From positions 23,111,067 through 23,175,066 of the forward strand of contig CM026423.1 in NCBI GenBank assembly GCA_014871385.1: 64,000 bases of DNA, read 5' to 3'. Position 1 is the first letter of the stretch; every line of letters starts with the position of its first letter. A program made the translations under genes and the position numbers. The notes under the pieces are model-generated. The model searched no databases and had not been told where the DNA came from. It saw only the letters and a program-made list of their open reading frames with translations. Origin of the DNA: Ceratodon purpureus (taxonomy: Eukaryota; Streptophyta; Bryopsida; Pseudoditrichales; Ditrichaceae). Of this stretch, positions 1-64,000 are shown one piece after another.

Positions 1-981
1 TCACGAACTTCCTCCTCGAGCTTCAGAATCCTCTCCCGGTACTTCTCTAGCCGGTCCATGTGCTTGTTCTGGAGACCGGCCAAGTCCCGGTTCTTGCGAA
101 GAATATTCAGGCATTCCTCCAACCGGTCCGATCCCGTAAGGGCAATTACCTCCGTAGCCAACCGGCCCTCCGTCTGCCTAGTCGACTGTAGGAACCGAGC
201 ATACGTCGTCATCTGTTCTGAAAGGTTAACTAAGTCCTGGCACGGGTCCCCGGTGTGCTCCGGTGGCCCGGTGGGCTTTTGGACTTCCGTGTTTAAGGTT
301 CGCTTGGCCGGGGTGGGAGTCCGAGGTGATCCGGATGGCTGTCCCTTCTCCGGGCTGGGACGGGGTCTCTTAGCCGGTGTGGGGGAGACCTCGATAACAT
401 CATCATCATCGTCCTGATCGGATACCTCTTCCGGTTCGGCGTACTGCTGTATGCTCTTGATTTCATCGTACTCCCGGATCTCCTTAGGGCTCAACAGCCC
501 CTTGTGACGGTAGAGGTGAATGAGGAAAGACGGAAGGCAGGTGGTCTGCTTCTTGGTCTTCCGGAGATTGGCTACCTGCCGGTCGACTATCGTCTTCATC
601 ATGAGGCCCCAGTCTACCGTGAATTCACCGATCATGGCCCCAATGAAAACGGACGCCCACTTGATGGTTATCCGTTTGGGCTTTTCCGGATGGAAAATAG
701 GGTTCATAAACCCTACGACTCTCCGGGCCTCCGGATTCGTAATGTCTTCCAGCTCCCATCCATCCTTCCGGTCTCCGGGCCCCTTGATATACTCCCACAC
801 AAACTCCCGGGTCTCCGGTGCTGAGATCTCTCCAGAGTTCTTGAAACCATACGTCTCCCTCCAGAGTTGTGCCGTCCACTTCTCCGGCTCTCCCCGGATG
901 GTTCCTCGATTTTCGGGGTTCTTGACAAGGATCTCCTGGGCCGGAAGGGCATGTTTCCAACCCCATGCCTTGTCCAGTAGG
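1..981 (-). repeat. G1-a 3' LTR, left piece
   Basis: This aligns base for base with 47556-48535 (the other LTR of the same element) and with 61776-62755 (G1-b). It holds the middle of the LTR-encoded ORF on the minus strand. It stops at the 10-bp target duplication of MULE-A and resumes at 29450. Confidence 0.92.
972..981. repeat. 10-bp target-site duplication of MULE-A
   Basis: GTCCAGTAGG at 972-981 is repeated exactly at 29440-29449, directly outside the two termini of MULE-A. The uninterrupted LTR copies (for example 48523-48532) contain it once. A 9-10 bp duplication is what the MULE superfamily is known to make. Confidence 0.93.
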
Positions 982-1209
982 GAGGGTAGCTTGTACGTGA
1001 GCGCAGAGCGCAGAGCGCAGAGCGCAGAGCGCAGAGCGCAGAGCGGTGAACGCAGATTTGGAGAGCGGAGAGCACAGAATGGGGGACAGAACCTAAAAAT
1101 AGCATTTTTTTACTAAAAATAAATTATAAAATTAGAAAATTCGAATATTCTTAAAATATTTTAAGAAATTTACTAATTTTAGTAATTTAATTGACCCTAT
1201 AACCGTGGA
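982..1209. repeat. MULE-A left terminal and subterminal repeats
   Basis: After the terminal GAGGGTAGCTTGTACGTGAG comes a run of about six GAGCGCA heptamers with degenerate variants (GAGCGGT, GAGCGGA) to about 1080. The motif GACCCTATAACCGTGGA follows at 1193-1209. The same arrangement, inverted, closes MULE-B at 12868-13075. Short subterminal repeats of this kind are usually transposase-binding sites in MULEs; that role here is inferred. Confidence 0.85.
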
Positions 1210-1977
1210 CTAATTACAGTATTTTCATTGAATTTGTAGTTCATATTATCTTTTCTTGGTGATTAATTTTTTAACGTGCACCTAGTACTATGCTCCAGCT
1301 CCTTCTAACTAGTTCAGGCATACAGTAATTCCCCTTATCTCCTTAAATTTATATGCAAATTACTACTTAAAATGTATTGGTATTGAACCTCTGAACAGGG
1401 ATCAAGTAACATTTAATTTCGTAACATTTTCTTAACATTGCTAGAATTCATCCAACATAGTCTACATGCCTTTCTCCTTTTTTAAATTTTTTTTTTTTTT
1501 TTGATATTTGTCTTGTATTTTTTATAAAATTTTCTTTATTCTATCTATCTTGTTAGAGGGGTCAAAAGCCTCCTTTCATTTAATTCTCTCCTTCATTTTA
1601 TTTTCACAATCATTTTATTTTCACATTCTTTTTGTTAATCTCCTTCATATTATTTTCATCCTTCATTTTAAATATTGCTATTCTTTACTTTAATATTTTT
1701 AATTTCAATTTATATAATTTGTTTTTTTTTTGTTTTTTTAATTTTTTTTCATTCTTTATTTTTAAAACAAAAATTTAAATACAAAATGACCTCTGCTAAA
1801 CCTTCATCTTTTTCAATTTGGTATAGGAGGATGACAACTTTTAAATGAATGAATAGCCGATTTTCAAGGGTGCCAAGCATCTTCTTCAAGGATATTTAAG
1901 ATAAGAGTAGGGAATGTCTCTGCCTCTTTTGTGTTGGTGTTATGTGAAGCTCTTTTCCGTAGTGCGGGACAGCAGCT

Positions 1978-2430
1978 ATGGAAGACGTCAGAGATATTGT
2001 TGTTTCACTTGCTGACGATGTTTGTCCATTTGAACCATATGTTGAGGTGGAGGACGAAGAAGAGGTGATGGCCAACAGCCAAGTGCGTCCTTCGACAACG
2101 GATGCTGACGTCCAACCGGATGTAAGAGCTGACCCTCCACGTTCAGAAAATTCGGATGAAATCATAGTGCTAGAGAAGGACGCAGATGTGCCTTTGCAAC
2201 CACATGCATACTCGAAGGTTGGAAAGATCCCAAGGGGAACCTATTCCAGGGAATCAGTTAATCGGAGGCGCGGAGGTGGGCCATTGCTGAAACGTTCATA
2301 CCAAGGATACGCTCCAAGTGTGAGAACGAAAGTGAATGCGAATGTAGTTTGTCCTGTAGTACAGTCAGCGGCTGGCAGTCCTGTTGATAGTGTAGTGGGC
2401 AACCCTAAACGTGTTAGGTTCGAAGATTGA
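1978..2430 (+). CDS. MULE family small protein 1 (150 aa, unknown function)
   Basis: Starts with ATG (MEDVRDIVVSLADD). I do not recognise a domain. The N-terminal half is acidic (a run of D and E around residues 20-35), followed by a basic, glycine-containing middle (NRRRGGGPLLKRSYQ) and a basic end (NPKRVRFED). It lies about 1 kb inside the left terminus, tail-to-tail with the transposase (stop at 2682). A clearly related copy sits at the same distance from the same type of end in MULE-B (12162-11709), with the start, basic block and C-terminus conserved although that copy is frameshifted. Conservation over two divergent copies supports a real gene. Size, charge and position suggest a DNA- or protein-binding accessory factor. 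The whole ORF lies inside the long conserved end region (982 to about 2612). Confidence 0.7.
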   Translation: MEDVRDIVVSLADDVCPFEPYVEVEDEEEVMANSQVRPSTTDADVQPDVRADPPRSENSDEIIVLEKDADVPLQPHAYSKVGKIPRGTYSRESVNRRRGGGPLLKRSYQGYAPSVRTKVNANVVCPVVQSAAGSPVDSVVGNPKRVRFED

Positions 2431-2681
2431 GACATCTAATAACAAGTATATGTTTGCTGTAATAAAAGATAAATGTCAGGGGATACGAAGTATATAGTGC
2501 ACTTGTTCAAGATAGATTGTATTGAAATAGAATGCAATTAATGTGAACGACAAAGCCTTTATAATGAAAAAGTCAATACAGCTTCTATATTGCTGACTTA
2601 GTACATGGGATATTACTAAAATCATTCACTACGTGACAAATGGCCATTGTGGAAATGGCAGTTCTAAAGTAGGAGGGCTAC

Positions 2682-4768
2682 CTACTTCTTCGCCAAGGGG
2701 TGACGCAAGATTCCACTCTCTAAGAGTAGCTTGACCTCGTTGAAGCTGAAGGTAGGCGCATGGATGAAAAGCTCCGCTTCGGGATCACGGTTGCAGACCT
2801 TCAAGAGTATGTAGTATAGGTGCTTACAATACGTGAACAGAGTCTTGCCACGGAACGTAGTCATTGTCTTCTTGAATGCTGGGCAAGTGCAACCAGGGTA
2901 AGAACTGATGGTAATCTGGTACCGTGTGATGTGTGGAGCGACGCCCGAATCCAGCCCAATGATGCAACCGTGGCCCGGCTCAGGTATCATGGTGACGGAA
3001 CGGAGGCGCGCTTTAAGAGATTCGGAGGAGCCCATGGAGAGTCGCTGCGCTTGATTGGGACGAGTGGCAATGCGCTTCACCATCTTGCCGTCTCTCTTGC
3101 CTGGGTAGCGGTCAGCGTCTGCAGGGACTGGCACCGAGTTGAGATTTGCAGGGGGCGGGGCAGAAGTGAACAGGCGTCTTGGGGAGACCGGTTTCTTCGG
3201 CGGAAGTTGAAAGCCCGCTGCTTCGAGGGCAAGAATCTCACTGAGTTTTAGGTTAGTACCAAGTTTCACTAGCCACACCTCTGGGATGGAGGGGAATTCC
3301 TGGTCCTTTGAGTAGTGTGCTACCCACTTGCGCTTAGAGCCTTTCACGCAGCGCTCAATATCATCAGAGCAGAAGAAGAACTCTGTCTTCTCCACTAGGT
3401 TCCTGCGATAGTTAGTCCACAGTCCAGTGTAGGTCGGGGCAGCTGTGCAATGGGGCCCCCTGACAATTCTCTCAGTGCACTTCTTCTTCGTTTCAGCTCT
3501 TTGGGCCCAGCAGCACTTCGCAGAAAGTTTGTGAAGTCTCGAAATGTGCCACTCCTTCACGTCCACCTTAGTTTCTTCAACCGCGTTGACATGGCGAATG
3601 CCGCCCTTGTTCACTGGTGAAGGTAAAGGGGAATCAACTTCCTGGGCAGGAGGTTGGGTACCTTCTACCTCCGGGTCGTGTTCGGAGTCGTCTTCCACAA
3701 TGACGGGCATCTGCATAGGGCGAGCCCTGACGGCACGTCTTGGGCCTCTTGGGCGTGAGAATTTGGTCTTATCCGGGCGATGAGACTCTTCGTCAGCTCC
3801 GATAAGGACGTCGGCTTTTCGCTTCTGTGAACCGAAGACTTCCGCTCCTGGCATAATAGGCTGACGGGTGCAGAACTCATCCGCGCCTGGCATATCGAGC
3901 ATGGGCTTGTCGAGCAGTGTAGGATTTCCCCATTTCTTAGCGTTGCGTTCAGCCATCCGAAGCCTGAGTTCCTTCTTGGATGGTCCTGTTCCGCCGACGT
4001 CACCTTTGAGGAACTGGTAGTAGTTGACAACCTGTAGAAATGCCCGAACGAAATCGTCCACGGTCGCAACGTAGAGGTCGATCCCGTTGTTTCCTGAAGC
4101 TTGGAGCCACTTGTTGTGAACTGTTTCGGCGAGGTTACAGGTAGGCATCTCTGTGAGTTCTTCTTTCGTGAATTTCTGCAGGTTTGACAGTAGGTGCCGT
4201 TAGATTCACGGATTAGACTTTTGTAGGTTAGGGCTAGGAAACCAGTATGAAAAACATAAAAACAGAGTGCATAGAGAATACCTCGGTCATGAATCCCCCC
4301 CACTGGCGGAAGCGGTGGTGCCAGAATGACAGCCACTGATCGAGTTTGATGAGCCCGCTCTCGCCAACAACCCCGGTGGATGCCCACCATGCTCGCAACG
4401 CGTGGTACAGAGTTTCCGCCTCTGCCATGCTGGTCGCATTCTTGTACTGAGTGCACATCTTCTTGTGCTGTTCCCAGAGTTCTTCGGGGAAGTGCTTCTG
4501 CGTATACGCCACCATGTTCTGAGTCCAGTGGAACAAGCACGACCTCTCCCGGTCCTCCATTGGGTCCTCTTTGTTGCCATTGCCGTAAAGGATCCGCACT
4601 GCATTCCAATTGGCCTGTGCGTTATCCGCCATGAACCCCTTGAAGTTCGGCGCTGCAACGCCATTGATCTCCATGACCAGGTTCAGGTTTTTCCAGAAGA
4701 CGAGCTGGGCGTCCGTGTCCTCGGACTGCATGTCGCAAGTGGCGATTGTCATCACGCGGCAGTAGGTG
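2682..4768 (-). CDS. MULE transposase, C-terminal part (MULE-A)
   Basis: Two exons on the minus strand, 4768-4282 and 4175-2682, are joined by a 106-bp GT-AG intron that keeps the frame (...GGFMTE/KFTKEEL...). The first exon carries the MULE DDE core: CDMQ with the first Asp at 4732-4734, GFMADNAQANW with the second Asp at 4624-4626, and CLFHW, the C-x2-H signature of Mutator transposases. The second exon ends in a SWIM zinc finger (CTCPAF...YCKH), typical of MULE and FAR1-type proteins, preceded by a long basic and proline-rich linker. The 5' part of the gene is at 13076-14754, because MULE-B inserted between them (duplication at 4769-4778). With one duplication copy removed the coding length is 3660 nt, a multiple of three (about 1219 aa). 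The gene was therefore whole before the insertion and is now disrupted. Confidence 0.88.
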
Positions 4769-4778
4769 GCGTCGTACA
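4769..4778. repeat. 10-bp target-site duplication of MULE-B
   Basis: GCGTCGTACA occurs at 4769-4778 and again at 13076-13085, immediately outside the MULE-B termini. Both copies encode the same piece of the interrupted transposase (HVYDA), which shows that it is host-target sequence duplicated at insertion. Confidence 0.94.
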
Positions 4779-4897
4779 GGGGAAAGTTCGTACGTGAGCG
4801 GAGAGCGTAGAGCGGAGAGCGGTGAGCGCAGAATGGAGAGCACAGAATTGACAATTAGGAAAATTTTCAAAAGCAAAGTAGACCCTATAACCGTGGA
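4779..4897. repeat. MULE-B left terminal and subterminal repeats
   Basis: The terminus GGGGAAAGTTCGTACGTGAG is followed by GAGCGGA, GAGCGTA and GAGCGGT heptamers to about 4850, then GACCCTATAACCGTGGA at 4881-4897. The inverted equivalent closes MULE-A (25801-25858 continued at 29384-29439). Confidence 0.85.
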
Positions 4898-5536
4898 AAA
4901 TTACTAAATTAAGGCTTGATTTTGACACTTTTTTTAGGAAAAGAGTATATTACCGTGGAAATTAGGGTTATCTCTGGTAAGAATTTATTACGTTTGTTCT
5001 CTAAGATACAAATTAGGGCTGATGTCATGATGACGTCATGCATACATTCCTTTAGATTTGTCATGGGTTTAGGCAAGATACAATGATCAGGCGTTGAGTT
5101 TTAGATCAAACAAATAATTCTTTCATAGGATTATGTAAATGCACAAGGAAAAAAACAAATTTGAAAGAACGTAAAGGAGGCAAGGTTTGAAAACTTCCTG
5201 GAATATTTCAAAATTCGTGTATAATATCTTAACTGCTGAAACCAAGATATACCTTGTTAGAGTCCTTGTCTTCATTGAAGATTACTCTGTCTTCCTAGGC
5301 AGCGAAGCATCTTCATTTGAGTGATACAAGTAGGAGATTTTCATCATGAAACAGCACTTGGTGAGCTGGGTTCCAGAGATGGAGGTCACTCTTGGTTTCT
5401 TGAGTTTGTTTCTAGGTGGCGTATTAGGATAGTGACACAGTCCTTGGCATTCTGTGCTGTATGCGAAGGTAGCGTAGGAGTTCGGGGGGGTCAATGTGCA
5501 AGCTTGCATGGAACGTTTTAAGACTACAACAATTTA

Positions 5537-6434
5537 GTGTGTTGCGCGATGCCGAAGGTATGTAATGCAAGATCGAGGAGGACGAGAGCGGCTGTAGGTT
5601 TGCCCCCAAAGGCACCGGCGAGTTATCAGGAGCTGCGGCCTTGGCTGTTGGAGGTGGAGCGCGCCAGAGAACGAGGGATGGACCTGCCACCGTTTAGGCA
5701 CATCGGAAGCCTCCATGTTGGTGAAGGTGAATGGCGTTGGACAGTGCTTTGTACCAATGAGCTTCTCCGTATTATGGAGTTGTCCCTAATCCCGTATCCC
5801 TTGCTATTGAACGTCGATGAGAATCCAGTTGTTCAGCTGCCCGAAGTGATCATATCGGATGGCGAAACTTGCTGGTTTGATATCGACAAGAGTTGTACTT
5901 ACTAGGGAGTTGTTTGAAGGTATGGGCGATTCATTTGAGGTCGTTGCCTGTGAAACGATTTTACAGGATTTGCTTAAGCTGATGGCGGATGGACCTAACC
6001 CCTGGGATCATATAGGTAGTAGTGCAACGCAGGGTTGGACTCCTCCGATGGTAATCACGTTTGAAGACGTCGAGAGTGCTCGTGCTGTGTCAAAGAGGTG
6101 GAAGCGTGAGATTGACAGCAGTCCTGAATATGCATGCCTTCGGCTAGCAAGGTGGGATTACTTTTCGTACGAGGGTCGCCATTGGAGTCCGAAGGACGAA
6201 TACGAAGTTAATCGGTTCAACATCAACTGGAGTGTTTTTAGGAGTTCTTGGAAACTTGCAAATCCAATTAACAACGAGAGGTTAGAGATAGCCTTCCTTG
6301 GAGAACTGAGTTGCGTTGAGTTAGATCAGTTGAGGTCATTGCTATTGGCCAATGGGAATCAGGTCTTAGATGTCCCGGAAGGAGAGAAAATTTCTTCGAG
6401 AGATGGTATCTGGATCTCTCCCAAGAATAGGTAA
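5537..6434 (+). pseudogene. MULE family small protein 2, two-part copy in MULE-B
   Basis: The first frame (5537-5905, 122 aa, starting MCCAMPKVCNARSRRTRAAV) closely matches the 127-aa ORF at 25161-24778 in MULE-A up to the residues GETCWFD. A second overlapping frame (open from 5859, reading to 6434) carries a downstream half (FEVVACETILQDLLKLMADG ... PPMVITFEDVESA) that is absent from MULE-A. A relic of that downstream half survives at 54277-54095, so it belonged to the ancestral gene. The two halves are either linked by a splice I cannot place or separated by a frameshift. I recognise no domain; the first half is basic at its start and then looks globular. Confidence 0.6.
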
Positions 6435-6485
6435 CATGGCTATGGGTTAGGGTGAGATTTTGAATGATTAAGAAAGTAATTACAG

Positions 6486-6487
<2 letters not shown>

Positions 6488-6557
<70 letters not shown>
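6488..6557. repeat. (AT)n microsatellite
   Basis: About 35 uninterrupted AT units between the end of small protein 2 and the methyltransferase remnant in MULE-B. The equivalent spot in MULE-A (about 24.5 kb) lacks it. Confidence 0.98.
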
Positions 6558-6560
<3 letters not shown>

Positions 6561-6781
6561 TGAGCATTTCAGTTTTAACATTTCATTGTTCATGTTACAT
6601 GTTGAGCATTACAGATGTGACATTTCATCCTTTACATACACAGATACGAACAGGACAAGATAATCATAACAAGTTTAGGTTGTTTGCAGTAGAGAAGACG
6701 AAGTAATATGCAATAAAACTCCAATTAAATCAAATCAAATCAAATGAAAACAACGATAGACCGAAGCCTCCTTCAAACTCA

Positions 6782-8360
6782 CAACATGCTACAATCGCTA
6801 CTTTCACTCTCAGAATCCGATGACTGAGAATCTCCTTCTACAGCCTCTTCATCGACAAATAGAAGGGCCCTGGGATCAAAAGTAGTTGGCCGCCTAGGAA
6901 CATATGTAAGAGCTCCGGATTGCAACGCTTGTGCTAAGCCCTCTGCATAATCCGGAAGTATATAAGGCAGAATCGGACTGGAATGAAGACGCCACGATGG
7001 AATGGAGACGGGTCTTGGCCTACGTGGCGGTGTCGCCTCAACTACTCTGCAAGAGTAAATCGAGGGTGGTAAGAAGAAGTGCGTGAAGATGGAATCAGTA
7101 AAGAAGCAAAGAGAACTAGCCCAGAAGTAAGAAAATGTAGAGAACTTACAGTACTTATATCGTCTTGCTCTCTTCGGAGGTGCATCTTCAACTGCTGCCG
7201 GTCTAGGATGTTTTGGAGGGCCCATGGCAGATGACGAAGCCATATACGGTTTGAGAAGGGCGTTGAATATGCCTTCGTCCTCCTCACAAGCTATAATATG
7301 ACGACCAATACTCTGGCAAGCCTTAAGGGAGGCACTTGAAAACACGTAGCACAGGAAAGAAGTGAGTCCCTGTGGAGAAATTCAGAGGATTGGAAATGAA
7401 GAATTTGTTTATGGAGGATTACCTGTTCCTGCCGACCACTCGAAGACTATGTCACCGGGCTTGGTCATCTTCTCAATTATGCCCTGCATCATCTCAAGGG
7501 CTTTCTCCCTTGGGCCTCTCCACGGCACCTCCCCATTCATGTGCTGCGATTCCACATCGGTGAAGTTGAGAATGGCATCACTCTCGGTAATGTGGAGGTC
7601 GTTGTAAACGACATCGGATTTCTTCGTTTGAAAAGAGAACTTGGATGGGGGATGAGCACCACGAATGAAGACGCGCACCCCGAATCGAAGAGACTGCGAG
7701 ATACAAAAATATGTGAGTATAATTAAAAAGAAAACTTAGTAGAATGCAAAGACAAGGAAAGATTATGATGTACATACCAAGGAGCCGGACATCGTAGGGT
7801 GAGCCAAGCCTAGTGCATTGAAGCCCCACCAGTCTCGGTTCTGCACGAAGCCATCAAGAGCAGCCACTTCAGAAATCTTCGAAGCCAGACCTTGGTCGTT
7901 GTTGTGGATGATGCAGAGAGCACCATCATACTGCAAGAAATGTCTTGCAAATTCGAAGAGTTCCTCCAAATACTCCTTACCGCGATTGTTCCAAGACGGA
8001 GCGACGTAGGGTGGATTGGGTATCGTGGGGACCGGAAGATTCTCAAGAATGTCGGCAATGATCGAGTCGAATCCCAAGTGATTATGATGTTTGCATCTAT
8101 CAGGAACTCGGTTCTCGCGGCCTGCTCCAAACTTGAGTAAACAAGAAAACAGAGTTAGAAATTATAAGGCTTATAGTAATAAAAGTATTCAAGGGAAAGC
8201 ACGAAACAACGGATCATACCATTCGAATAATGTCTAGAGCCTTGTTCCATTCGGGATCGCCACCAACGTCTTCAAGTTCCTTGTGTCGGGATAGAACCGA
8301 ATCCACAGAGGAGTTGATGACACAAACCACAACCTCGACAAGGCTCTCATTCAGGTGAGC
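6782..8360 (-). pseudogene. 5'-truncated ParB/methyltransferase gene in MULE-B
   Basis: Minus-strand exons at about 8360-8222, 8140-7763, 7678-7420, 7345-7154 and 7047-6782 match the last five exons of the MULE-A gene (22.8-24.3 kb), with introns at the same places. Conserved stretches include IIAD at motif IV, the DWWG..ALGL block, [25 protein letters not shown] at motif I and the acidic serine-rich tail. The CTD-like, ParB-like and central parts are missing, because the gene is fused directly to the palindrome array at about 8365. The copy is clearly diverged from MULE-A, roughly 65-75% identical at protein level by eye. Without a promoter or start it is unlikely to make a working protein. 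Confidence 0.85.
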
Positions 8361-8369
8361 CTTCGCCTT

Positions 8370-9500
8370 AAAAACTTATATTAAATCCCCAAAACCATTG
8401 CAAGGCCCCCGGCCTACTGTCGTCTACCCGACAGTAGGCTTGGGGCCATTTATTTTGAAAAAATAAAAAGAAAACAACAATAAAGAAGCGGAGAAAACCT
8501 CAAAAATATTCAGATTTTTATTCATATTTTGTGAGCATAATTCATTTATATAACACAAATTGTCAAAGAAAAAATAAATAAAAAAACTTTGCAAAAATCC
8601 CCAAATGCTCACCCATGCCCACGGCCTACTGTCGGCAACGACAGCAGGCTTGGAGATTTTTTAATTTTTCAAAATATCAAAAAAAAAACCAATAAATTAC
8701 ATATACTTCATAAAAAATATGCAGATTTTTATTAATATTTTGTGAGCATAATTCATTTATATAACACAAATTGTCAAAGAAAAAATAAATAAAAAAACTT
8801 TGCAGAAATCCCCAAATGCTCACCCATGCCCACGGCCTACTGTCGGCAACGACAGTAGGCTTGGGGATTTTTTAATTTTTCAAAATATCAAAAATAAAAC
8901 CAATAAATTACATATACTTCATAAAAAATATGCAGATTTTTATTAATATTTTGTGAGTATAATTCATTTATATAATACAAATTGTCAAAGAAAAAATAAA
9001 TAAAACAACTTTGCAAGAATCCCCAAATTCATACCCATGCCCTCGGCCTACTGTCGTTGACGACAGTAGGTTTGGGGTTTTTTCATTTTTGAAAATAACA
9101 AAAAAATAATAATAAAATACGTAAATTCATCCAAAATATTGAGTTTTTTATTAATATTTTGTGAGCAATCATGCATTAATATAACACAAAATGTCAAAAA
9201 CAAAAAACACAAACAAACTTGGCGAAAATCCCCAAATCCATTGCCATGCCCTCGGCCTACTGTCGTTGACGACAGTAGGTTTGGGGTTTTTTCATTTTTG
9301 AAAATAACAAAAAAATAATAATAAAATACGTAAATTCATCAAAAATATTCAGATTATTATTAATATTTTGTGAGCAATCATGCATTAATATAACACAAAA
9401 TGTCAAAAAAAAAAACACAAACAAACTTGGCGAAAATCCCCAAATCCATTGCCATGCCCTCGGCCTACTGTCGTTGACGACAGTAGGCTTGGGGCTAAGC
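8370..9500. repeat. Palindrome-bearing tandem array, MULE-B (six monomers)
   Basis: Six AT-rich monomers, each with one GC-richer palindrome at 8412, 8624, 8835, 9047, 9256 and 9464 (spacing 208-212 bp). The palindrome arms are CCTACTGTCGT and ACGACAGTAGG around a two-base centre. The first three are slightly imperfect and the last three match the MULE-A form. Each is flanked by CCCCAAA or CTTGGGG runs. In MULE-B the array directly abuts the truncated methyltransferase gene. Confidence 0.95.
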
Positions 9501-9654
9501 AAATCCACCGAGGAAAGGGCCCTTGACCAGCGCGGGTCAAGGTAGTGGACACTCTAACAAGCCAGCGGTATAGGGCAGACGAGTATTCTCTCTAACCCCA
9601 CAGGAGAATGTACGACGGTTTCCGGAGCCCGTCGTAACTGTGATGAATGAACTT
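9501..9654. other. Start of MULE-B unique segment, no gene seen
   Basis: GC-richer than the array before it and without a counterpart in MULE-A. It leads into the tRNA-like repeats and holds no reading frame I can support. Confidence 0.5.
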
Positions 9655-9915
9655 GCCAGGCTAAATCGTTTGATTGCGATTCGGGAGGTCGGAAGTTCGA
9701 ATCCCGGCGGTAACTTTTGGAATCTTCGGGTGTGATCCTGGATGTCGGGAGTTCGAATCTCCATGGTGACCTATAGAATTTTTGGGTGTGGATCTGGAGG
9801 TCGAGAGTTCGAATCCCCGTGGTGACTTATGGAATTTTTGGGTGTGGATTATGGAATTTTTAGGTGTGGATTTGGAGGTCGGGAGTTCGAATCCCTGTGG
9901 TGACTTTTGAAGACT
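9655..9915 (+). repeat. tRNA-like (B-box) tandem repeats, possible SINE relic
   Basis: Four units of about 56 bp, each with a T-arm/B-box-like core (AGTTCGAATCCC and variants) at about 9691, 9749, 9805 and 9884, followed by a variant of GGTGACTTATGGAATTTTTG. Before the first unit, about 9665-9690 resembles a tRNA anticodon arm (GTTTGATTGCGATT), so the first unit may be the head of a tRNA-derived SINE. I cannot fold a complete tRNA, so no tRNA gene is called. Confidence 0.5.
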
Positions 9916-11520
9916 AATGGAATTTTTGGGTGGTTTACTTGAGAGCATGGACCATTTGTTATTTTGCAAAGTAAAACGTTTGCAAAAGATTTTTCTTTGC
10001 GAGGAAGAGGCTGAAGATATGGCTAAAGGCGAGTTTTAACGTCGGTTCAGTTGCGCGAGTTCAATGACATTGTCTAATTCCAAATCCTGGAGGACCGTTC
10101 AGCTATAGAACATGGAAGAGAAACACAGACACAGTGGTTCAAAGACTCATTCTGAAACAATCATAAGATCATTTCAATATTTTCTACACATGCAATGTCT
10201 TCCTTAGTTTGTATTCAATAAGCAATCCTGATTTTTAACGTTTTACCTTCAATCTATAATGATCAGAGCGCCACCTCCATGAGCTCAAAGATATAGCATT
10301 GAATTTGACTTAAAATTCTCCAATCTCCCCCATACTCTACAAACCATCAAATAAGATCGACAAGCTGTATACGGTATCCAATAGCAAGCATGCACTTCCA
10401 TGCAGATTTTGCAAGTATATCACATGTTGTTGCATCTCAAGGAACTGACGTTCCAAAGACCGTCCTTTGGAATACATGACAAGCATAAAATGTGATGAAA
10501 ATCTTTAGGCTAGTATCCAATTAATTCAGACACAACGATACTTGGATCTCCATAGCCATGACCAACACAAATACCGAGCATCTCATATGGATGCTTGCTT
10601 CCTGATAGATACTTTGAGTCTGTACATCAGATCAGTTCAAAGCTTAAAACGTTACTTTAAATGTTACTTTAAATAAGAAAATTCCTCCTTCAAGCTCCTT
10701 AGGAGCTGCCCATTCAAAGAAAGGCTCTATCATTGATGTGAACTAAAATATGGTAGTTCAAGCCTTTAAGCCTCAAGATTATCAGAGCATGACGAGCTTC
10801 AAGGTGGTTGGAATATCACCAGCTTTTAAGGTAGCAGCACCAGAAACCATCGCAGCTTTCTGAGCCTTTTTGCTGGTTGAATGGCACAGTTGGTGTGGAA
10901 AAATACACAAAGGTTGGGTAATCATAGAGAATATGGTTTTTAGAAATTTAATTTTTTGTGAATTTTACCAATCTAAAATCAAAAGTTCTAATAAATGGTG
11001 ATAGGAGGGTGCTAGAGTTATTTCTAAGTGAACCAGAAACCAAGAAAGAGTCTTGTTGATTAAAGCTACTTACATACATCCACTTGTTGCTTTAGGTTGC
11101 TTCCATTTATTAGTGCACCTACGTTGACCAGTTAGTCCTTTTGGGTTATAACTTATTGGGTACTCTTATCTAATGCACCATAACCACATCATTAGATAAG
11201 TCGTTCTACTAGTTACCCTCCAAAAAAAATTTGTCTTTTCTTTTTGGGAAATAAAAGGTTCATTCTTCAAAAACAAACTTGATTTTGAAACGATTGAATA
11301 TTCTCAAAATAAGTAGATCACTAAATTACATGTCATTAATATGGGTTCCACTCACCTAAGCAATGGCCCTCATTGACACACGAAACTGAGAATGATATGA
11401 AAGAAATGAAGAAAATAAAGGGAAAGTAATATGAAAGTTAAAATTAAATGAAAGAATTCTTTCGACTGCATTAACAATTTAGATAGAATAAAGGAAGTTA
11501 ATAAAAAATACAAGATAATT
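9916..11520. other. MULE-B segment without counterpart in MULE-A
   Basis: About 1.6 kb of mixed AT-rich DNA between the tRNA-like repeats and the conserved right end. It has no long reading frame. Short exon-like open stretches on the minus strand at 10510-10900 are listed separately; otherwise I see nothing coding. Confidence 0.6.
10510..10900 (-). pseudogene. Possible captured host-gene fragment inside MULE-B
   Basis: Two short protein-like stretches lie on the minus strand. One runs from about 10900 to its stop at 10782-10784 (reading CHSTSKKAQKAAMVSGAATL onward). The other runs from 10620 to its stop at 10510-10512 (YLSGSKHPYEML then GICVGHGYGDPSIVVSELIG), with a possible acceptor CAG just before it and AT-rich 3'-UTR-like sequence after it. 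MULEs are known to pick up host gene pieces (Pack-MULEs), and this is the only part of MULE-B lacking a counterpart in MULE-A. I do not recognise the protein and the exon structure is uncertain. Confidence 0.3.
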
Positions 11521-11708
11521 ATATAATATCCCATGTACTAAGTCAGCAATACACAAGCTGTATTGACTTTTTCATTATAAAGGCTTTGTCGTTCACATTA
11601 ATTGCATTCTATTTCAATACAATCTATCTTGAACAAGTGCACTATAAACCTCGTATCCCCTGACATGTACCCTTTATTACAGCCAAGATATACTTGTTAT
11701 TAGACGTC

Positions 11709-12162
11709 CTAATCTTTGAACCTAACACGTTTAGGGTTGCCCACTACATTATCAGCAGGACTGCCAGCCTCTGACTGTACTACATGACAAACTACATTCG
11801 CGTTCATTTTCGGTCCCACACTTGGCAAGTGTCCTTGGTATGAACGTTTCAGCAATGGCCCACCTCCCCGCCTCTGATTCACTGATTCCCTGGAATAGGT
11901 TCCCCTTGGGATCTTTCCTACCTTGGAGTACGCATGAGGTTGCAAAGGCACATCTGCGTCCTCCTCGAGCACTATGATCTCATCCGAATTTTTTTGAACG
12001 TGGAGGGTCAGCTCTCACATCCGATTGCACATCCACAGCCGTGGTCAAAGGACGCCTTTGGCTGTTGGCCATCACTTCCTCTTTGTCCTCCACCTCAACA
12101 TACGGTTGAAATGGGCAAACATCGTCAGCGAGTGAAACAACAATATCTATGACGTCTTCCAT
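11709..12162 (-). pseudogene. MULE family small protein 1, frameshifted copy in MULE-B
   Basis: Homologue of the 1978-2430 gene on the opposite strand. The N-terminal frame (12162-11980, MEDVIDIVVSLADDVCPF) and the C-terminal frame (11972-11709, ending NPKRVRFKD) are in different phases, with the break at about 11975-11995 in a run of T residues (minus-strand A). Otherwise about 85% identical by eye. It sits about 0.9 kb inside the right MULE-B terminus, matching the placement in MULE-A. Confidence 0.85.
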
Positions 12163-12867
12163 AACCGCTGTCCGCCACTACGGAAAAGAGCTTCACAAAA
12201 CACCAACACAAAAGAAGAAGAGACATTCCATAATCTTAACTTAAATATCCCTCAAGAAGATGCTTGGCGCCCTTGAAAATCGGCATTTCATTCATTTAAA
12301 AGTTATTATCCTCCTAAACTTAATGAAAAAGGACGATGGTTGTGCAGAAGTCATTTACCATTTAAAAATTAAAAAATTAAAAAACATTTTAAAAAATGAA
12401 ATTATAAAAGAAAAAAAAATAAAAGCAAAAAAAAATATTAAGGTTGAAAATAATATGAAGGAGATTAAGAAAATGAAAGAGAAAATTAAATGAAAGATAA
12501 AAATAAATAAAAGGACTCTTTTGACTCCATTAATGAGATAGATAGAATAGAGGAAGTTAATACAAAATACAAGATAATTACAAATAAAATTAATGAAAAG
12601 ATTAAAGGCACGTAGACTAGAATGGATGAGTTCTAATAATGTTAAGAAAATGTTACAATATTAAAGGTTACTTGATCCCTCTTAAGAGGTTCAATACCAA
12701 TACATTTAAAGCAGTAATTTGGATATAAATGTGAGGGGATAAGGGGAATTAATGTATGCCAAAACTAGTTAGAGGGAGCTGGAGCATAGTAATCGGTGCG
12801 CGTCAAAAAATTTATCACCAAGAAAAGAGAAAACGAACTACAAATTCAATGAAAATACTGTAATTAG

Positions 12868-13075
12868 TCCACGGTTATAGGGTCAATTAAATTACTAAAA
12901 TTAGTAAATTTCCAAAAATACACTAAGAATATTCGAATCTTCTAATTTTATAATTTATTTTTAGTAAAAAAAGTGTTATTTTAAGGTTCTCTCCCCCATT
13001 CTGTGCTCTCCGCTCTCCAAATCTGCGCTCACCGCTCTCCGCTCTGCGCTCTGCGCTCACGTACAAGCTACCCTC
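12868..13075. repeat. MULE-B right terminal and subterminal repeats
   Basis: Inverted counterpart of 982-1209: the conserved GACCCTATAACCGTGGA motif (as its complement, 12868-12884), then GAGCGCA-type heptamers as their complement, ending at 13075 with the complement of GAGGGTAGCTTGTACG. Similarity to the MULE-A left end continues inward to about 11523, matching 982-2612. Confidence 0.88.
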
Positions 13076-14754
13076 GCGTCGTACACATGGCACGCCAGCG
13101 TCGACCAATCTTTGACGCGTTTGACATGGTCGAACATGATCCATGCGTTCTCCAAATCGCCACCAGCTTGCATACGGCTGACCAAGTCGACACCACTGCC
13201 CGGCCCGACCTCCGACATCTTGAAGACAAAGACTGTGTCACGCATCGATCCCTGACCAGGAAACCTATTCTCCTGGACGTACGCCCAGAGACTGTTACCA
13301 CGGAGCTTGGTGATACCGTCCATGATTCCGTACCTTACGAATTTTTTGAAGGTGGCGACTTTGTTGCGGATGTTGGGCGACGCCATGTCCTTGCATCGAT
13401 CCAGAACAGGAACCAGCTCCTCCATCGTCAGTTTCCTCGGTGGTGCATCCTCGGGCTGTAGAAGGTAGCTCCCGATGAGGAGTTTGCTCGCCTCCAGGAC
13501 AACGGCGCTCTTCGTTGCTTTGTTGTTCATCTCTACTTGCTCTTCTATTAAGCTACTAATCTCTGCTTTAGAGTCTCTGTAGTCTCCAACTTTCACTGGA
13601 TGATCATGTGTTCCTATGTGAATACACGCTCTAGTCTGATTCGGTTTGCCCACAACGTAATAAATCTTAGCCTCGCATGTAGCTACACATGATGGAGGTT
13701 CTTTACATACCTTGCACACTAGCGTGGAGTCAGATGGAGGAGGCTGGTCCATGACAAAAGCTTGCAGGGTACAGCCTTCGAACTCAGTCTCGTTAACCTC
13801 GAAGATCTTGGGAACACGCTTCAGGAAGTCACACTCATTGTTGCTGCAGCGGAGCCATCCGACGCAGGTGGAACTTCGAAAAGAGAGTCCGAAGTTGTTT
13901 TTGATGTTTGTTGTGATGGTCTTGGTCCACAAGTGTCCGTCGTATCGTTTATCCATTCCCTGCATAGACTTGGCGGCGAGCTTAGAGGATCCTGCAGCAG
14001 CTGGGGGCAACTCAAAAAGAACCGGACCATCAAACTTCGCAGGCAAGTACTCTACTCTCTCGTGTCTAATAGTGGAATAGTCTATCTTCTTCAAAATGTT
14101 TTTGGACCCACGCGTCTTAGCAATCTCTTTAAGGAGCGGAACAATGCTAACTGTGACCTGGGACAATGGAGGAGACACATTGGAAGGAGGAGCATCTGCG
14201 TGGACCTTAGGCACCAACTTCACGGGACTGACTTCGTCATCAGAAGAGAGAGATATGACGGTCGGAGGAGGTTTCTCTACATCTGAAGTCTCGGTACCAG
14301 GCTCGACTTTGACTTTGACATCACGAGGTAAGGGAGTCTGAATTGTGCAAGTAGAAGAGCGACGGGGGGTGAGGATCTCAGTGGATGCAGCCATAAGAGA
14401 ATCAGTAAGACCGTAGACTCTATAGGATCCAGGGAGGAGTCTCCACTGCAACATGTTGTTCTCATCTCTCACTGAAGGTTGCCCGAGGGTGTGGGTAACC
14501 TCGGCAGTAACGTCATCAAAGATCTCCTCCTCTATACTCATGGAATCCTCACGGAAATGGAATCTGAGACTCAGGCGAAGAGAGGAGACTGTAGCTAGAC
14601 CATCGTCATCTATGCGAAACCTAAGAGGGATGCCCATGCCTTGGGCATACAGACAGACCATCCCCATGATCGCAGGTAACTCAGGCAAGAAGAGAGAAGT
14701 GTGACTGTACTGGCGAAGCAATATTGCAAGAGCAAAGTGAGAGGAATGATGCAT
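13076..14754 (-). CDS. MULE transposase, N-terminal part (MULE-A)
   Basis: Reads from ATG at 14754 to the MULE-B target duplication (13085-13076), where the protein runs ...WSTLACHVYDA and would have continued at 4768 as TYCRVMTIATC. The first 130 residues are hydrophobic, then beta-rich. Next comes a serine/proline and acidic linker, then a zinc-binding region (CVGWLRCSNNECDFL ... CIHIGTHDHPV) of the WRKY/GCM1 or FLYWCH kind that MULE transposases use to bind terminal repeats. It is followed by the start of the catalytic domain. The frame is open throughout, and a few extra codons read into the MULE-B end before a stop. The gene is divergent from the 15277 ORF, with about 520 bp between them that probably holds both promoters. 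Confidence 0.85.
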
Positions 14755-15276
14755 CGCTATTGATCATTATATTTAGGTCGGAATGTCCATGTGAACAGGT
14801 GGAGAATGATTCATTCTGTTACGTAACGAATGTATGATTTAAGAGGGACGGCGCTAACTATTTGGAATGTGACTTTTTGCTGGCCGAAGAATAGCAGGTA
14901 AGATATTAATAAATCTGCTTTAGTAATTTCAATCGTGGTGCAGAGTCTATTAGTTATGAAGTTTGGTAAGATTGGATTGAGCCGTCTTTTAAATTCTACA
15001 TTTAAAACAATGAATATAAAAAAGGCATGCATTAAAGTGCTTGATTCAAATCTTTTAATATATAGTGTGCTTGGATTTATTCTTTATATTTATAGGTTGA
15101 TAATTTTAACTTTAATTCAAAGTAGAATATTAGTGGGTACTCTTTAAATAAAGAGAGTAGAAAACGTGTCAGTTTTTAGGGTTGTATTGAAATAGTTGTA
15201 CATTTTAGGTATTTAAGCTGGAAGGAAGTTTTGCAGGGAGATTATATTTGAGAGAGTCCTTCCTGTGGTTAGACAC
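14755..15276. other. Divergent intergenic region of MULE-A
   Basis: AT-rich, about 520 bp between the start codons of the transposase (minus) and the basic ORF (plus). I see no reliable individual promoter element. Confidence 0.5.
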
Positions 15277-15747
15277 ATGAAGCAGAGTGGAGGGCCATCT
15301 CCCTCTACATATGTTACTCCGAAACGTAGAAGAAAACCAGGTCGTACAAATTTTACGGATAGAAGAGCTAGGAAGAGGAGAGAGTCACGTAAGAAGGTAG
15401 TATTTAAAAGTGACCATTTAAGTGCTCCCGTGAAAAGGAGAGGTTCAGGTCTGCCTGTTGCTTTGAAGTTTTGTAGCATTCGTAAACTCATTCTAGAGTC
15501 TATAGACGAGGAGCACGAAGACCTTTTAGAGAATCCCGTAGTCGCTAATCACGAGCAGGAAGAGGAGGTAATTTTAAGAGGAGTTGATCGGGAGGCCATG
15601 ACGGAAGAATTAGTCTTTAATTGTAGTCAAAGAGTAGAGTCACCGCAACCTTCTTTTAGTTTCAATGAATTTTCGACAGGGGAGCCGGATTCTCAAGCAG
15701 AACTATATTTTGGCTCAGAAAACGTAAGCAATTCTACACCGTCTTAA
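15277..15747 (+). CDS. MULE-A small basic protein (156 aa, unknown)
   Basis: ATG at 15277 (MKQSGGPSPSTYVTPKRRRK). Residues 15-60 are strongly basic, with clusters KRRRK, RRARKRRESRKK and VKRRGSG that would serve as nuclear-localisation or nucleic-acid contacts. The C-terminal half is acidic and serine-rich (EEHEDLLENP, QEEEV). I recognise no domain. It has no counterpart in MULE-B, whose middle is deleted. It lies between the divergent transposase promoter and a GC-rich exon-like stretch at 15927, so it could be a separate accessory gene or a first exon of the downstream methyltransferase gene. Confidence 0.5.
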   Translation: MKQSGGPSPSTYVTPKRRRKPGRTNFTDRRARKRRESRKKVVFKSDHLSAPVKRRGSGLPVALKFCSIRKLILESIDEEHEDLLENPVVANHEQEEEVILRGVDREAMTEELVFNCSQRVESPQPSFSFNEFSTGEPDSQAELYFGSENVSNSTPS

Positions 15748-15926
15748 CTGAATTGTTTTGTTTAAATAAATTCAGTAGAAGCATTCGTAACAGAAAAAAC
15801 TAAATCGATTTGGGAAAATTACATAAGTGCGTAATGACTCAGGGTTGTGTATTTTTGAAACAATGTGCGTAGAGTAACCTGAGGATAAGGGTAGTAGGGG
15901 AATCGAGTAAGGGTTTAGTTGGAGAA

Positions 15927-16244
15927 GTGGGAGGAGAAGTCGAGCATTTGCTGGCCATTGCGAGGAAGGCGAGGAGGGAGATCTTGGGAGCAGGTGAAGG
16001 GGGCGAGGCTATTGCAGCAAGGGCGGAGCAGGTGAGAGAAGCTCTTCTCGAGATGGACCAGGAAGAGGCTGCGGGCGCGGACCAGGGTCTGGAGGTGGCC
16101 GCGGGCGACCTCGGAGGAGAGGAGGAGCAGCCGATGGTGGCCGGAAATGCGAGCGAGGACCAGCAGACGACGGACGGGGAGGATGGGGAGGAAGAGCGCG
16201 AAGATGGAGACCAGGTTCGGGTCCGAAGCTTCAGAGCCGGTTGA
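15927..16244 (+). CDS. GC-rich acidic open stretch, possible exon
   Basis: Open on the plus strand without an early ATG (the first in-frame ATG is near 16051). It encodes an alanine/glutamate-rich, low-complexity acidic sequence (ARKARREILG..., EEEQPMVAGN, DGEDGEEERED) ending in a stop at 16244. The local GC content is far above the flanks, as in an exon in AT-rich DNA. It may be an upstream exon of the 19578-24323 gene, whose intron would then contain the palindrome array, or it may be non-coding. No decisive splice site is visible. Confidence 0.3.
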   Translation: MGGEVEHLLAIARKARREILGAGEGGEAIAARAEQVREALLEMDQEEAAGADQGLEVAAGDLGGEEEQPMVAGNASEDQQTTDGEDGEEEREDGDQVRVRSFRAG

Positions 16245-17149
16245 GATATTCAGAGTTGTTTGAATGATGATGGGTTTTTGAATCTTGGGGTTTGGCTTCT
16301 GGTCGTACGATTTGTGTTGTACGGGTCAGTTAAGGTTGATTTCATATTATTTTTTGTTCATGTGGATTGGGTCTGGGGAGTTGCTGTTGTGGGTCGTTGG
16401 TTCTGGATTGATGGATATTTGGGGTTGCGGTTTGGGGGTTTATGGTTTGGGATTTGTGTTGGGACGTTTTCTAGAATTTGGGTTTTGCTTTGTTGCTGCT
16501 CCTCGAAGCTGCCTGAACAGCCTGCACGATTGCTCTTGGGATTGCTCTCGGGGGAAGAGGCACGGGACAAGTTTTGGTAGATCGATGCATGTGTTTTGTA
16601 GCTAAGGGGATGAGAAGGGGAGCCTGGGGAGTAGCGATGTCGTGGTGATATCCAATTTTGTCGGGTAGATAATTTTGTTCCAGCATTGGTGGTGGCAGAC
16701 ATTGACTGATTTCCTTCATCATCTCTGCTTTCAACCCGATCATGGGGATGTGAGAGTGCTTGCACTTAGCTCTATTATGCTTCCTTCAGAATTGATTTAG
16801 AGTTTGGTTATTCTTCTTAAGTTGTTTCTCCTCTACAGCACAATTGTTCCTCCCTTCTGCTTGAGCAATTTCACGTAAAGATCCAGCTTTCGAAGTTGCT
16901 CTGTTGTGGTAGATTATTCTGTTTCTGTCATTTGTGATGCCCCACAAATATTTGACTAGTTACCTTCTTCACATCTGCTTACAACCTGATCATGTGGGAT
17001 GTGAGAGCGCTTGCACAAAGCTCTGATTTGCTTCCTCCACAGTTGATCGGGGTTTGGAATTTCTCATAGAATGTGACGTATGTAAGTTAACTTGTATCTC
17101 CACCGAACACATGTTCTTGAGCTTAATTGTACGTACTTAAATGTTTTTT
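16245..17149. other. Non-coding stretch of MULE-A before the palindrome array
   Basis: About 900 bp. Two similar segments (about 16725-16790 and 16975-17045, both with GTGAGAG.GCTTGCAC followed by TCTGATTTGC-like text) look like an old local duplication. I see no gene. Confidence 0.5.
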
Positions 17150-19480
17150 ATATGATATTTAAAAAAAATAAAAAAACCTCAAGCCTACTGTCGTCAACGA
17201 CAGTAGGCCGGAGGCATGGATTTTAATTTGGGGATTTCTGCGAGTTTTTTATTTTTTATTTTCTATTTGGATTTTTGTGTTATGTCAATGTGTTTGTCTC
17301 ACAAACTTTGAATGGAAACTGAATTTTTGAGCTTAATTGTACGTATTTAAATGTTTTTTATATGATATTTAAAAAAAATAAAAAAACCTCAAGCCTACTG
17401 TCGTCAACGACAGTAGGCCGGAGGCATGGATTTTAATTTGGGGATTTCTGCGAGTTTTTTTATTTTTTATTTTCTATTTGGATTTTTGTGTTATGTCAAT
17501 GTGTTTGTCTCACAAACTTTGAATGGAAACAGGATTTTTGACCTTAATTGTACGTATTTAAATGTTTTTTATATGATATTTAAAAAAAATAAAAAAACCT
17601 CAAGCCTACTGTCGTCAACGACAGTAGGCCGGAGGCATGGATTTTAATTTGGGGATTTCTGCGAGTTTTTTTATTTTTTATTTTCTATTTGGATTTTTGT
17701 GTTATGTCAATGTGTTTGTCTCCCAAACTTTGAATGGAAACTGAATTTTTGAGCTTAATTGTACGTATTTAAATGTTTTTTATTTGATATTTAAAAAAAT
17801 AAAAAAACCTCAAGCCCACTGTCGTCAACGACAGTAGGCCGGAGGCATGGATTTTAATTTGGGGATTTCTGCGAGTTTTTTTATTTTTTATTTTCTATTT
17901 GGAATTCTGTGTTATGTCAATGTGTTTGTCTCCCAAACTTTGAATGGAAACTGAGTTTTTGAGCTTAATTGTGAACCTTTTGAAGTTGTTTACGTATTTT
18001 ATTGGTAATTTTTTGTGTTTTTCGGTATTTTCTTGATTTATTTCTTTTATTTTGAATATTTGAAAAACCCCAAACCTACTGTCGTCAACGACAGTAGGTT
18101 TGAGGCACTTCAATGAATTCGGGGATTTTATATTTGTTTGTCTTTATTTCTTTTGTTGGTGACATTGTGTGATAATGAAATGCATAATTGCTCACAATTT
18201 GTTAATTAAAATCAGAAATCTCGAAGATTTTCGGTATTTTCTTGATTTATTTCTTTTATTTTGAATATTTAAAAAACACCAAACCTACTGTCGTCAACGA
18301 CAGTAGGTTTGAGGCACTTCAATGAATTCGGGGATTTTATATTTGTTTGTCTTTATTTCTTTTGTTGGTGACATTGTGTGATAATGAAATGCATAATTGC
18401 TCAAAATTTGTGAATTAAAATCTGAATTATTTGTTGATTTTTAGTATTTCCTTGATATTTATTTTTTATTTTGAATTTTTGAAAAACCCCAAACCTACTG
18501 TCGTCAACGACAGTAGGCCGGGGGCACTTCAAAGAATTCGAGAATTTTATTATTTTATTTTTTTTATTTTTTTTTTGGTGGCATTGTGTGATAACGAACT
18601 TCATCATTGCTCACATCTTCTTAATTTAATTTTGAATATTTTGTAGATTTCGAGTATTATCTTTATCTTCTTTTAAATTTTGATGGATTTTATTGATTTT
18701 TTAAAAGTTTTTATTGATAATTAAAAAAATAAAGAAAACCCCAAACCTACTGTCGTTGACGACAGTAGGCCGAGGGCGTGGGGGTTGCTTTGGGGATTGT
18801 TTCCATTTTTTTATTCCTTTGAATTTTTCTGTTGATTGAATGGGATTTTGTATCTATTCTCTCCTGTCGCTGCTGCTGCTTGGGTTGGATTGCTTGAGAA
18901 TGCTTTGTTTTCTTTGAATTATTGATGGATTTTCATGATTTTTTAAAGGTTTTTATTGATAATTAAAAAATTAAAGAAATCCCCAAACCTACTGTCGTTG
19001 ACGACAGTAGGCCGAGGGCGTGGGGGTTGCTTTGGGGATTGTTTCCATTTTTTTATTTCTTTGAATTTTTCTGTTGATTGAATGGGATTTTGTATCTATT
19101 CTCTCCTGTCGCTGCTGCTGCTTGGGTTGGATTGCTTGAGAATGCTTTGTTTTCTTTGAATTATTGATGGATTTTATTGATTTTTTAAAGGTTTTTATTG
19201 AGAATTAAAAAATTAAAGAAATCCCCAAACCTACTGTCGTTGACGACAGTAGGCCGAGGGCGTGGGGGTTGCTTTGGGGATTGTTTCCATTTTTTTATTT
19301 CTTTGAATTTTTCTGTTGATTGAGTGGGATTTCGTAACTATTCTCTCCAGTCGCTGCTGCTGCTTGGGCTGGATTGCTTGACAATGCTTTGTTTTCTTTG
19401 AATTTTTGATGGTTTTTATTGATTTTTTAAAGGTATTTATTGATAATTAAAAAATTAAAGAAATCCCCAAACCTTGTATG
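17150..19480. repeat. Palindrome-bearing tandem array, MULE-A (ten monomers)
   Basis: Ten AT-rich monomers, each carrying arms CCTACTGTCGT / ACGACAGTAGG around CA or TG. The palindromes start at 17183, 17393, 17604, 17814, 18075, 18284, 18494, 18746, 18988 and 19230. The spacing is 209-211 bp in the first block, 209-210 in the second and 242 in the third, so three monomer subtypes were amplified separately. The last monomer (about 19470) stops right after CCCCAAACCT, so its palindrome is missing. The flanking bases change between subtypes while the palindrome is almost invariant; the only clear arm change is at 17816 (CCCACT for CCTACT). The array ends about 100 bp before the first supported exon of the methyltransferase gene. 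Confidence 0.96.
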
Positions 19481-19577
19481 TTTTTATGAGTTTTTATATT
19501 TGATTGGTAGCCCTGTCTAGGTTGTGGTTTGATTCTTCATAGTTGTAAGTTTCTCTAATAATTATCAATTTCCTCAG

Positions 19578-22500
19578 GACGTTGATGGTGATCATCTTGG
19601 GAGCGAACGTCAAGACCCTACGCCAGCAGAAACTGAGGTATTTCATTCAATCTACAATTTATATTCTTTTTTTCTGTTCATGATTTTCAATTCTATTCGC
19701 CCTCTTCCCTTCTTTGTTTCCTACTCTTTTAATTATGGAAGTTAATCCTTTCTTCATTTCTCCTACTCTAGGTATCATCCGGACCTCCTGAGATGTCCGC
19801 CACCTCTCCCATTTCTGTGATCAATGTTTCCGATCTATCGGATTCATTTGATCAGCCTTATTGTACCTGTGATGTAGCCAACCCTGTAGGTGTGGAAAGT
19901 GGACCTCTCGAGGTCCACTCTCCTCAGTACATGCCTACCTCGCCAGTGTACATGCCTACCTCTCCAGTGTACATGCCTACATCCCCGGTTTATGAGCCAA
20001 CCTCCCCGGGCTATATGCCCACGTCTCCTCCACAGGGCTCCCCGCCGATGTCTCCACCCTCTCCTTCCTCGCCGATTAGAGTCAGGAGGCCAGCCCATGT
20101 GGTCTTTGCTCTGCCGGCAATTCTGCCGTGCCCTGTCCAACAGACCAGGCGATTTTGGAGGAGGCGCTGTCACTGGAACTGTAGACAGTCTAAGGAGTAC
20201 TATAGTCGATCCTCACGTAGATAGTTTTATCAATCACAGATGATGATTGAGTTGTTAAAAGAGAGATGACAGTATGAAGATATATTGTTACTTTCTTTTA
20301 CATACTTGTCAACTTTGCATGACTTTCTTCGATTGTGCTTGTTCTCCTAATTTGCGTACCTTCTGGCAGGTTACGCAAACACAAGATGTGTTGGTGAAAC
20401 CATCTTGTCCGTTAAACTTGAAGACTGCCACAGAAGGGGAATTGGAACATCAAACCAAATACAAGGTGGACACCAACGCCGTCATCAACAAGCTCAGGAT
20501 CAAGCCATCGCAGAAGTCCCGTATGTCGGTGCCCCTGTGCAGGATGATCCCAATGGCAAAGGTCAGACCAGTGGGCGAAGTGGGTGTGCAGCATTTGGAG
20601 CGGGAGTTCGTCAAGGGGTATAGAGATGGCGACCGCGTCATGTACATCTCTATGTACAACAACGAGGAGCAGACACGAGATGTTACGGATGAGGTCATGG
20701 CTAAATGGAGCCCATTGTGGAGGGACGCGAATGATGCATTTGAATCTGAGCTTCTAAGTGACGAGGACTGGTCGCAATTCTCGGGGAAGATGTTTTTTGT
20801 CTGGGAAGGTAACCATCGCCTCTCAGCATGGCTTCGTCATATCAACAAGCATCATGCAGACGACCCGTCATGGCACATATCTGTGAACTGCATAGTACTC
20901 GATCCCCGTGGCCATGTTGGCAATCTTCTTCACGCAATGCATGACATCAACTGGTAAGTACTTGTTTCTTTTTTCCTGTTTTTCTTTTGTTACTTTATCT
21001 CATCTCTTTTATTCATCATACGGATTTTGGTTCATTTTCAGGTCGACTGAGAATGACCACGTCAAGAGTAATCTCCCTGCAAAACTATTTCGAATCCGCT
21101 CTTTCGGAATTATGAAGCTGGAGGAATTCAAAGACCTCCTCAGTCTTGAAGAGTATGACGCATGTTTGAAGAACAAGCCACCTAATCCCTCCTGGTTTCC
21201 CTTGACAACTAAAATTTTCATCGCATTTTTGTACCGAGTAAGTCCTACCTCCTCTCTCTATTTGCTTCTTATTATTCAATACTCATGAAATTTCCTAAGT
21301 CTGAATTCTCTTTCTACAGCGGGAACTCGCTGCGGCCTCTGATGAAGCAGCCAATGCCTACCGCATGAAGACACCCGAGGATGAGCAGTCTGCAAGTGCA
21401 GTTTGGGATGTCATGAATGAGGCATCAGAGAGAATGGTCGAAGCCATCAAGAAGAAGGACTTTACCAAGTACTTGGCCATTGCAAATCCCAAGAATGGTG
21501 ACGACTTCCTCAACGAGGTGACTCACTGATCATTGTTCAATTCACTGTTTCGCATGACTTCCATAATTTCTGTAAATATCTTTTTCAAACTTCGGTGCTT
21601 CTTGCAGATTAATCGCCATTTCAGTCTCAACAATAAGCCTGAGATGTCAGTGGATAAGCTTCAGAAGATTGTTCCTGCGGCCGTTGAGGCCAAATACAAG
21701 GCTCGTTGGTTGAAGTGGTGGAACTCATCCCCGAGTGCTCGAACGTCTTACAGATTTCTGCCATCTGAATTCAAGGACACCGAATTCGACCCATGGTTGA
21801 ACAAAGCTTCATTCTGGGCTGGGGTAATTTTCATAAAAAATCCATTCCAATTCCTTGTTCCTTTAAATTTTTACCATATTCATTCTTCGATGCTACTTCT
21901 ATGAATTTTGTATTACAGTTGGAGGAAGCCGTCATCCACGAAGTCGAGGACGTATTCAAGTCTGAGAACCTCGATATCAATTGGATGGCATTTCCTGATG
22001 TCCAACAGCCGGGCGATTTTGTCGAGAGTTCACGTATTCTCTTGTGGGACAAGGCCTTCCCTACGTTTATTGGAAAAAAAGCTGAGAAGCACTTCGACAA
22101 GAAGTCCAACTTCGCTAAATTCCCGGGAACCGCTCAAGTTGTCAAGCGGGTTACTTACCGGTACATTACCTTACTTAATCTCATTTCCATTTCATAGTTT
22201 TCTTTGTAATTGTTTTTTATACTTACCTCCTTCTTGTCTTCCCATAGGTACTTCAAGCGAGAGCTTGTTTTGAAGGTGGCCATCAGCGTTCAGCACCTCC
22301 CCAAGTACTTCAAGCTTTGGACGCAGACATCCTCGGACGAGTGTATGTACTCTCCTCAGCAGATAAAAAGGTACAAACCTGCTCACCTGGATGCTGGATG
22401 CTGGTATCTTGATTGTATTGGTGGTTTCACTATTGACTCCGAGGCGGAAGTCAAGATGCTGCACGATGGGGGTACGGTTGTGGTGGAGGACTCCGTGGAT

Positions 22501-24323
22501 GATGCAGAAGGTCGTGAAGGAGAGCAGGATCAGTCTTCTGCTCCACCACCGAAGAGAGGGAGAGGAAGGCGACTGAAACCTCTGCGTTCTCGGTCAGAGG
22601 CATCACAGCAAACTGGTGCGGAGTCTTCCGCGCCAGCTGACAAGGCACCAGAGCCGTCTCCGGGTGTTGTCGTTACCAACCCTTCTCCAGCTTCTTCGCC
22701 GGCTCCTTCATCGATCAGTGCTTCGGAGATCACCAGAGGTCTCCTTCAGCAGAGGAAGGCCAAAATATATCCTCAAACAACTTCTTCCGCTGGAGCTTCG
22801 ATTTCCACACATGTTTCCGTCTTCAACTCATCTGTGGATTCCATGTTACGGCGAAATAGGAGACAGGAGAGAAAAGGTGGCGACCCGGATTGGATCAAGG
22901 CTCAAGACTTCATTCGCAAGGTTTGTTCCTATATTTTGACATTTGATGGATTCTGCCACCTCTACTCGCTATGTAGTTACTAACTCTCCTTTCTTGTTTC
23001 CTCAAGTTTGGAGCAGGCCGCGAAAACATAGTTAAGGACCGGTGCAAACAAGAGGACCATCTGGGAGTCGACTTGATCATTGCCGACATCCCTGAGAATC
23101 TTCCCGTCCCATCCGTTTCCGTTCCCCCCACGAGTATTCCGCCTTGGAACTCTCGCTACAAGGAGTATTTGTACGACATCTTCCGTTTTGCAGATGATTT
23201 CCTGCAGAAAGATGGTGCCATCTGCCTCATCTACAACACTGTTCAGAAGCTGGCTAAGGATATCGACGAAGAAGCTGCTGCTGGTGACTACGTGCTCTTC
23301 AAGGACTGGTGGGGCGTCAATGTTCTCGGCCTCACTTCTCCTACGAACCCCGAGAACTTGGTACTTTTCCTAAACATACCCTACTCTTTACTTACTGTTA
23401 ACCCTTCCGCTTAATTCTATTCACTACTTTTGCTTGACTGCAGACTATGCGGTTCTGGATTCGCGTTTACGTTCGTAGTGGCAGTACTTTCTCCTTCCAG
23501 ACGAAGAAGGAAGATCTGATACATGGGCTCCTCAACATTACCGAGAGTGATGCCATTTTCAACCTCACCGATCTGGACTCGCAGCTCATGAATGGGGAGG
23601 TGCCGTGGAGAGGCCCAAGGGAGAAATCCCCTGAGATGATGCAGGGCATAATTGAGGAGCTGTCAAAGCCCGGCGACATAGTCCTTGATTGGAATGCTGG
23701 GACAGGTAACTCTTCTTACATATCTCTACTTAATTATTCCTCTCGTTTTTCCCACAGTTTCTTATTTCTTTGTTTCTCTCCGAGTTTCAGGGGCCTTCAT
23801 CAAGGCCGCTCAGGCTGTTGGTCGTCACATTCTCGCTTTTGAGGATGACGAAGCCATATTCAACGCCCTTCTCAAACCATCCGCCATGGGTCCTCCTAAA
23901 CATCCAAGGCCGGCAGCAGCAGGCGAAGCGCCTCCAAAGAGAGCAAGACCTGACAAGTGGTGTAAGTCTTCTATTCTTTGTTCAAATTATCCAATCATTA
24001 CTTCTCTTTCCAGCTCTACGTACTCTATCTAACCACAATCGGTTCTCTATTGCAGAGTAGTTTCAGCAACACCGCCACGTGGGCCAACATCAGTGTCCAC
24101 TCCATCCTGGCGTCTTCATTCCAGCCCGATTCAGCCTTTCATTCTTCCGGACTACGCAGAGGACTTAGCACAGGCGTTTCAATCTGGAGCCCTATCATAT
24201 GTCCCTAGTCGGCCAACTACTTTTGATCCCAGGGCCCTTCTATTCGTCGATGACGAGGCGGTAGAAGGAGATTCAGAGTCATCTAGTTCTGAGAGTGGAA
24301 GTAGCGATGGTAGCATGTTCTGA
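19578..24323 (+). CDS. CTD-like / ParB-like / beta-class DNA methyltransferase-like fusion gene (intron-rich, MULE-A cargo)
   Basis: Supported exons: 19578-19637, 19772 to about 20.1 kb (3' end unresolved), 20370-20953, 21042-21237, 21320-21517, 21608-21823, 21919-22160, 22248-22920, 23007-23360, 23444-23705, 23791-23961, 24058-24323. All introns are short GT-AG introns, and from 20370 to the stop the exons total 3162 nt in one frame (1053 aa). The second exon carries five heptads at 19928-20032 (YMPTSPV x3, [14 protein letters not shown]). Residues about 50-195 (counted from 20370) resemble a ParB/sulfiredoxin domain ([13 protein letters not shown]). Residues about 500-660 are basic, serine/proline-rich and probably disordered ([17 protein letters not shown]). 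Residues about 720-945 follow the beta-class order of amino-methyltransferases: motif IV strand VDLIIAD first, then motif X and I ([14 protein letters not shown]) and acidic motif II (AFEDDEAIF). The catalytic tetrapeptide reads DIPE where DPPY/NPPY is usual, so activity is doubtful. N-terminal exons may be missing from this model. Confidence 0.82.
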
Positions 24324-24777
24324 GTTTGAAGGAGGCTTCGGTCTTTCATTGTTTTCATTGGATTTGATTTGATTTGATTTAATTGGAGTTCATTGCGTAA
24401 TCCTTCGTCTACTCTACTACCCTGAATCTATACTTGTTACGATTCTCATTTCCAAATCGTCTCCTCCTATGTAGAGGTTGAAATGTCACAACCGTCACTG
24501 CTCAGAATATAATATGAAGAATGAAATGTTACAAAAGAAATGCTCAAAATTTAAATTGCGCTGTAACTTATATTTTAACCATTCAAAATCCCACATTTCC
24601 TAACCATGTTACCTATTATTGACTTGGTGTACATCTTGGTTTCTGCTACTCCATTATTCTACACGAACTCTGAAATATTCCACGAACTTTTAAGACCATC
24701 TCTTTTAGTTGGTTTCGAGTTGTCTTATTCCTAAATCTTAAGGATTGTATTTGAACTCCCCGCTATACTTCACAGTA
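24324..24777. other. 3' flank of the methyltransferase gene, MULE-A
   Basis: Matches 6435-6781 of MULE-B in inverse orientation at its left end (AAATCAAATC repeats) and near 24590. The downstream half of small protein 2 present in MULE-B is replaced here by a partial duplicate of the end-proximal sequence (compare about 24660-24690 with 25470-25510). Confidence 0.6.
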
Positions 24778-25161
24778 CTAATCCTTCGGAGGATATACAG
24801 TCCAACTCTTGTCCATATCAAACCAGCAAGTTTCGCCATCCGATATGATCACTTCGGGCAGCTGAACAACTGGATTCTCATCGACGTTCGATAGCAAGGG
24901 ATACGGGATTAGGGACAACTCCATAATACGGAGAAGCTCATTGGTACAAAGCACTGTCCAACGCCATTCACCTTCACCAACATGGAGGCTTCCGATGTGC
25001 CTAAACGGTGGCAGGTCCATGCCTCGATCCCTGGCGCGCTCCACCTCCAGCAGCCACGGCCGCAGCTCCTCATAACTCGCCGGTGCCTTTGGGGGCAAAC
25101 CTACAGCCGCTCTCGTCCTCCTGGATCTCGCATTACACACCTTCGGCATCGCGCAACACAC
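24778..25161 (-). CDS. MULE family small protein 2 (127 aa, unknown function)
   Basis: ATG at 25161 (MCCAMPKVCNARSRRTRAAV). The basic, cysteine-containing start is followed by a probably globular region (WLLEVERARDRGMDLPPFRH, GEGEWRWTVLCTNELLRIME) and ends SWTVYPPKD. The first 110 residues are about 95% identical to the MULE-B copy at 5537. The shorter C-terminus here replaces a longer one in MULE-B. It lies about 0.7 kb inside the right MULE end and converges with the methyltransferase gene. No known domain is recognised; its end-proximal placement mirrors small protein 1 at the other end. Confidence 0.65.
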   Translation of the reverse strand: MCCAMPKVCNARSRRTRAAVGLPPKAPASYEELRPWLLEVERARDRGMDLPPFRHIGSLHVGEGEWRWTVLCTNELLRIMELSLIPYPLLSNVDENPVVQLPEVIISDGETCWFDMDKSWTVYPPKD

Positions 25162-25800
25162 TGAATTCTTGTAGTCTTCAAACGTTACACTCTAGCTTGT
25201 AGATTGACATCCCGGAACTCCTACGCTACCTTCGCATACAGCACAGAATGCCAAGGTCTGTGTCACTATCCTAATACGCCTCCTAGAGACAAGCTCAAGA
25301 AACCAAGAGTGACCTCCTTCTCTGGAACCCAGCTTACCAAGTGTTGTTTCATGATGAAAATCTCCTACTTGTATCACTCAAATGAAGATGCTTTGCTGCC
25401 TAGGAAGAGAGAGTAATCTTCGATGAAGACAAGGACTCTGACAAGGTATATCTTGGTTTCAGCAGTTAAGATAATATACACGAATTTTGAAATATTCCAG
25501 GAAGTTTTCAAACCTTGCCTCCTTTACGTTCTTTCAAATTTGTTTTTTCCCTTGTGCATTTACATAATCCTATGAAAGAATTATTTGTTTGATCTAAAAC
25601 TCAACGCCTGATCATTGTATCTTGCCTAAACCCATGACAAATCTAAAGGAATGTATGCATGACGTCAGCATGACATCAGCCCTAATTTGTATCTTTGAGA
25701 ACAAACGTAATAAACTCTTACCAGAGATAATCCTAATTTCCACGGTAATATACTCTTTTTCTAAAAAAAGTGTCACAATTAAGCCTTAATTTAGTAATTT

Positions 25801-25858
25801 TCCACGGTTATAGGGTCTACTTTGCTTTTGAAAATTTTCCTAATTCTCAATTCTGTGC
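25801..25858. repeat. MULE-A right subterminal region, part inside the solo LTR insertion
   Basis: Carries the complement of GACCCTATAACCGTGGA (25801-25817) and of the first subterminal bases (GAGAGCACAGAATT). The rest of this terminus resumes at 29384 after the solo LTR. Confidence 0.88.
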
Positions 25859-26920
25859 TCTCCTGTAGCACGACGTGGTATCCGTATTCCTCCGGAAGGC
25901 ACTCAATTCACACTAAATACCCTCCAAAGTAAACCACTCCGTGTTCGTTCCCACGAAGACCTATAGTTTTCTTCCTTTTAGATTTTAACGGAAATCACCC
26001 CCAGTGTCCGACCGTACACCGTCTTACAGACGGTTGGACAAATCCGGTAGTTTTTGCCTCGTTCCTATTTTCCGGCTTTTTAGACTAGTGGCCGGTTCCC
26101 ACTGATCCGTCTATCCTTTCAAGTGGCTGGATTTTCCACCGTCCCGTGACTTATAGTGGCTGGACACCCCACTGTTCCTATCTACCACCCGGAAAGTGGA
26201 GTAATAATCCTTCCGTACGGCTATGGACCGGTCCGGATAACTACTCAGTACCGGTTACTGATACGGAAATCATACTACAATGACATCACCTTACGGCTGC
26301 TCGGTATTCTACCATACTATCTTCCTTCCGGATTGGTTCGCAGTAGGGCATCCGGCTTTTATCCCATCTACAGGAAGCGACCGGTCCGTTTCCGGATCCC
26401 GGTGTACACACGGCTCTCCGTGTCCTTGAGACTACCAGCCCTGCTGCAATACGTCTCTCCTTCCCTACGGGCTCCTTCCGGGACTGGAAACCGTCAACAC
26501 TCGACGCTTGACACCTCCCCAGTTTCTCCGGGCGCTCTCCTTACCTTCCTACTGTTCAACACTCCTCCGGAACACTACTGAAGACAATAGTACCACAAAC
26601 CATACGGCAACGGACCCGTCAGTAGCCGGTTGACACAACAAATCCAAAAGTATATTCTCAATTGCAACAACAAAACGGCGTACAAAAACAAGGCCCCGGC
26701 CTTGGGAAAACGTCTAACTTAAATACTAAAACCTATCGGTTCCTAAAGCGACCAAGTGGCCCACCGAGATCCAGAAATTCCGGATCTTGGATCCGGGAAT
26801 CCCGGACCGGTGGCCGCCTTCTATTCCTAGTTACTGCCGCTATCTATCCGGATTGGCAGCCGGGTGCACTGGAGCCCCATCGTTAGTCGCTGCCATTTTA
26901 TCCGGTCCTTATCCTAAAAC

Positions 26921-28789
26921 CTACTCTTTGTGCTTATCTAACCGGGGACTGTGCCGGGTTCCGTCCAACCGTTCCTTCTTCTGTGGCCGCTTCAGTTTCT
27001 TCAACGAAGGGCCTTCTTCCGGAGCCTCCGATGCTGACGGTTCGATGGACTTCCGGGATCGGTCTACTTGAACTGCCGGGGATGGAGATCGTGCCGCCAC
27101 CGGAACTGCGCTGAGATCCACCTGGAGCATTTCCGGAGATCCCTGTACCGGTATAAAATCTAACGGTGGTGGTCTCTGGTCCGGTTCCAAGGGAATGTTT
27201 CCTGGGTTAACAGTCTCGACTCCATCCAAGTTGGGTAGAGTGTGCAGACTGCTCAGGGTGTCCGGAATAGGATCCTCCAGCGGGTGTCCTATCTCCTGTT
27301 GGGCGGGCCGGATGGCCGACCGTATCGGAGAGGCTGGAGGTGGCACCGGTGCCGGTTCCCTGGTTGGGGACGGTGGTCTGGGATCCTCTTGATTTGCCGG
27401 TGGCCCTGATGACGGACCGGCCTCTGCGTAACCGAGGATTTCCACCAGGTTCTTCATCTGCGTCCAAGTGTCCTTCATCACCTGTGTCCGGTCGTGCATG
27501 AACTTTATAATATTCTTCGTAGTCGGATCCGGTTGACGGGTCAGGAAAGCCTGGTAAACGGCGCACTGATTGGCCACATCTACCGGAAGAGCTAAAGTGG
27601 CCTTGATCTCGGCGACCGACCGGATCGCCTCGACTGCCCGGTCACGGGCGTCAGTGAAATCCTTCCGGGCATCACGCACCTCCTCCTCGAGCTTCCGATT
27701 CGTCTCCCGGAACTTCGCCAGCCGGTCCATGTGCTTCTCCTGCAGACCGGCCAAGTCCCGGTGCTTGTGAAGAATGCTCAGGCAATCCTCCAACCGGTCC
27801 GAACCCGTAAGGATCATTACCTCCCTAGCCAACCGGCCCTCCGCCCTCCTAGTCGACTGTAAGAACCGGGCATATGTCGTTGCCTGCTCCGATAGGTTAA
27901 CTAAGTCCTGGTACGGATCTCCGGTGTGCTCCGGTGGTCCGGTGGGCTGTTGGATCTCCGTGTTCAGGGTTCGCTTGGCCGGTGCGGGAGTCCGAGGTGA
28001 TCCGGATGGCTGTCCCTTTTCCGGGCTAGGACGGGGTCTCTTAGCCGGCGTGGGGGAGACCTCAATAACATCATCCTCGTCGTCCTGGTCGGACACTTCT
28101 TCCGGCTCAGCGAACTGCTGATAGCTTAAGAGCATATCGTACTCCCGGACCTCTTCAGCACTTAACAGTCCCTTAGTACGGTAGAGGTGAATGAGGAAAG
28201 ACGGAAGGCAGGTGGCCTGCTTCTTGGTCTTCCGGAGATTGGCCACCTGTCGGTCGACTATCGTCTTCATCATGACCCCCCAGTCCACCGTGAATTCACC
28301 GATCATGGCCCCAATGAAAACGGACGCCCACTTGTTGGTGATCCGTTTGGGCTTTTCCGGATGGAAAATAGGGTTCATAAACCCTACTACTCTCCGGGCC
28401 TCCGGATCCGCAATGTCATCCAGCGTCCATCCTTCTCTCGGGTCTCCGGTCCCCTTGAGATACTGATGTACGAAGTCCCGGGGCTCCGGCGTCGAGACCT
28501 CGCCGCCGGAGTTCTTGAAACCATACGTCTCCCTCCAGAGTTGTGCCGTCCACTTATCCGGCTCTCCCCGGATGGTTCCTCGATTCTCGGGATTCTTGAC
28601 GAGGATCTCTTGGGCCGGAAGGGCAAGCTTCCAACCCCATGCCTTGTCCAGTAGGACCTCACACCCCATAGACTCTAAGGCGGTCCGGAGGAGCTCCTTC
28701 TCCTTCTCGCCGGCCGGTATCAACGGCATTACTCGTTGTACCCTGAACGACTGTCCTTCCGCCGCCGGTTCCTTCCCTTTCCTACCCAT
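26921..28789 (-). CDS. LTR-encoded ORF (622 aa), open in this solo LTR
   Basis: Starts MGRKGKEPAAEGQSF. Residues about 40-215 form a globular domain with the pattern ...KWASVFIGAMIGEFTVDWG...R...CLPSFLIHLYRTKGLL, reminiscent of the putative plant transposon protein domain (Pfam PF20167 type) found beside plant Ty3 elements; this assignment is by eye. A proline/serine linker follows (SPTPAKRPRPSPEKG), then a coiled-coil-like region (about 330-420) and a long proline-rich, acidic tail ending with basic clusters. It is in the sense direction of the retroelement and lies about 200 nt downstream of a TATA box, so it would be transcribed from any copy of this LTR. Its role is unknown. Confidence 0.75.
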   Translation of the reverse strand: MGRKGKEPAAEGQSFRVQRVMPLIPAGEKEKELLRTALESMGCEVLLDKAWGWKLALPAQEILVKNPENRGTIRGEPDKWTAQLWRETYGFKNSGGEVSTPEPRDFVHQYLKGTGDPREGWTLDDIADPEARRVVGFMNPIFHPEKPKRITNKWASVFIGAMIGEFTVDWGVMMKTIVDRQVANLRKTKKQATCLPSFLIHLYRTKGLLSAEEVREYDMLLSYQQFAEPEEVSDQDDEDDVIEVSPTPAKRPRPSPEKGQPSGSPRTPAPAKRTLNTEIQQPTGPPEHTGDPYQDLVNLSEQATTYARFLQSTRRAEGRLAREVMILTGSDRLEDCLSILHKHRDLAGLQEKHMDRLAKFRETNRKLEEEVRDARKDFTDARDRAVEAIRSVAEIKATLALPVDVANQCAVYQAFLTRQPDPTTKNIIKFMHDRTQVMKDTWTQMKNLVEILGYAEAGPSSGPPANQEDPRPPSPTREPAPVPPPASPIRSAIRPAQQEIGHPLEDPIPDTLSSLHTLPNLDGVETVNPGNIPLEPDQRPPPLDFIPVQGSPEMLQVDLSAVPVAARSPSPAVQVDRSRKSIEPSASEAPEEGPSLKKLKRPQKKERLDGTRHSPRLDKHKE

Positions 28790-28991
28790 TCTGCTAAGTC
28801 CTCCTCTCCGTCACTCCGGTAACACCTGCACGCACGATCCTCACCACAATCTCTCGCCTAACGGAAACACTTCCGTCTCACCGTCTCTCTCCTACCGTCT
28901 AACCCTAACTGCGCCCACCGCCTTAGAGCGCAAGGACCCGTCGTGCCACAAAATGACAAAGAGAAAGGAAGAACATGGCGGTTCTTCCTCC

Positions 28992-28998
28992 TTTTATA
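28992..28998 (-). promoter_or_regulatory. LTR TATA box (solo LTR)
   Basis: TATAAAA on the minus strand, about 380 bp from the 5' end of the LTR and about 200 bp upstream of the LTR ORF. It is conserved at 29786-29792, 48868-48874 and 63088-63094 in the other copies. Confidence 0.7.
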
Positions 28999-29383
28999 CC
29001 TGCCCTCGCGCCCACCCGTTCGTAGCTCATCATGACGGACGGTCGTAGCCCCTCATCATTGGACGGTCGCGACCGGCGGCGTTTTAATGGTTGCAGCCAT
29101 TATCCCCGTGTGCGTTGTACCTTTTGGTGGTTATCCTTAAGTCTGCCGGGTCAGGGCTTTGTCATATGGACTGTACCCGTCTCTCCTCCACCGCAGACGA
29201 CCGGATCTCACCCGGCTGGCCTTCCGGTCACTTATTTATTCAGCCGACCGGCTTAACCGGCTGTTCTACTTATAGGCTTAGTACTTCCGTATTTCTAACA
29301 TAAAATTTTTAATTTTTTTATCATTTTCCTACCGGAATTAGTATTCCGGTGTGTCAACCGTGGAAATCACTTTCCACATCTCC

Positions 29384-29439
29384 ATTCTGCGCTCACCGCT
29401 CTCCGCTCTACGCTCTCCGCTCACGTACGAACTTTCCCC
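29384..29439. repeat. MULE-A right terminus, outer piece
   Basis: Complement of the GAGCGGA/GAGCGTA heptamers and of the terminal GGGGAAAGTTCGTACG, ending at 29439 against the 10-bp duplication at 29440-29449. It continues 25858 across the solo LTR. Confidence 0.92.
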
Positions 29440-29449
29440 GTCCAGTAGG

Positions 29450-30172
29450 ACCTCACAGCTCATGGCTTCTAAGGCGGTCTGGAGGAGCTCCTGCTCCTCC
29501 TCGTCTGCCGGCATCAACGGCATGACCCGTTGTACCCTAAACAACTGTCCTTCCTTCGCCGGTTCCTTCCCCTTTCTACCCATTCTGCTAATTTCTCCTC
29601 ACCGTCACTCCGGTAACACCTGCACGCACGATCCTCACCACAATCCCTTACCTAACGGAAACACTTCCGTCTCATCGTCTCTCTCCTATCGTCCAACCCT
29701 AACTGCGCCCTTCGCCGTGGAACCCAAGGACCCAGCGCGCCACAAAATGACAAAAAGAAAGGAGGAGCACGGCTGCTCTTCCTCCTTTTATACCTGCCCT
29801 CACGCCCACCCGTTCGTAGCTCATCATGACGGACGGTCGTAGCCTTTCATCATTGGACGGTCGCGACCGGCGGCGCTTTAATGGTTGCAGCCATTCTCCC
29901 CCGCGTGCGTTGTACCTTTCGGTGGTTATCCTTAAGTCTGCAGTGTCAGGGTTCTGTCATACGGACGGTGCTCCCTCTCCTTCACCGCAGACGACCGGAT
30001 CTCACCCGGCTGACCTTCCGATTCTCTTATTTATTCGGCCAACCGCCTTAACCGGTCGTTTCACTTATCTAAGTAGTACTTCCGTATTCCTAACACAAAA
30101 TTTTTAAATTTTTATCCTTTTCCTACCGGATTTAGTATTCCGGTGTGTCAACCGTGGAAATCACTTTCCACA
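29450..30172 (-). repeat. G1-a 3' LTR, right piece
   Basis: Resumes the LTR after MULE-A. It contains the start of the LTR ORF (minus strand, MGRKGKEPAKEGQ near 29583), the conserved TATA box (29786-29792) and the LTR start on the minus strand (TGTGGAAAG at 30172). Confidence 0.92.
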
Positions 30173-30184
30173 TTACCCCTTTTT
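30173..30184 (-). other. Polypurine tract of G1-a
   Basis: AAAAAGGGGTAA on the minus strand directly before the 3' LTR. The same tract adjoins the G1-b LTR at 63476-63487. Confidence 0.85.
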
Positions 30185-30330
30185 CACTCGTGAGCGTCCT
30201 CGCGAACGTCATCCGGTCTGTACAGTTTGACCCGGGATCCATTCACCCTAGTGTCCATTGGGTAGCCTTCTAGATCTGAAAGTTGTAATGACCCATTGGA
30301 ATAAATCTTATCAACCCGGAATTGTCCCAT

Positions 30331-31374
30331 CTAGCGAGTATGTAACTTACCCGGAAAATTCTTGTACCGGCTGTCATAGACTAGAACCAATCCTCCTTCT
30401 TCGATTCCTTTATCCATCGTGATTCGCTTGTCATACACTTCCTTCCTTTTGGCTTGGACCTCCTTTGTCCTTTCCAATGCCTCCATCCGGTCTTCCTTAA
30501 TCCGGTCGATGACCTGTAGACGGTGGTCGAGTGCATCCGTTTTATCTCCGTGGTTGGCTGCGAGCACCCTCAACGTCTCTACTTCCGTTTCGATGGACTG
30601 AAGTACCTCCTGTCCGTATACCAGATAATACAAAGTCCGTCCGGTCGTACTCTTGTGCGCCTTGTTATACGCATAGACGGCTGAAGTCAGTTTCCGGTCC
30701 CAGTCCGTCTTATGTGAGGTCACTACCTTGGTCAGAATCTTACAAATTATTCCGTTGGCACGTTCCGTTAATCCGTTTGCCTTAGGATTGTACGGGGTGG
30801 TCTTCCGGTGTTTGACCTCGTACTGGTTGGTCAGACCGGCCACCACTTCGTTCAGGAAATGTGTTCCCCGGTCGCTCACTATCTCCAACGGATGGCCAAA
30901 CCGCATCATTATCCTTTCGAATATGAACCGGGCGGATGTCTCGGCGTCATTCTTCCGGGTGGCCCTGGCTTCTACCCACTTTGTAGCGTAGTCTGTCGCC
31001 AAAATGATGTACCGTTGCCTCTGAGTGCCTAAAGGTTGAATTGGCCCAATAAAATCCACTCCCCATTTTTCAAACGGTGCTAGGGGGACAATTGGAGTTA
31101 GCGGCCAGTGATGCCGGACGGCAGGAGCTCCTATCCGTTGGCAGGGGTCGCATTCTTTTATAAATTGATGAACATCACGGTGAAGGTGTGGCCACCAGTA
31201 TCCGGCCTCGCGGATCTTCTGTACGGTGATGACGGATGCATAGTGTCCTCCGGCCGGTCCATCGTGCAGGGCCCGGATGACCTTCCGGCGATAGATGGGT
31301 TCTAGGCAGCGTCGGAGTTTTTCATCCGCCCCTAGTTTGAAAAGCAATTCTCCGACTAGAAAATATGGTGCCAC
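30331..31374 (-). CDS. G1-a integrase region (fossil)
   Basis: Shows the zinc-binding HHCC region (GPAGGHY...C.PCQR) followed by the integrase catalytic core (GVDFIGPIQPL, ATDYATKWVEA, IVSDRGTHF, NPKANGLTERANG) of Ty3-type elements. It follows the protease/RT/RNase H frame on the same strand. G1-b carries the end of the same region at the right edge of the window. Part of a fossil element; whether the frame is used is unknown. Confidence 0.9.
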   Translation of the reverse strand: MAPYFLVGELLFKLGADEKLRRCLEPIYRRKVIRALHDGPAGGHYASVITVQKIREAGYWWPHLHRDVHQFIKECDPCQRIGAPAVRHHWPLTPIVPLAPFEKWGVDFIGPIQPLGTQRQRYIILATDYATKWVEARATRKNDAETSARFIFERIMMRFGHPLEIVSDRGTHFLNEVVAGLTNQYEVKHRKTTPYNPKANGLTERANGIICKILTKVVTSHKTDWDRKLTSAVYAYNKAHKSTTGRTLYYLVYGQEVLQSIETEVETLRVLAANHGDKTDALDHRLQVIDRIKEDRMEALERTKEVQAKRKEVYDKRITMDKGIEEGGLVLVYDSRYKNFPGKLHTR

Positions 31375-31380
31375 CCGGTG

Positions 31381-34368
31381 CTAAAACACACTTTTCTCCT
31401 CCCGACTCAGTCCTTCCGGATACCTCTGAGTCTGGAGATAGTTCTTAATCCGCTGAAGATCCTGGTCCTCCCCTTCGTCGTCCTGAATTCGGTAGACGGA
31501 AGACGTCTCTCCTACATCCGGAAGGTCGCGGGGGTCCGGTATATCCTGTATACTGGTACCAACCAGGTATTCTTCCGGAAATTCGTCCGGAAACTCTGAA
31601 GATATCTCCTCCTTGCTCTCTCTTCCTCGTTGTCGCGACAAGTAATCTGCATTGAGGTTAGACTTCCCGGATTTGACAATAACTTCGTAGTTGAACTCCT
31701 GAAGAAGTAATATCCACCTGGCCAACCTTCCGGACAGGTCCGGTTTGTTGACTAGATACTTCAGCGAGTCATGATCCGTATGGAAAATGACTTTGTACCC
31801 CAATAGGTAATGGCGAAACTTCTTGCACGCATAAATGACGGCTAGAGCCTCCCGTTCGGTTGTTGTATAATTCTTCTCGGCCGGATTCATCTGCCGGCTG
31901 GCATAATAGATGGGTCTTTCCCGGCCCTCGTCATCCAATTGCCATAGAATAGCTCCCACACACCAACCGGAGGCATCCAAAGTGACATGGAAAGGTTTTG
32001 ACCGATCCGGTGGTGCTAGTATAGGGGCTGTGACCAAGCGTCTCTTCAATTCTTCAAAGGCCTGTTGACGGATTTCCGTCCAGAGGTACTCTTCTTCCTT
32101 CTTGAGCAGCTCCGTCAGTGGCATTGCCAACCGGGCATAGTTCTCAATGAACCTCCGGTAGTATCCCACACACCCCAGAAATCCTCTGAGTTCCCGGAGG
32201 TTGGTGGGAGCAAGGAGGGCCAACATGACTATCACTTTTGCTACGTCCACTGCTATTCCCTTCCGGCTGACTATGTGTCCGAGCAATAATCCGGCTAACA
32301 TACCAAAAAAACACTTGCCCGGATGGAGCTTGAGTTTAGTCTCCCGGCATCGCTGGAACGTCTTCCGGAGGTAGTCCAGATGTTCCACCCATCGGCTAAA
32401 CACCGCAAAGTCGTCAATGAAAACTTCCAAGAAATGTTTTAAGAAGTCCTGAAATATGTCCATCATCAACCGTTGAAAAGTTCCGGGAGCATTGCACAAC
32501 CGGAAAGGCATCCGGTTGAAAGCGTAGGTGCCCCAATCGGTGGTAAAAGTAGTTTTCAGTTGGTCCTCCTTCTGGATGGACACCTGATTGTATCCGGAAA
32601 ACCCATCTAGAAAACTGAAGCATTCCTGACCGGCCACGTGATCGAGCACCATGTCGATGAAGGGTAAAGGAAAATGATCCTTTTTCGTGGCCGCATTCAG
32701 CTTCCGGAAGTCCTGACATACCCGGATTTTTACCTTACCATCCGGGCCTGATTTTTTTGGTACTACCACAATCGGTGACACCCACTCGGAGTTATTCACT
32801 AGATAGATAAAACCGGCTTCCAGCAGTTTATCTAGTTCCTCTTTCACCATCATGGAGTATTTTGGGTTGAGCCGGTACTGCCTTCGGCGAACCGGAACCG
32901 CCCCCTCCATTAGGTCGATGTGGTGTTCGCCCAGTTCCGGCGGTATACCCATTAGGTCCGATGGGAGCCAGGCGAAGACGTCATCGTATTCCGTGAGCAG
33001 TTCCAAATACTGCGCCCGCTCCCGGTCCGTCAGTCCCTTTCCCAAATAGAAAGTCCTACCGGCTTCCGTCTTCACTGCTTCGTAATCCTCCGGTGCTACA
33101 ACATTCTTAACCGGTTCGGTAGCATCCGTTCCTACGGACCCCGGTAGGGCTGACCATGGTAGGTCACTGGTCCTTGACCGGGATGTCCCTGTTTTGATTA
33201 CCCCGGCTGCGAACTGTTCTCTAATCCATTCGGAGGTCAATGGAACGCTTGCTTCTCCTAAGGCCCTGTCATCGTCCTTCCTGACTTCCGGTAGTCGGTT
33301 CGGTACTTCGGTCCCATCCGGCTTCTGTTCCGGTACCGCGTTATGGAAACCCAGATCTTCTTCTGATACCTCGCGAAACTCTTGAACATGATATGACTGC
33401 AGGGAATCCGAGTTTTCCGACCCTGTCCAATCGGAAGTGTAACCATCCGTTTCACTTGTTTCCCCCAGGTGGAGCTCCGGTTTCCACGATAGCAAAACAG
33501 CCGGATCTCCGAAAGTAAAAGCCTTCTTTGCCCAATTTACCTTGACTCCGGCTAGATATAGCCATGGTCGCCCTAGTAACAGTGGAAACGGATTTCCTTC
33601 CTCCACCCGGATAACCAAATAATTGAGCGGGTAAGTGAGTCCGGAAATCTTTGTAGGTACTGCCGATAGTTTTCCCACTGGTACTACTCGAGACTGGTCT
33701 GCCATCCGTAGGGTCTGATTGGTAGGCTCAAAGACAGTGTACCCTAAATCGTTGGCCGTACTCTCCAGTAGTAGATTTACTCCGGATCCTCCATCTACCG
33801 GTACCTTCTGAATAATACATCCGTCGATCTCCACAGCTATTTCCGGCGCCCCGAAATCCTCTATCTCGGCAAAATTGACTGCGACGGAAGGCAGCTTAAT
33901 CTTCCGTTTCCGGGTCCGGATTAAGCCTGACTTAACCTGCTTCTGATAATTAGGATTATCGTGTAACAGTTGCCCGATGGTGACATTGGCCGGCTGGGCT
34001 TGAATATCTTGGAGGATGTCGTACCTATCGGCTTTCGCCCGGACTTCCGGTTGGATAATTTCCGGAATCTCGCTGAATGTCACCTTCCGACTCTCCTGTA
34101 CTTGAGGTAACCCAGCAATTACTTCCGGTCCAATGTCCGGCATAGTTGGTAGGGTCTTGACCCCTTTTTCAACCGGGACCGTCTCCGGGGGCACTTCTTT
34201 TCCTGATTCCCCGGAAGTCTCTGAAGATTCCGGTCGGCTACTCTCTTTCCTCTGTGACCTGGTCCGAACACCGGACTTCCTCTTCTTCTTTTCTGAATCC
34301 TGTTTCCGAGTGGAACTACGCGAACTGACCTGATGGATACCCACGCCGGTCTCTCCTCGTGGTTCCAC
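31381..34368 (-). CDS. G1-a protease, reverse transcriptase, RNase H (fossil)
   Basis: 995-aa frame with an aspartic protease motif (VDGGSGVNLL), the reverse transcriptase fingers and palm (RVCQDFRKLNAATKKDHFPL, FIDD box) and an RNase H domain (FHVTLDASGWCVGAIL), in the order pro-RT-RH seen in Ty3/gypsy elements. The N-terminal 130 residues are basic and serine-rich and link to gag. Integrase follows 7 bp downstream on the minus strand. Confidence 0.93.
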   Translation of the reverse strand: MEPRGETGVGIHQVSSRSSTRKQDSEKKKRKSGVRTRSQRKESSRPESSETSGESGKEVPPETVPVEKGVKTLPTMPDIGPEVIAGLPQVQESRKVTFSEIPEIIQPEVRAKADRYDILQDIQAQPANVTIGQLLHDNPNYQKQVKSGLIRTRKRKIKLPSVAVNFAEIEDFGAPEIAVEIDGCIIQKVPVDGGSGVNLLLESTANDLGYTVFEPTNQTLRMADQSRVVPVGKLSAVPTKISGLTYPLNYLVIRVEEGNPFPLLLGRPWLYLAGVKVNWAKKAFTFGDPAVLLSWKPELHLGETSETDGYTSDWTGSENSDSLQSYHVQEFREVSEEDLGFHNAVPEQKPDGTEVPNRLPEVRKDDDRALGEASVPLTSEWIREQFAAGVIKTGTSRSRTSDLPWSALPGSVGTDATEPVKNVVAPEDYEAVKTEAGRTFYLGKGLTDRERAQYLELLTEYDDVFAWLPSDLMGIPPELGEHHIDLMEGAVPVRRRQYRLNPKYSMMVKEELDKLLEAGFIYLVNNSEWVSPIVVVPKKSGPDGKVKIRVCQDFRKLNAATKKDHFPLPFIDMVLDHVAGQECFSFLDGFSGYNQVSIQKEDQLKTTFTTDWGTYAFNRMPFRLCNAPGTFQRLMMDIFQDFLKHFLEVFIDDFAVFSRWVEHLDYLRKTFQRCRETKLKLHPGKCFFGMLAGLLLGHIVSRKGIAVDVAKVIVMLALLAPTNLRELRGFLGCVGYYRRFIENYARLAMPLTELLKKEEEYLWTEIRQQAFEELKRRLVTAPILAPPDRSKPFHVTLDASGWCVGAILWQLDDEGRERPIYYASRQMNPAEKNYTTTEREALAVIYACKKFRHYLLGYKVIFHTDHDSLKYLVNKPDLSGRLARWILLLQEFNYEVIVKSGKSNLNADYLSRQRGRESKEEISSEFPDEFPEEYLVGTSIQDIPDPRDLPDVGETSSVYRIQDDEGEDQDLQRIKNYLQTQRYPEGLSREEKSVF

Positions 34369-34377
34369 CGGTAACCG

Positions 34378-35943
34378 TCAACTTGTCGGATTCTCGACCC
34401 CATCCTTGTGTCCGTAATTGAGTCCGGTACGCTCACGGGGAGGTTCTTCCACCTGTTTATAGATAGCCCTAGGTCTAACCGGTTGTTGGCATTGGGGTGA
34501 CTTATGGCCGTACTGACCACAGTTTTGACACGGAAGTTCCAACGGTGCGCCTTGACCTCCACGGTGTGGACAATTGTTAGCATAATGACCGGCTTCTCCA
34601 CAAATATAACAACATCCAAACTGACGTTCTACGGAGACAGGTGGACGTGCCGGCTGGGGCGGATGTCCACCGGATGGATAACCCATTCCGGGTCGAGGTC
34701 TGATAACCGGCTGCATCATCCGTCCACGGCCATAGGCAGGGTTTACCTGGTAAACCGGTAGCATTTCCACTTCCTCCTCTTCATAAGCAGGTTCCACAAA
34801 GAATACTGACCCTTCTTCATTCACAAACTGCACTCTCTTGGGTGCTCCATGTGGGCATTCCCGGTTGTAATGTCCCGGCTTTCCGCAGTTGGTGCACCAC
34901 ACGTTGTTTCGGACGGTGGATAGCGCCTTCCGTGCCTTCTTTTCTTCCGCCATCTGGACTTTAAGTTCTTCAATGCTGTTCACCAGATCTTTGATCATCC
35001 GTTTCTCCGATGGGTATTCCTCCTTCACTCGGACTATTGTCCGTTCCTTCTCCTTCCGGTAGCCCTTGCTACCCGACGCCTTCCGGCGTGAGCGATCCTC
35101 TTCACTGCTGCTACTTCCGGTTTCCGAGCTATCTTCGGAGCTGGATCCACTGGATTCTGAACTAGAATCCCGGTTTCTCCGGATCTTTCGAAGACGTCTA
35201 GAGGTCTTCCCTGCCTTACGGTACTGCCGTATAGACTGCTTGGAGTTCTCATAGTTCTGAGCGGCCTCCATAGCCTCCGGCAAAGTCTGGGGCCGGGTCT
35301 GCCTTACTTGGAACCCCATCCGGTCGGGTAACCCAGCGACGTACCATTCAACCTGGATACTATTTGCGATTCCAGGACTTAGTTTATGAATTAAACTTCT
35401 AATCCTCTGTCCGTACTGTCGGACTGACTCTTCCGGCTCCATCCGGATTCTACTAAGTTTTCCCAATGTGCGGGCTTCTCCTCCTACCTCCCGGAATGCC
35501 CTCCGGAAGGCATCAGATAGCAAACCCCAACTTCTTCGCACGTTGTCCGGTTCCTCTTGGTACCACTGGAGTGCCTCCTTCTTGAGTAGTCCCTGGAACA
35601 ACCGTAACTTGATTGCTTTGTCCTCTTGGTTGGCGGCAGCCGTGGCGTTGAACTCGCTTAGCCATTCGTCCACGTCATCCCGACCATCGCCCCGAAACTT
35701 CCTATACTTCAGTCTAGAGAACGTCCGGGCCATAGGAAGACCTGCTACTGGCCCTCCGGCCACCGGCCCGGGTGGTATTGTCCCACCCTGACCTCCGGAT
35801 CCGGAAGTCCCGGCTATCTCTTGATCTGTGTCTTCAACAAGTTCTGCTCTAGTGGTGACGAATGGTCTGGCTTCCGGCTCCTGATCACCCTTCTTCTTTC
35901 TACTAGACCTCCGTACTCCTTCCGGCTCAGAATTCGGATTCAT
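34378..35943 (-). CDS. G1-a Gag (fossil)
   Basis: 521-aa frame with a plant retrotransposon gag domain (residues about 85-250: KLRLFQGLLKKEALQWYQ...), a serine/acidic linker, and three CCHC zinc knuckles (CTNCGKPGHYNREC, CYICGEAGHYANNC, CQNCGQYGHKSPQC). It ends 9 bp upstream of the pol frame and starts about 95 bp after the LTR, leaving room only for the primer-binding site and a short leader. Confidence 0.92.
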   Translation of the reverse strand: MNPNSEPEGVRRSSRKKKGDQEPEARPFVTTRAELVEDTDQEIAGTSGSGGQGGTIPPGPVAGGPVAGLPMARTFSRLKYRKFRGDGRDDVDEWLSEFNATAAANQEDKAIKLRLFQGLLKKEALQWYQEEPDNVRRSWGLLSDAFRRAFREVGGEARTLGKLSRIRMEPEESVRQYGQRIRSLIHKLSPGIANSIQVEWYVAGLPDRMGFQVRQTRPQTLPEAMEAAQNYENSKQSIRQYRKAGKTSRRLRKIRRNRDSSSESSGSSSEDSSETGSSSSEEDRSRRKASGSKGYRKEKERTIVRVKEEYPSEKRMIKDLVNSIEELKVQMAEEKKARKALSTVRNNVWCTNCGKPGHYNRECPHGAPKRVQFVNEEGSVFFVEPAYEEEEVEMLPVYQVNPAYGRGRMMQPVIRPRPGMGYPSGGHPPQPARPPVSVERQFGCCYICGEAGHYANNCPHRGGQGAPLELPCQNCGQYGHKSPQCQQPVRPRAIYKQVEEPPRERTGLNYGHKDGVENPTS

Positions 35944-36010
35944 GCGTTTTCTACAAACTGACTTGGGTTAGTGACAACCGTAGAAATCCGCAGGAAGAAA
36001 ATCATATAGA

Positions 36011-36028
36011 TCCCAGGCAGCGGCGCCA
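36011..36028 (-). other. Primer-binding site of G1-a
   Basis: On the minus strand TGGCGCCGCTGCCTGGGA, 9 nt after the 5' LTR. It is close to the TGGCGCCGTTGCCGGGGA complement of the plant tRNA-Asp 3' end, the usual primer site for many non-chromoviral plant Ty3 elements. Confidence 0.75.
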
Positions 36029-36856
36029 AAAATCACATGTAGCACGATGTGGTATCCGTATTCCTCCGGAAGGCACTTAATTCACACTAAATACCCTCCA
36101 AAGTCAACCACTCCGTGTTCGTTCCCACGAAGACCTATAGTTTTCTTCCTTTTAGATCCTAACGGAAATCACCACCGGTGTCCGACCGTATTCCGTCTTA
36201 CAACCGGTTGGCCGAATCCGGTAGTTTTTGCCTCGTTCCAATTTTCCGGCTTTTTAGACTAGTGGCCGGTTCCCACTGATCCGTCTATCCTTTCAAGTGG
36301 CTGGATTTTCCACCGTCCCGTGACTTAAAGAGGCTGGACACCCCACTGTTCCTATCTACCACCCGAGAAGTGGAGTAATAATCCTTCCGTATGGCTAGGT
36401 ACCGGTCCGGATAGATACTCAGTGCCGGTTATGGATAAGGAAATCATACTACAATGACATCACCTTACGGCTGCACGGTATTCTACTATACTATCTCCCT
36501 TCCGGATTGGTTCGCAGTAGGACATCCGGCTTTTATCCCATCTACAGGAAGCGACCGGTCCGTTTCCGGGTCCCGGTGTACACACGGCTCTCCGTGTCCT
36601 TGAGACTACCAGCCCTGCTGCAATACGTCTCTCCTTCCCTACGGACTCCTTCCGGGACTGGAAACCGTCAACACTCCACGCTCGACACCTCCCCAGTCTC
36701 TCCGGGCGCTCTCCGGGTCATCCCACTGTTCAACACTCCTCCGGAACACTACTGAAGACAATAGTACCAGCAAACCATACGGCAACGGACCCGTCAGCAG
36801 CCGGTTGACACCACAAATCCAAAAGTATATTCTCAACTGCAACAACAAAATGGCGT

Positions 36857-37643
36857 TGTTGGCTGGGATTGTGTGATGGAGTTCTGAGATCTAGGGGTAA
36901 ACAAATGGGGGCAGGGAGGTAGTTTTTCTAGGTTGTTAGGTGAGACTAAGGCAGTCGAGGAATCAAAGTACCTTGTGACTAAGTGAACATTTTACTAAAG
37001 AGGAACTGAACTAGCTTGGGGGAAAATATAACAGAATAAGACCGTTCAGGGAGCCATGGCGGTTGAGGTCTCAGGACCTGGACAGCCAACTACCGAGGCT
37101 GGACTACGAGGTCCGAGCACAGCAGTATGGCGGGTAGACCGTGGAGTCCTTGGCGATTAAAACAGAGCAAGCAGGCGTCCTTCCAAGCAATCCTATGGTG
37201 ATCTAAACAATAACGTTCATGAAACTCATAGTAAACAAACAGATAGAGACCATAACCAAAGCTTTTAGCACACTGCTTTGTATTCAGTAAAGAGAGAGAC
37301 ACAGAGTCTGAATACAAGATTAAAGAGCTGTGAGTCTAGTCAAGTAGGAGAGGGAAAATGACTTAAGGTCTCGGCTGTGAGTCTGGCTCGTACAAAGCTA
37401 ATCACCGCAACTACAACATAACCAGAAGTCCCCACTACGATTTCTACACTGTGCTTTATACTTTATGCTAATCCGCTAATTCCGGTGGCCACAACTAGTG
37501 TCACCGTTTTCCTCAGTCGACTTGGTACGGTGCTCTGCTCCTTGGCTCCTTGTTTCTCTTGGTAACTGCTCCTAACTCCCTGTCGTGTCTTGGATTTACT
37601 GTTCCCCAGCTCCTTGTTCGCCATGGTGTCTGGGCAGGTAACA
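36857..37643 (-). repeat. G2 LTR (3' in element orientation)
   Basis: 787 bp, almost identical to 45769-46555. Confidence 0.93.
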
Positions 37644-37687
37644 TTTTGCCGGTTTTTGCAGAGTGCAAACCGTCCCTGGTTTGCATT

Positions 37688-40600
37688 TTAGCGGCGGGTT
37701 CTGCGGCCTGCAGGTCGTCTGTCGGGGCGAGTTTCCTCACGCGGGACCTGAGCGTGGTGCCGAGGAGGATCTTGGTCACCATAGATGGCCGCTATGGCTG
37801 CAGCGACTCCACGGTGTAGCAGATTATGCTTGGACCTGTAAGTTCGGGCATGTTGGTATATATCAAATACAGTCTTGCCCAACAATTTGTTGCAGGCAGG
37901 ACATTGTACATTATCTGCCTCAGGGTTAGCGTAGCGATTTACCAAGTTTGGGTGAGCAGCAAAATACTTCTTGACCTCTGTAATTGCTATCTCAGACTCT
38001 TCCTCTGCGTCACTATCTTCACTACCGTCTCCTTCCATCTCATTTTCTGCTTCCAATGATTGTAAAGCAAGTTTATGTTCTCGGAATGATTTAAGTTGGG
38101 TGCGTACCCCTGAATTTGGCTGACTTGGTCCGGCATGGCTGGCTGGTGCAGGGGCTCTTGGTGAAATTGGTGCAGCTTCCAGCAGCCGAGGCGAGGTATG
38201 GGGTGTATCATCCGTGTCGGTAGGGACATCTGGGATGTGTACCCGATCCGGCTGTTCGTTGGGCTCCAATGACAAGGTAGGTACTTGGACCTGGATGACT
38301 TGGGCTGGGTGTGCGAGGGGGTCTGCTGCTGGTACGTCCCTGTTTTCCTCTATGTCGTCGGTTTCTTGGCCTATGGCTTCGATGGACATCATGTCAAAAT
38401 CCCACGCATTCTCCGACTGTTCGAGATCCAAGTCTACCATAGCCGCATCAATGCAGGTGTCTAGGAATTGCTGCGGGAGGACTGCCGAGGACGCCGGGTT
38501 CTCCCACAGCATACGATATGCATGTGTGGCTATGAGTGTTGCAGCATTCTGAACCCAGTTAATCTTGTTGATCTCGAAATTTGCCTTGGCGTTTTCGGTC
38601 TCGGTACGAACCCGCTGAAGCTTGGCGATTTCCTCTGCAGCTCCTGGCTCCATGGTTGTTGTTCTGGTGCTGTGTGCCAATGCCTCGTTCAAGGTTTTGC
38701 AGCGTGCTAATGCCTCGGCATTCTGCTGTTCTAGCCGCTGTGCGCGCTCCTCAGCCAAAGTCTTGGCCTTGTCCACGGCATCCACTTGTTCACGAGCAGT
38801 GGTCAGCTCCAACTCCAGATTGGCGACTTGGTTCCTGAAATTGGCGACAGTTTGATTCGCCTCCCCAAGCTGTATGCGAAACTCTTCTCGAATCTCTCCC
38901 AACGTCTGCTTGGCTTGGAGCTGCGCGGCCTGGATTGCTTTTGCTGTCTTCCTCTTGACACGGTCCTCAAATCCTCCCTGAGACGCTGCTGCTGCGATCT
39001 TCTCCTGCTCCATGGTGTGAATTGTTTGGAGCATGCGTTTAACACAGTTGGCCATCTCCAGGCTCTGGTCTTGGAACTCCTTGGCGTGCGGGCCGTATGT
39101 GGTTCTAATCTCCCCTCCTTCTTGTGGCGTAGGGTCTGAGGGTCGCGGCCGCTTACTGGGACCCGGAGCCGCGGCATCCCTAGCTGCCATGGCCGCCATC
39201 TCGCGCTGAACGTCCAGCAGAGTGCCCATCAATGGGGGCTGATGGTGGATGCGATGATAGGCCAGGAACTTCGTGATGTATTGGGTCAGGAAGGGACCGA
39301 TAGGACTCTGATAATCCGGGCGTCGTCGGTGGCCATGGAGCTGCACTCGAAAACTGTCGTCTACAATCAACCCCCAGTTGATTTTCTCGCCTCGGTCCGC
39401 AAGGAGAAGTACGCTCAGGTGATCAGGATGGATTCGATTACAATCATTTTTAAAATAGACTTGACTAAGAATCCCCCTCATTCTAGCGAACCACGGCTCC
39501 TGCAAAGCACTGCCCAAAGCGTATACGTCGTACCTTCCATCGGGTTGAGGTTGAACGTCCCCAACTGCCTCGGCGATGTTCGGTCTTGGTGTGGCACATT
39601 CCGAGTTCCATTCTGTAACCCCCGTTCCGTCCCAGCCGAAAAAGGCGTGGAGATAGCGCGGGGAATACTGAACCAGTATCCCGTCCACCATGCCGGCTGG
39701 AAACTGCTCCTCTTTGCTCCGGGTCGCCATGGACGTCAAGAATGCCTGGCAGCGCACAACGTCGACATTGCCATCTATACGGGTCCAGTATTTGATGAGG
39801 TTGGTTCTGGTGAGCCAGGCGCCATCGGTCTTCCGCTTCCATTCGCGCACCATGCGAGGGAGGTAGATGGGGCCATCAACCTTTTTGCTCTCCATGGTGT
39901 GTAAGACGAGGCGAGCAGAATGCTCGAGCCCACGGAACAAGAGATGAACGACGCGGATACTGAGAGAACTGGAGCGAAAAAAGTTGCGAGACACAAAGGA
40001 GCGCTCCACACACAAGGGGTAGGAGCTGGGAGGAGGGAGAAGAAGGAAACTCTCTGGCGGCTGGCCTCGAGTGATCCGCAAGGTGTGACAGGATGGGTGA
40101 GAAGAGGATGTGACGAGTGGGCCGGGTTTGGGTAGACTGGCCGAGGATAATGGCGGCTGGGGCCTAGGATTGTGGAGCTGGTGATGCGCGATGGGATGGA
40201 AGACGCGGTGATGTGCTTGCTGTCCATGATTTCCTTGAGCAGCTTGGGAGTAGTGGGAGTAAGTTAGAGGTTGAGCTGGGCATCCATGGCGACTGAGTTG
40301 ATGGTGTTGTAAAATCACTTGAGACTGCTGGACAGTCGGTGGTACTAGGTGATCATGGCGTTCACGACAACTTGGATGATTTGACTTGCCAAAACCGTTT
40401 TGACAGTTGATGGGATGGGGTAGTGGCGATGTCCCAAGACATGGTTCATACCCGGGGTAGATACCCTGGTCCGAGGGTTTCATGGGGCATACCTCTACAC
40501 GGATATGACTGACATGGATATCTGGTAATGAGGTTGGGACGGGTGCAGGGGTATCGTCCATGGCGGGCATGGGATCATCGGCGGGTATCGAGTCCGTCAA

Positions 40601-41083
40601 GGTCTGGGCTTCAAGGGCCAGGTTAGTATGAATTTCTCCTAAACTGAGTTTGGGGATAACTTGGTCCGCCGTGGTATGATATTGTTTGAGTTTATTTGAA
40701 TTAACTATAGTGGCATGGGTGTCGTAATATTCGTTGTTAACCAGTAGCACGGTGTTGTTGGGCAATACTAACTGAACACGGTATGGCCCATACCAGATGG
40801 ATTCGAACTTAGTTTTGCGGATTTTTGGGTCCCTCGGGCACCACAAAACTTGGTCGCCTTTTTGGAACAGGCGGGCTGGTTGCGAGGCTTGAAAATATTT
40901 TGCTCTAAGTGCTTGGCCATCTGTGATGTTTTTGATTGCCAGGGCACGAATTTCTTCCAAGTGATGTATGTCTTGGAGACGTGCAGCTAATACTTTGTGT
41001 GGAGAGTATTCGCGAGGGTTCATGGATTGGAACGTCGGGGCGATGTACTGCGTGGGTAACAGTGGCTGTGTCCCATAGACCAT
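37688..41083 (-). CDS. G2 integrase C-terminus and long extra ORF (fossil)
   Basis: A 1131-aa open frame. Its start matches the integrase C-terminal domain (KGDQVLWCPRDPKIRKTKFE, then YRVQLVLPNNTVLLVNNEY). From about residue 397 (near 39895) a different protein begins, with a globular domain (LSVLLLADRGEKINWGLIVD) similar in layout to the domain in the G1 LTR ORF. Then come a long coiled coil (repeated K/E/Q/A heptads), a proline-rich acidic stretch and a C-terminal zinc finger (VQCPACNKLLG...YQHARTYRSKH) that resembles the zf-XS finger of SGS3/IDN2-type RNA-silencing proteins. The extra ORF lies downstream of integrase, as in some Tat-lineage elements. Function unknown. Confidence 0.75.
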   Translation of the reverse strand: MVYGTQPLLPTQYIAPTFQSMNPREYSPHKVLAARLQDIHHLEEIRALAIKNITDGQALRAKYFQASQPARLFQKGDQVLWCPRDPKIRKTKFESIWYGPYRVQLVLPNNTVLLVNNEYYDTHATIVNSNKLKQYHTTADQVIPKLSLGEIHTNLALEAQTLTDSIPADDPMPAMDDTPAPVPTSLPDIHVSHIRVEVCPMKPSDQGIYPGYEPCLGTSPLPHPINCQNGFGKSNHPSCRERHDHLVPPTVQQSQVILQHHQLSRHGCPAQPLTYSHYSQAAQGNHGQQAHHRVFHPIAHHQLHNPRPQPPLSSASLPKPGPLVTSSSHPSCHTLRITRGQPPESFLLLPPPSSYPLCVERSFVSRNFFRSSSLSIRVVHLLFRGLEHSARLVLHTMESKKVDGPIYLPRMVREWKRKTDGAWLTRTNLIKYWTRIDGNVDVVRCQAFLTSMATRSKEEQFPAGMVDGILVQYSPRYLHAFFGWDGTGVTEWNSECATPRPNIAEAVGDVQPQPDGRYDVYALGSALQEPWFARMRGILSQVYFKNDCNRIHPDHLSVLLLADRGEKINWGLIVDDSFRVQLHGHRRRPDYQSPIGPFLTQYITKFLAYHRIHHQPPLMGTLLDVQREMAAMAARDAAAPGPSKRPRPSDPTPQEGGEIRTTYGPHAKEFQDQSLEMANCVKRMLQTIHTMEQEKIAAAASQGGFEDRVKRKTAKAIQAAQLQAKQTLGEIREEFRIQLGEANQTVANFRNQVANLELELTTAREQVDAVDKAKTLAEERAQRLEQQNAEALARCKTLNEALAHSTRTTTMEPGAAEEIAKLQRVRTETENAKANFEINKINWVQNAATLIATHAYRMLWENPASSAVLPQQFLDTCIDAAMVDLDLEQSENAWDFDMMSIEAIGQETDDIEENRDVPAADPLAHPAQVIQVQVPTLSLEPNEQPDRVHIPDVPTDTDDTPHTSPRLLEAAPISPRAPAPASHAGPSQPNSGVRTQLKSFREHKLALQSLEAENEMEGDGSEDSDAEEESEIAITEVKKYFAAHPNLVNRYANPEADNVQCPACNKLLGKTVFDIYQHARTYRSKHNLLHRGVAAAIAAIYGDQDPPRHHAQVPREETRPDRRPAGRRTRR

Positions 41084-41131
41084 CTCAAATGGGCTGAGAT
41101 TGGTGGCTGTTTTGGTCGCAACACGATACGC

Positions 41132-41542
41132 CTAGAGTGCAGCTGGAAGGCAGTCGTCCCAGTCCGCTTGGTTGGCGTGGATGAAACGCCGGAGCATGTT
41201 CAGAATAGTCTTGTTGGTGGACTCCGCTTGTCCGTTTCCTTGAGGATAGTACACGGTACTAGTACGGTGTTTGATTACATGTTTTTCCATGAGGTCCTCG
41301 ATGACGGCGTTGACAAAGTGTGTGCCTTGGTCAGACACGATCTCTAGTGGACACCCAAACCGGGTGATAATGTTATCATACAAGAAGGATGCCGTGACCA
41401 CCGCGGTGTTATTGCGAAGAGGCTTAGCCTCAACCCATTTGGTTGTGTAATCAGTGGCGACCAAAATATACTTGTAACCTTGGCGCGTTGCAGGGCGTAT
41501 GGGGCCAATGAAATCTAAACCCCATCTTTGGAATGGTCCCAA
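41132..41542 (-). CDS. G2 integrase catalytic core (fossil)
   Basis: Contains GLDFIGPIRPAT, ATDYTTKWVEAKPL, IVSDQGTHFVN and YYPQGNGQAESTNKTI, the ordered motifs of a Ty3-type integrase core. It lies between the RNase H/zinc region and the C-terminal frame on the same strand. Confidence 0.9.
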   Translation of the reverse strand: MGPFQRWGLDFIGPIRPATRQGYKYILVATDYTTKWVEAKPLRNNTAVVTASFLYDNIITRFGCPLEIVSDQGTHFVNAVIEDLMEKHVIKHRTSTVYYPQGNGQAESTNKTILNMLRRFIHANQADWDDCLPAAL

Positions 41543-41653
41543 AGGAGGTATGGATTTTAGAGGAACCTTCCCTTGAAATCGAAAATTCGTGGTCGATACC
41601 TGGCATGCATGGCAACTTTTGACGTAGGCGTGGACGTCGCGGTGGAGTGTGGG

Positions 41654-44600
41654 TCACCAGTACTTTGCCATCATTATTTTCTTGATGGTAGTATCAGGGC
41701 CTTGGTGACCACCGGCGGGTCCATCGTGGAGATGAGTGATGATCTGCTTTTGCTGGGTGGTCGGTACACATAGCCGGACCTCATGGTCTGGGCCGCGCCG
41801 GTAGAGCTGTCCGTGGACCACTGTATAGGGCAAGGTTGTCCTTACAAAATTGATCTTCCGAGTTCCTGTGAGGTGCGGAGGTGTGATCCCAGTGGTCAAG
41901 TAGCGCACTATTTCGCTGGTCCAATCATTGTGATCTTGGATGGTCAGTGCGGCAGCTTGGATATACAGCTCGTTAAAGGAGTCATCGATACCCTCCTCGG
42001 TGGTAGTGGTATCCCTGGACAAGTAATCGGCGACAATGTGGCGTTTGCCAGGTATGTATACTACTTCAAAATCATATTCCAATAGTATCATTATCCATCG
42101 GGCTACTCTGCCTGTAACTAGTGGTTGATTTACTAAGTATGATAAACTATGATGATCGACCATGAACTTGAACTTGTTGCCCAATAGGTAGTGTCGAAAT
42201 TTTTTCACTGCATATATCATAGCCAGAGCTTCCCTCTCGGTCGTGGAATAATTGCGTTCGGCTTGGTTGAGTAATCTACTGGCATAAGCTACAGGTTGAT
42301 CGTGCTTTCCGTTTAGATTTTGAGCTAACATTACTCCCACGGCGAGGTTAGATGCGTCGGTGTGGACGTGGAAAGGCTTGGTCCAGTCTGGGGCAATGAG
42401 GATCGGGGCATTAGAATACGCCAGTTTGATTTTTTCCAAGGCTTCCTGTGCCGCCGGTGTCCAATCTTTTGGGTAGGAGTACTTGGAATGGTTGAGTGCA
42501 GTGATTGGGGCAGTTATGTGCGCCAATTTTTCGATATATATCCTATTGAACTGTGAAAGTCCTAGGAGGCGTTGCACACCCTTTTGGTCCTTGGGTGGTG
42601 TCATGTCCAAGATGTCCTTGATCTTGGAAGGGTCAGGCAATTTGCCATATTTGCAGACAATGTAACCAAGGATTACCCCGGCGAAAAATAAAAACATGCA
42701 TTTGTCGGCATTTAAGCTGACACCGTTAGCTCTGCATGCATCGAATATTTGCCGAAGATGGGCGACATGGTTTTTCATTTGTCCATAGACGGTACCATCA
42801 TCCAAATAGATTCTAAAGAACCGTTTTAGGTACGGACGGAATATGAGTTCCATAACTCTTTGGAAAGTCATGGGAGCATTTTTGGCTCCAAACGGCATTC
42901 GTTCGAATTGGTACGGTCCCCACTCCGTAGAAAAGGCCGTCTTGTTTTTGTCTTGTTCGGCCATGGCGACTTGGTAATACCCTGAGAAATAGTCAAGGAA
43001 GGAGTACATTTCGTGACCTGCAACCTCGTCTATGATTTCTTCCATATATGGTAAGGGATAGTGATCCTTCTTGGTGGCCGCATTGAGTTTCCTAAAATCC
43101 ACGCAAATGCGCAGTGCGCTGTTTTTTTTAGGAATGATAACCATGAGAGACAGCCATGGTGCCGCATCGACGGGGGAAATAAATTTTGCTTTGAGTAACT
43201 TGTCCAATTCCTCTTTGACTCGAGAAGCATAATTTGGATTCATACGGTAACGCCGCTGCTGGACAGGGGTGGCATTGGGCACCAAGTCGATAGTATGCTC
43301 AGCTAACGTCTTGGGTATGCCTTTGAGGTCTTCATGGTTCCAAGCAAATATATCTTGGTATTCATGAAACAATGCTATAGCTTCTGCCTTGATATTGATT
43401 GGAGCATCGGCATTGATTTTTATGAATTTAGGTTTATCCTTGGTGCCAAGGTTTACTAATTCTACAGTTTCTTTGGCACCATGGGTCCAGCCAGTGACGA
43501 CTTCTTTCTCCAGGGCGCGGAATGCTGGCGTGGAGTTGATGGTAACAGTCCCTGGTGTTTCTTTGGAGAACCGGGGTGGCAGGTCAAGTTTTTCTGGTGC
43601 TGTGACCAAGCTGGCCAAGTGAATTTCCGCCAGGGGTATTAGATTGGGATTGGCGTGGAGAACCAAGGTTTCTTGGTCTTGTGACAGGCCCTTCACCCAG
43701 TTTGTTCCGGCTCTGTGGCGAATCTGGGCAGCCTTGGCTCTGGTGATACAGCTATCCACCGGTATGATTACAGTCTTGCCTTGGCGGTGTATGCGGATTT
43801 GGTTTCGAGACCAATCATGAATGGCATTCATATCTCGGAGCCAAGGTCGTCCTAGGATGACTGGAAAGTTGCTGCTATTTGGCATGTCGATGATAACGAA
43901 GGTAGCAGGGGTAGACACTCCATGGGTAGTAATGGCGACAGTGGCCAGAATACCAAGGGGTGTGACTGGATCGTCGTTGGCCATGCGTAATATAAATTTG
44001 GCAGTTTTGGGCTGGGGTAATCCGAGGTGTCTTCGTAAGTGGTCGCTCATGACATTCACTCCGGAGCCTCCATCGACCAACACATTGGTGAGCTCATGGT
44101 GTCCCAGTTGTAAGTGTATAACCGCGGCGTCCGGGTCCAAAGTGGTAGCATTGACTTCGATGACAGTTGGATCGTTCGTGGATTCTGGTGTATTGGCCTG
44201 TTGCAAATACTTTTGGAGTTCTGGGCTTAGTTGTAATAATTTGGACAAAGTAATGATTACATTTGTATCTTCCAAAATATGTTGTATGTCTGGTTTTATC
44301 GTGGTCATTTCCAAGCCCCTTTGCAGGTCTTTTCGAATGTTGTGTAATCGGTCCCAGTGGTCTGTAGGAAACGGTTTCCGATGTTCCACGACATGGTCAT
44401 CCAAGGTAGCTTTGGCTCGGGTGGTGACTGCGGCGGCACTGATAGTGGCAACGTTGGTCTCGGTGCCGTGGACTTCCGTAAGAGTCACCCCTCCTCTACG
44501 ATTGGGCATGGGGTTTTTGTGTTGTTCCATGGTTGGTGCCGTGGCTCGATGTTGCTCTGGGTTACTGGAATGCTGAGCCCAGCGTTGTCGAAGTTGTGGG

Positions 44601-45685
44601 CATTGTCCCCTCCGATGGTTAGGAGACCCACACTCCCAACAAGTATCATTGCGTCCAGGCTGGAAGGCATCCACATTAATTTCCTCGGTATACATTGCTG
44701 CAGTGGTTGGCCTTGGTCGCCGGGCATCGTCTGTCCTAGCTGTCCCCGTCGCAAACCAACAGCGCCCACTATGGACCTTGCCGCAAGTACTGCAGACTGT
44801 AGGAGCGGGGCAGATCTCAGTTCGCGAAACCGGTAGGGGCAGCAACGGCGCCTGAGTTCGATTAAGGGCACCAAGCTCTCGGCTAATGTCATTTGCTGCG
44901 TTAAGTATTTCACTCAGCGTCTTAACGCCACGGATAACTATTCCCTGCTGTATCCAAGGCAATAGTCCCTTTTTAAACCATTCGCATAAGTAGTCTTCTT
45001 CAGGCCGTTGGCTGAGTTTGTCTGATAATTGTTTAAAGCGGTCGTAGAACTTGTCTACAGGCTCATTTCTCTCCTGAGTGATACTACCTAAAGCGCGGAG
45101 TATCTCGGCGCTGGTTTTTAATTTTCGGAATTTATGGAGGAAGCTCCGCTCCATGTCTTCCCAGGTGGCGTGGGGGTGATCTGTCTCAAAGTCTATATAC
45201 CAATTAATGTGGTTTCCTTGGAGCGTGGTGCCGAAGATATTCTGCAGGTCTACGGAGCTCAGTATACCATTCGTGCGAGCAATTACTTTGAATCTCCGTA
45301 TGTGCCAGTCGGGATCTCCGGTCTCGTCAAACACTGGGTATGGTATTTTGGGAAACTTGGTGACTCGGTCGTGGTCTCCCCCACTCTGCGTCGTGGCCGC
45401 TGTGCGGTTCTCTCTGGGTAGAGTAGTGGACCGCAAGGGCTCCAAGGGTGCTTCCAAATCTGTAGGTGTGGCGTGATTTGCCGCATTTGTGGTTGAGCCA
45501 TGGAGATTTTGATATTGCATACTCAACATTTCGAGTTTGGCATTCGTGGCTTCATTCCTGGCAGCCAAGGCTGTCATTTGGTCTTTTAGGAATTGTAGCA
45601 ATTCTTTCGTGGGGTCAGGGTCCTCCTGTTGCAAAGCATCTTCTGCTTCATTGATTCGTTCGAGAGGCAATTTTCTGGGAGGCAT
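41654..45685 (-). CDS. G2 gag-protease-RT-RNase H polyprotein (fossil)
   Basis: 1343-aa frame starting 84 bp after the 5' LTR. Order: gag domain (residues about 110-290), a CCHC knuckle (CWECGSPNHRRGQC), aspartic protease (VLVDGGSGVNVMS), reverse transcriptase (RICVDFRKLNAATKKDHYPL, YLDD box), RNase H (FHVHTDASNLAVGVML) and the beginning of the integrase zinc region. Gag and pol are in one frame, unlike G1 where they are separate. Confidence 0.94.
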   Translation of the reverse strand: MPPRKLPLERINEAEDALQQEDPDPTKELLQFLKDQMTALAARNEATNAKLEMLSMQYQNLHGSTTNAANHATPTDLEAPLEPLRSTTLPRENRTAATTQSGGDHDRVTKFPKIPYPVFDETGDPDWHIRRFKVIARTNGILSSVDLQNIFGTTLQGNHINWYIDFETDHPHATWEDMERSFLHKFRKLKTSAEILRALGSITQERNEPVDKFYDRFKQLSDKLSQRPEEDYLCEWFKKGLLPWIQQGIVIRGVKTLSEILNAANDISRELGALNRTQAPLLPLPVSRTEICPAPTVCSTCGKVHSGRCWFATGTARTDDARRPRPTTAAMYTEEINVDAFQPGRNDTCWECGSPNHRRGQCPQLRQRWAQHSSNPEQHRATAPTMEQHKNPMPNRRGGVTLTEVHGTETNVATISAAAVTTRAKATLDDHVVEHRKPFPTDHWDRLHNIRKDLQRGLEMTTIKPDIQHILEDTNVIITLSKLLQLSPELQKYLQQANTPESTNDPTVIEVNATTLDPDAAVIHLQLGHHELTNVLVDGGSGVNVMSDHLRRHLGLPQPKTAKFILRMANDDPVTPLGILATVAITTHGVSTPATFVIIDMPNSSNFPVILGRPWLRDMNAIHDWSRNQIRIHRQGKTVIIPVDSCITRAKAAQIRHRAGTNWVKGLSQDQETLVLHANPNLIPLAEIHLASLVTAPEKLDLPPRFSKETPGTVTINSTPAFRALEKEVVTGWTHGAKETVELVNLGTKDKPKFIKINADAPINIKAEAIALFHEYQDIFAWNHEDLKGIPKTLAEHTIDLVPNATPVQQRRYRMNPNYASRVKEELDKLLKAKFISPVDAAPWLSLMVIIPKKNSALRICVDFRKLNAATKKDHYPLPYMEEIIDEVAGHEMYSFLDYFSGYYQVAMAEQDKNKTAFSTEWGPYQFERMPFGAKNAPMTFQRVMELIFRPYLKRFFRIYLDDGTVYGQMKNHVAHLRQIFDACRANGVSLNADKCMFLFFAGVILGYIVCKYGKLPDPSKIKDILDMTPPKDQKGVQRLLGLSQFNRIYIEKLAHITAPITALNHSKYSYPKDWTPAAQEALEKIKLAYSNAPILIAPDWTKPFHVHTDASNLAVGVMLAQNLNGKHDQPVAYASRLLNQAERNYSTTEREALAMIYAVKKFRHYLLGNKFKFMVDHHSLSYLVNQPLVTGRVARWIMILLEYDFEVVYIPGKRHIVADYLSRDTTTTEEGIDDSFNELYIQAAALTIQDHNDWTSEIVRYLTTGITPPHLTGTRKINFVRTTLPYTVVHGQLYRRGPDHEVRLCVPTTQQKQIITHLHDGPAGGHQGPDTTIKKIMMAKYW

Positions 45686-45768
45686 GGTGATAGTATTGGG
45701 ACGTGGTCCTTTTGATGTCCAATTTACCCGTGGATCTCAACTTTCCATCCCCAGCATGGTCGCCAAAA

Positions 45769-46555
45769 TGTTGGCAGGGATTCAGTGATGGAGTTCTGAG
45801 ATCTAGGGGTAAACAAATGGGGGCAGGGAGGTAGTTTTTCTAGGTTGTTAGGTGAGACTAAGGCAGTCGAGGAATCAAAATACCTTGTGACTAAGTGAAC
45901 ATTTTACTAAAGAGGAACTGAACTAGCTTGGGGGAAAATATAACAGAATAAGACCGTTCAGGGAGCCATGGCGGTTGAGGTCTCAGGACCTGGACAGCCA
46001 ACTACCTAGGCTGGACTACGAGGTCCGAGCACAGCAGTATGGCGGGTAGACCGTGGAGTCCTTGGCGATTAAAACAGAGCAAGCAGGCGTCCTTCCAAGC
46101 AATCCTATGGTGATCTAAACAATAACGTTCATGAAACTCATAGTAAACAAACAGATAGAGACCATAACCAAAGCTTTTAGCACACTGCTTTGTATTCAGT
46201 AAAGAGAGAGACACAGAGTCTGAATACAAGATTAAAGAGCTGTGAGTCTAGTCAAGTAGGAGAGGGAAAATGACTTAAGGTCTCGGCTGTGAGTCTGGCT
46301 CGTACAAAGCTAATCACCGCAACTACAACATAACCAGAAGTCCCCACTACGATTTCTACACTGTGCTTTATACTTTATGCTAATCCGCTAATTCCGGTGG
46401 CCACAACTAGTGTCACCGTTTTCCTCAGTCGACTTGGTACGGTGCTCTGCTCCTTGGCTCCTTGTTTCTCTTGGTAACTGCTCCTAACTCCCTATCGTGT
46501 CTTGGATTTACTGTTCCCCGCCTCCTTGTTCGCCATGGTGTCTGGGCAGGTAACA
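45769..46555 (-). repeat. G2 LTR (5' in element orientation)
   Basis: 787 bp. The primer-binding region next to it reads TGGCGACCATGCTGGGGATG on the minus strand; I do not assign the tRNA. The relic at 59.5 kb shares this site. Confidence 0.93.
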
Positions 46556-46799
46556 GGCGTACAAAAACAAGGCCCCGGCCTTGGAAAAACGTCCAGCTTA
46601 AATACTAAAACCTATCGATTCCTAAAGCGACCAAGTGGCCCATCGAGATCCAGAAATTCCGGATCTTGGATCCGGGAATCCCGGACCGGTGGCCGCCTTC
46701 TATTCCTAGTTACTGCCGCTATCTATCCGGATTGGCAGCCGGGTGCACTTGAGCCCCATCGTTAATCGCTGCCATTTTATCCGGTCCCTATCCTAACTT

Positions 46800-48665
46800 C
46801 TACTCCTTGTGCTTATCGAACCGGGGACTGTGCCGGGTTCCGTCCATCCGTTCCTTCTTTTGTACCCTCTTCAGCTTCTTCAACGAGGGGCCTTCTTCCG
46901 GAGCATCAGATGCCGACGGTTCACTGGACTTCCGGGATCGTTCTGCTTGAACCGCCGGGGATGGAGATCGTGCCGCCACCGGAACTGCGCTGAGATCCAC
47001 CTGGAGCTTTTCCGGAGATCCCTGTACCGGCATAAGGCCTTCCGGTGGTGGTCTTTGGTCCGGTTCCAAAGAGATGTTTCCGGGGTTAACAGTCTCGATT
47101 CCAGCCAAATTGGGCAGAGTGTGCAGACTGCTCAAGGTATCCGGGATAGGATCCTCCAGCGGATGTCCTACCTCCTGTTGGACTGACCGGATGGTCGACC
47201 GTATCGGAGAGGCTGGAGGTGGCACCGGCGCCGGTTCCCTTGGTGGGGACGGTGGTCTGGGCTCCTCCCGATCTGCCGGTGGCTCTGATGACGGACCGGC
47301 CTCTGCGGAACTGAGGATCTCCACTAGGTTCTTCATTTGCAACCAAGTGTCCTTCATCACTTGCGTCCGGTCGTGCATGAACCTTATAATCTTCTTGACA
47401 GTCGGATCCGGCTGACGGGTCAAGAAGGCTTGGTAAACGGCGCACTGATTGGCCACATCCACCGGAAGGGCTAAAGTGGCCTTGATCTCGACGACCGACC
47501 GGATGGCCTCGGCTGCCCGGTCACGGGCGCCACTGTAATCCTTCCGGGCATCAAGCACCTCCTACTCGAGCTTCTAATTCCTCTCCCGGTACTTCTCTAG
47601 CCGGTCCATGTGCTTGTTCTGGAGACTGGCCAAGTCCCGGTGCTTGCGAAGAATACTCAGGCATTCCTCCAACCGGTCCGATCCCGTAAGGGCAATTACC
47701 TCCGTAGCCAACCGGCCCTCCGTCTGCCTAGTCGACTGTAGGAACCGAGCATACGTCGTCATCTGTTCTGAAAGGTTAACTAAGTCCTGGCACGGGTCCC
47801 CGGTGTGCTCCGGTGGCCCGGTGGGCTTTTGGACTTCCGTGTTTAAGGTTCGCTTGGCCGGGGTGGGAGTCCGAGGTGATCCGGATGGCTGTCCCTTCTC
47901 CGGGCTGGGACGGGGTCTCTTAGCCGGTGTGGGGGAGACCTCGATAACATCATCATCATCGTCCTGATCGGATACCTTTTCCGGTTCGGCGTACTGCTGT
48001 ATGCTCTTGATTTCATCGTACTCCCGGATCTCCTTAGGGCTCAACAGCCCCTTGTGACGGTAGAGGTGAATGAGGAAAGACGGAAGGCAGGTGGTCTGCT
48101 TCTTGGTCTTCCGGAGATTGGCTACCTGCCGGTCGACTATCGTCTTCATCATGAGGCCCCAGTCTACCGTGAATTCACCGATCATGGCCCCAATGAAAAC
48201 GGACGCCCACTTGATGGTTATCCGTTTGGGCTTTTCCGGATGGAAAATAGGGTTCATAAACCCTACGACTCTCCGGGCCTCCGGATTCGTGATGTCTTCC
48301 AGCTCCCATCCTTCTCTCGGGTCTCCGGACCCCTTGAGATACCCCCATATAAAATCCCGGGTCTCCGGTGTCGAGACCTCTTCAGAGTTCTTGAAACCAT
48401 ACGTCTCCCTCCAGAGTTGTGCCGTCCACTTCTCCGGCTCTCCCCGGATGGTTCCTCGATTCTCAGGATTCTTGACGAGGATCTGCTGGGCCGGAAGGGC
48501 ATGTTTCCAACCCCATGCCTTGTCCAGTAGGACCTCACAGCTCAAGGCTTCTAAGGCGGTCCGGAGGAGCTCCTGCTCCTCCTCGTCTGCCGGCAGCAAC
48601 GGCATGACCCGTTGTACCCTAAACAACTGTCCTTCCTCCGCCGGTTCCTTCCCCTTTCTACCCAT
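46800..48665 (-). pseudogene. LTR-encoded ORF in the G1-a 5' LTR (fossil)
   Basis: Same protein family as 26921-28789, starting MGRKGKEPAEEGQLF at 48665 and ending in basic clusters at 46800. Here it is broken about once. The G1-b LTR shares the same overall state, which fits a recent common source. Confidence 0.85.
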
Positions 48666-48867
48666 TCTGCTAAGTCCTCCTCACCGTCACTCCGGTAACA
48701 CCTGCACGCACGATCCTCACCACAATCCCTCACCTAACGGAAACACTTCCGTCTCACCGTCTCTCTCCTATCGTCCAACCCTAACTGCGCCCTTCGCCGT
48801 GGAACCCAAGGACCCAGCGCGCCACAAAATGACAAAAAGAAAGGAGGAGCACGGCTGCTCTTCCTCC

Positions 48868-48874
48868 TTTTATA
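48868..48874 (-). promoter_or_regulatory. LTR TATA box (G1-a 5' LTR)
   Basis: TATAAAA on the minus strand, in the same position relative to LTR start and LTR ORF as in the other copies. As the 5' LTR copy it would be the promoter of the whole element. Confidence 0.7.
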
Positions 48875-49818
48875 CCTGCCCTCACGCCCACCCGTTCGTA
48901 GCTCATCATGACAGACGGTCGTAGCCTTTCATCATTGGACGGTCGCGACCGGCGGCGCTTTAATGGTTGCAGCCATTCTCCCCCTCGTGCGTTGTACCTT
49001 TCGGTGGTTATCCTTAAGTCTGCAGTGTCAGGGTTCTGTCATACGGACGGTGCTCCCTCTCCTTCACCGCAGACGACCGGATCTCACCCGGCTGACCTTC
49101 CGGTTCTCTTATTTATTCGGCCAACCGCCTTAACCGGTCGTTTCACTTATCTAAGTAGTACTTCCGTATTCCTAACACAAAATTTTTAAATTTTTATCCT
49201 TTTCCTACCGGATTTAGTATTCCGGTGTGTCAACCGTGGAAACCACTTTCCACACAGAGGAAACCCTAAACCGCCCTTGAACTCATGAACAAGAGTTATC
49301 CCACAGCATACAAGCTAAACTACAGCACCAAGCATAATCTTTAATTTGCAAGCAACAGCATGCTACAGCAAAGACGCAACAGTGTGCTGCATGGGCGATG
49401 AGAGGAACCAACGAGAGAGACGATGACGTGGACAAATCAAGAGGTGGCGGCGCCTTCATGGCATGGCGGCCCGGGAAAACAGGATCTGTTGAAAACAACG
49501 AGGCAGTAGTTATGACAGATACCATGTACATCATATATTCATGTGTACATTTTGTACAAGTAGCACGCAGGAACACGTCGAAGGTCAAGTAACGAAAAAA
49601 TGACAATTCTCTTTATTTGAGAGAAGGCCATTGTAGAAATGTATGCCGCCGTCGGAAATCATGCCTCTGATTACAAAAAATCATAATTTTCCACTTCGTA
49701 TTCCGTTGCAACTGAAACCAACACTTACTTCCATGTACAGACCAAATTAACTATGTACTTGTAAAATCGGGGATAGATTCCAATAGGCTATTCCTTATTA
49801 TCTCCTTTGCAGAAAACA

Positions 49819-49936
49819 AAAAGTGAATCAGAGCTTTTGATGTTGAAGAATTTTGTACTTTTCTCATATATGAGTACGAAAAGTGAATCAGAGCTTTTGA
49901 TGTTGAAGAATTTTGTACTTTTCTCATATATGAGTA
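49819..49936. repeat. 60-bp tandem duplication
   Basis: Two near-identical 60-bp units, each with AAAAGTGAATCAGAGC followed by TTTTGATGTTGAAG and ending CTCATATATGAGTA. The identity indicates a very recent duplication. Confidence 0.97.
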
Positions 49937-50849
49937 GTGTGTGACTTTTTTGTACTAGTGCACAATAGTACTAATTGAACGCACTTAACTTGCTTTTCTA
50001 ACTGATTCAATAATGCACATGAGATCTCTACATATGTAGTATTTGGAAAAACAAAACAAAACCAAAGGTAAAAGCTTCTGAGTACAGGTAATTGCAAGTA
50101 CAAATTCATGCCTTCAATGTATATTGTACTGTGACTCAAAAAGTACATTCGTCTAGCATACTTCCACCCCCTTGACCAACTCTCTCCTAATCCGGGAGGA
50201 TAGGCCACGTGGCGTGCACAACAGCCCCTTCTCAAAAGGAAAATTCCGCCTTCATGACCCCACACACGCCCCTCCACGTCACTATGACCTCCACGCCCCT
50301 CCACATTTATGTAAATATGAACTTAATCTTCTTTGAACTTAAATGTAAACACATTTATGTAAATAAAAATTAGTCTTCTTTGACATGCATCAAAACCCCT
50401 AAAATCCATAATGCAAAAAACCTAAGAAAAAAAATTTAGAGTGTGTCAACCTAGTCAAAAAGCTTGTCAAAAAAGTTTGTTTTTGAATTTCAATTGTTAT
50501 AACCTTCTAATCTCTACGGTTGATTATATTGAAAAATTTTGAGCTGTCTATTACAATAATCTAGTTGAAGATCTTATGGTTATAATTAGAAAGTAATGAT
50601 TTTTTAGTCATTCATGATTTTTACATTGGAAATTTCAAATGACAGCTTTGGAGCAATTTTTGGTGAAACATAGTTAAGGAATTTTAGGGATTAAGCAAAT
50701 ATTCGCTATTACAATCTTGTTTTAGTGCATGTTTCACACTACATTCATGATTAGGGTAAAATCAATATTAAAATTATATACATATAATTTTGTATATATA
50801 TGTACAAAGATACATATAGTTGTATACTACTAGAACAGATGTAAAAAAC

Positions 50850-51650
50850 TATGCGTTGCCAGCAGTGGTTTCAACTTTCAAGGGATTAAATTTGAAAATC
50901 AAACATTATGTCCCTTTTAGAGGCCTTTCTCAATCAAACACTAAGTGTAGAGACGATAAGAGATAGTTCAAAACGCATACACAAAGATTATATAAAAAAG
51001 AAAAATAGAACTTTGAAAAGACCTTTAAAAGGAGTGCCGTTGATGGCACCCCTTTCAGAAGCCTTTGTTGACCAAATAGTAAGTCTAAAGAGCATAAGAA
51101 AAAGGTCATGTATACCTCAAAAGTTGGTAAAAAATGAAAATTCAAATCGTGAAGTAGCTCAAAAGGTGGTGCCGTTAACGCCATCCTCTTTCCAACTACT
51201 TCAGAGTTCTAGTTGCAAGAGACAAGGTAAGTTAGTATGCACTATCGACAACAACATGTTCAAATGTGAGAGACGTAGGAAACTTAGTATTTGATCATGG
51301 AAGGCCTCTAAAAAGAGGTGCCATTAACGGCACTGCTTTCAAGGCCTTCTTTGATAGTGTTGTTACCCAAAAAAAAACTGCTTAAGCATAACACGTTTAT
51401 TGCAAGACACATATTAAATGTAAGAACAAATTGAGGAAGCTCAAAAGATGGTGCTGTTAACGGCAATCTCTTTTTAGCCTCTTAATATTTTTTAAAACCA
51501 TTTCAAGCGGTAGCCTTGATCCTTCTATCAACATTGGTAGTCACATAAAGGACACAACAACCCAACAAATAAACTCCACTAGAGGCAATTATGGGAAAGC
51601 CATGAAAGCGGTGTCGTTACTGGCACTGCTTCGTGGGCCTCTCTTAACAG
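50850..51650. repeat. Degenerate satellite with a 16-bp palindrome
   Basis: Variants of GTGCCGTTAACGGCAC at 51034, 51169, 51318, 51451 and 51611, each followed by a pyrimidine-rich CCTCTTTC-like stretch and GGCCT. Spacing alternates near 135, 149, 133 and 160 bp, so the higher-order unit is about 285 bp. It is diverged and hence older than the MULE arrays. Confidence 0.7.
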
Positions 51651-54094
51651 TGGAGTTATTCGGGTGATTGTGTGCTTCTTCACTTCTTGCGCCTTGAGCG
51701 AACTTCTATGTACATTGCATTGGAATTGCTGGTGGTCGTTGTGACTACCGGTCCCTGTTTTCTATAGCCCATAAGGCATCTCATTCCTCTGCATCTCAAC
51801 CTCCACGCCATGGCTATGGGACTTAGCATATGGACTTAACGCACGGTGCCACTATTTGAACAACATTCACCTTCAAAGTTCTGTATGCACATTTGGGTTT
51901 TACTCATTTGAATGAGCTTGATTATTTTAAGAATGTAAACTTTCTCTCGAGTATGAATCTTGGAGGCGAATGCTGGCTATGAAGTATTTGGGTCTTGAAG
52001 CCTTGGCACCAGCTCATCACCAAGCTTGACCATTTTGTTGTGCTTACCATCTTCTAGGTACCTGACAAATGCTTCTTTAGCTCCAAACCCCAATTGCCAT
52101 GTTCTCACAAGATTCCAAATCGATTGTGAGTGGGAAAAGCTAATATGCAAGCGGAGAGCGGTGAGCGGAAACTTTTTGAAGATCATGATGTTTTTGTGAA
52201 GTGATTCACACCCTGTGACCGCATATTATTGTATTTGACTTGAATGTTTGGAGTTAGTGTTATGACCATGTCACCTAACTTCTAAGACCGTGTTCTTCAT
52301 TTACTTATCATGCCTATACTCATGTTTAGATGTAAATGTTATGCATAACTTAGAGTAGTACGTGCATTGGATTATGATTACTTCCCACGTTCAACGTGTA
52401 ATCAACATGGCATAGTTTAAGGTTATATGTTTTATTTTTTATAATTATTAAGGTCATTCATGTAGAAACGTGCATAAAAAAATGACAAAAAGGTTGCACA
52501 ACGTTGCAGAATTTGTATATTTCCATTTTGGTTTTACTTTATGTCATTTTGGTCTTGACCTTGTCAAATTAAATTCCCAACATATGTCGCACATTTCGAT
52601 TTCTGTAGTTAATTAAATCCAATCGAGGCCAACACCAAGTGTCAAATATAATCAGATCAGAAATGGTATTTATTAAAGGCAACCTCTGTAATTCCGATTA
52701 TTATGGGATAAGTGAGGTAAATTGTTTTGCTTATTAGGTTCAAACTTTGGATTGATTTGGAAAGCGGTTACATTGCAAATACTCATTGTTTAATCGATAT
52801 TTGATTTTGGAGTGCCTCATTGTACATGACCCCTACATTGTTTCCATTGACAACAATTTCACACCACCAATTTTTTTAGAAAGAGTTAGTAATGATTTGA
52901 CATACAGGTCTCAAATAACATTGATATTGTAAACAAATTAAAAAAAATAAATACAGTATTGGAATGTTGAAAGGAGAAAATAGAAATATTCAAAATTAAG
53001 TACCGTTAGGTTGAAAAGAAAAAAAAAATGACTAAAAAAATCACAACTTCAAATGTGAATTAAAAAAAAAAACGAAAAAAAAAAACAAGATAAACTAATT
53101 AAGGATCAAATGGAGCACTGTTATGCTCCTCTCTCAACGTCCTAGTTTATTAGTTATTTAAATCTTAAACATGCTATGAAATAAGTTTCATTAAAGTTGG
53201 AAGAAAGAAAGGGGTATAAAAAAAAATGGATGGGATGAAAGAAAATAAGAGAAGCAAATACTAAAGTGTTAAAAGGAAAGAAACCATGACGAAACATAAG
53301 AAAGGAATAAACGTTCAAATAATTTTCATTAGAGTTGGAGAAAAAAGGAATTAGTTTATTATTTATTTAAATCTCAAACCTGCTATGGAATCATGATTTC
53401 AGTTAAGTACTCATGAGTGTACTAACAAAAGATTTTAGGGATTCATCTATATTAATAATTCAAAAATGAGATGTCGACTCGACCATTCTACAGTAATTGG
53501 AGGTTTAAAAATGGGATACAATAAGAAGTGCACAATAAAAGTTAACCAGAATACATACAATAACCGTCCATTACCAAAGAATACAAAATCCGGCTACAAA
53601 GGAATTTCAGGTCACTTGCAGAGCTCTAACCCGAAACAGACAAAGATGTAGTGACACTCATATACAGGTATTTGACATGTAATAGGATTGAAGTTGAAAT
53701 ATAGGATTCTGGTACGCTGTTGAGTCTTGATGTTTGTGAAATCATATATAACAAAGGTCATGCTCTGAAAATGTGAAGTTCTAGATATACAACATGCGAC
53801 CAACCAAATAGTAAACATGTAACAAAGTCTCCACCTGCAAAATGAAGGCACTATTTACACTCAGAGTAATACCACTCTCACCTATGCTTAGGGGAGACCC
53901 AGATACCAGGTTGTGCAGCGATTATCTCACCTGGCTGCAACCATAGAGAGTGGTTCTAATTCTTAAAAATGTTCCACTTCAAGTTGAACCGAAAAGCTTA
54001 ATACTCGTCCTTCGAGGTCTAGTGCACCCTCGTGTATGAATCATAATCCCATTTTGCTAGCCAAAGGCAAGCGAACTCAAGGCTACTTTCAATC

Positions 54095-54540
54095 TCACAT
54101 TTCCAAAGCCTGCACAAGAGCATTCTCAACATCTTCAAACGTGATTACCGGTGGAGGACTCCAACATTGTATTCTACAACAACCTAGAAAATCCCATGGG
54201 TCAGGTCCATTCGCCATCCGATGCAGCAAATTCTGTAAAACGGTTTCACAGGCGATGACCTCAAGAGAATTGCTCATTCTCGCAAAATAGTGGTTGGCGG
54301 GTGCAAGGGTGAGTTCTACAAATCAATGAGCTATAATGGAGTGAATTCATTTGAAGATGGTATAGGCTAAAAGTGGTATATAGGAAAGCACCAACTGATC
54401 TTAATTAGAGGCAAAGAAATCTTCCATCGAGACAAGCAATCTGACATGGAATAAATCTGGGTTTGAACAACACCATTATTGTACACAATTTTTTATAAAT
54501 CCCAAGAAGTTTTCAAAGCTATAATGTCAAGTGCTGTGAA
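54095..54540 (-). pseudogene. Relic of MULE small protein 2 and end-proximal region
   Basis: 54277-54095 (minus) encodes SLEVIACETVLQNLLHRMAN and PPPVITFEDVENA, a clear match to the downstream half of small protein 2 in MULE-B (FEVVACETILQDLLKLMADG, PPMVITFEDVESA). The following 54300-54540 resembles 25400-25520 of MULE-A (GAAGTTTTCAAA, ATCTTCGATGAAGACAAGG-like text). No terminus or duplication is visible, so this is an old truncated member of the same MULE family. Confidence 0.75.
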
Positions 54541-55600
54541 TATAAATTCTACGTGCTAGTCCATGTCCAGAAGGGCTGATACTTACATATACACGCGCTT
54601 TGCACCAATGAAAATCACCACATCGTATCTGTTTAAATTAAATGAGAACTTTATTAATATTACTATGAAGTCCGCTTGTATCCATTCAATAGAATATAAT
54701 ATTATTACTGTGGGTATAAATGTCAAAAAGTGTTGTGATAATTATTGTTATGGCCGTAGCCAGCGTGGAAGGGTCACTGAAGTTTTAGGTTGGAAAAGTA
54801 CTAAGCAGCGGTGAAGACTAGGAGTCCTAGGAGAAAGTCAAGGACATCAAGGTATACAATTGTAGACAGAGATAGAAGCAACAGTCGTTTTGTTTAGGTT
54901 GTAGAATTGTAGCTCTAAGACTCGGCTGTGCACAACACCCCGCTTGGACTCCCTCATTTTGGACTTATACTTGGAATTAATTGATTCTCTGATCTTGCTT
55001 TGCCTATTGTGCTTATCCTATCGGCTACCTGACTGCTCTCTCACTTGCTTCGCCCATGTATCTTATTATGCTTCTACCACCCCCTTGCTCTTATTACTAA
55101 CACCAACGACAACATAGGTGACTCTATCCACTGTCTCACACAAGCTCTACTTGGGCTCCCCTTGTCTCTCTTCGCCTGAGCCCTAGGTCGTTGACGTCTT
55201 GACCTTGGAACACGAGCTTGGTAATCCACCCTCCCTCTGTAGTCCCCTATAACCAAGGCCTTAGTCCTCATCGCTTAGGAATATATCTTACTCCTCTTTC
55301 TAGACCTGTTTTCCGTGTCCCGTGACTTCTCACTTACTCCATCTAAAAACCGAGCTAAAAGCCACCTAGTCGAGCTTGGGTTTTCTTTGAGTTCATCATC
55401 GGCTTGTCGGCCAGCTGCGACAACGTCGACTGTAGCTCCAACAGCTCCTCTACTTCCGGACCCAGTCAACGATGGTCATGGCCACCTCCCGGCTACTCTA
55501 TCACTAGGAGATAGCTAGAGAGCACCTCCACCACTGGCCGACAGCTTCCCAGTCACCAGCTGGAAAGTAGTCTTAGCGCCTCCAACAAATTCCGACACCC
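54541..55600. other. Noncoding stretch before an LTR-element relic
   Basis: About 1 kb, becoming GC-richer from about 54950. The latter part may belong to the relic that follows, but I cannot place its start. Confidence 0.4.
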
Positions 55601-57350
55601 TACGCATGGCCGACGTTGATCACTTCGATGATCAGCCAGCCCTGTGCGACATTGACAGACGCGCTACCCTGACGGGTGTCCAATCTACACCGCTCTCTGC
55701 CGCTCGAGTCCTTTCGGAGCCCGTGCCACCCCCGGCGCCTCCTTCCGCCGGTAACCCGCCTGGCCAACATTACGACCCCGACAGTGCCTTGCCGTAGCGT
55801 CGACCACCATTGTCTGCAGGAGGAACCTCATCTGCTGCTCCGACAGCAATCCTTCACCGCGACTCCAACATCAAATTGGACCCAGTTGTGTCTAACTTCC
55901 AACTTTTGCTGACTGGCTTGTAGGCCATTGAGACGACATTGGTCAAGGCACGCACAAGTGCCATATTTCTCGAGGGCCACCAGCAACAGGCCACCGAGTC
56001 TGTGGCTGATATCTCTACTAAGGTCATCAACCTTTCCGGACAACTCATGACCTTATTAAACCACTTGCAGTTTGTCATCAACACTCGCGATCAGTTACTT
56101 TGTAACAACACCGATCTCCGGTCCATGGCCACCCAGCTGCAATCGGAGTTGACTGCCCAGCACGCCACGGCAACTCGAGCGGCACCATCCGTTACCCGAT
56201 TGGAGGTAGAAGAGCGCCTCAGCCATCGTCTTTGTCTCACGGACACCCTAGATGCAGACAACCAACAACTCACCTTGGAATTGGCCACCAGGACATTGCC
56301 CACCGAAGACCTTAGTCGCGCTATCCGGGACTATGCGTCCCTCAAGCATAGGGACTTGGACCGTGCGCTAGCAGCTTACAGGGCATACTTCTAGCGACAA
56401 CACCTATGGCTGACAAAATTTGAGGAGCGCTACCCCGACTTCGCGCCGTGGCTAGACGATGCCGAGCTGGAGGTCCCACTTTCAGGCCCCGCCAACACTG
56501 TATCATCTTACCAGGGTAGCCCGTCTGCTCCGACCACGAGCAAGCTTCCACAACAGGCCGCTGTGCACGTCCTCGCCAACGCTGCACTAGATCCTTCTCA
56601 TGTCCCCCCAATGTCTGCACCATCGACTCCAATAGAGTCGACTAGCTGACGTCACTGACTCCATCTCCATCGACTCTCTTCATTGGTTGAGCACTAGTTT
56701 TTTTTAGGCCTTTAGCTTTTTTTTCTAGTCTCTCTAGCTGGAGGTGTGTTTGTTTAGGATTCCTTGTTTTTGACGTTTTCTCTCCTCGTTTTATTCAGTC
56801 TTATCCTCGCTTTCCACTGTCCCTCGCATTTTGAGGGCACAACTATCGAAAAAGGGGATAATGTTAACTAGAGATTCCGTTAGTCTCTCCTTACCCTTTT
56901 ACCTTCCCTCTCAGTTTTCATCTTGACGACCCAGACAATCATCCATTGTCGACTTGGATGAATACAGTCATCCATCGTTGCCTAGATGAACTGTGTCACA
57001 GTGGACTGGATGATTCCTGCCATTTTTCAGGGAGTTTAAGAGGCAGGTTTGGGGTTTCCTGTAATCATTCTACACTAGAGCAAGTAGAGGGATGTCTGAG
57101 AGTTGTTAGGAGGAGCTGTACCATATTTTGGGGCTGTTTTGTTTTATACTGTTTCAATTTTTGAATCCTTTGTTTCATTTGTATTTGTATGTTTCCAGCA
57201 CTAGTTTTGTTGGGCTTTGTTGGGCTTTGGTGGATTTGTGAAGGATTAGGGTTTAGTGGTTTATCCTCCCTTTACCATCCACCCCTTCGTGGAGTTGCAG
57301 GGGTCCTTGGATTGTCTATGGTGGGAGCTGAAAAACTGGTGAAATCTAGC
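55600..57350 (+). mobile_element. LTR retroelement relic (3' part), plus strand
   Basis: Open remnants at 55606-56640 encode a low-complexity, coiled-coil-like protein (EGHQQQATESVADISTKVIN; LEVEERLSHRLCLTDTL), like the extra ORFs found downstream of integrase. A polypurine tract (GAAAAAGGGGATAA, about 56848-56861) directly precedes an LTR start, TGTTAACTAGAG, at 56862. No gag or pol remains. The LTR end near 57350 is approximate. Decayed, with several breaks. Confidence 0.65.
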
Positions 57351-57354
57351 CGTG

Positions 57355-59770
57355 TTTGAGCCCAATGCTGTTGGAGTACGGGACATTGGCCCCTATGATG
57401 ATTGGATGAGCCGCATTCCCAACATGCATCATTACAACTTGGTTGAAATGCATAAACATTGACTTCCTCGGGGTATACAGAAGAAGTGGTGGCCTTCGTT
57501 AGCGAGGATCTTCAGGTCGACTGCTACCAAGGGCAAACCTGCAACGACCACTCTGCGTCTTTTTGCATGTCCCACATATTGTAGGAGCGAGGCAGTTGGC
57601 GGGCTAAAAGGCTAGTAATGGCAACAGTGGTGCTTGCGTTTTCTTTAACACACGGAGAGAAGCACAATAAAGTGGACCACAAAAGTGCTTAGCTATTTGC
57701 CAATTTCAGCCCTTTTGCAAAAATTGCACAAAAGTGATAGAAAGATGTAATTGAATTCAATTTTTTTGCTAATATAGATTTTCAACTTGTTTTTCTACAA
57801 TTTGGAAAAGTTTCGTGCACAGTAGACACTTTCAAGTTATTGTATGAAGGCTTTAAATCCAAGCAAAGTGAATGCAGTCATTTGAAAAAGTGACTATGAA
57901 AGAATCTAAAACTATCAAAAAATCACTTTTAATGAAGTGGAGCCCTCTATATGTTTAAGAGGCATTCCAAAATAGTCAATTCATATACTCATTGATTGGT
58001 TTAGGGTTCTAAAAGTACCGCAAAGATGCTTTTTAAGAGGGTCACTTCCGCGGTACTTTTTGTGCGTTTTTTTTCACCACTCATTGTTTTTTAAATTGAA
58101 AAAAACATCCTCTAAAGACAATATAGGGCACCAAATGAAGAAATCAAGACTTTGGAAAAGTTCATTTTCATGATTTAGAACTAGTGGTCAAATTTAGTTT
58201 CAATTGAGGATATTCTTTTTATGAAGATGCGTATAAGATACCGTATGACACCCTAGAAAGTGACTTAAATGCTCAAAAACTACACCCAAATGCTCAAAAT
58301 CAGCTTTGAACTTTAAAAAACAACACACATCATATTCACTTTCTAGTGATCACATTTTGCACTTTGCGGTCTACTTTATTGTGCTCTGCCCTGCACTCAA
58401 CTCGTTGCTTATATCGTTGGCCGTGTTTAGTATGTCATTCAAAGTTTTGACACCCCGGATAACTATACCCTGTTGTATCCATGGTAGGAGTCCTTTCTTG
58501 AACCATTTACAAAGGTAGTTCTCTTCAGGTCGTTGGCTTAGTTCATCAGCTAGCTCTTTAAATCGATCGTAGAATTTGCCTACCGGTTCATTCCTGTCTT
58601 AGGTAATATTTCCTAGAGCTCGCAAGATTTCGGAACTAGTTTTTAGCTTTCTAAATTTATGAAGAAAACTTCGTTCCATGTCTTCCAAGCTTGCTTTAGC
58701 ATGTTCCGTTTTGAAATCTATGGACCAGCTAATGTGGTTTTCTTGGAGAGTGGTTCAAAAGATGTTTTGTAAATCTTCAAGATTTGTGACACCATTAGTA
58801 CGGGCGATGACTTTAAATCTTTGTATGTGCCAATCAAGGTCTCCAGATTCATCAAAAACAGGGTATGATATCTTGGGAAACTTGGTATCTTTATTGGAAT
58901 GATCTTGACTCTGAGTGGCAGCAGTGTGGTTTTTCCTGAGGAATGGTCGTGGATCTCAAGGCTTCCTGTTGAGCCTCTTATTCTTGAGGGTTTGGGTAAA
59001 GAGCTTCTTGAGTTCTGTTGTCTTGGAGGTTTTGGTATTGGATGCTTAACATCTTGAGTTTAGCATTGGTAACATCATTTTTTGTAGCAAGGTCGGTCAT
59101 TTGTTGTTTCATCCACAGGAGAAATTCTTTTGTGGAATTTGAATCATCCTATTGAGCCACATCTTCGGCTTCATTGTTTCTTTCTACAAAAACCTTTCTA
59201 GGAGGTATGGTAACACCATGTTCGTTATATTGCGACCTTTTGCAGTCTCATTTTTATCCTTGACTCGAGGATAAATTGCTTCAACTTTTTATTAATTAAT
59301 TTTCTATTAATAGATAACATCACAAAATTTTAAGTTTTTATTATAAGATCACTATTTGAGTATTATCTATTTTTGGTTTTATTTGTTTATTTTTAAAATG
59401 AATTTCTTTAAGAATAAGCATTCTGTCTCAAAATCAACAGAAAGTCTCAATACAACAAATAAGGTGATTGGTGTGTATTTTTTATTTGATATTTGAGATA
59501 CAAATGGTTCCGGCAATCCATCTTGAGCATGGTCGCCAAAATTTTAGTCTGGTTCAGAGGCATGGAGATGTCTAAGAACCTACGAACAAAGACTAGGGGA
59601 AGTCAAGGAAGGTGAAGGGTTAGGAGGGTCCTGGATAGGCGAAGACCAAGAGGTGGTTATGACTTAGGGAAATACTGTGGGGCGGTAAGAGGCCGGTTCT
59701 TAACGATGAGGTAGTAGGGTGACTGCGTGAGAGGTAAAGAGTGAGGCTTTGATGTCTCAATTTGCCTCGA
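57355..59770 (-). mobile_element. Decayed G2-like Ty3/gypsy relic
   Basis: 57355-57640 matches the G2 zinc-knuckle region (44.58-44.85 kb) and 58390-59250 matches G2 gag (44.87-45.69 kb), on the minus strand. The G2 primer-binding sequence (GCATGGTCGCCAAAA on the plus strand) recurs at about 59527-59541, followed by LTR-like text. The pieces are separated by a MITE and an AT-rich insert. Many breaks; clearly much older than G2. Confidence 0.8.
57661..58385. mobile_element. MITE-like element with terminal inverted repeats
   Basis: About 725 bp with ends AGCACAATAAAGTGGACCAC (57661) and, inverted, AGCACAATAAAGTAGACCGC (ending 58385), sitting inside the gag region of the G2-like relic. It is AT-rich and has no ORF. 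The exact boundary and target duplication are uncertain by about 5 bp (flanks ACGGAGAGA and CTGCCCTGC), so I do not assign a superfamily. Confidence 0.7.
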
Positions 59771-59774
59771 TACA

Positions 59775-59962
59775 GGGTTGTTCAAATAGACGTCCGGACG
59801 TCCGACCCGGACGTCCCCCGTCCCGGACGTGGCGTCCCCAACGCTCGAGAATTACGTCGCGGTAAAAATTTTGCGACCCCGCGGGAGTAAAAACATCCCC
59901 CAACCGTCCGATCGGCCGATCTCGCCACCACGACCCATCTCGGCCGTCCGTTCGCGGGGACG
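59775..59962. other. CpG-dense patch
   Basis: Nearly 190 bp extremely rich in CG dinucleotides (repeated GGACGTCC and CCGGACGT, then ACGTCGCGG, CCGATCGGCCGATC, TTCGCGGGGACG) between the G2-like relic and the G1-b LTR. It contains no gene. The origin is unclear; it may be an unmethylated or recently inserted piece. Confidence 0.7.
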
Positions 59963-61019
59963 TGTAGCACGACGTTGTATCCGTATTCCTCCGGAAGGCA
60001 CTTAATTGACACTAAATACCCTCCAAAGTGAACCACTCCGTGTTCGTTCCCACGAAGACCTATAGTTTTCTTCCTTTTAGATCCTAACGGAAATCACCAC
60101 CGGTGTCCGACCGTATTCTGTCTTACAACCGGTTGGCCGAATCCGGTAGTTTTTGCCTCGTTCCTATTTTCCGGCTTTTTAGACTAGTGGCCGGTTCCCA
60201 CTGATCCGTCTATCCTTTCAAGTGGCTGGATTTTCCACCGTCCCGTGACTTAAAGAGGCTGGACACCCCACTGTTCCTATCTACCACCCGAGAAGTGGAG
60301 TAATAATCCTTCCGTATGGCTAGGTACCGGTCCGGATAACTACTCAGTGCCGGTTATGGATACGGAAATCATACTACAATGACATCACCTTACGGTTGCA
60401 CGGTATTCTACTATACTATCTCCCTTCCGGATTGGTTCGCAGTAGGACATCCGGCTTTTATCCCATCTACAAGAAGCGACCGGTCCGTTTCCGGGTCCCG
60501 GTGTACACACGGCTCTCCGTGTCCTTGAGACTACCAGCCCGGCTGCAATACGTCTCTCCTTCCCTACGGACTCCTTCCAGGACTGGAAACCGTCAACACT
60601 CGACGCTTGACACCTCCCCAGTCTCTCCGGGCGCTCTCCGGACCATCCTACCGTTCAACACTCCTCCGGAACACTACTGAAGACAATAGTACCAACAACC
60701 CATACGGCAACGGACCCGTCAGCAGCCGGTTGACACAACAAATCCGAAAGTATATTCTCAATTGCAACAACAAAACGGCGTACAAAACAAGGCCCCGGCC
60801 TTGGAAAAACGTCCAACTTAAATACTAAAACCTATCGATTCCTAAAGCGACCAAGTGGCCCATCGAGATCCAGAAATTCCGGATCTTGGATCCGGGAATC
60901 CCGGACCGGTGGCCGCCTTCTATTCCTAGTTACTGCCGCTATCTATCCGGATTGGCAGCCGGGTGCACTGGAGCCCCATCGTTAATCGCTGCCATTTTAT
61001 CCGGTCCCTATCCTAACTT

Positions 61020-62885
61020 CTACTCCTTGTGTTTATCGAACCGGGGACTGTGCCGGGTTCCGTCCATCCGTTCCTTCTTTTGTACCCTCTTCAGCTTCTT
61101 CAACGAGGGGCCTTCTTCCGGAGCATCAGATGCCGACGGTTCACTGGACTTCCGGGATCGTTCTGCTTGAACCGCCGGGGATGGAGATCGTGCCGCCACC
61201 GGAACTGCGCTGAGATCCACCTGGAGCTTTTCCGGAGATCCCTGTACCGGCATAAGGCCTTCCGGTGGTGGTCTTTGGTCCGGTTCCAAAGAGATGTTTC
61301 CGGGGTTAACAGTCTCGATTCCAGCCAAATTGGGCAGAGTGTGCAGACTGCTCAAGGTATCCGGGATAGGATCCTCCAGCGGATGTCCTACCTCCTGTTG
61401 GACTGACCGGATGGTCGACCGTATCGGAGAGGCTGGAGGTGGCACCGGCGCCGGTTCCCTTGGTGGGGACGGTGGTCTGGGCTCCTCCCGATCTGCCGGT
61501 GGCTCTGATGACGGACCGGCCTCTGCGGAACTGAGGATCTCCACTAGGTTCTTCATTTGCAACCAAGTGTCCTTCATCACTTGCGTCCGGTCGTGCATGA
61601 ACCTTATAATCTTCTTGACAGTCGGATCCGGCTGACGGGTCAAGAAGGCTTGGTAAACGGCGCACTGATTGGCCACATCCACCGGAAGGGCTAAAGTGGC
61701 CTTGATCTCGACGACCGACCGGATGGCCTCGGCTGCCCGGTCACGGGCGCCACTGTAATCCTTCCGGGCATCAAGCACCTCCTACTCGAGCTTCTAATTC
61801 CTCTCCCGGTACTTCTCTAGCCGGTCCATGTGCTTGTTCTGGAGACTGGCCAAGTCCCGGTGCTTGCGAAGAATACTCAGGCATTCCTCCAACCGGTCCG
61901 TTTCCGTAATGGCCATTACCTCCTTAGCCAACCGGCCCTCCGCCAGCCTAGTCGATTGTAGGAACCGAGCATACGTCGACACCTGCTCCGAAAGATGAAC
62001 TAAGTCCTGGCACGGGTCCCCGGTGTGCTCCGGTGGTCCGGTGGGCTTTTGGACTTCCGTGTTCAAGGTTCGCTTGGCCGGGGTGGGAGTCCGAGGTGAT
62101 CCGGATGGCTGTCCCTTCTCCGGGCTGGGACGGGGTCTCTTAGCCGGCGTGGGGGAGACCTCGATAACATCATCATCATCGTCCTGATCGGACACCTCTT
62201 CCGGTTCGGCGTACTGCTGTATGCTTGTGATTTCATCGTACTCCCGGATCTCCTTAGGGCTCAACAGCCCCTTGTGACAGTAGAGGTGAATGAGGAAAGA
62301 CGGAAGGCAGGTGGCCTGCTTCTTGGTCTTCCGGAGATTGGCTACCTGCCGGTCGACTATCGTCTTCATCATGAGGCCCCAGTCTACCGTGAATTCACCG
62401 ATCATGGCCCCAATGAAAACGGACGCCCACTTGATGGTTATCCGTTTGGGCTTTTTTGGATGGAAAATAGGGTTCATAAACCCTACGACTCTCCGGGCCT
62501 CCGGATTCGTGATGTCTTCCAGCTCCCATCCTTCTCTCGGGTCTCCGGACCCCTTGAGATACCCCCATATAAAATCCCGGGTCTCCGGTGTCGAGACCTC
62601 TTCAGAGTTCTTGAAACCATACGTCTCCCTCCAGAGTTGTGCCGTCCACTTATCCGGCTCTCCCCGGATGGTTCCTCGATTCTCAGGATTCTTGACGAGG
62701 ATCTCCTGGGCCGGAAGGGCATGTTTCCAACCCCATGCCTTGTCCAGTAGGACCTCACAGCCCATGGTTTCTAAGGCGGTCCGGAGGAGCTCCTGCTCCT
62801 CCTCGTCTGCCGGCAGCAACGGCATGACCCGTTGTACCCTAAACAACTGTCCTTCCTCCGCCGGTTCCTTCCCCTTTCTACCCAT
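61020..62885 (-). pseudogene. LTR-encoded ORF in G1-b (fossil)
   Basis: Same family as 26921-28789, starting MGRKGKEPAEEGQLF at 62885. It is broken about once, like the G1-a copy, and the C-terminal portion is identical to the G1-a copy at protein level. Confidence 0.85.
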
Positions 62886-63087
62886 TCTGCTAAGTCCTCC
62901 TCACCGTCACTCCGGTAACACCTGCACGCACGATCCTCACCACAATCCCTCACCTAACGGAAACACTTCCGTCTCACCGTCTCTCTCCTACCGTCCAACC
63001 CTAACTGCGCCCTTCGCCGTGGAACACAAGGACCCAGCGTGCCACAAAATGACAAAAAGAAAGGAGGAGCACGGCTGCTCTTCCTCC

Positions 63088-63094
63088 TTTTATA
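63088..63094 (-). promoter_or_regulatory. LTR TATA box (G1-b)
   Basis: TATAAAA on the minus strand, about 380 bp from the LTR start, as in the other copies. Confidence 0.65.
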
Positions 63095-63486
63095 CCTGCC
63101 CTCACGCCCACCCGTTCGTAGCTCATCATGACGGACGGTCGTAGCCTTTCATCATTGGACGGTCGCGACCGGCGGCGCTTTAATGGTTGCAGCCATTCTC
63201 CCCCGCGTGCGTTGTACCTTTCGGTGGTTATCCTTAAGTCTGCAGTGTCAGGGTTCTGTCATACGGACGGTGCTCCCTCTCCTTCACCGCAGACGACCGG
63301 ATCGCACCCGGCTGACCTTCCGGATCTCTTATTTATTCGGCCAACCGTCTTAACCGGTTGTTTCACTTATCGACTTAGTACTTCCGTATTTCTAACATAA
63401 ATTTTTTTAAATTTTTATCATTTTCCTACCGGAATTAGTATTCCGGTGTGTCAACCGTGGAAATCACTTTCCACATTACCCCTTTT

Positions 63487-64000
63487 TCACCCGTGAGCGT
63501 CCTCGCGAACGTCATCCGGTCTGTACAGTTTGACCCGGGATCCATTCACCCTAGTGTCCATTGGGTAGCCTTCTAGATCTGAAAGTTGTAATGGCCCATT
63601 GGAATAAATCTTATCAACCCGGAACGGTCCTATCCAGCGAGTAAATAACTTACCCGGAAAATTCTTGTACCGGCTGTCATAGACTAGAACCAATCCTCCT
63701 TCTTCGATTCCTTTATCCATCGTGATTCGCTTGTCATACACTTCCTTCCTTTTGGCTTGGACCTCCTTTGTCCTTTCCAATGCCTCCATCCGGTCTTCCT
63801 CCATCCGGTCGATGACCTGTAGACGGTGGTCGAGGGTATCCGTTTTATCTCCGTGGTTGGCTGCGAGCACCCTTAAAGTCTCTACTTCCGTCTCGATGGA
63901 CTGAAGTACCTCTTGTCCGTATACCAGATAATACGGAGTCCGTCCGGTCGTACTCTTGTGTGCCGTGTTATACGCATAGACGGCTGAAGTCAGTTTCCGG
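63487..64000 (-). CDS. G1-b integrase C-terminal region (fossil, cut by window edge)
   Basis: Encodes the end of integrase (KEVYDKRITMDKGIEEGGLV, then VYDSRYKNFPGKLF and a GPFRVDKIY domain end), matching G1-a at 30.2-30.7 kb. The rest lies beyond the window. Confidence 0.85.
   Translation of the reverse strand, partial: RKLTSAVYAYNTAHKSTTGRTPYYLVYGQEVLQSIETEVETLRVLAANHGDKTDTLDHRLQVIDRMEEDRMEALERTKEVQAKRKEVYDKRITMDKGIEEGGLVLVYDSRYKNFPGKLFTRWIGPFRVDKIYSNGPLQLSDLEGYPMDTRVNGSRVKLYRPDDVREDAHG

Follow-up and report, generated by a model that had tools for sequence, protein, structure and literature searches.

The window analysed here, a 64,000-nt stretch of Ceratodon purpureus DNA, contains a composite transposable element at positions 982-29439 (Table 1). 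Its borders, which the initial annotation had placed correctly, are marked by perfect 10-bp target-site duplications (TSDs), GTCCAGTAGG on both sides, and by inverted tips, GAGGGTAGCTTGTACGTGAGCG and GGGGAAAGTTCGTACGTGAGCG, each with a 7-bp array on its inner side. The target site was also found unbroken at 28646-28655, in a related LTR copy, and the element is genuine. The description of it as giant applies to the 28,458 bp as found, but its own length is 16,631 bp once the nested insertions are removed. An 8297-bp inner element of the same family is inserted in inverted orientation within the transposase gene of the outer element, and the right arm contains a solo LTR, read from its ORFs as putatively Gypsy-type. 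Neither the transposase nor exon 2 of the methylase-like gene is matched anywhere in the inner element, which has nevertheless kept its tandem array. The right arms of the two elements are 95.8% identical, compared with 69–86% for exons of the methylase-like gene, and the copies are therefore mosaics. A counterpart of the left-arm ORF lies within the inner copy (11712-12162), split between two frames and with 83–86% amino acid identity; the ORF matched no Pfam family when tested as 1963-2427. A third gene, found in the inner element, is represented by a fragment in the outer element (24799-25176, minus strand) and by a relative at 53881-54286 (minus strand), and family searches assigned it to no family. 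The Rfam and tRNA scans were both empty. A candidate third element at 50–58 kb was dismissed as remnants only.

Table 1. Features of the outer and inner elements (positions in the window)
Feature	Position	Strand	Remarks
TSD GTCCAGTAGG, left copy	972..981		outer element
Left tip and 7-bp GAGCGCA array	982..1056	+	
ORF, left arm of outer element	1978..2427	+	150 aa
Transposase, last exon	2682..4175	-	SWIM-like CxC..CxH end
Transposase, part downstream of nested insertion	4282..4768	-	second D, CxxH
Inner element TSD GCGTCGTACA	4769-4778, 13076-13085		
Inner element	4779..13075	-	tips same as those of outer element
Gene 3, inner element	5522..6434	+	at most 303 aa, two frames
Inner methylase-like copy, exons 8-11	6779..8131	-	8131-7778, 7693-7423, about 7344-7150, 7044-6779
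Inner methylase-like copy, piece of exon 7	8327-8220	-	
Inner tandem array	8372..9551	-	spacing 208-212 bp
Inner palindromes	8625, 8836, 9047, 9256, 9464		6-base-spacer variant at 8413
Transposase, first part	13076..14667	-	start codon at 14667
Outer tandem array	17035..19474	+	spacing 209-260 bp; between transposase and methylase-like gene
Outer palindromes	17184, 17394, 17605, 17815, 18075, 18284, 18494, 18746, 18988, 19230		
Candidate first exon	19793..20134	+	ORF with five YxPTSPx heptads
Methylase-like gene, exons 2-11	20370..24323	+	1053 aa, open through nine introns
Exons 2-6	20370-20953, 21042-21237, 21320-21517, 21608-21823, 21919-22160	+	
Exons 7-11	22248-22920, 23007-23360, 23444-23705, 23791-23961, 24058-24323	+	
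Methyltransferase domain, exons 8-10	23007..23961	+	DIPEN at motif IV position; motif I DWNAGTG
Solo LTR (TG...CA)	25864..29378		3.5 kb, right arm of outer element; TSD TCTCC
Right tip	29379..29439	-	61/61 identical to tip of inner element
TSD GTCCAGTAGG, right copy	29440..29449		outer element

Once the nested copy is excised in silico, the reading frame of the transposase is restored to 1190 aa and shows a modest alignment to Mutator-family transposases. Its ADNAQ, RSCLFHW and MPTCNLAETVHN strings fall in register with 30 prokaryotic PF10551 proteins, at a score of 29.1 that was equalled by 1 of 500 shuffles and with an hhalign probability of only 8.9%; no residue was assigned as the first D of the core. 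The Pfam MULE profile PF10551, which is diagnostic but not defining, was not matched at E-values up to 5 and 10. In the Mutator DDE core a CxxH motif lies between the second D and the E, and a SWIM zinc finger is common, but not universal, in the superfamily; here both CxC and CxH of the finger are present, with a SWIM E-value of 0.15 and 12 bits against a cut-off of 19.6. Members of the superfamily generate TSDs of 8–11 bp, and most groups have terminal inverted repeats (TIRs) (PMC6446971); both elements have 10-bp TSDs and inverted tips. On this TSD/TIR anatomy and the profile alignment, the outer element is most likely Mutator-like. The MULE transposase of the initial annotation is upheld as a minus-strand transposase-like gene in an element of this anatomy, but not by a Pfam MULE match. 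No relatives of the transposase were found in viral contigs, and none of its core in plasmids.

The methylase-like gene occupies the plus strand, opposite to the transposase, and is as intron-rich as had been described: its frames fit splicing, with nine short introns, all GT-AG. Four in-phase donors, none near GTAAGT, are available for joining the heptad ORF to exon 2. Both copies of the gene in the window (2/2) lie inside elements with these ends, in agreement with its description as transposon cargo. In the truncated inner copy, exon 10 falls out of frame with the splice sites chosen. Exons of the two copies are 69–86% identical and introns 57–65%. The dN/dS ratio between the two copies is 0.48 (bootstrap 0.35–0.67; 292 codons of exons 8, 9 and 11), and the C-terminal exons are under purifying selection.

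The translated product matches Pfam PF01555 (N6_N4_Mtase) with E-values of 2.3e-8 for the whole protein and 1.1e-9 for the core (34.7 and 39.1 bits, above the curated cut-off of 26.7), the match covering only profile positions 151–218 of 221, i.e. the C-terminal third. A PHROG is matched at 9.5e-10. In comparisons with phages, the C-terminal 87 aa align with SfV orf48 (43% over 63 aa, 9e-9), while the whole 262-aa core gives weak matches, the best having an E-value of 4e-4 among 20 of 312 listed. The profile alignment to prokaryotic ParB-methylase fusions reaches a probability of 95.3% (E 2.1e-8), with none of 300 shuffles as good. The motif IV position precedes motif I, which is the beta layout already noted in the initial annotation, and SAM motif I is retained together with the acidic residue that follows it. 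These profile matches show the predicted accessory protein, encoded by a spliced gene, to be related to beta-class amino-methyltransferases of prokaryotes, and the claim of a prokaryote-type methylase-like gene with introns in a transposon is borne out. Searches of viral contigs turned up no relatives of the methylase core or the N-terminal half, nor did a scan of viruses that used the Blf4 fusion.

The ParB-like block reported earlier is present as the string GNHRLSAW in exon 2, but the Pfam search that recovered the methyltransferase domain found no ParB domain, nor was one recovered from PHROGs, NCBIfam or PDB or by tblastn against phages. Aligned to a profile built from 59 prokaryotic ParB-methylase fusions, the region scored no better than shuffled sequence; hhalign sets an 11-letter ParB-like string on VVDGHLRLKAA with a score below several shuffles, and the best HMMER spot lies elsewhere. 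A single-sequence AlphaFold model of exon 2 (pLDDT 34.5) was too poor for use. As judged by profiles, the resemblance to ParB is confined to a motif and does not rise above noise; the long N-terminal part may be a diverged ParB-like DNA-binding domain.

In the profile alignment, DIPEN of the outer copy occupies the DPPYN position, and no [DNS]PP[YFW] string occurs in its 1053 aa. DPPYN is found in 58 of 59 aligned prokaryotic relatives, and the string occurs anywhere in 90 of 93, a contrast that is biased since the set was gathered partly via the DPPY pattern. HMMER alone favours a different motif IV spot, PPWN, so the alignment of this motif is not certain. In the inner copy NPPY is located 12 residues after the D of DILEN and aligns with VPPT of the outer copy. 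Because the catalytic DPPY is replaced by DIPE in the intact outer copy, methylation is doubtful, and with it the earlier suggestion that the methylase marks or protects the DNA of its own element. An active methylase was therefore set aside for the outer copy, which is assigned as a methyltransferase-fold relative.

Both elements carry, beside the methylase-like gene, tandem units of 208–242 bp with one 24-bp palindrome, CCTACTGTCGT-NN-ACGACAGTAGG, per unit. All 15 palindrome sites with at most two mismatches fall in the two arrays, and none was found elsewhere in the window with up to six mismatches allowed; likewise, the window has 30 copies of CTACTGTCG/CGACAGTAG, every one of them within the arrays. 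A search of viral contigs for the exact palindrome found none. Measured across two element copies, both from one window, the 22 arm columns are 96.8% identical, compared with 60.4% for all 235 unit columns and 52.6% for the 152 columns away from the palindrome core. Among 212 windows of 24 columns the palindrome ranks first, and its near flanks are also fairly conserved (1.27–1.40 bits versus 1.94 for the arms). The palindrome arrays are thus conserved in both elements, and the palindromes look like candidate docking sites for a DNA-binding protein.

ParB-methyltransferase fusions of prokaryotes and phages, such as that of Wolbachia phage WO, have a beta-class methyltransferase domain in common with the accessory protein, but they are about 400 aa long, are encoded by a single uninterrupted ORF and contain DPPY; their N-terminus, which we take to be ParB-like, is not matched here. 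ParB-methyltransferase cargo of a transposon has been described in Ectocarpus Sola1-1_Ec32, with green and red algal transposons cited there, and a self-marking role was proposed for it, the target being unnamed (PMC12477816); the cargo idea of the initial annotation, including the suggested role, was therefore already in print. Sola1-1_Ec32 is likewise a large eukaryotic DNA transposon with an accessory gene opposite to the transposase strand, encoding a protein of 1104 aa, against 1053 aa here, with an N6/N4 methyltransferase domain and a claimed ParB-like part. It differs in having a Sola rather than a Mutator-like transposase with 10-bp TSDs, whereas here ParB is undetectable by profile and DPPY is lost in the intact copy; no conserved palindrome array is mentioned in section 5 of PMC12477816. 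The available portions of PMC12695648 and PMC6431247 do not mention ParB. Dinoflagellate and charophyte retrotransposons also carry DNA methyltransferase (DNMT) genes, but these encode C5-cytosine enzymes, to which adenine enzymes are structurally unrelated according to the available text of PMC5890265. Arabidopsis VANDAL elements share Mutator affiliation, an accessory gene (VANC) and non-coding tandem repeats with a conserved short motif; as far as the accessible part of PMC5735166 describes, VANC21 binds YAGTATTAY in the VANDAL21 repeats, a non-palindromic 9-mer rather than a 24-bp palindrome. The kind of cargo is already published for algae, and the new leads lie in the palindrome array and in the altered active site.

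By analogy with VANC, we propose, with a probability of roughly 0.4, that a dimer of the accessory protein on the palindrome array keeps the transposase promoter region active or unsilenced. A large Mutator-like transposon would carry a divergent pair, with the transposase on one strand and the accessory gene on the other, and the dimer would bind the 24-bp palindromes, one per ~210–240-bp unit, between both genes; the region and the transposase promoter would then stay active, as with VANC on the VANDAL motif arrays. We infer both the binding to the palindromes and the anti-silencing outcome. VANC is not known to be a methyltransferase relative. Given that DPPY has not been kept, the methyltransferase fold would probably act as a DNA- and SAM-binding module or an altered enzyme, not as an ordinary methylase of adenine or cytosine.

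It is somewhat less probable that the palindromes have nothing to do with the methylase-like protein and are instead sites for the transposase, sites for a host factor or a hairpin in a transcript. The position of the array between divergent genes is consistent with this, as is its retention by the truncated inner copy without a complete accessory gene, but a non-autonomous copy would equally retain sites for an accessory protein acting in trans, and the few arm changes (8625, 8836, 17815) are uncompensated, which is weakly contrary to an RNA hairpin. Marking of the transposon DNA by an active 6mA/4mC methyltransferase, which would be compatible with palindrome binding, appears unlikely: the opposite-strand layout and protein size resembling Sola1-1_Ec32 (PMC12477816), the retained SAM motif I with its acidic residue and the NPPY of the inner copy speak for it, and the DIPEN substitution, the missing [DNS]PP[YFW] string and the alignment of NPPY with VPPT against it.

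Least probable is a captured gene without a role in transposition, decaying as a passenger beside an ordinary minisatellite. Mutator elements do tend to pick up host gene fragments (available part of PMC6446971), and the truncated inner copy, its out-of-frame exon 10 at the chosen sites and the loss of DPPY would fit; a dN/dS below 1, the conservation of exons over introns, an outer gene open at full length across nine introns and palindromes far more conserved than the remainder of the unit in both elements argue against decay.

A further reading, which we consider quite speculative, is a eukaryotic centromere-like (ParB/parS-like) cis-trans system within a transposon, in which the catalytically altered methyltransferase-fold protein, perhaps with an N-terminus mimicking the RNA polymerase II CTD, would load on an array of 24-bp palindromes at roughly nucleosomal spacing and mark or open the element and its non-autonomous relatives. 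The strongly conserved palindrome, found next to the gene in both family members, offers a candidate target for the proposed self-binding and marking. If such a loss of DPPY in a protein with C-terminal exons under purifying selection is general, transposons would be employing a bacterial methylase, dead or altered, as a factor of chromatin or of DNA recognition.

The transposon proposed in the initial annotation, with defined ends and 10-bp duplications, is flanked by GTCCAGTAGG and has inverted tips (GAGGGTAGCTTGTACGTGAGCG... and GGGGAAAGTTCGTACGTGAGCG...) from which 7-bp arrays continue. Its ends stand, but it is not one uninterrupted element: an inner element of the same family and a solo LTR are nested within it, and removing both leaves 16,631 bp. 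An unbroken GTCCAGTAGG site occurs in a related LTR copy within the window (28646-28655). The inner element is inserted in the outer transposase gene, whose frame runs through the old site once the inner element's flanks are joined by a script.

Features of the outer and inner elements and their surroundings
Feature	Position	Strand	Details
Duplication GTCCAGTAGG	972-981 and 29440-29449		10 bp, either side of outer element
Outer DNA transposon	982-29439		
Transposase	14667 to 2682	minus	1190 aa, one 106-nt intron
Inner element	4779-13075	inverse	same two tips, own 10-bp duplication GCGTCGTACA
Gene 3	5522-6434, 24799-25176, 53881-54286		no known family; convergent with methylase-like gene
Inner tandem array	8372-9551		units 208-212 bp
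Two ORFs	15217-15744 and 15873-16244	plus	one basic, one acidic; between transposase start and array
Outer tandem array	17035-19474		units mostly 209-242 bp; between transposase start and accessory gene
Heptad ORF	19793-20134	plus	five tandem heptads, synonymous variation between repeats; downstream of array
Methylase-like (accessory) gene	20370-24323	plus	ten exons, 1053 open residues, nine GT-AG introns of 82-96 nt
Solo LTR	25864-29378		outer right arm; TCTCC on both sides
Long ORF in LTR	26921-28810	minus	629 aa in one copy; LTRs ~3.5 kb
LTR ORF relatives	46800-48680 and 61020-62900		broken into two frames
Right-arm remnant of another related element	53958-54520		71-73% identity, tips not recognisable

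The transposase had been called a MULE; no Pfam match to the MULE profile appeared even with E limits of 5 and 10, and the assignment draws on anatomy and a modest alignment to a profile built from 30 prokaryotic PF10551 proteins, encoded at the loci of best matches (398 genomes searched, 96 matching). Its DDE-like core scored 29.1 (E 0.0037, hhalign probability 8.9%), a score reached by 1/500 shuffles; four other transposase segments scored 12-17 and four segments of the methylase protein 13-20. ADNAQ, RSCLFHW and MPTCNLAETVHN align with stretches of the profile that we take to be the second D, CxxH and TxN..E. Together with the 10-bp duplications and inverted tips, this alignment makes membership of the Mutator superfamily probable, though not proven.

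The accessory gene is spliced and methyltransferase-like, as first suggested; in its model the acceptor of the last exon was shifted two bases to hold frame. The protein matches the final third of the Pfam N6_N4_Mtase profile (2.3e-8 for the whole protein, 1.1e-9 for the core); it also matches PHROG DNA methyltransferases (9.5e-10), phage SfV orf48 (9e-9, 63 aa) and, in PDB, DpnA (0.0012) and CcrM (0.0079). A profile was also built from prokaryotic ParB-methylase fusions, using 59 of the 93 proteins matched at 94 input loci; it aligns over the whole methylase domain with 95.3% probability (E 2.1e-8), equalled by 0/300 shuffles. This alignment places VLDWNAGTG on VLDPFSGSG and the 11 residues bearing DIPEN on ADITVCDPPYN, and thus gives the beta-class motif order recognised at the outset, with the SAM motif retained and DPPY lost. 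DPPYN occupies the aligned position in 58/59 relatives, from genome loci gathered with patterns that included DPPY. HMMER alone favours PPWN, further along, as the motif IV spot. In the truncated inner copy, NPPY follows the D of DILEN by 12 residues; the outer copy reads VPPT at the NPPY position.

The GNHRLSAW string noted earlier as ParB-like is present in exon 2, where hhalign sets it against VVDGHLRLKAA of the fusions, at a score of 13.2 (probability 0.4%) and below the best of 60 shuffles (18.1). HMMER places its best ParB spot elsewhere, with a negative score, and shuffled sequences outscore the ParB-like region; Pfam, PHROGs, NCBIfam, PDB and phage tblastn searches gave no ParB match. 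A ParB-like domain is therefore possible rather than established. The AlphaFold model of exon 2 (pLDDT 34.5) was left out of the argument.

The inner element lacks the N-terminal exons and retains exons 8-11 with part of exon 7. For the 292 codons of exons 8, 9 and 11, pS was 0.353, pN 0.198 and dN/dS 0.48 (bootstrap 0.35-0.67); this comparison leaves aside the exon 7 fragment and also exon 10, where the inner frame misfits the chosen sites. Identity between the elements is 69-86% in exons, 57-65% in introns, 95.8% in the right arm and 88% in the left. From these values, the three exons are judged to be held by selection, with introns drifting, and both elements to be mosaics. The right arms (96% identical) stop matching inside gene 3, at 5899/24799, a possible recombination point.

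Each array unit bears the palindrome CCTACTGTCGT-NN-ACGACAGTAGG, with 10 outer and 5 inner sites at <=2 mismatches and one additional inner site with a 6-base spacer. All copies of the 9-mer half in the window (30/30) lie within the arrays, and no further palindrome occurs outside them in the window with up to 6 mismatches; the exact pattern was not found in the viral collection. Identity between elements is 96.8% over the 22 arm columns, against 60.4% over the full 235 columns of the unit and 52.6% over the 152 that lie off the core; the palindrome ranks first among 212 windows for conservation, and its near flanks are intermediate. It looks like a candidate dimer binding site, placed where both promoters could use the array. 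Unit spacing approximates nucleosome spacing.

The repeats of the heptad ORF resemble the RNA polymerase II CTD, whose heptad is YSPTSPS; this ORF may supply exon 1 of the accessory gene. The basic and acidic ORFs may form one further gene; 15217-15744 has no Pfam family exceeding the cut-off. A long ORF inside an LTR is unusual.

A role in marking or protecting the element's own DNA had been proposed. We tentatively favour (probability about 0.4) a reading in which the accessory protein would read the array palindromes and so keep the element active or unsilenced. Active self-methylation would fit the retained SAM motif; with DPPY lost, catalysis is doubtful and this reading unlikely. That some other factor reads the palindrome is somewhat unlikely. 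Passenger cargo, favoured by the truncation of the inner copy and opposed by the selection on exons 8, 9 and 11, is quite improbable. These readings overlap, and their probabilities do not total one.

For the favoured reading, in which the protein would bind the array, the nearest functional parallel is VANDAL Mutators, whose VANC proteins recognise tandem repeats through a short motif and act against silencing (PMC5735166). DNMT-bearing retrotransposons are a looser parallel to a methylase-carrying element (PMC5890265). Since methylase-type cargo of transposons has been published from Ectocarpus (PMC12477816), the element is of a known kind; new, relative to the literature searched, are the Mutator-like setting, the apparent loss of DPPY with selected C-terminal exons, and the candidate cis-site.
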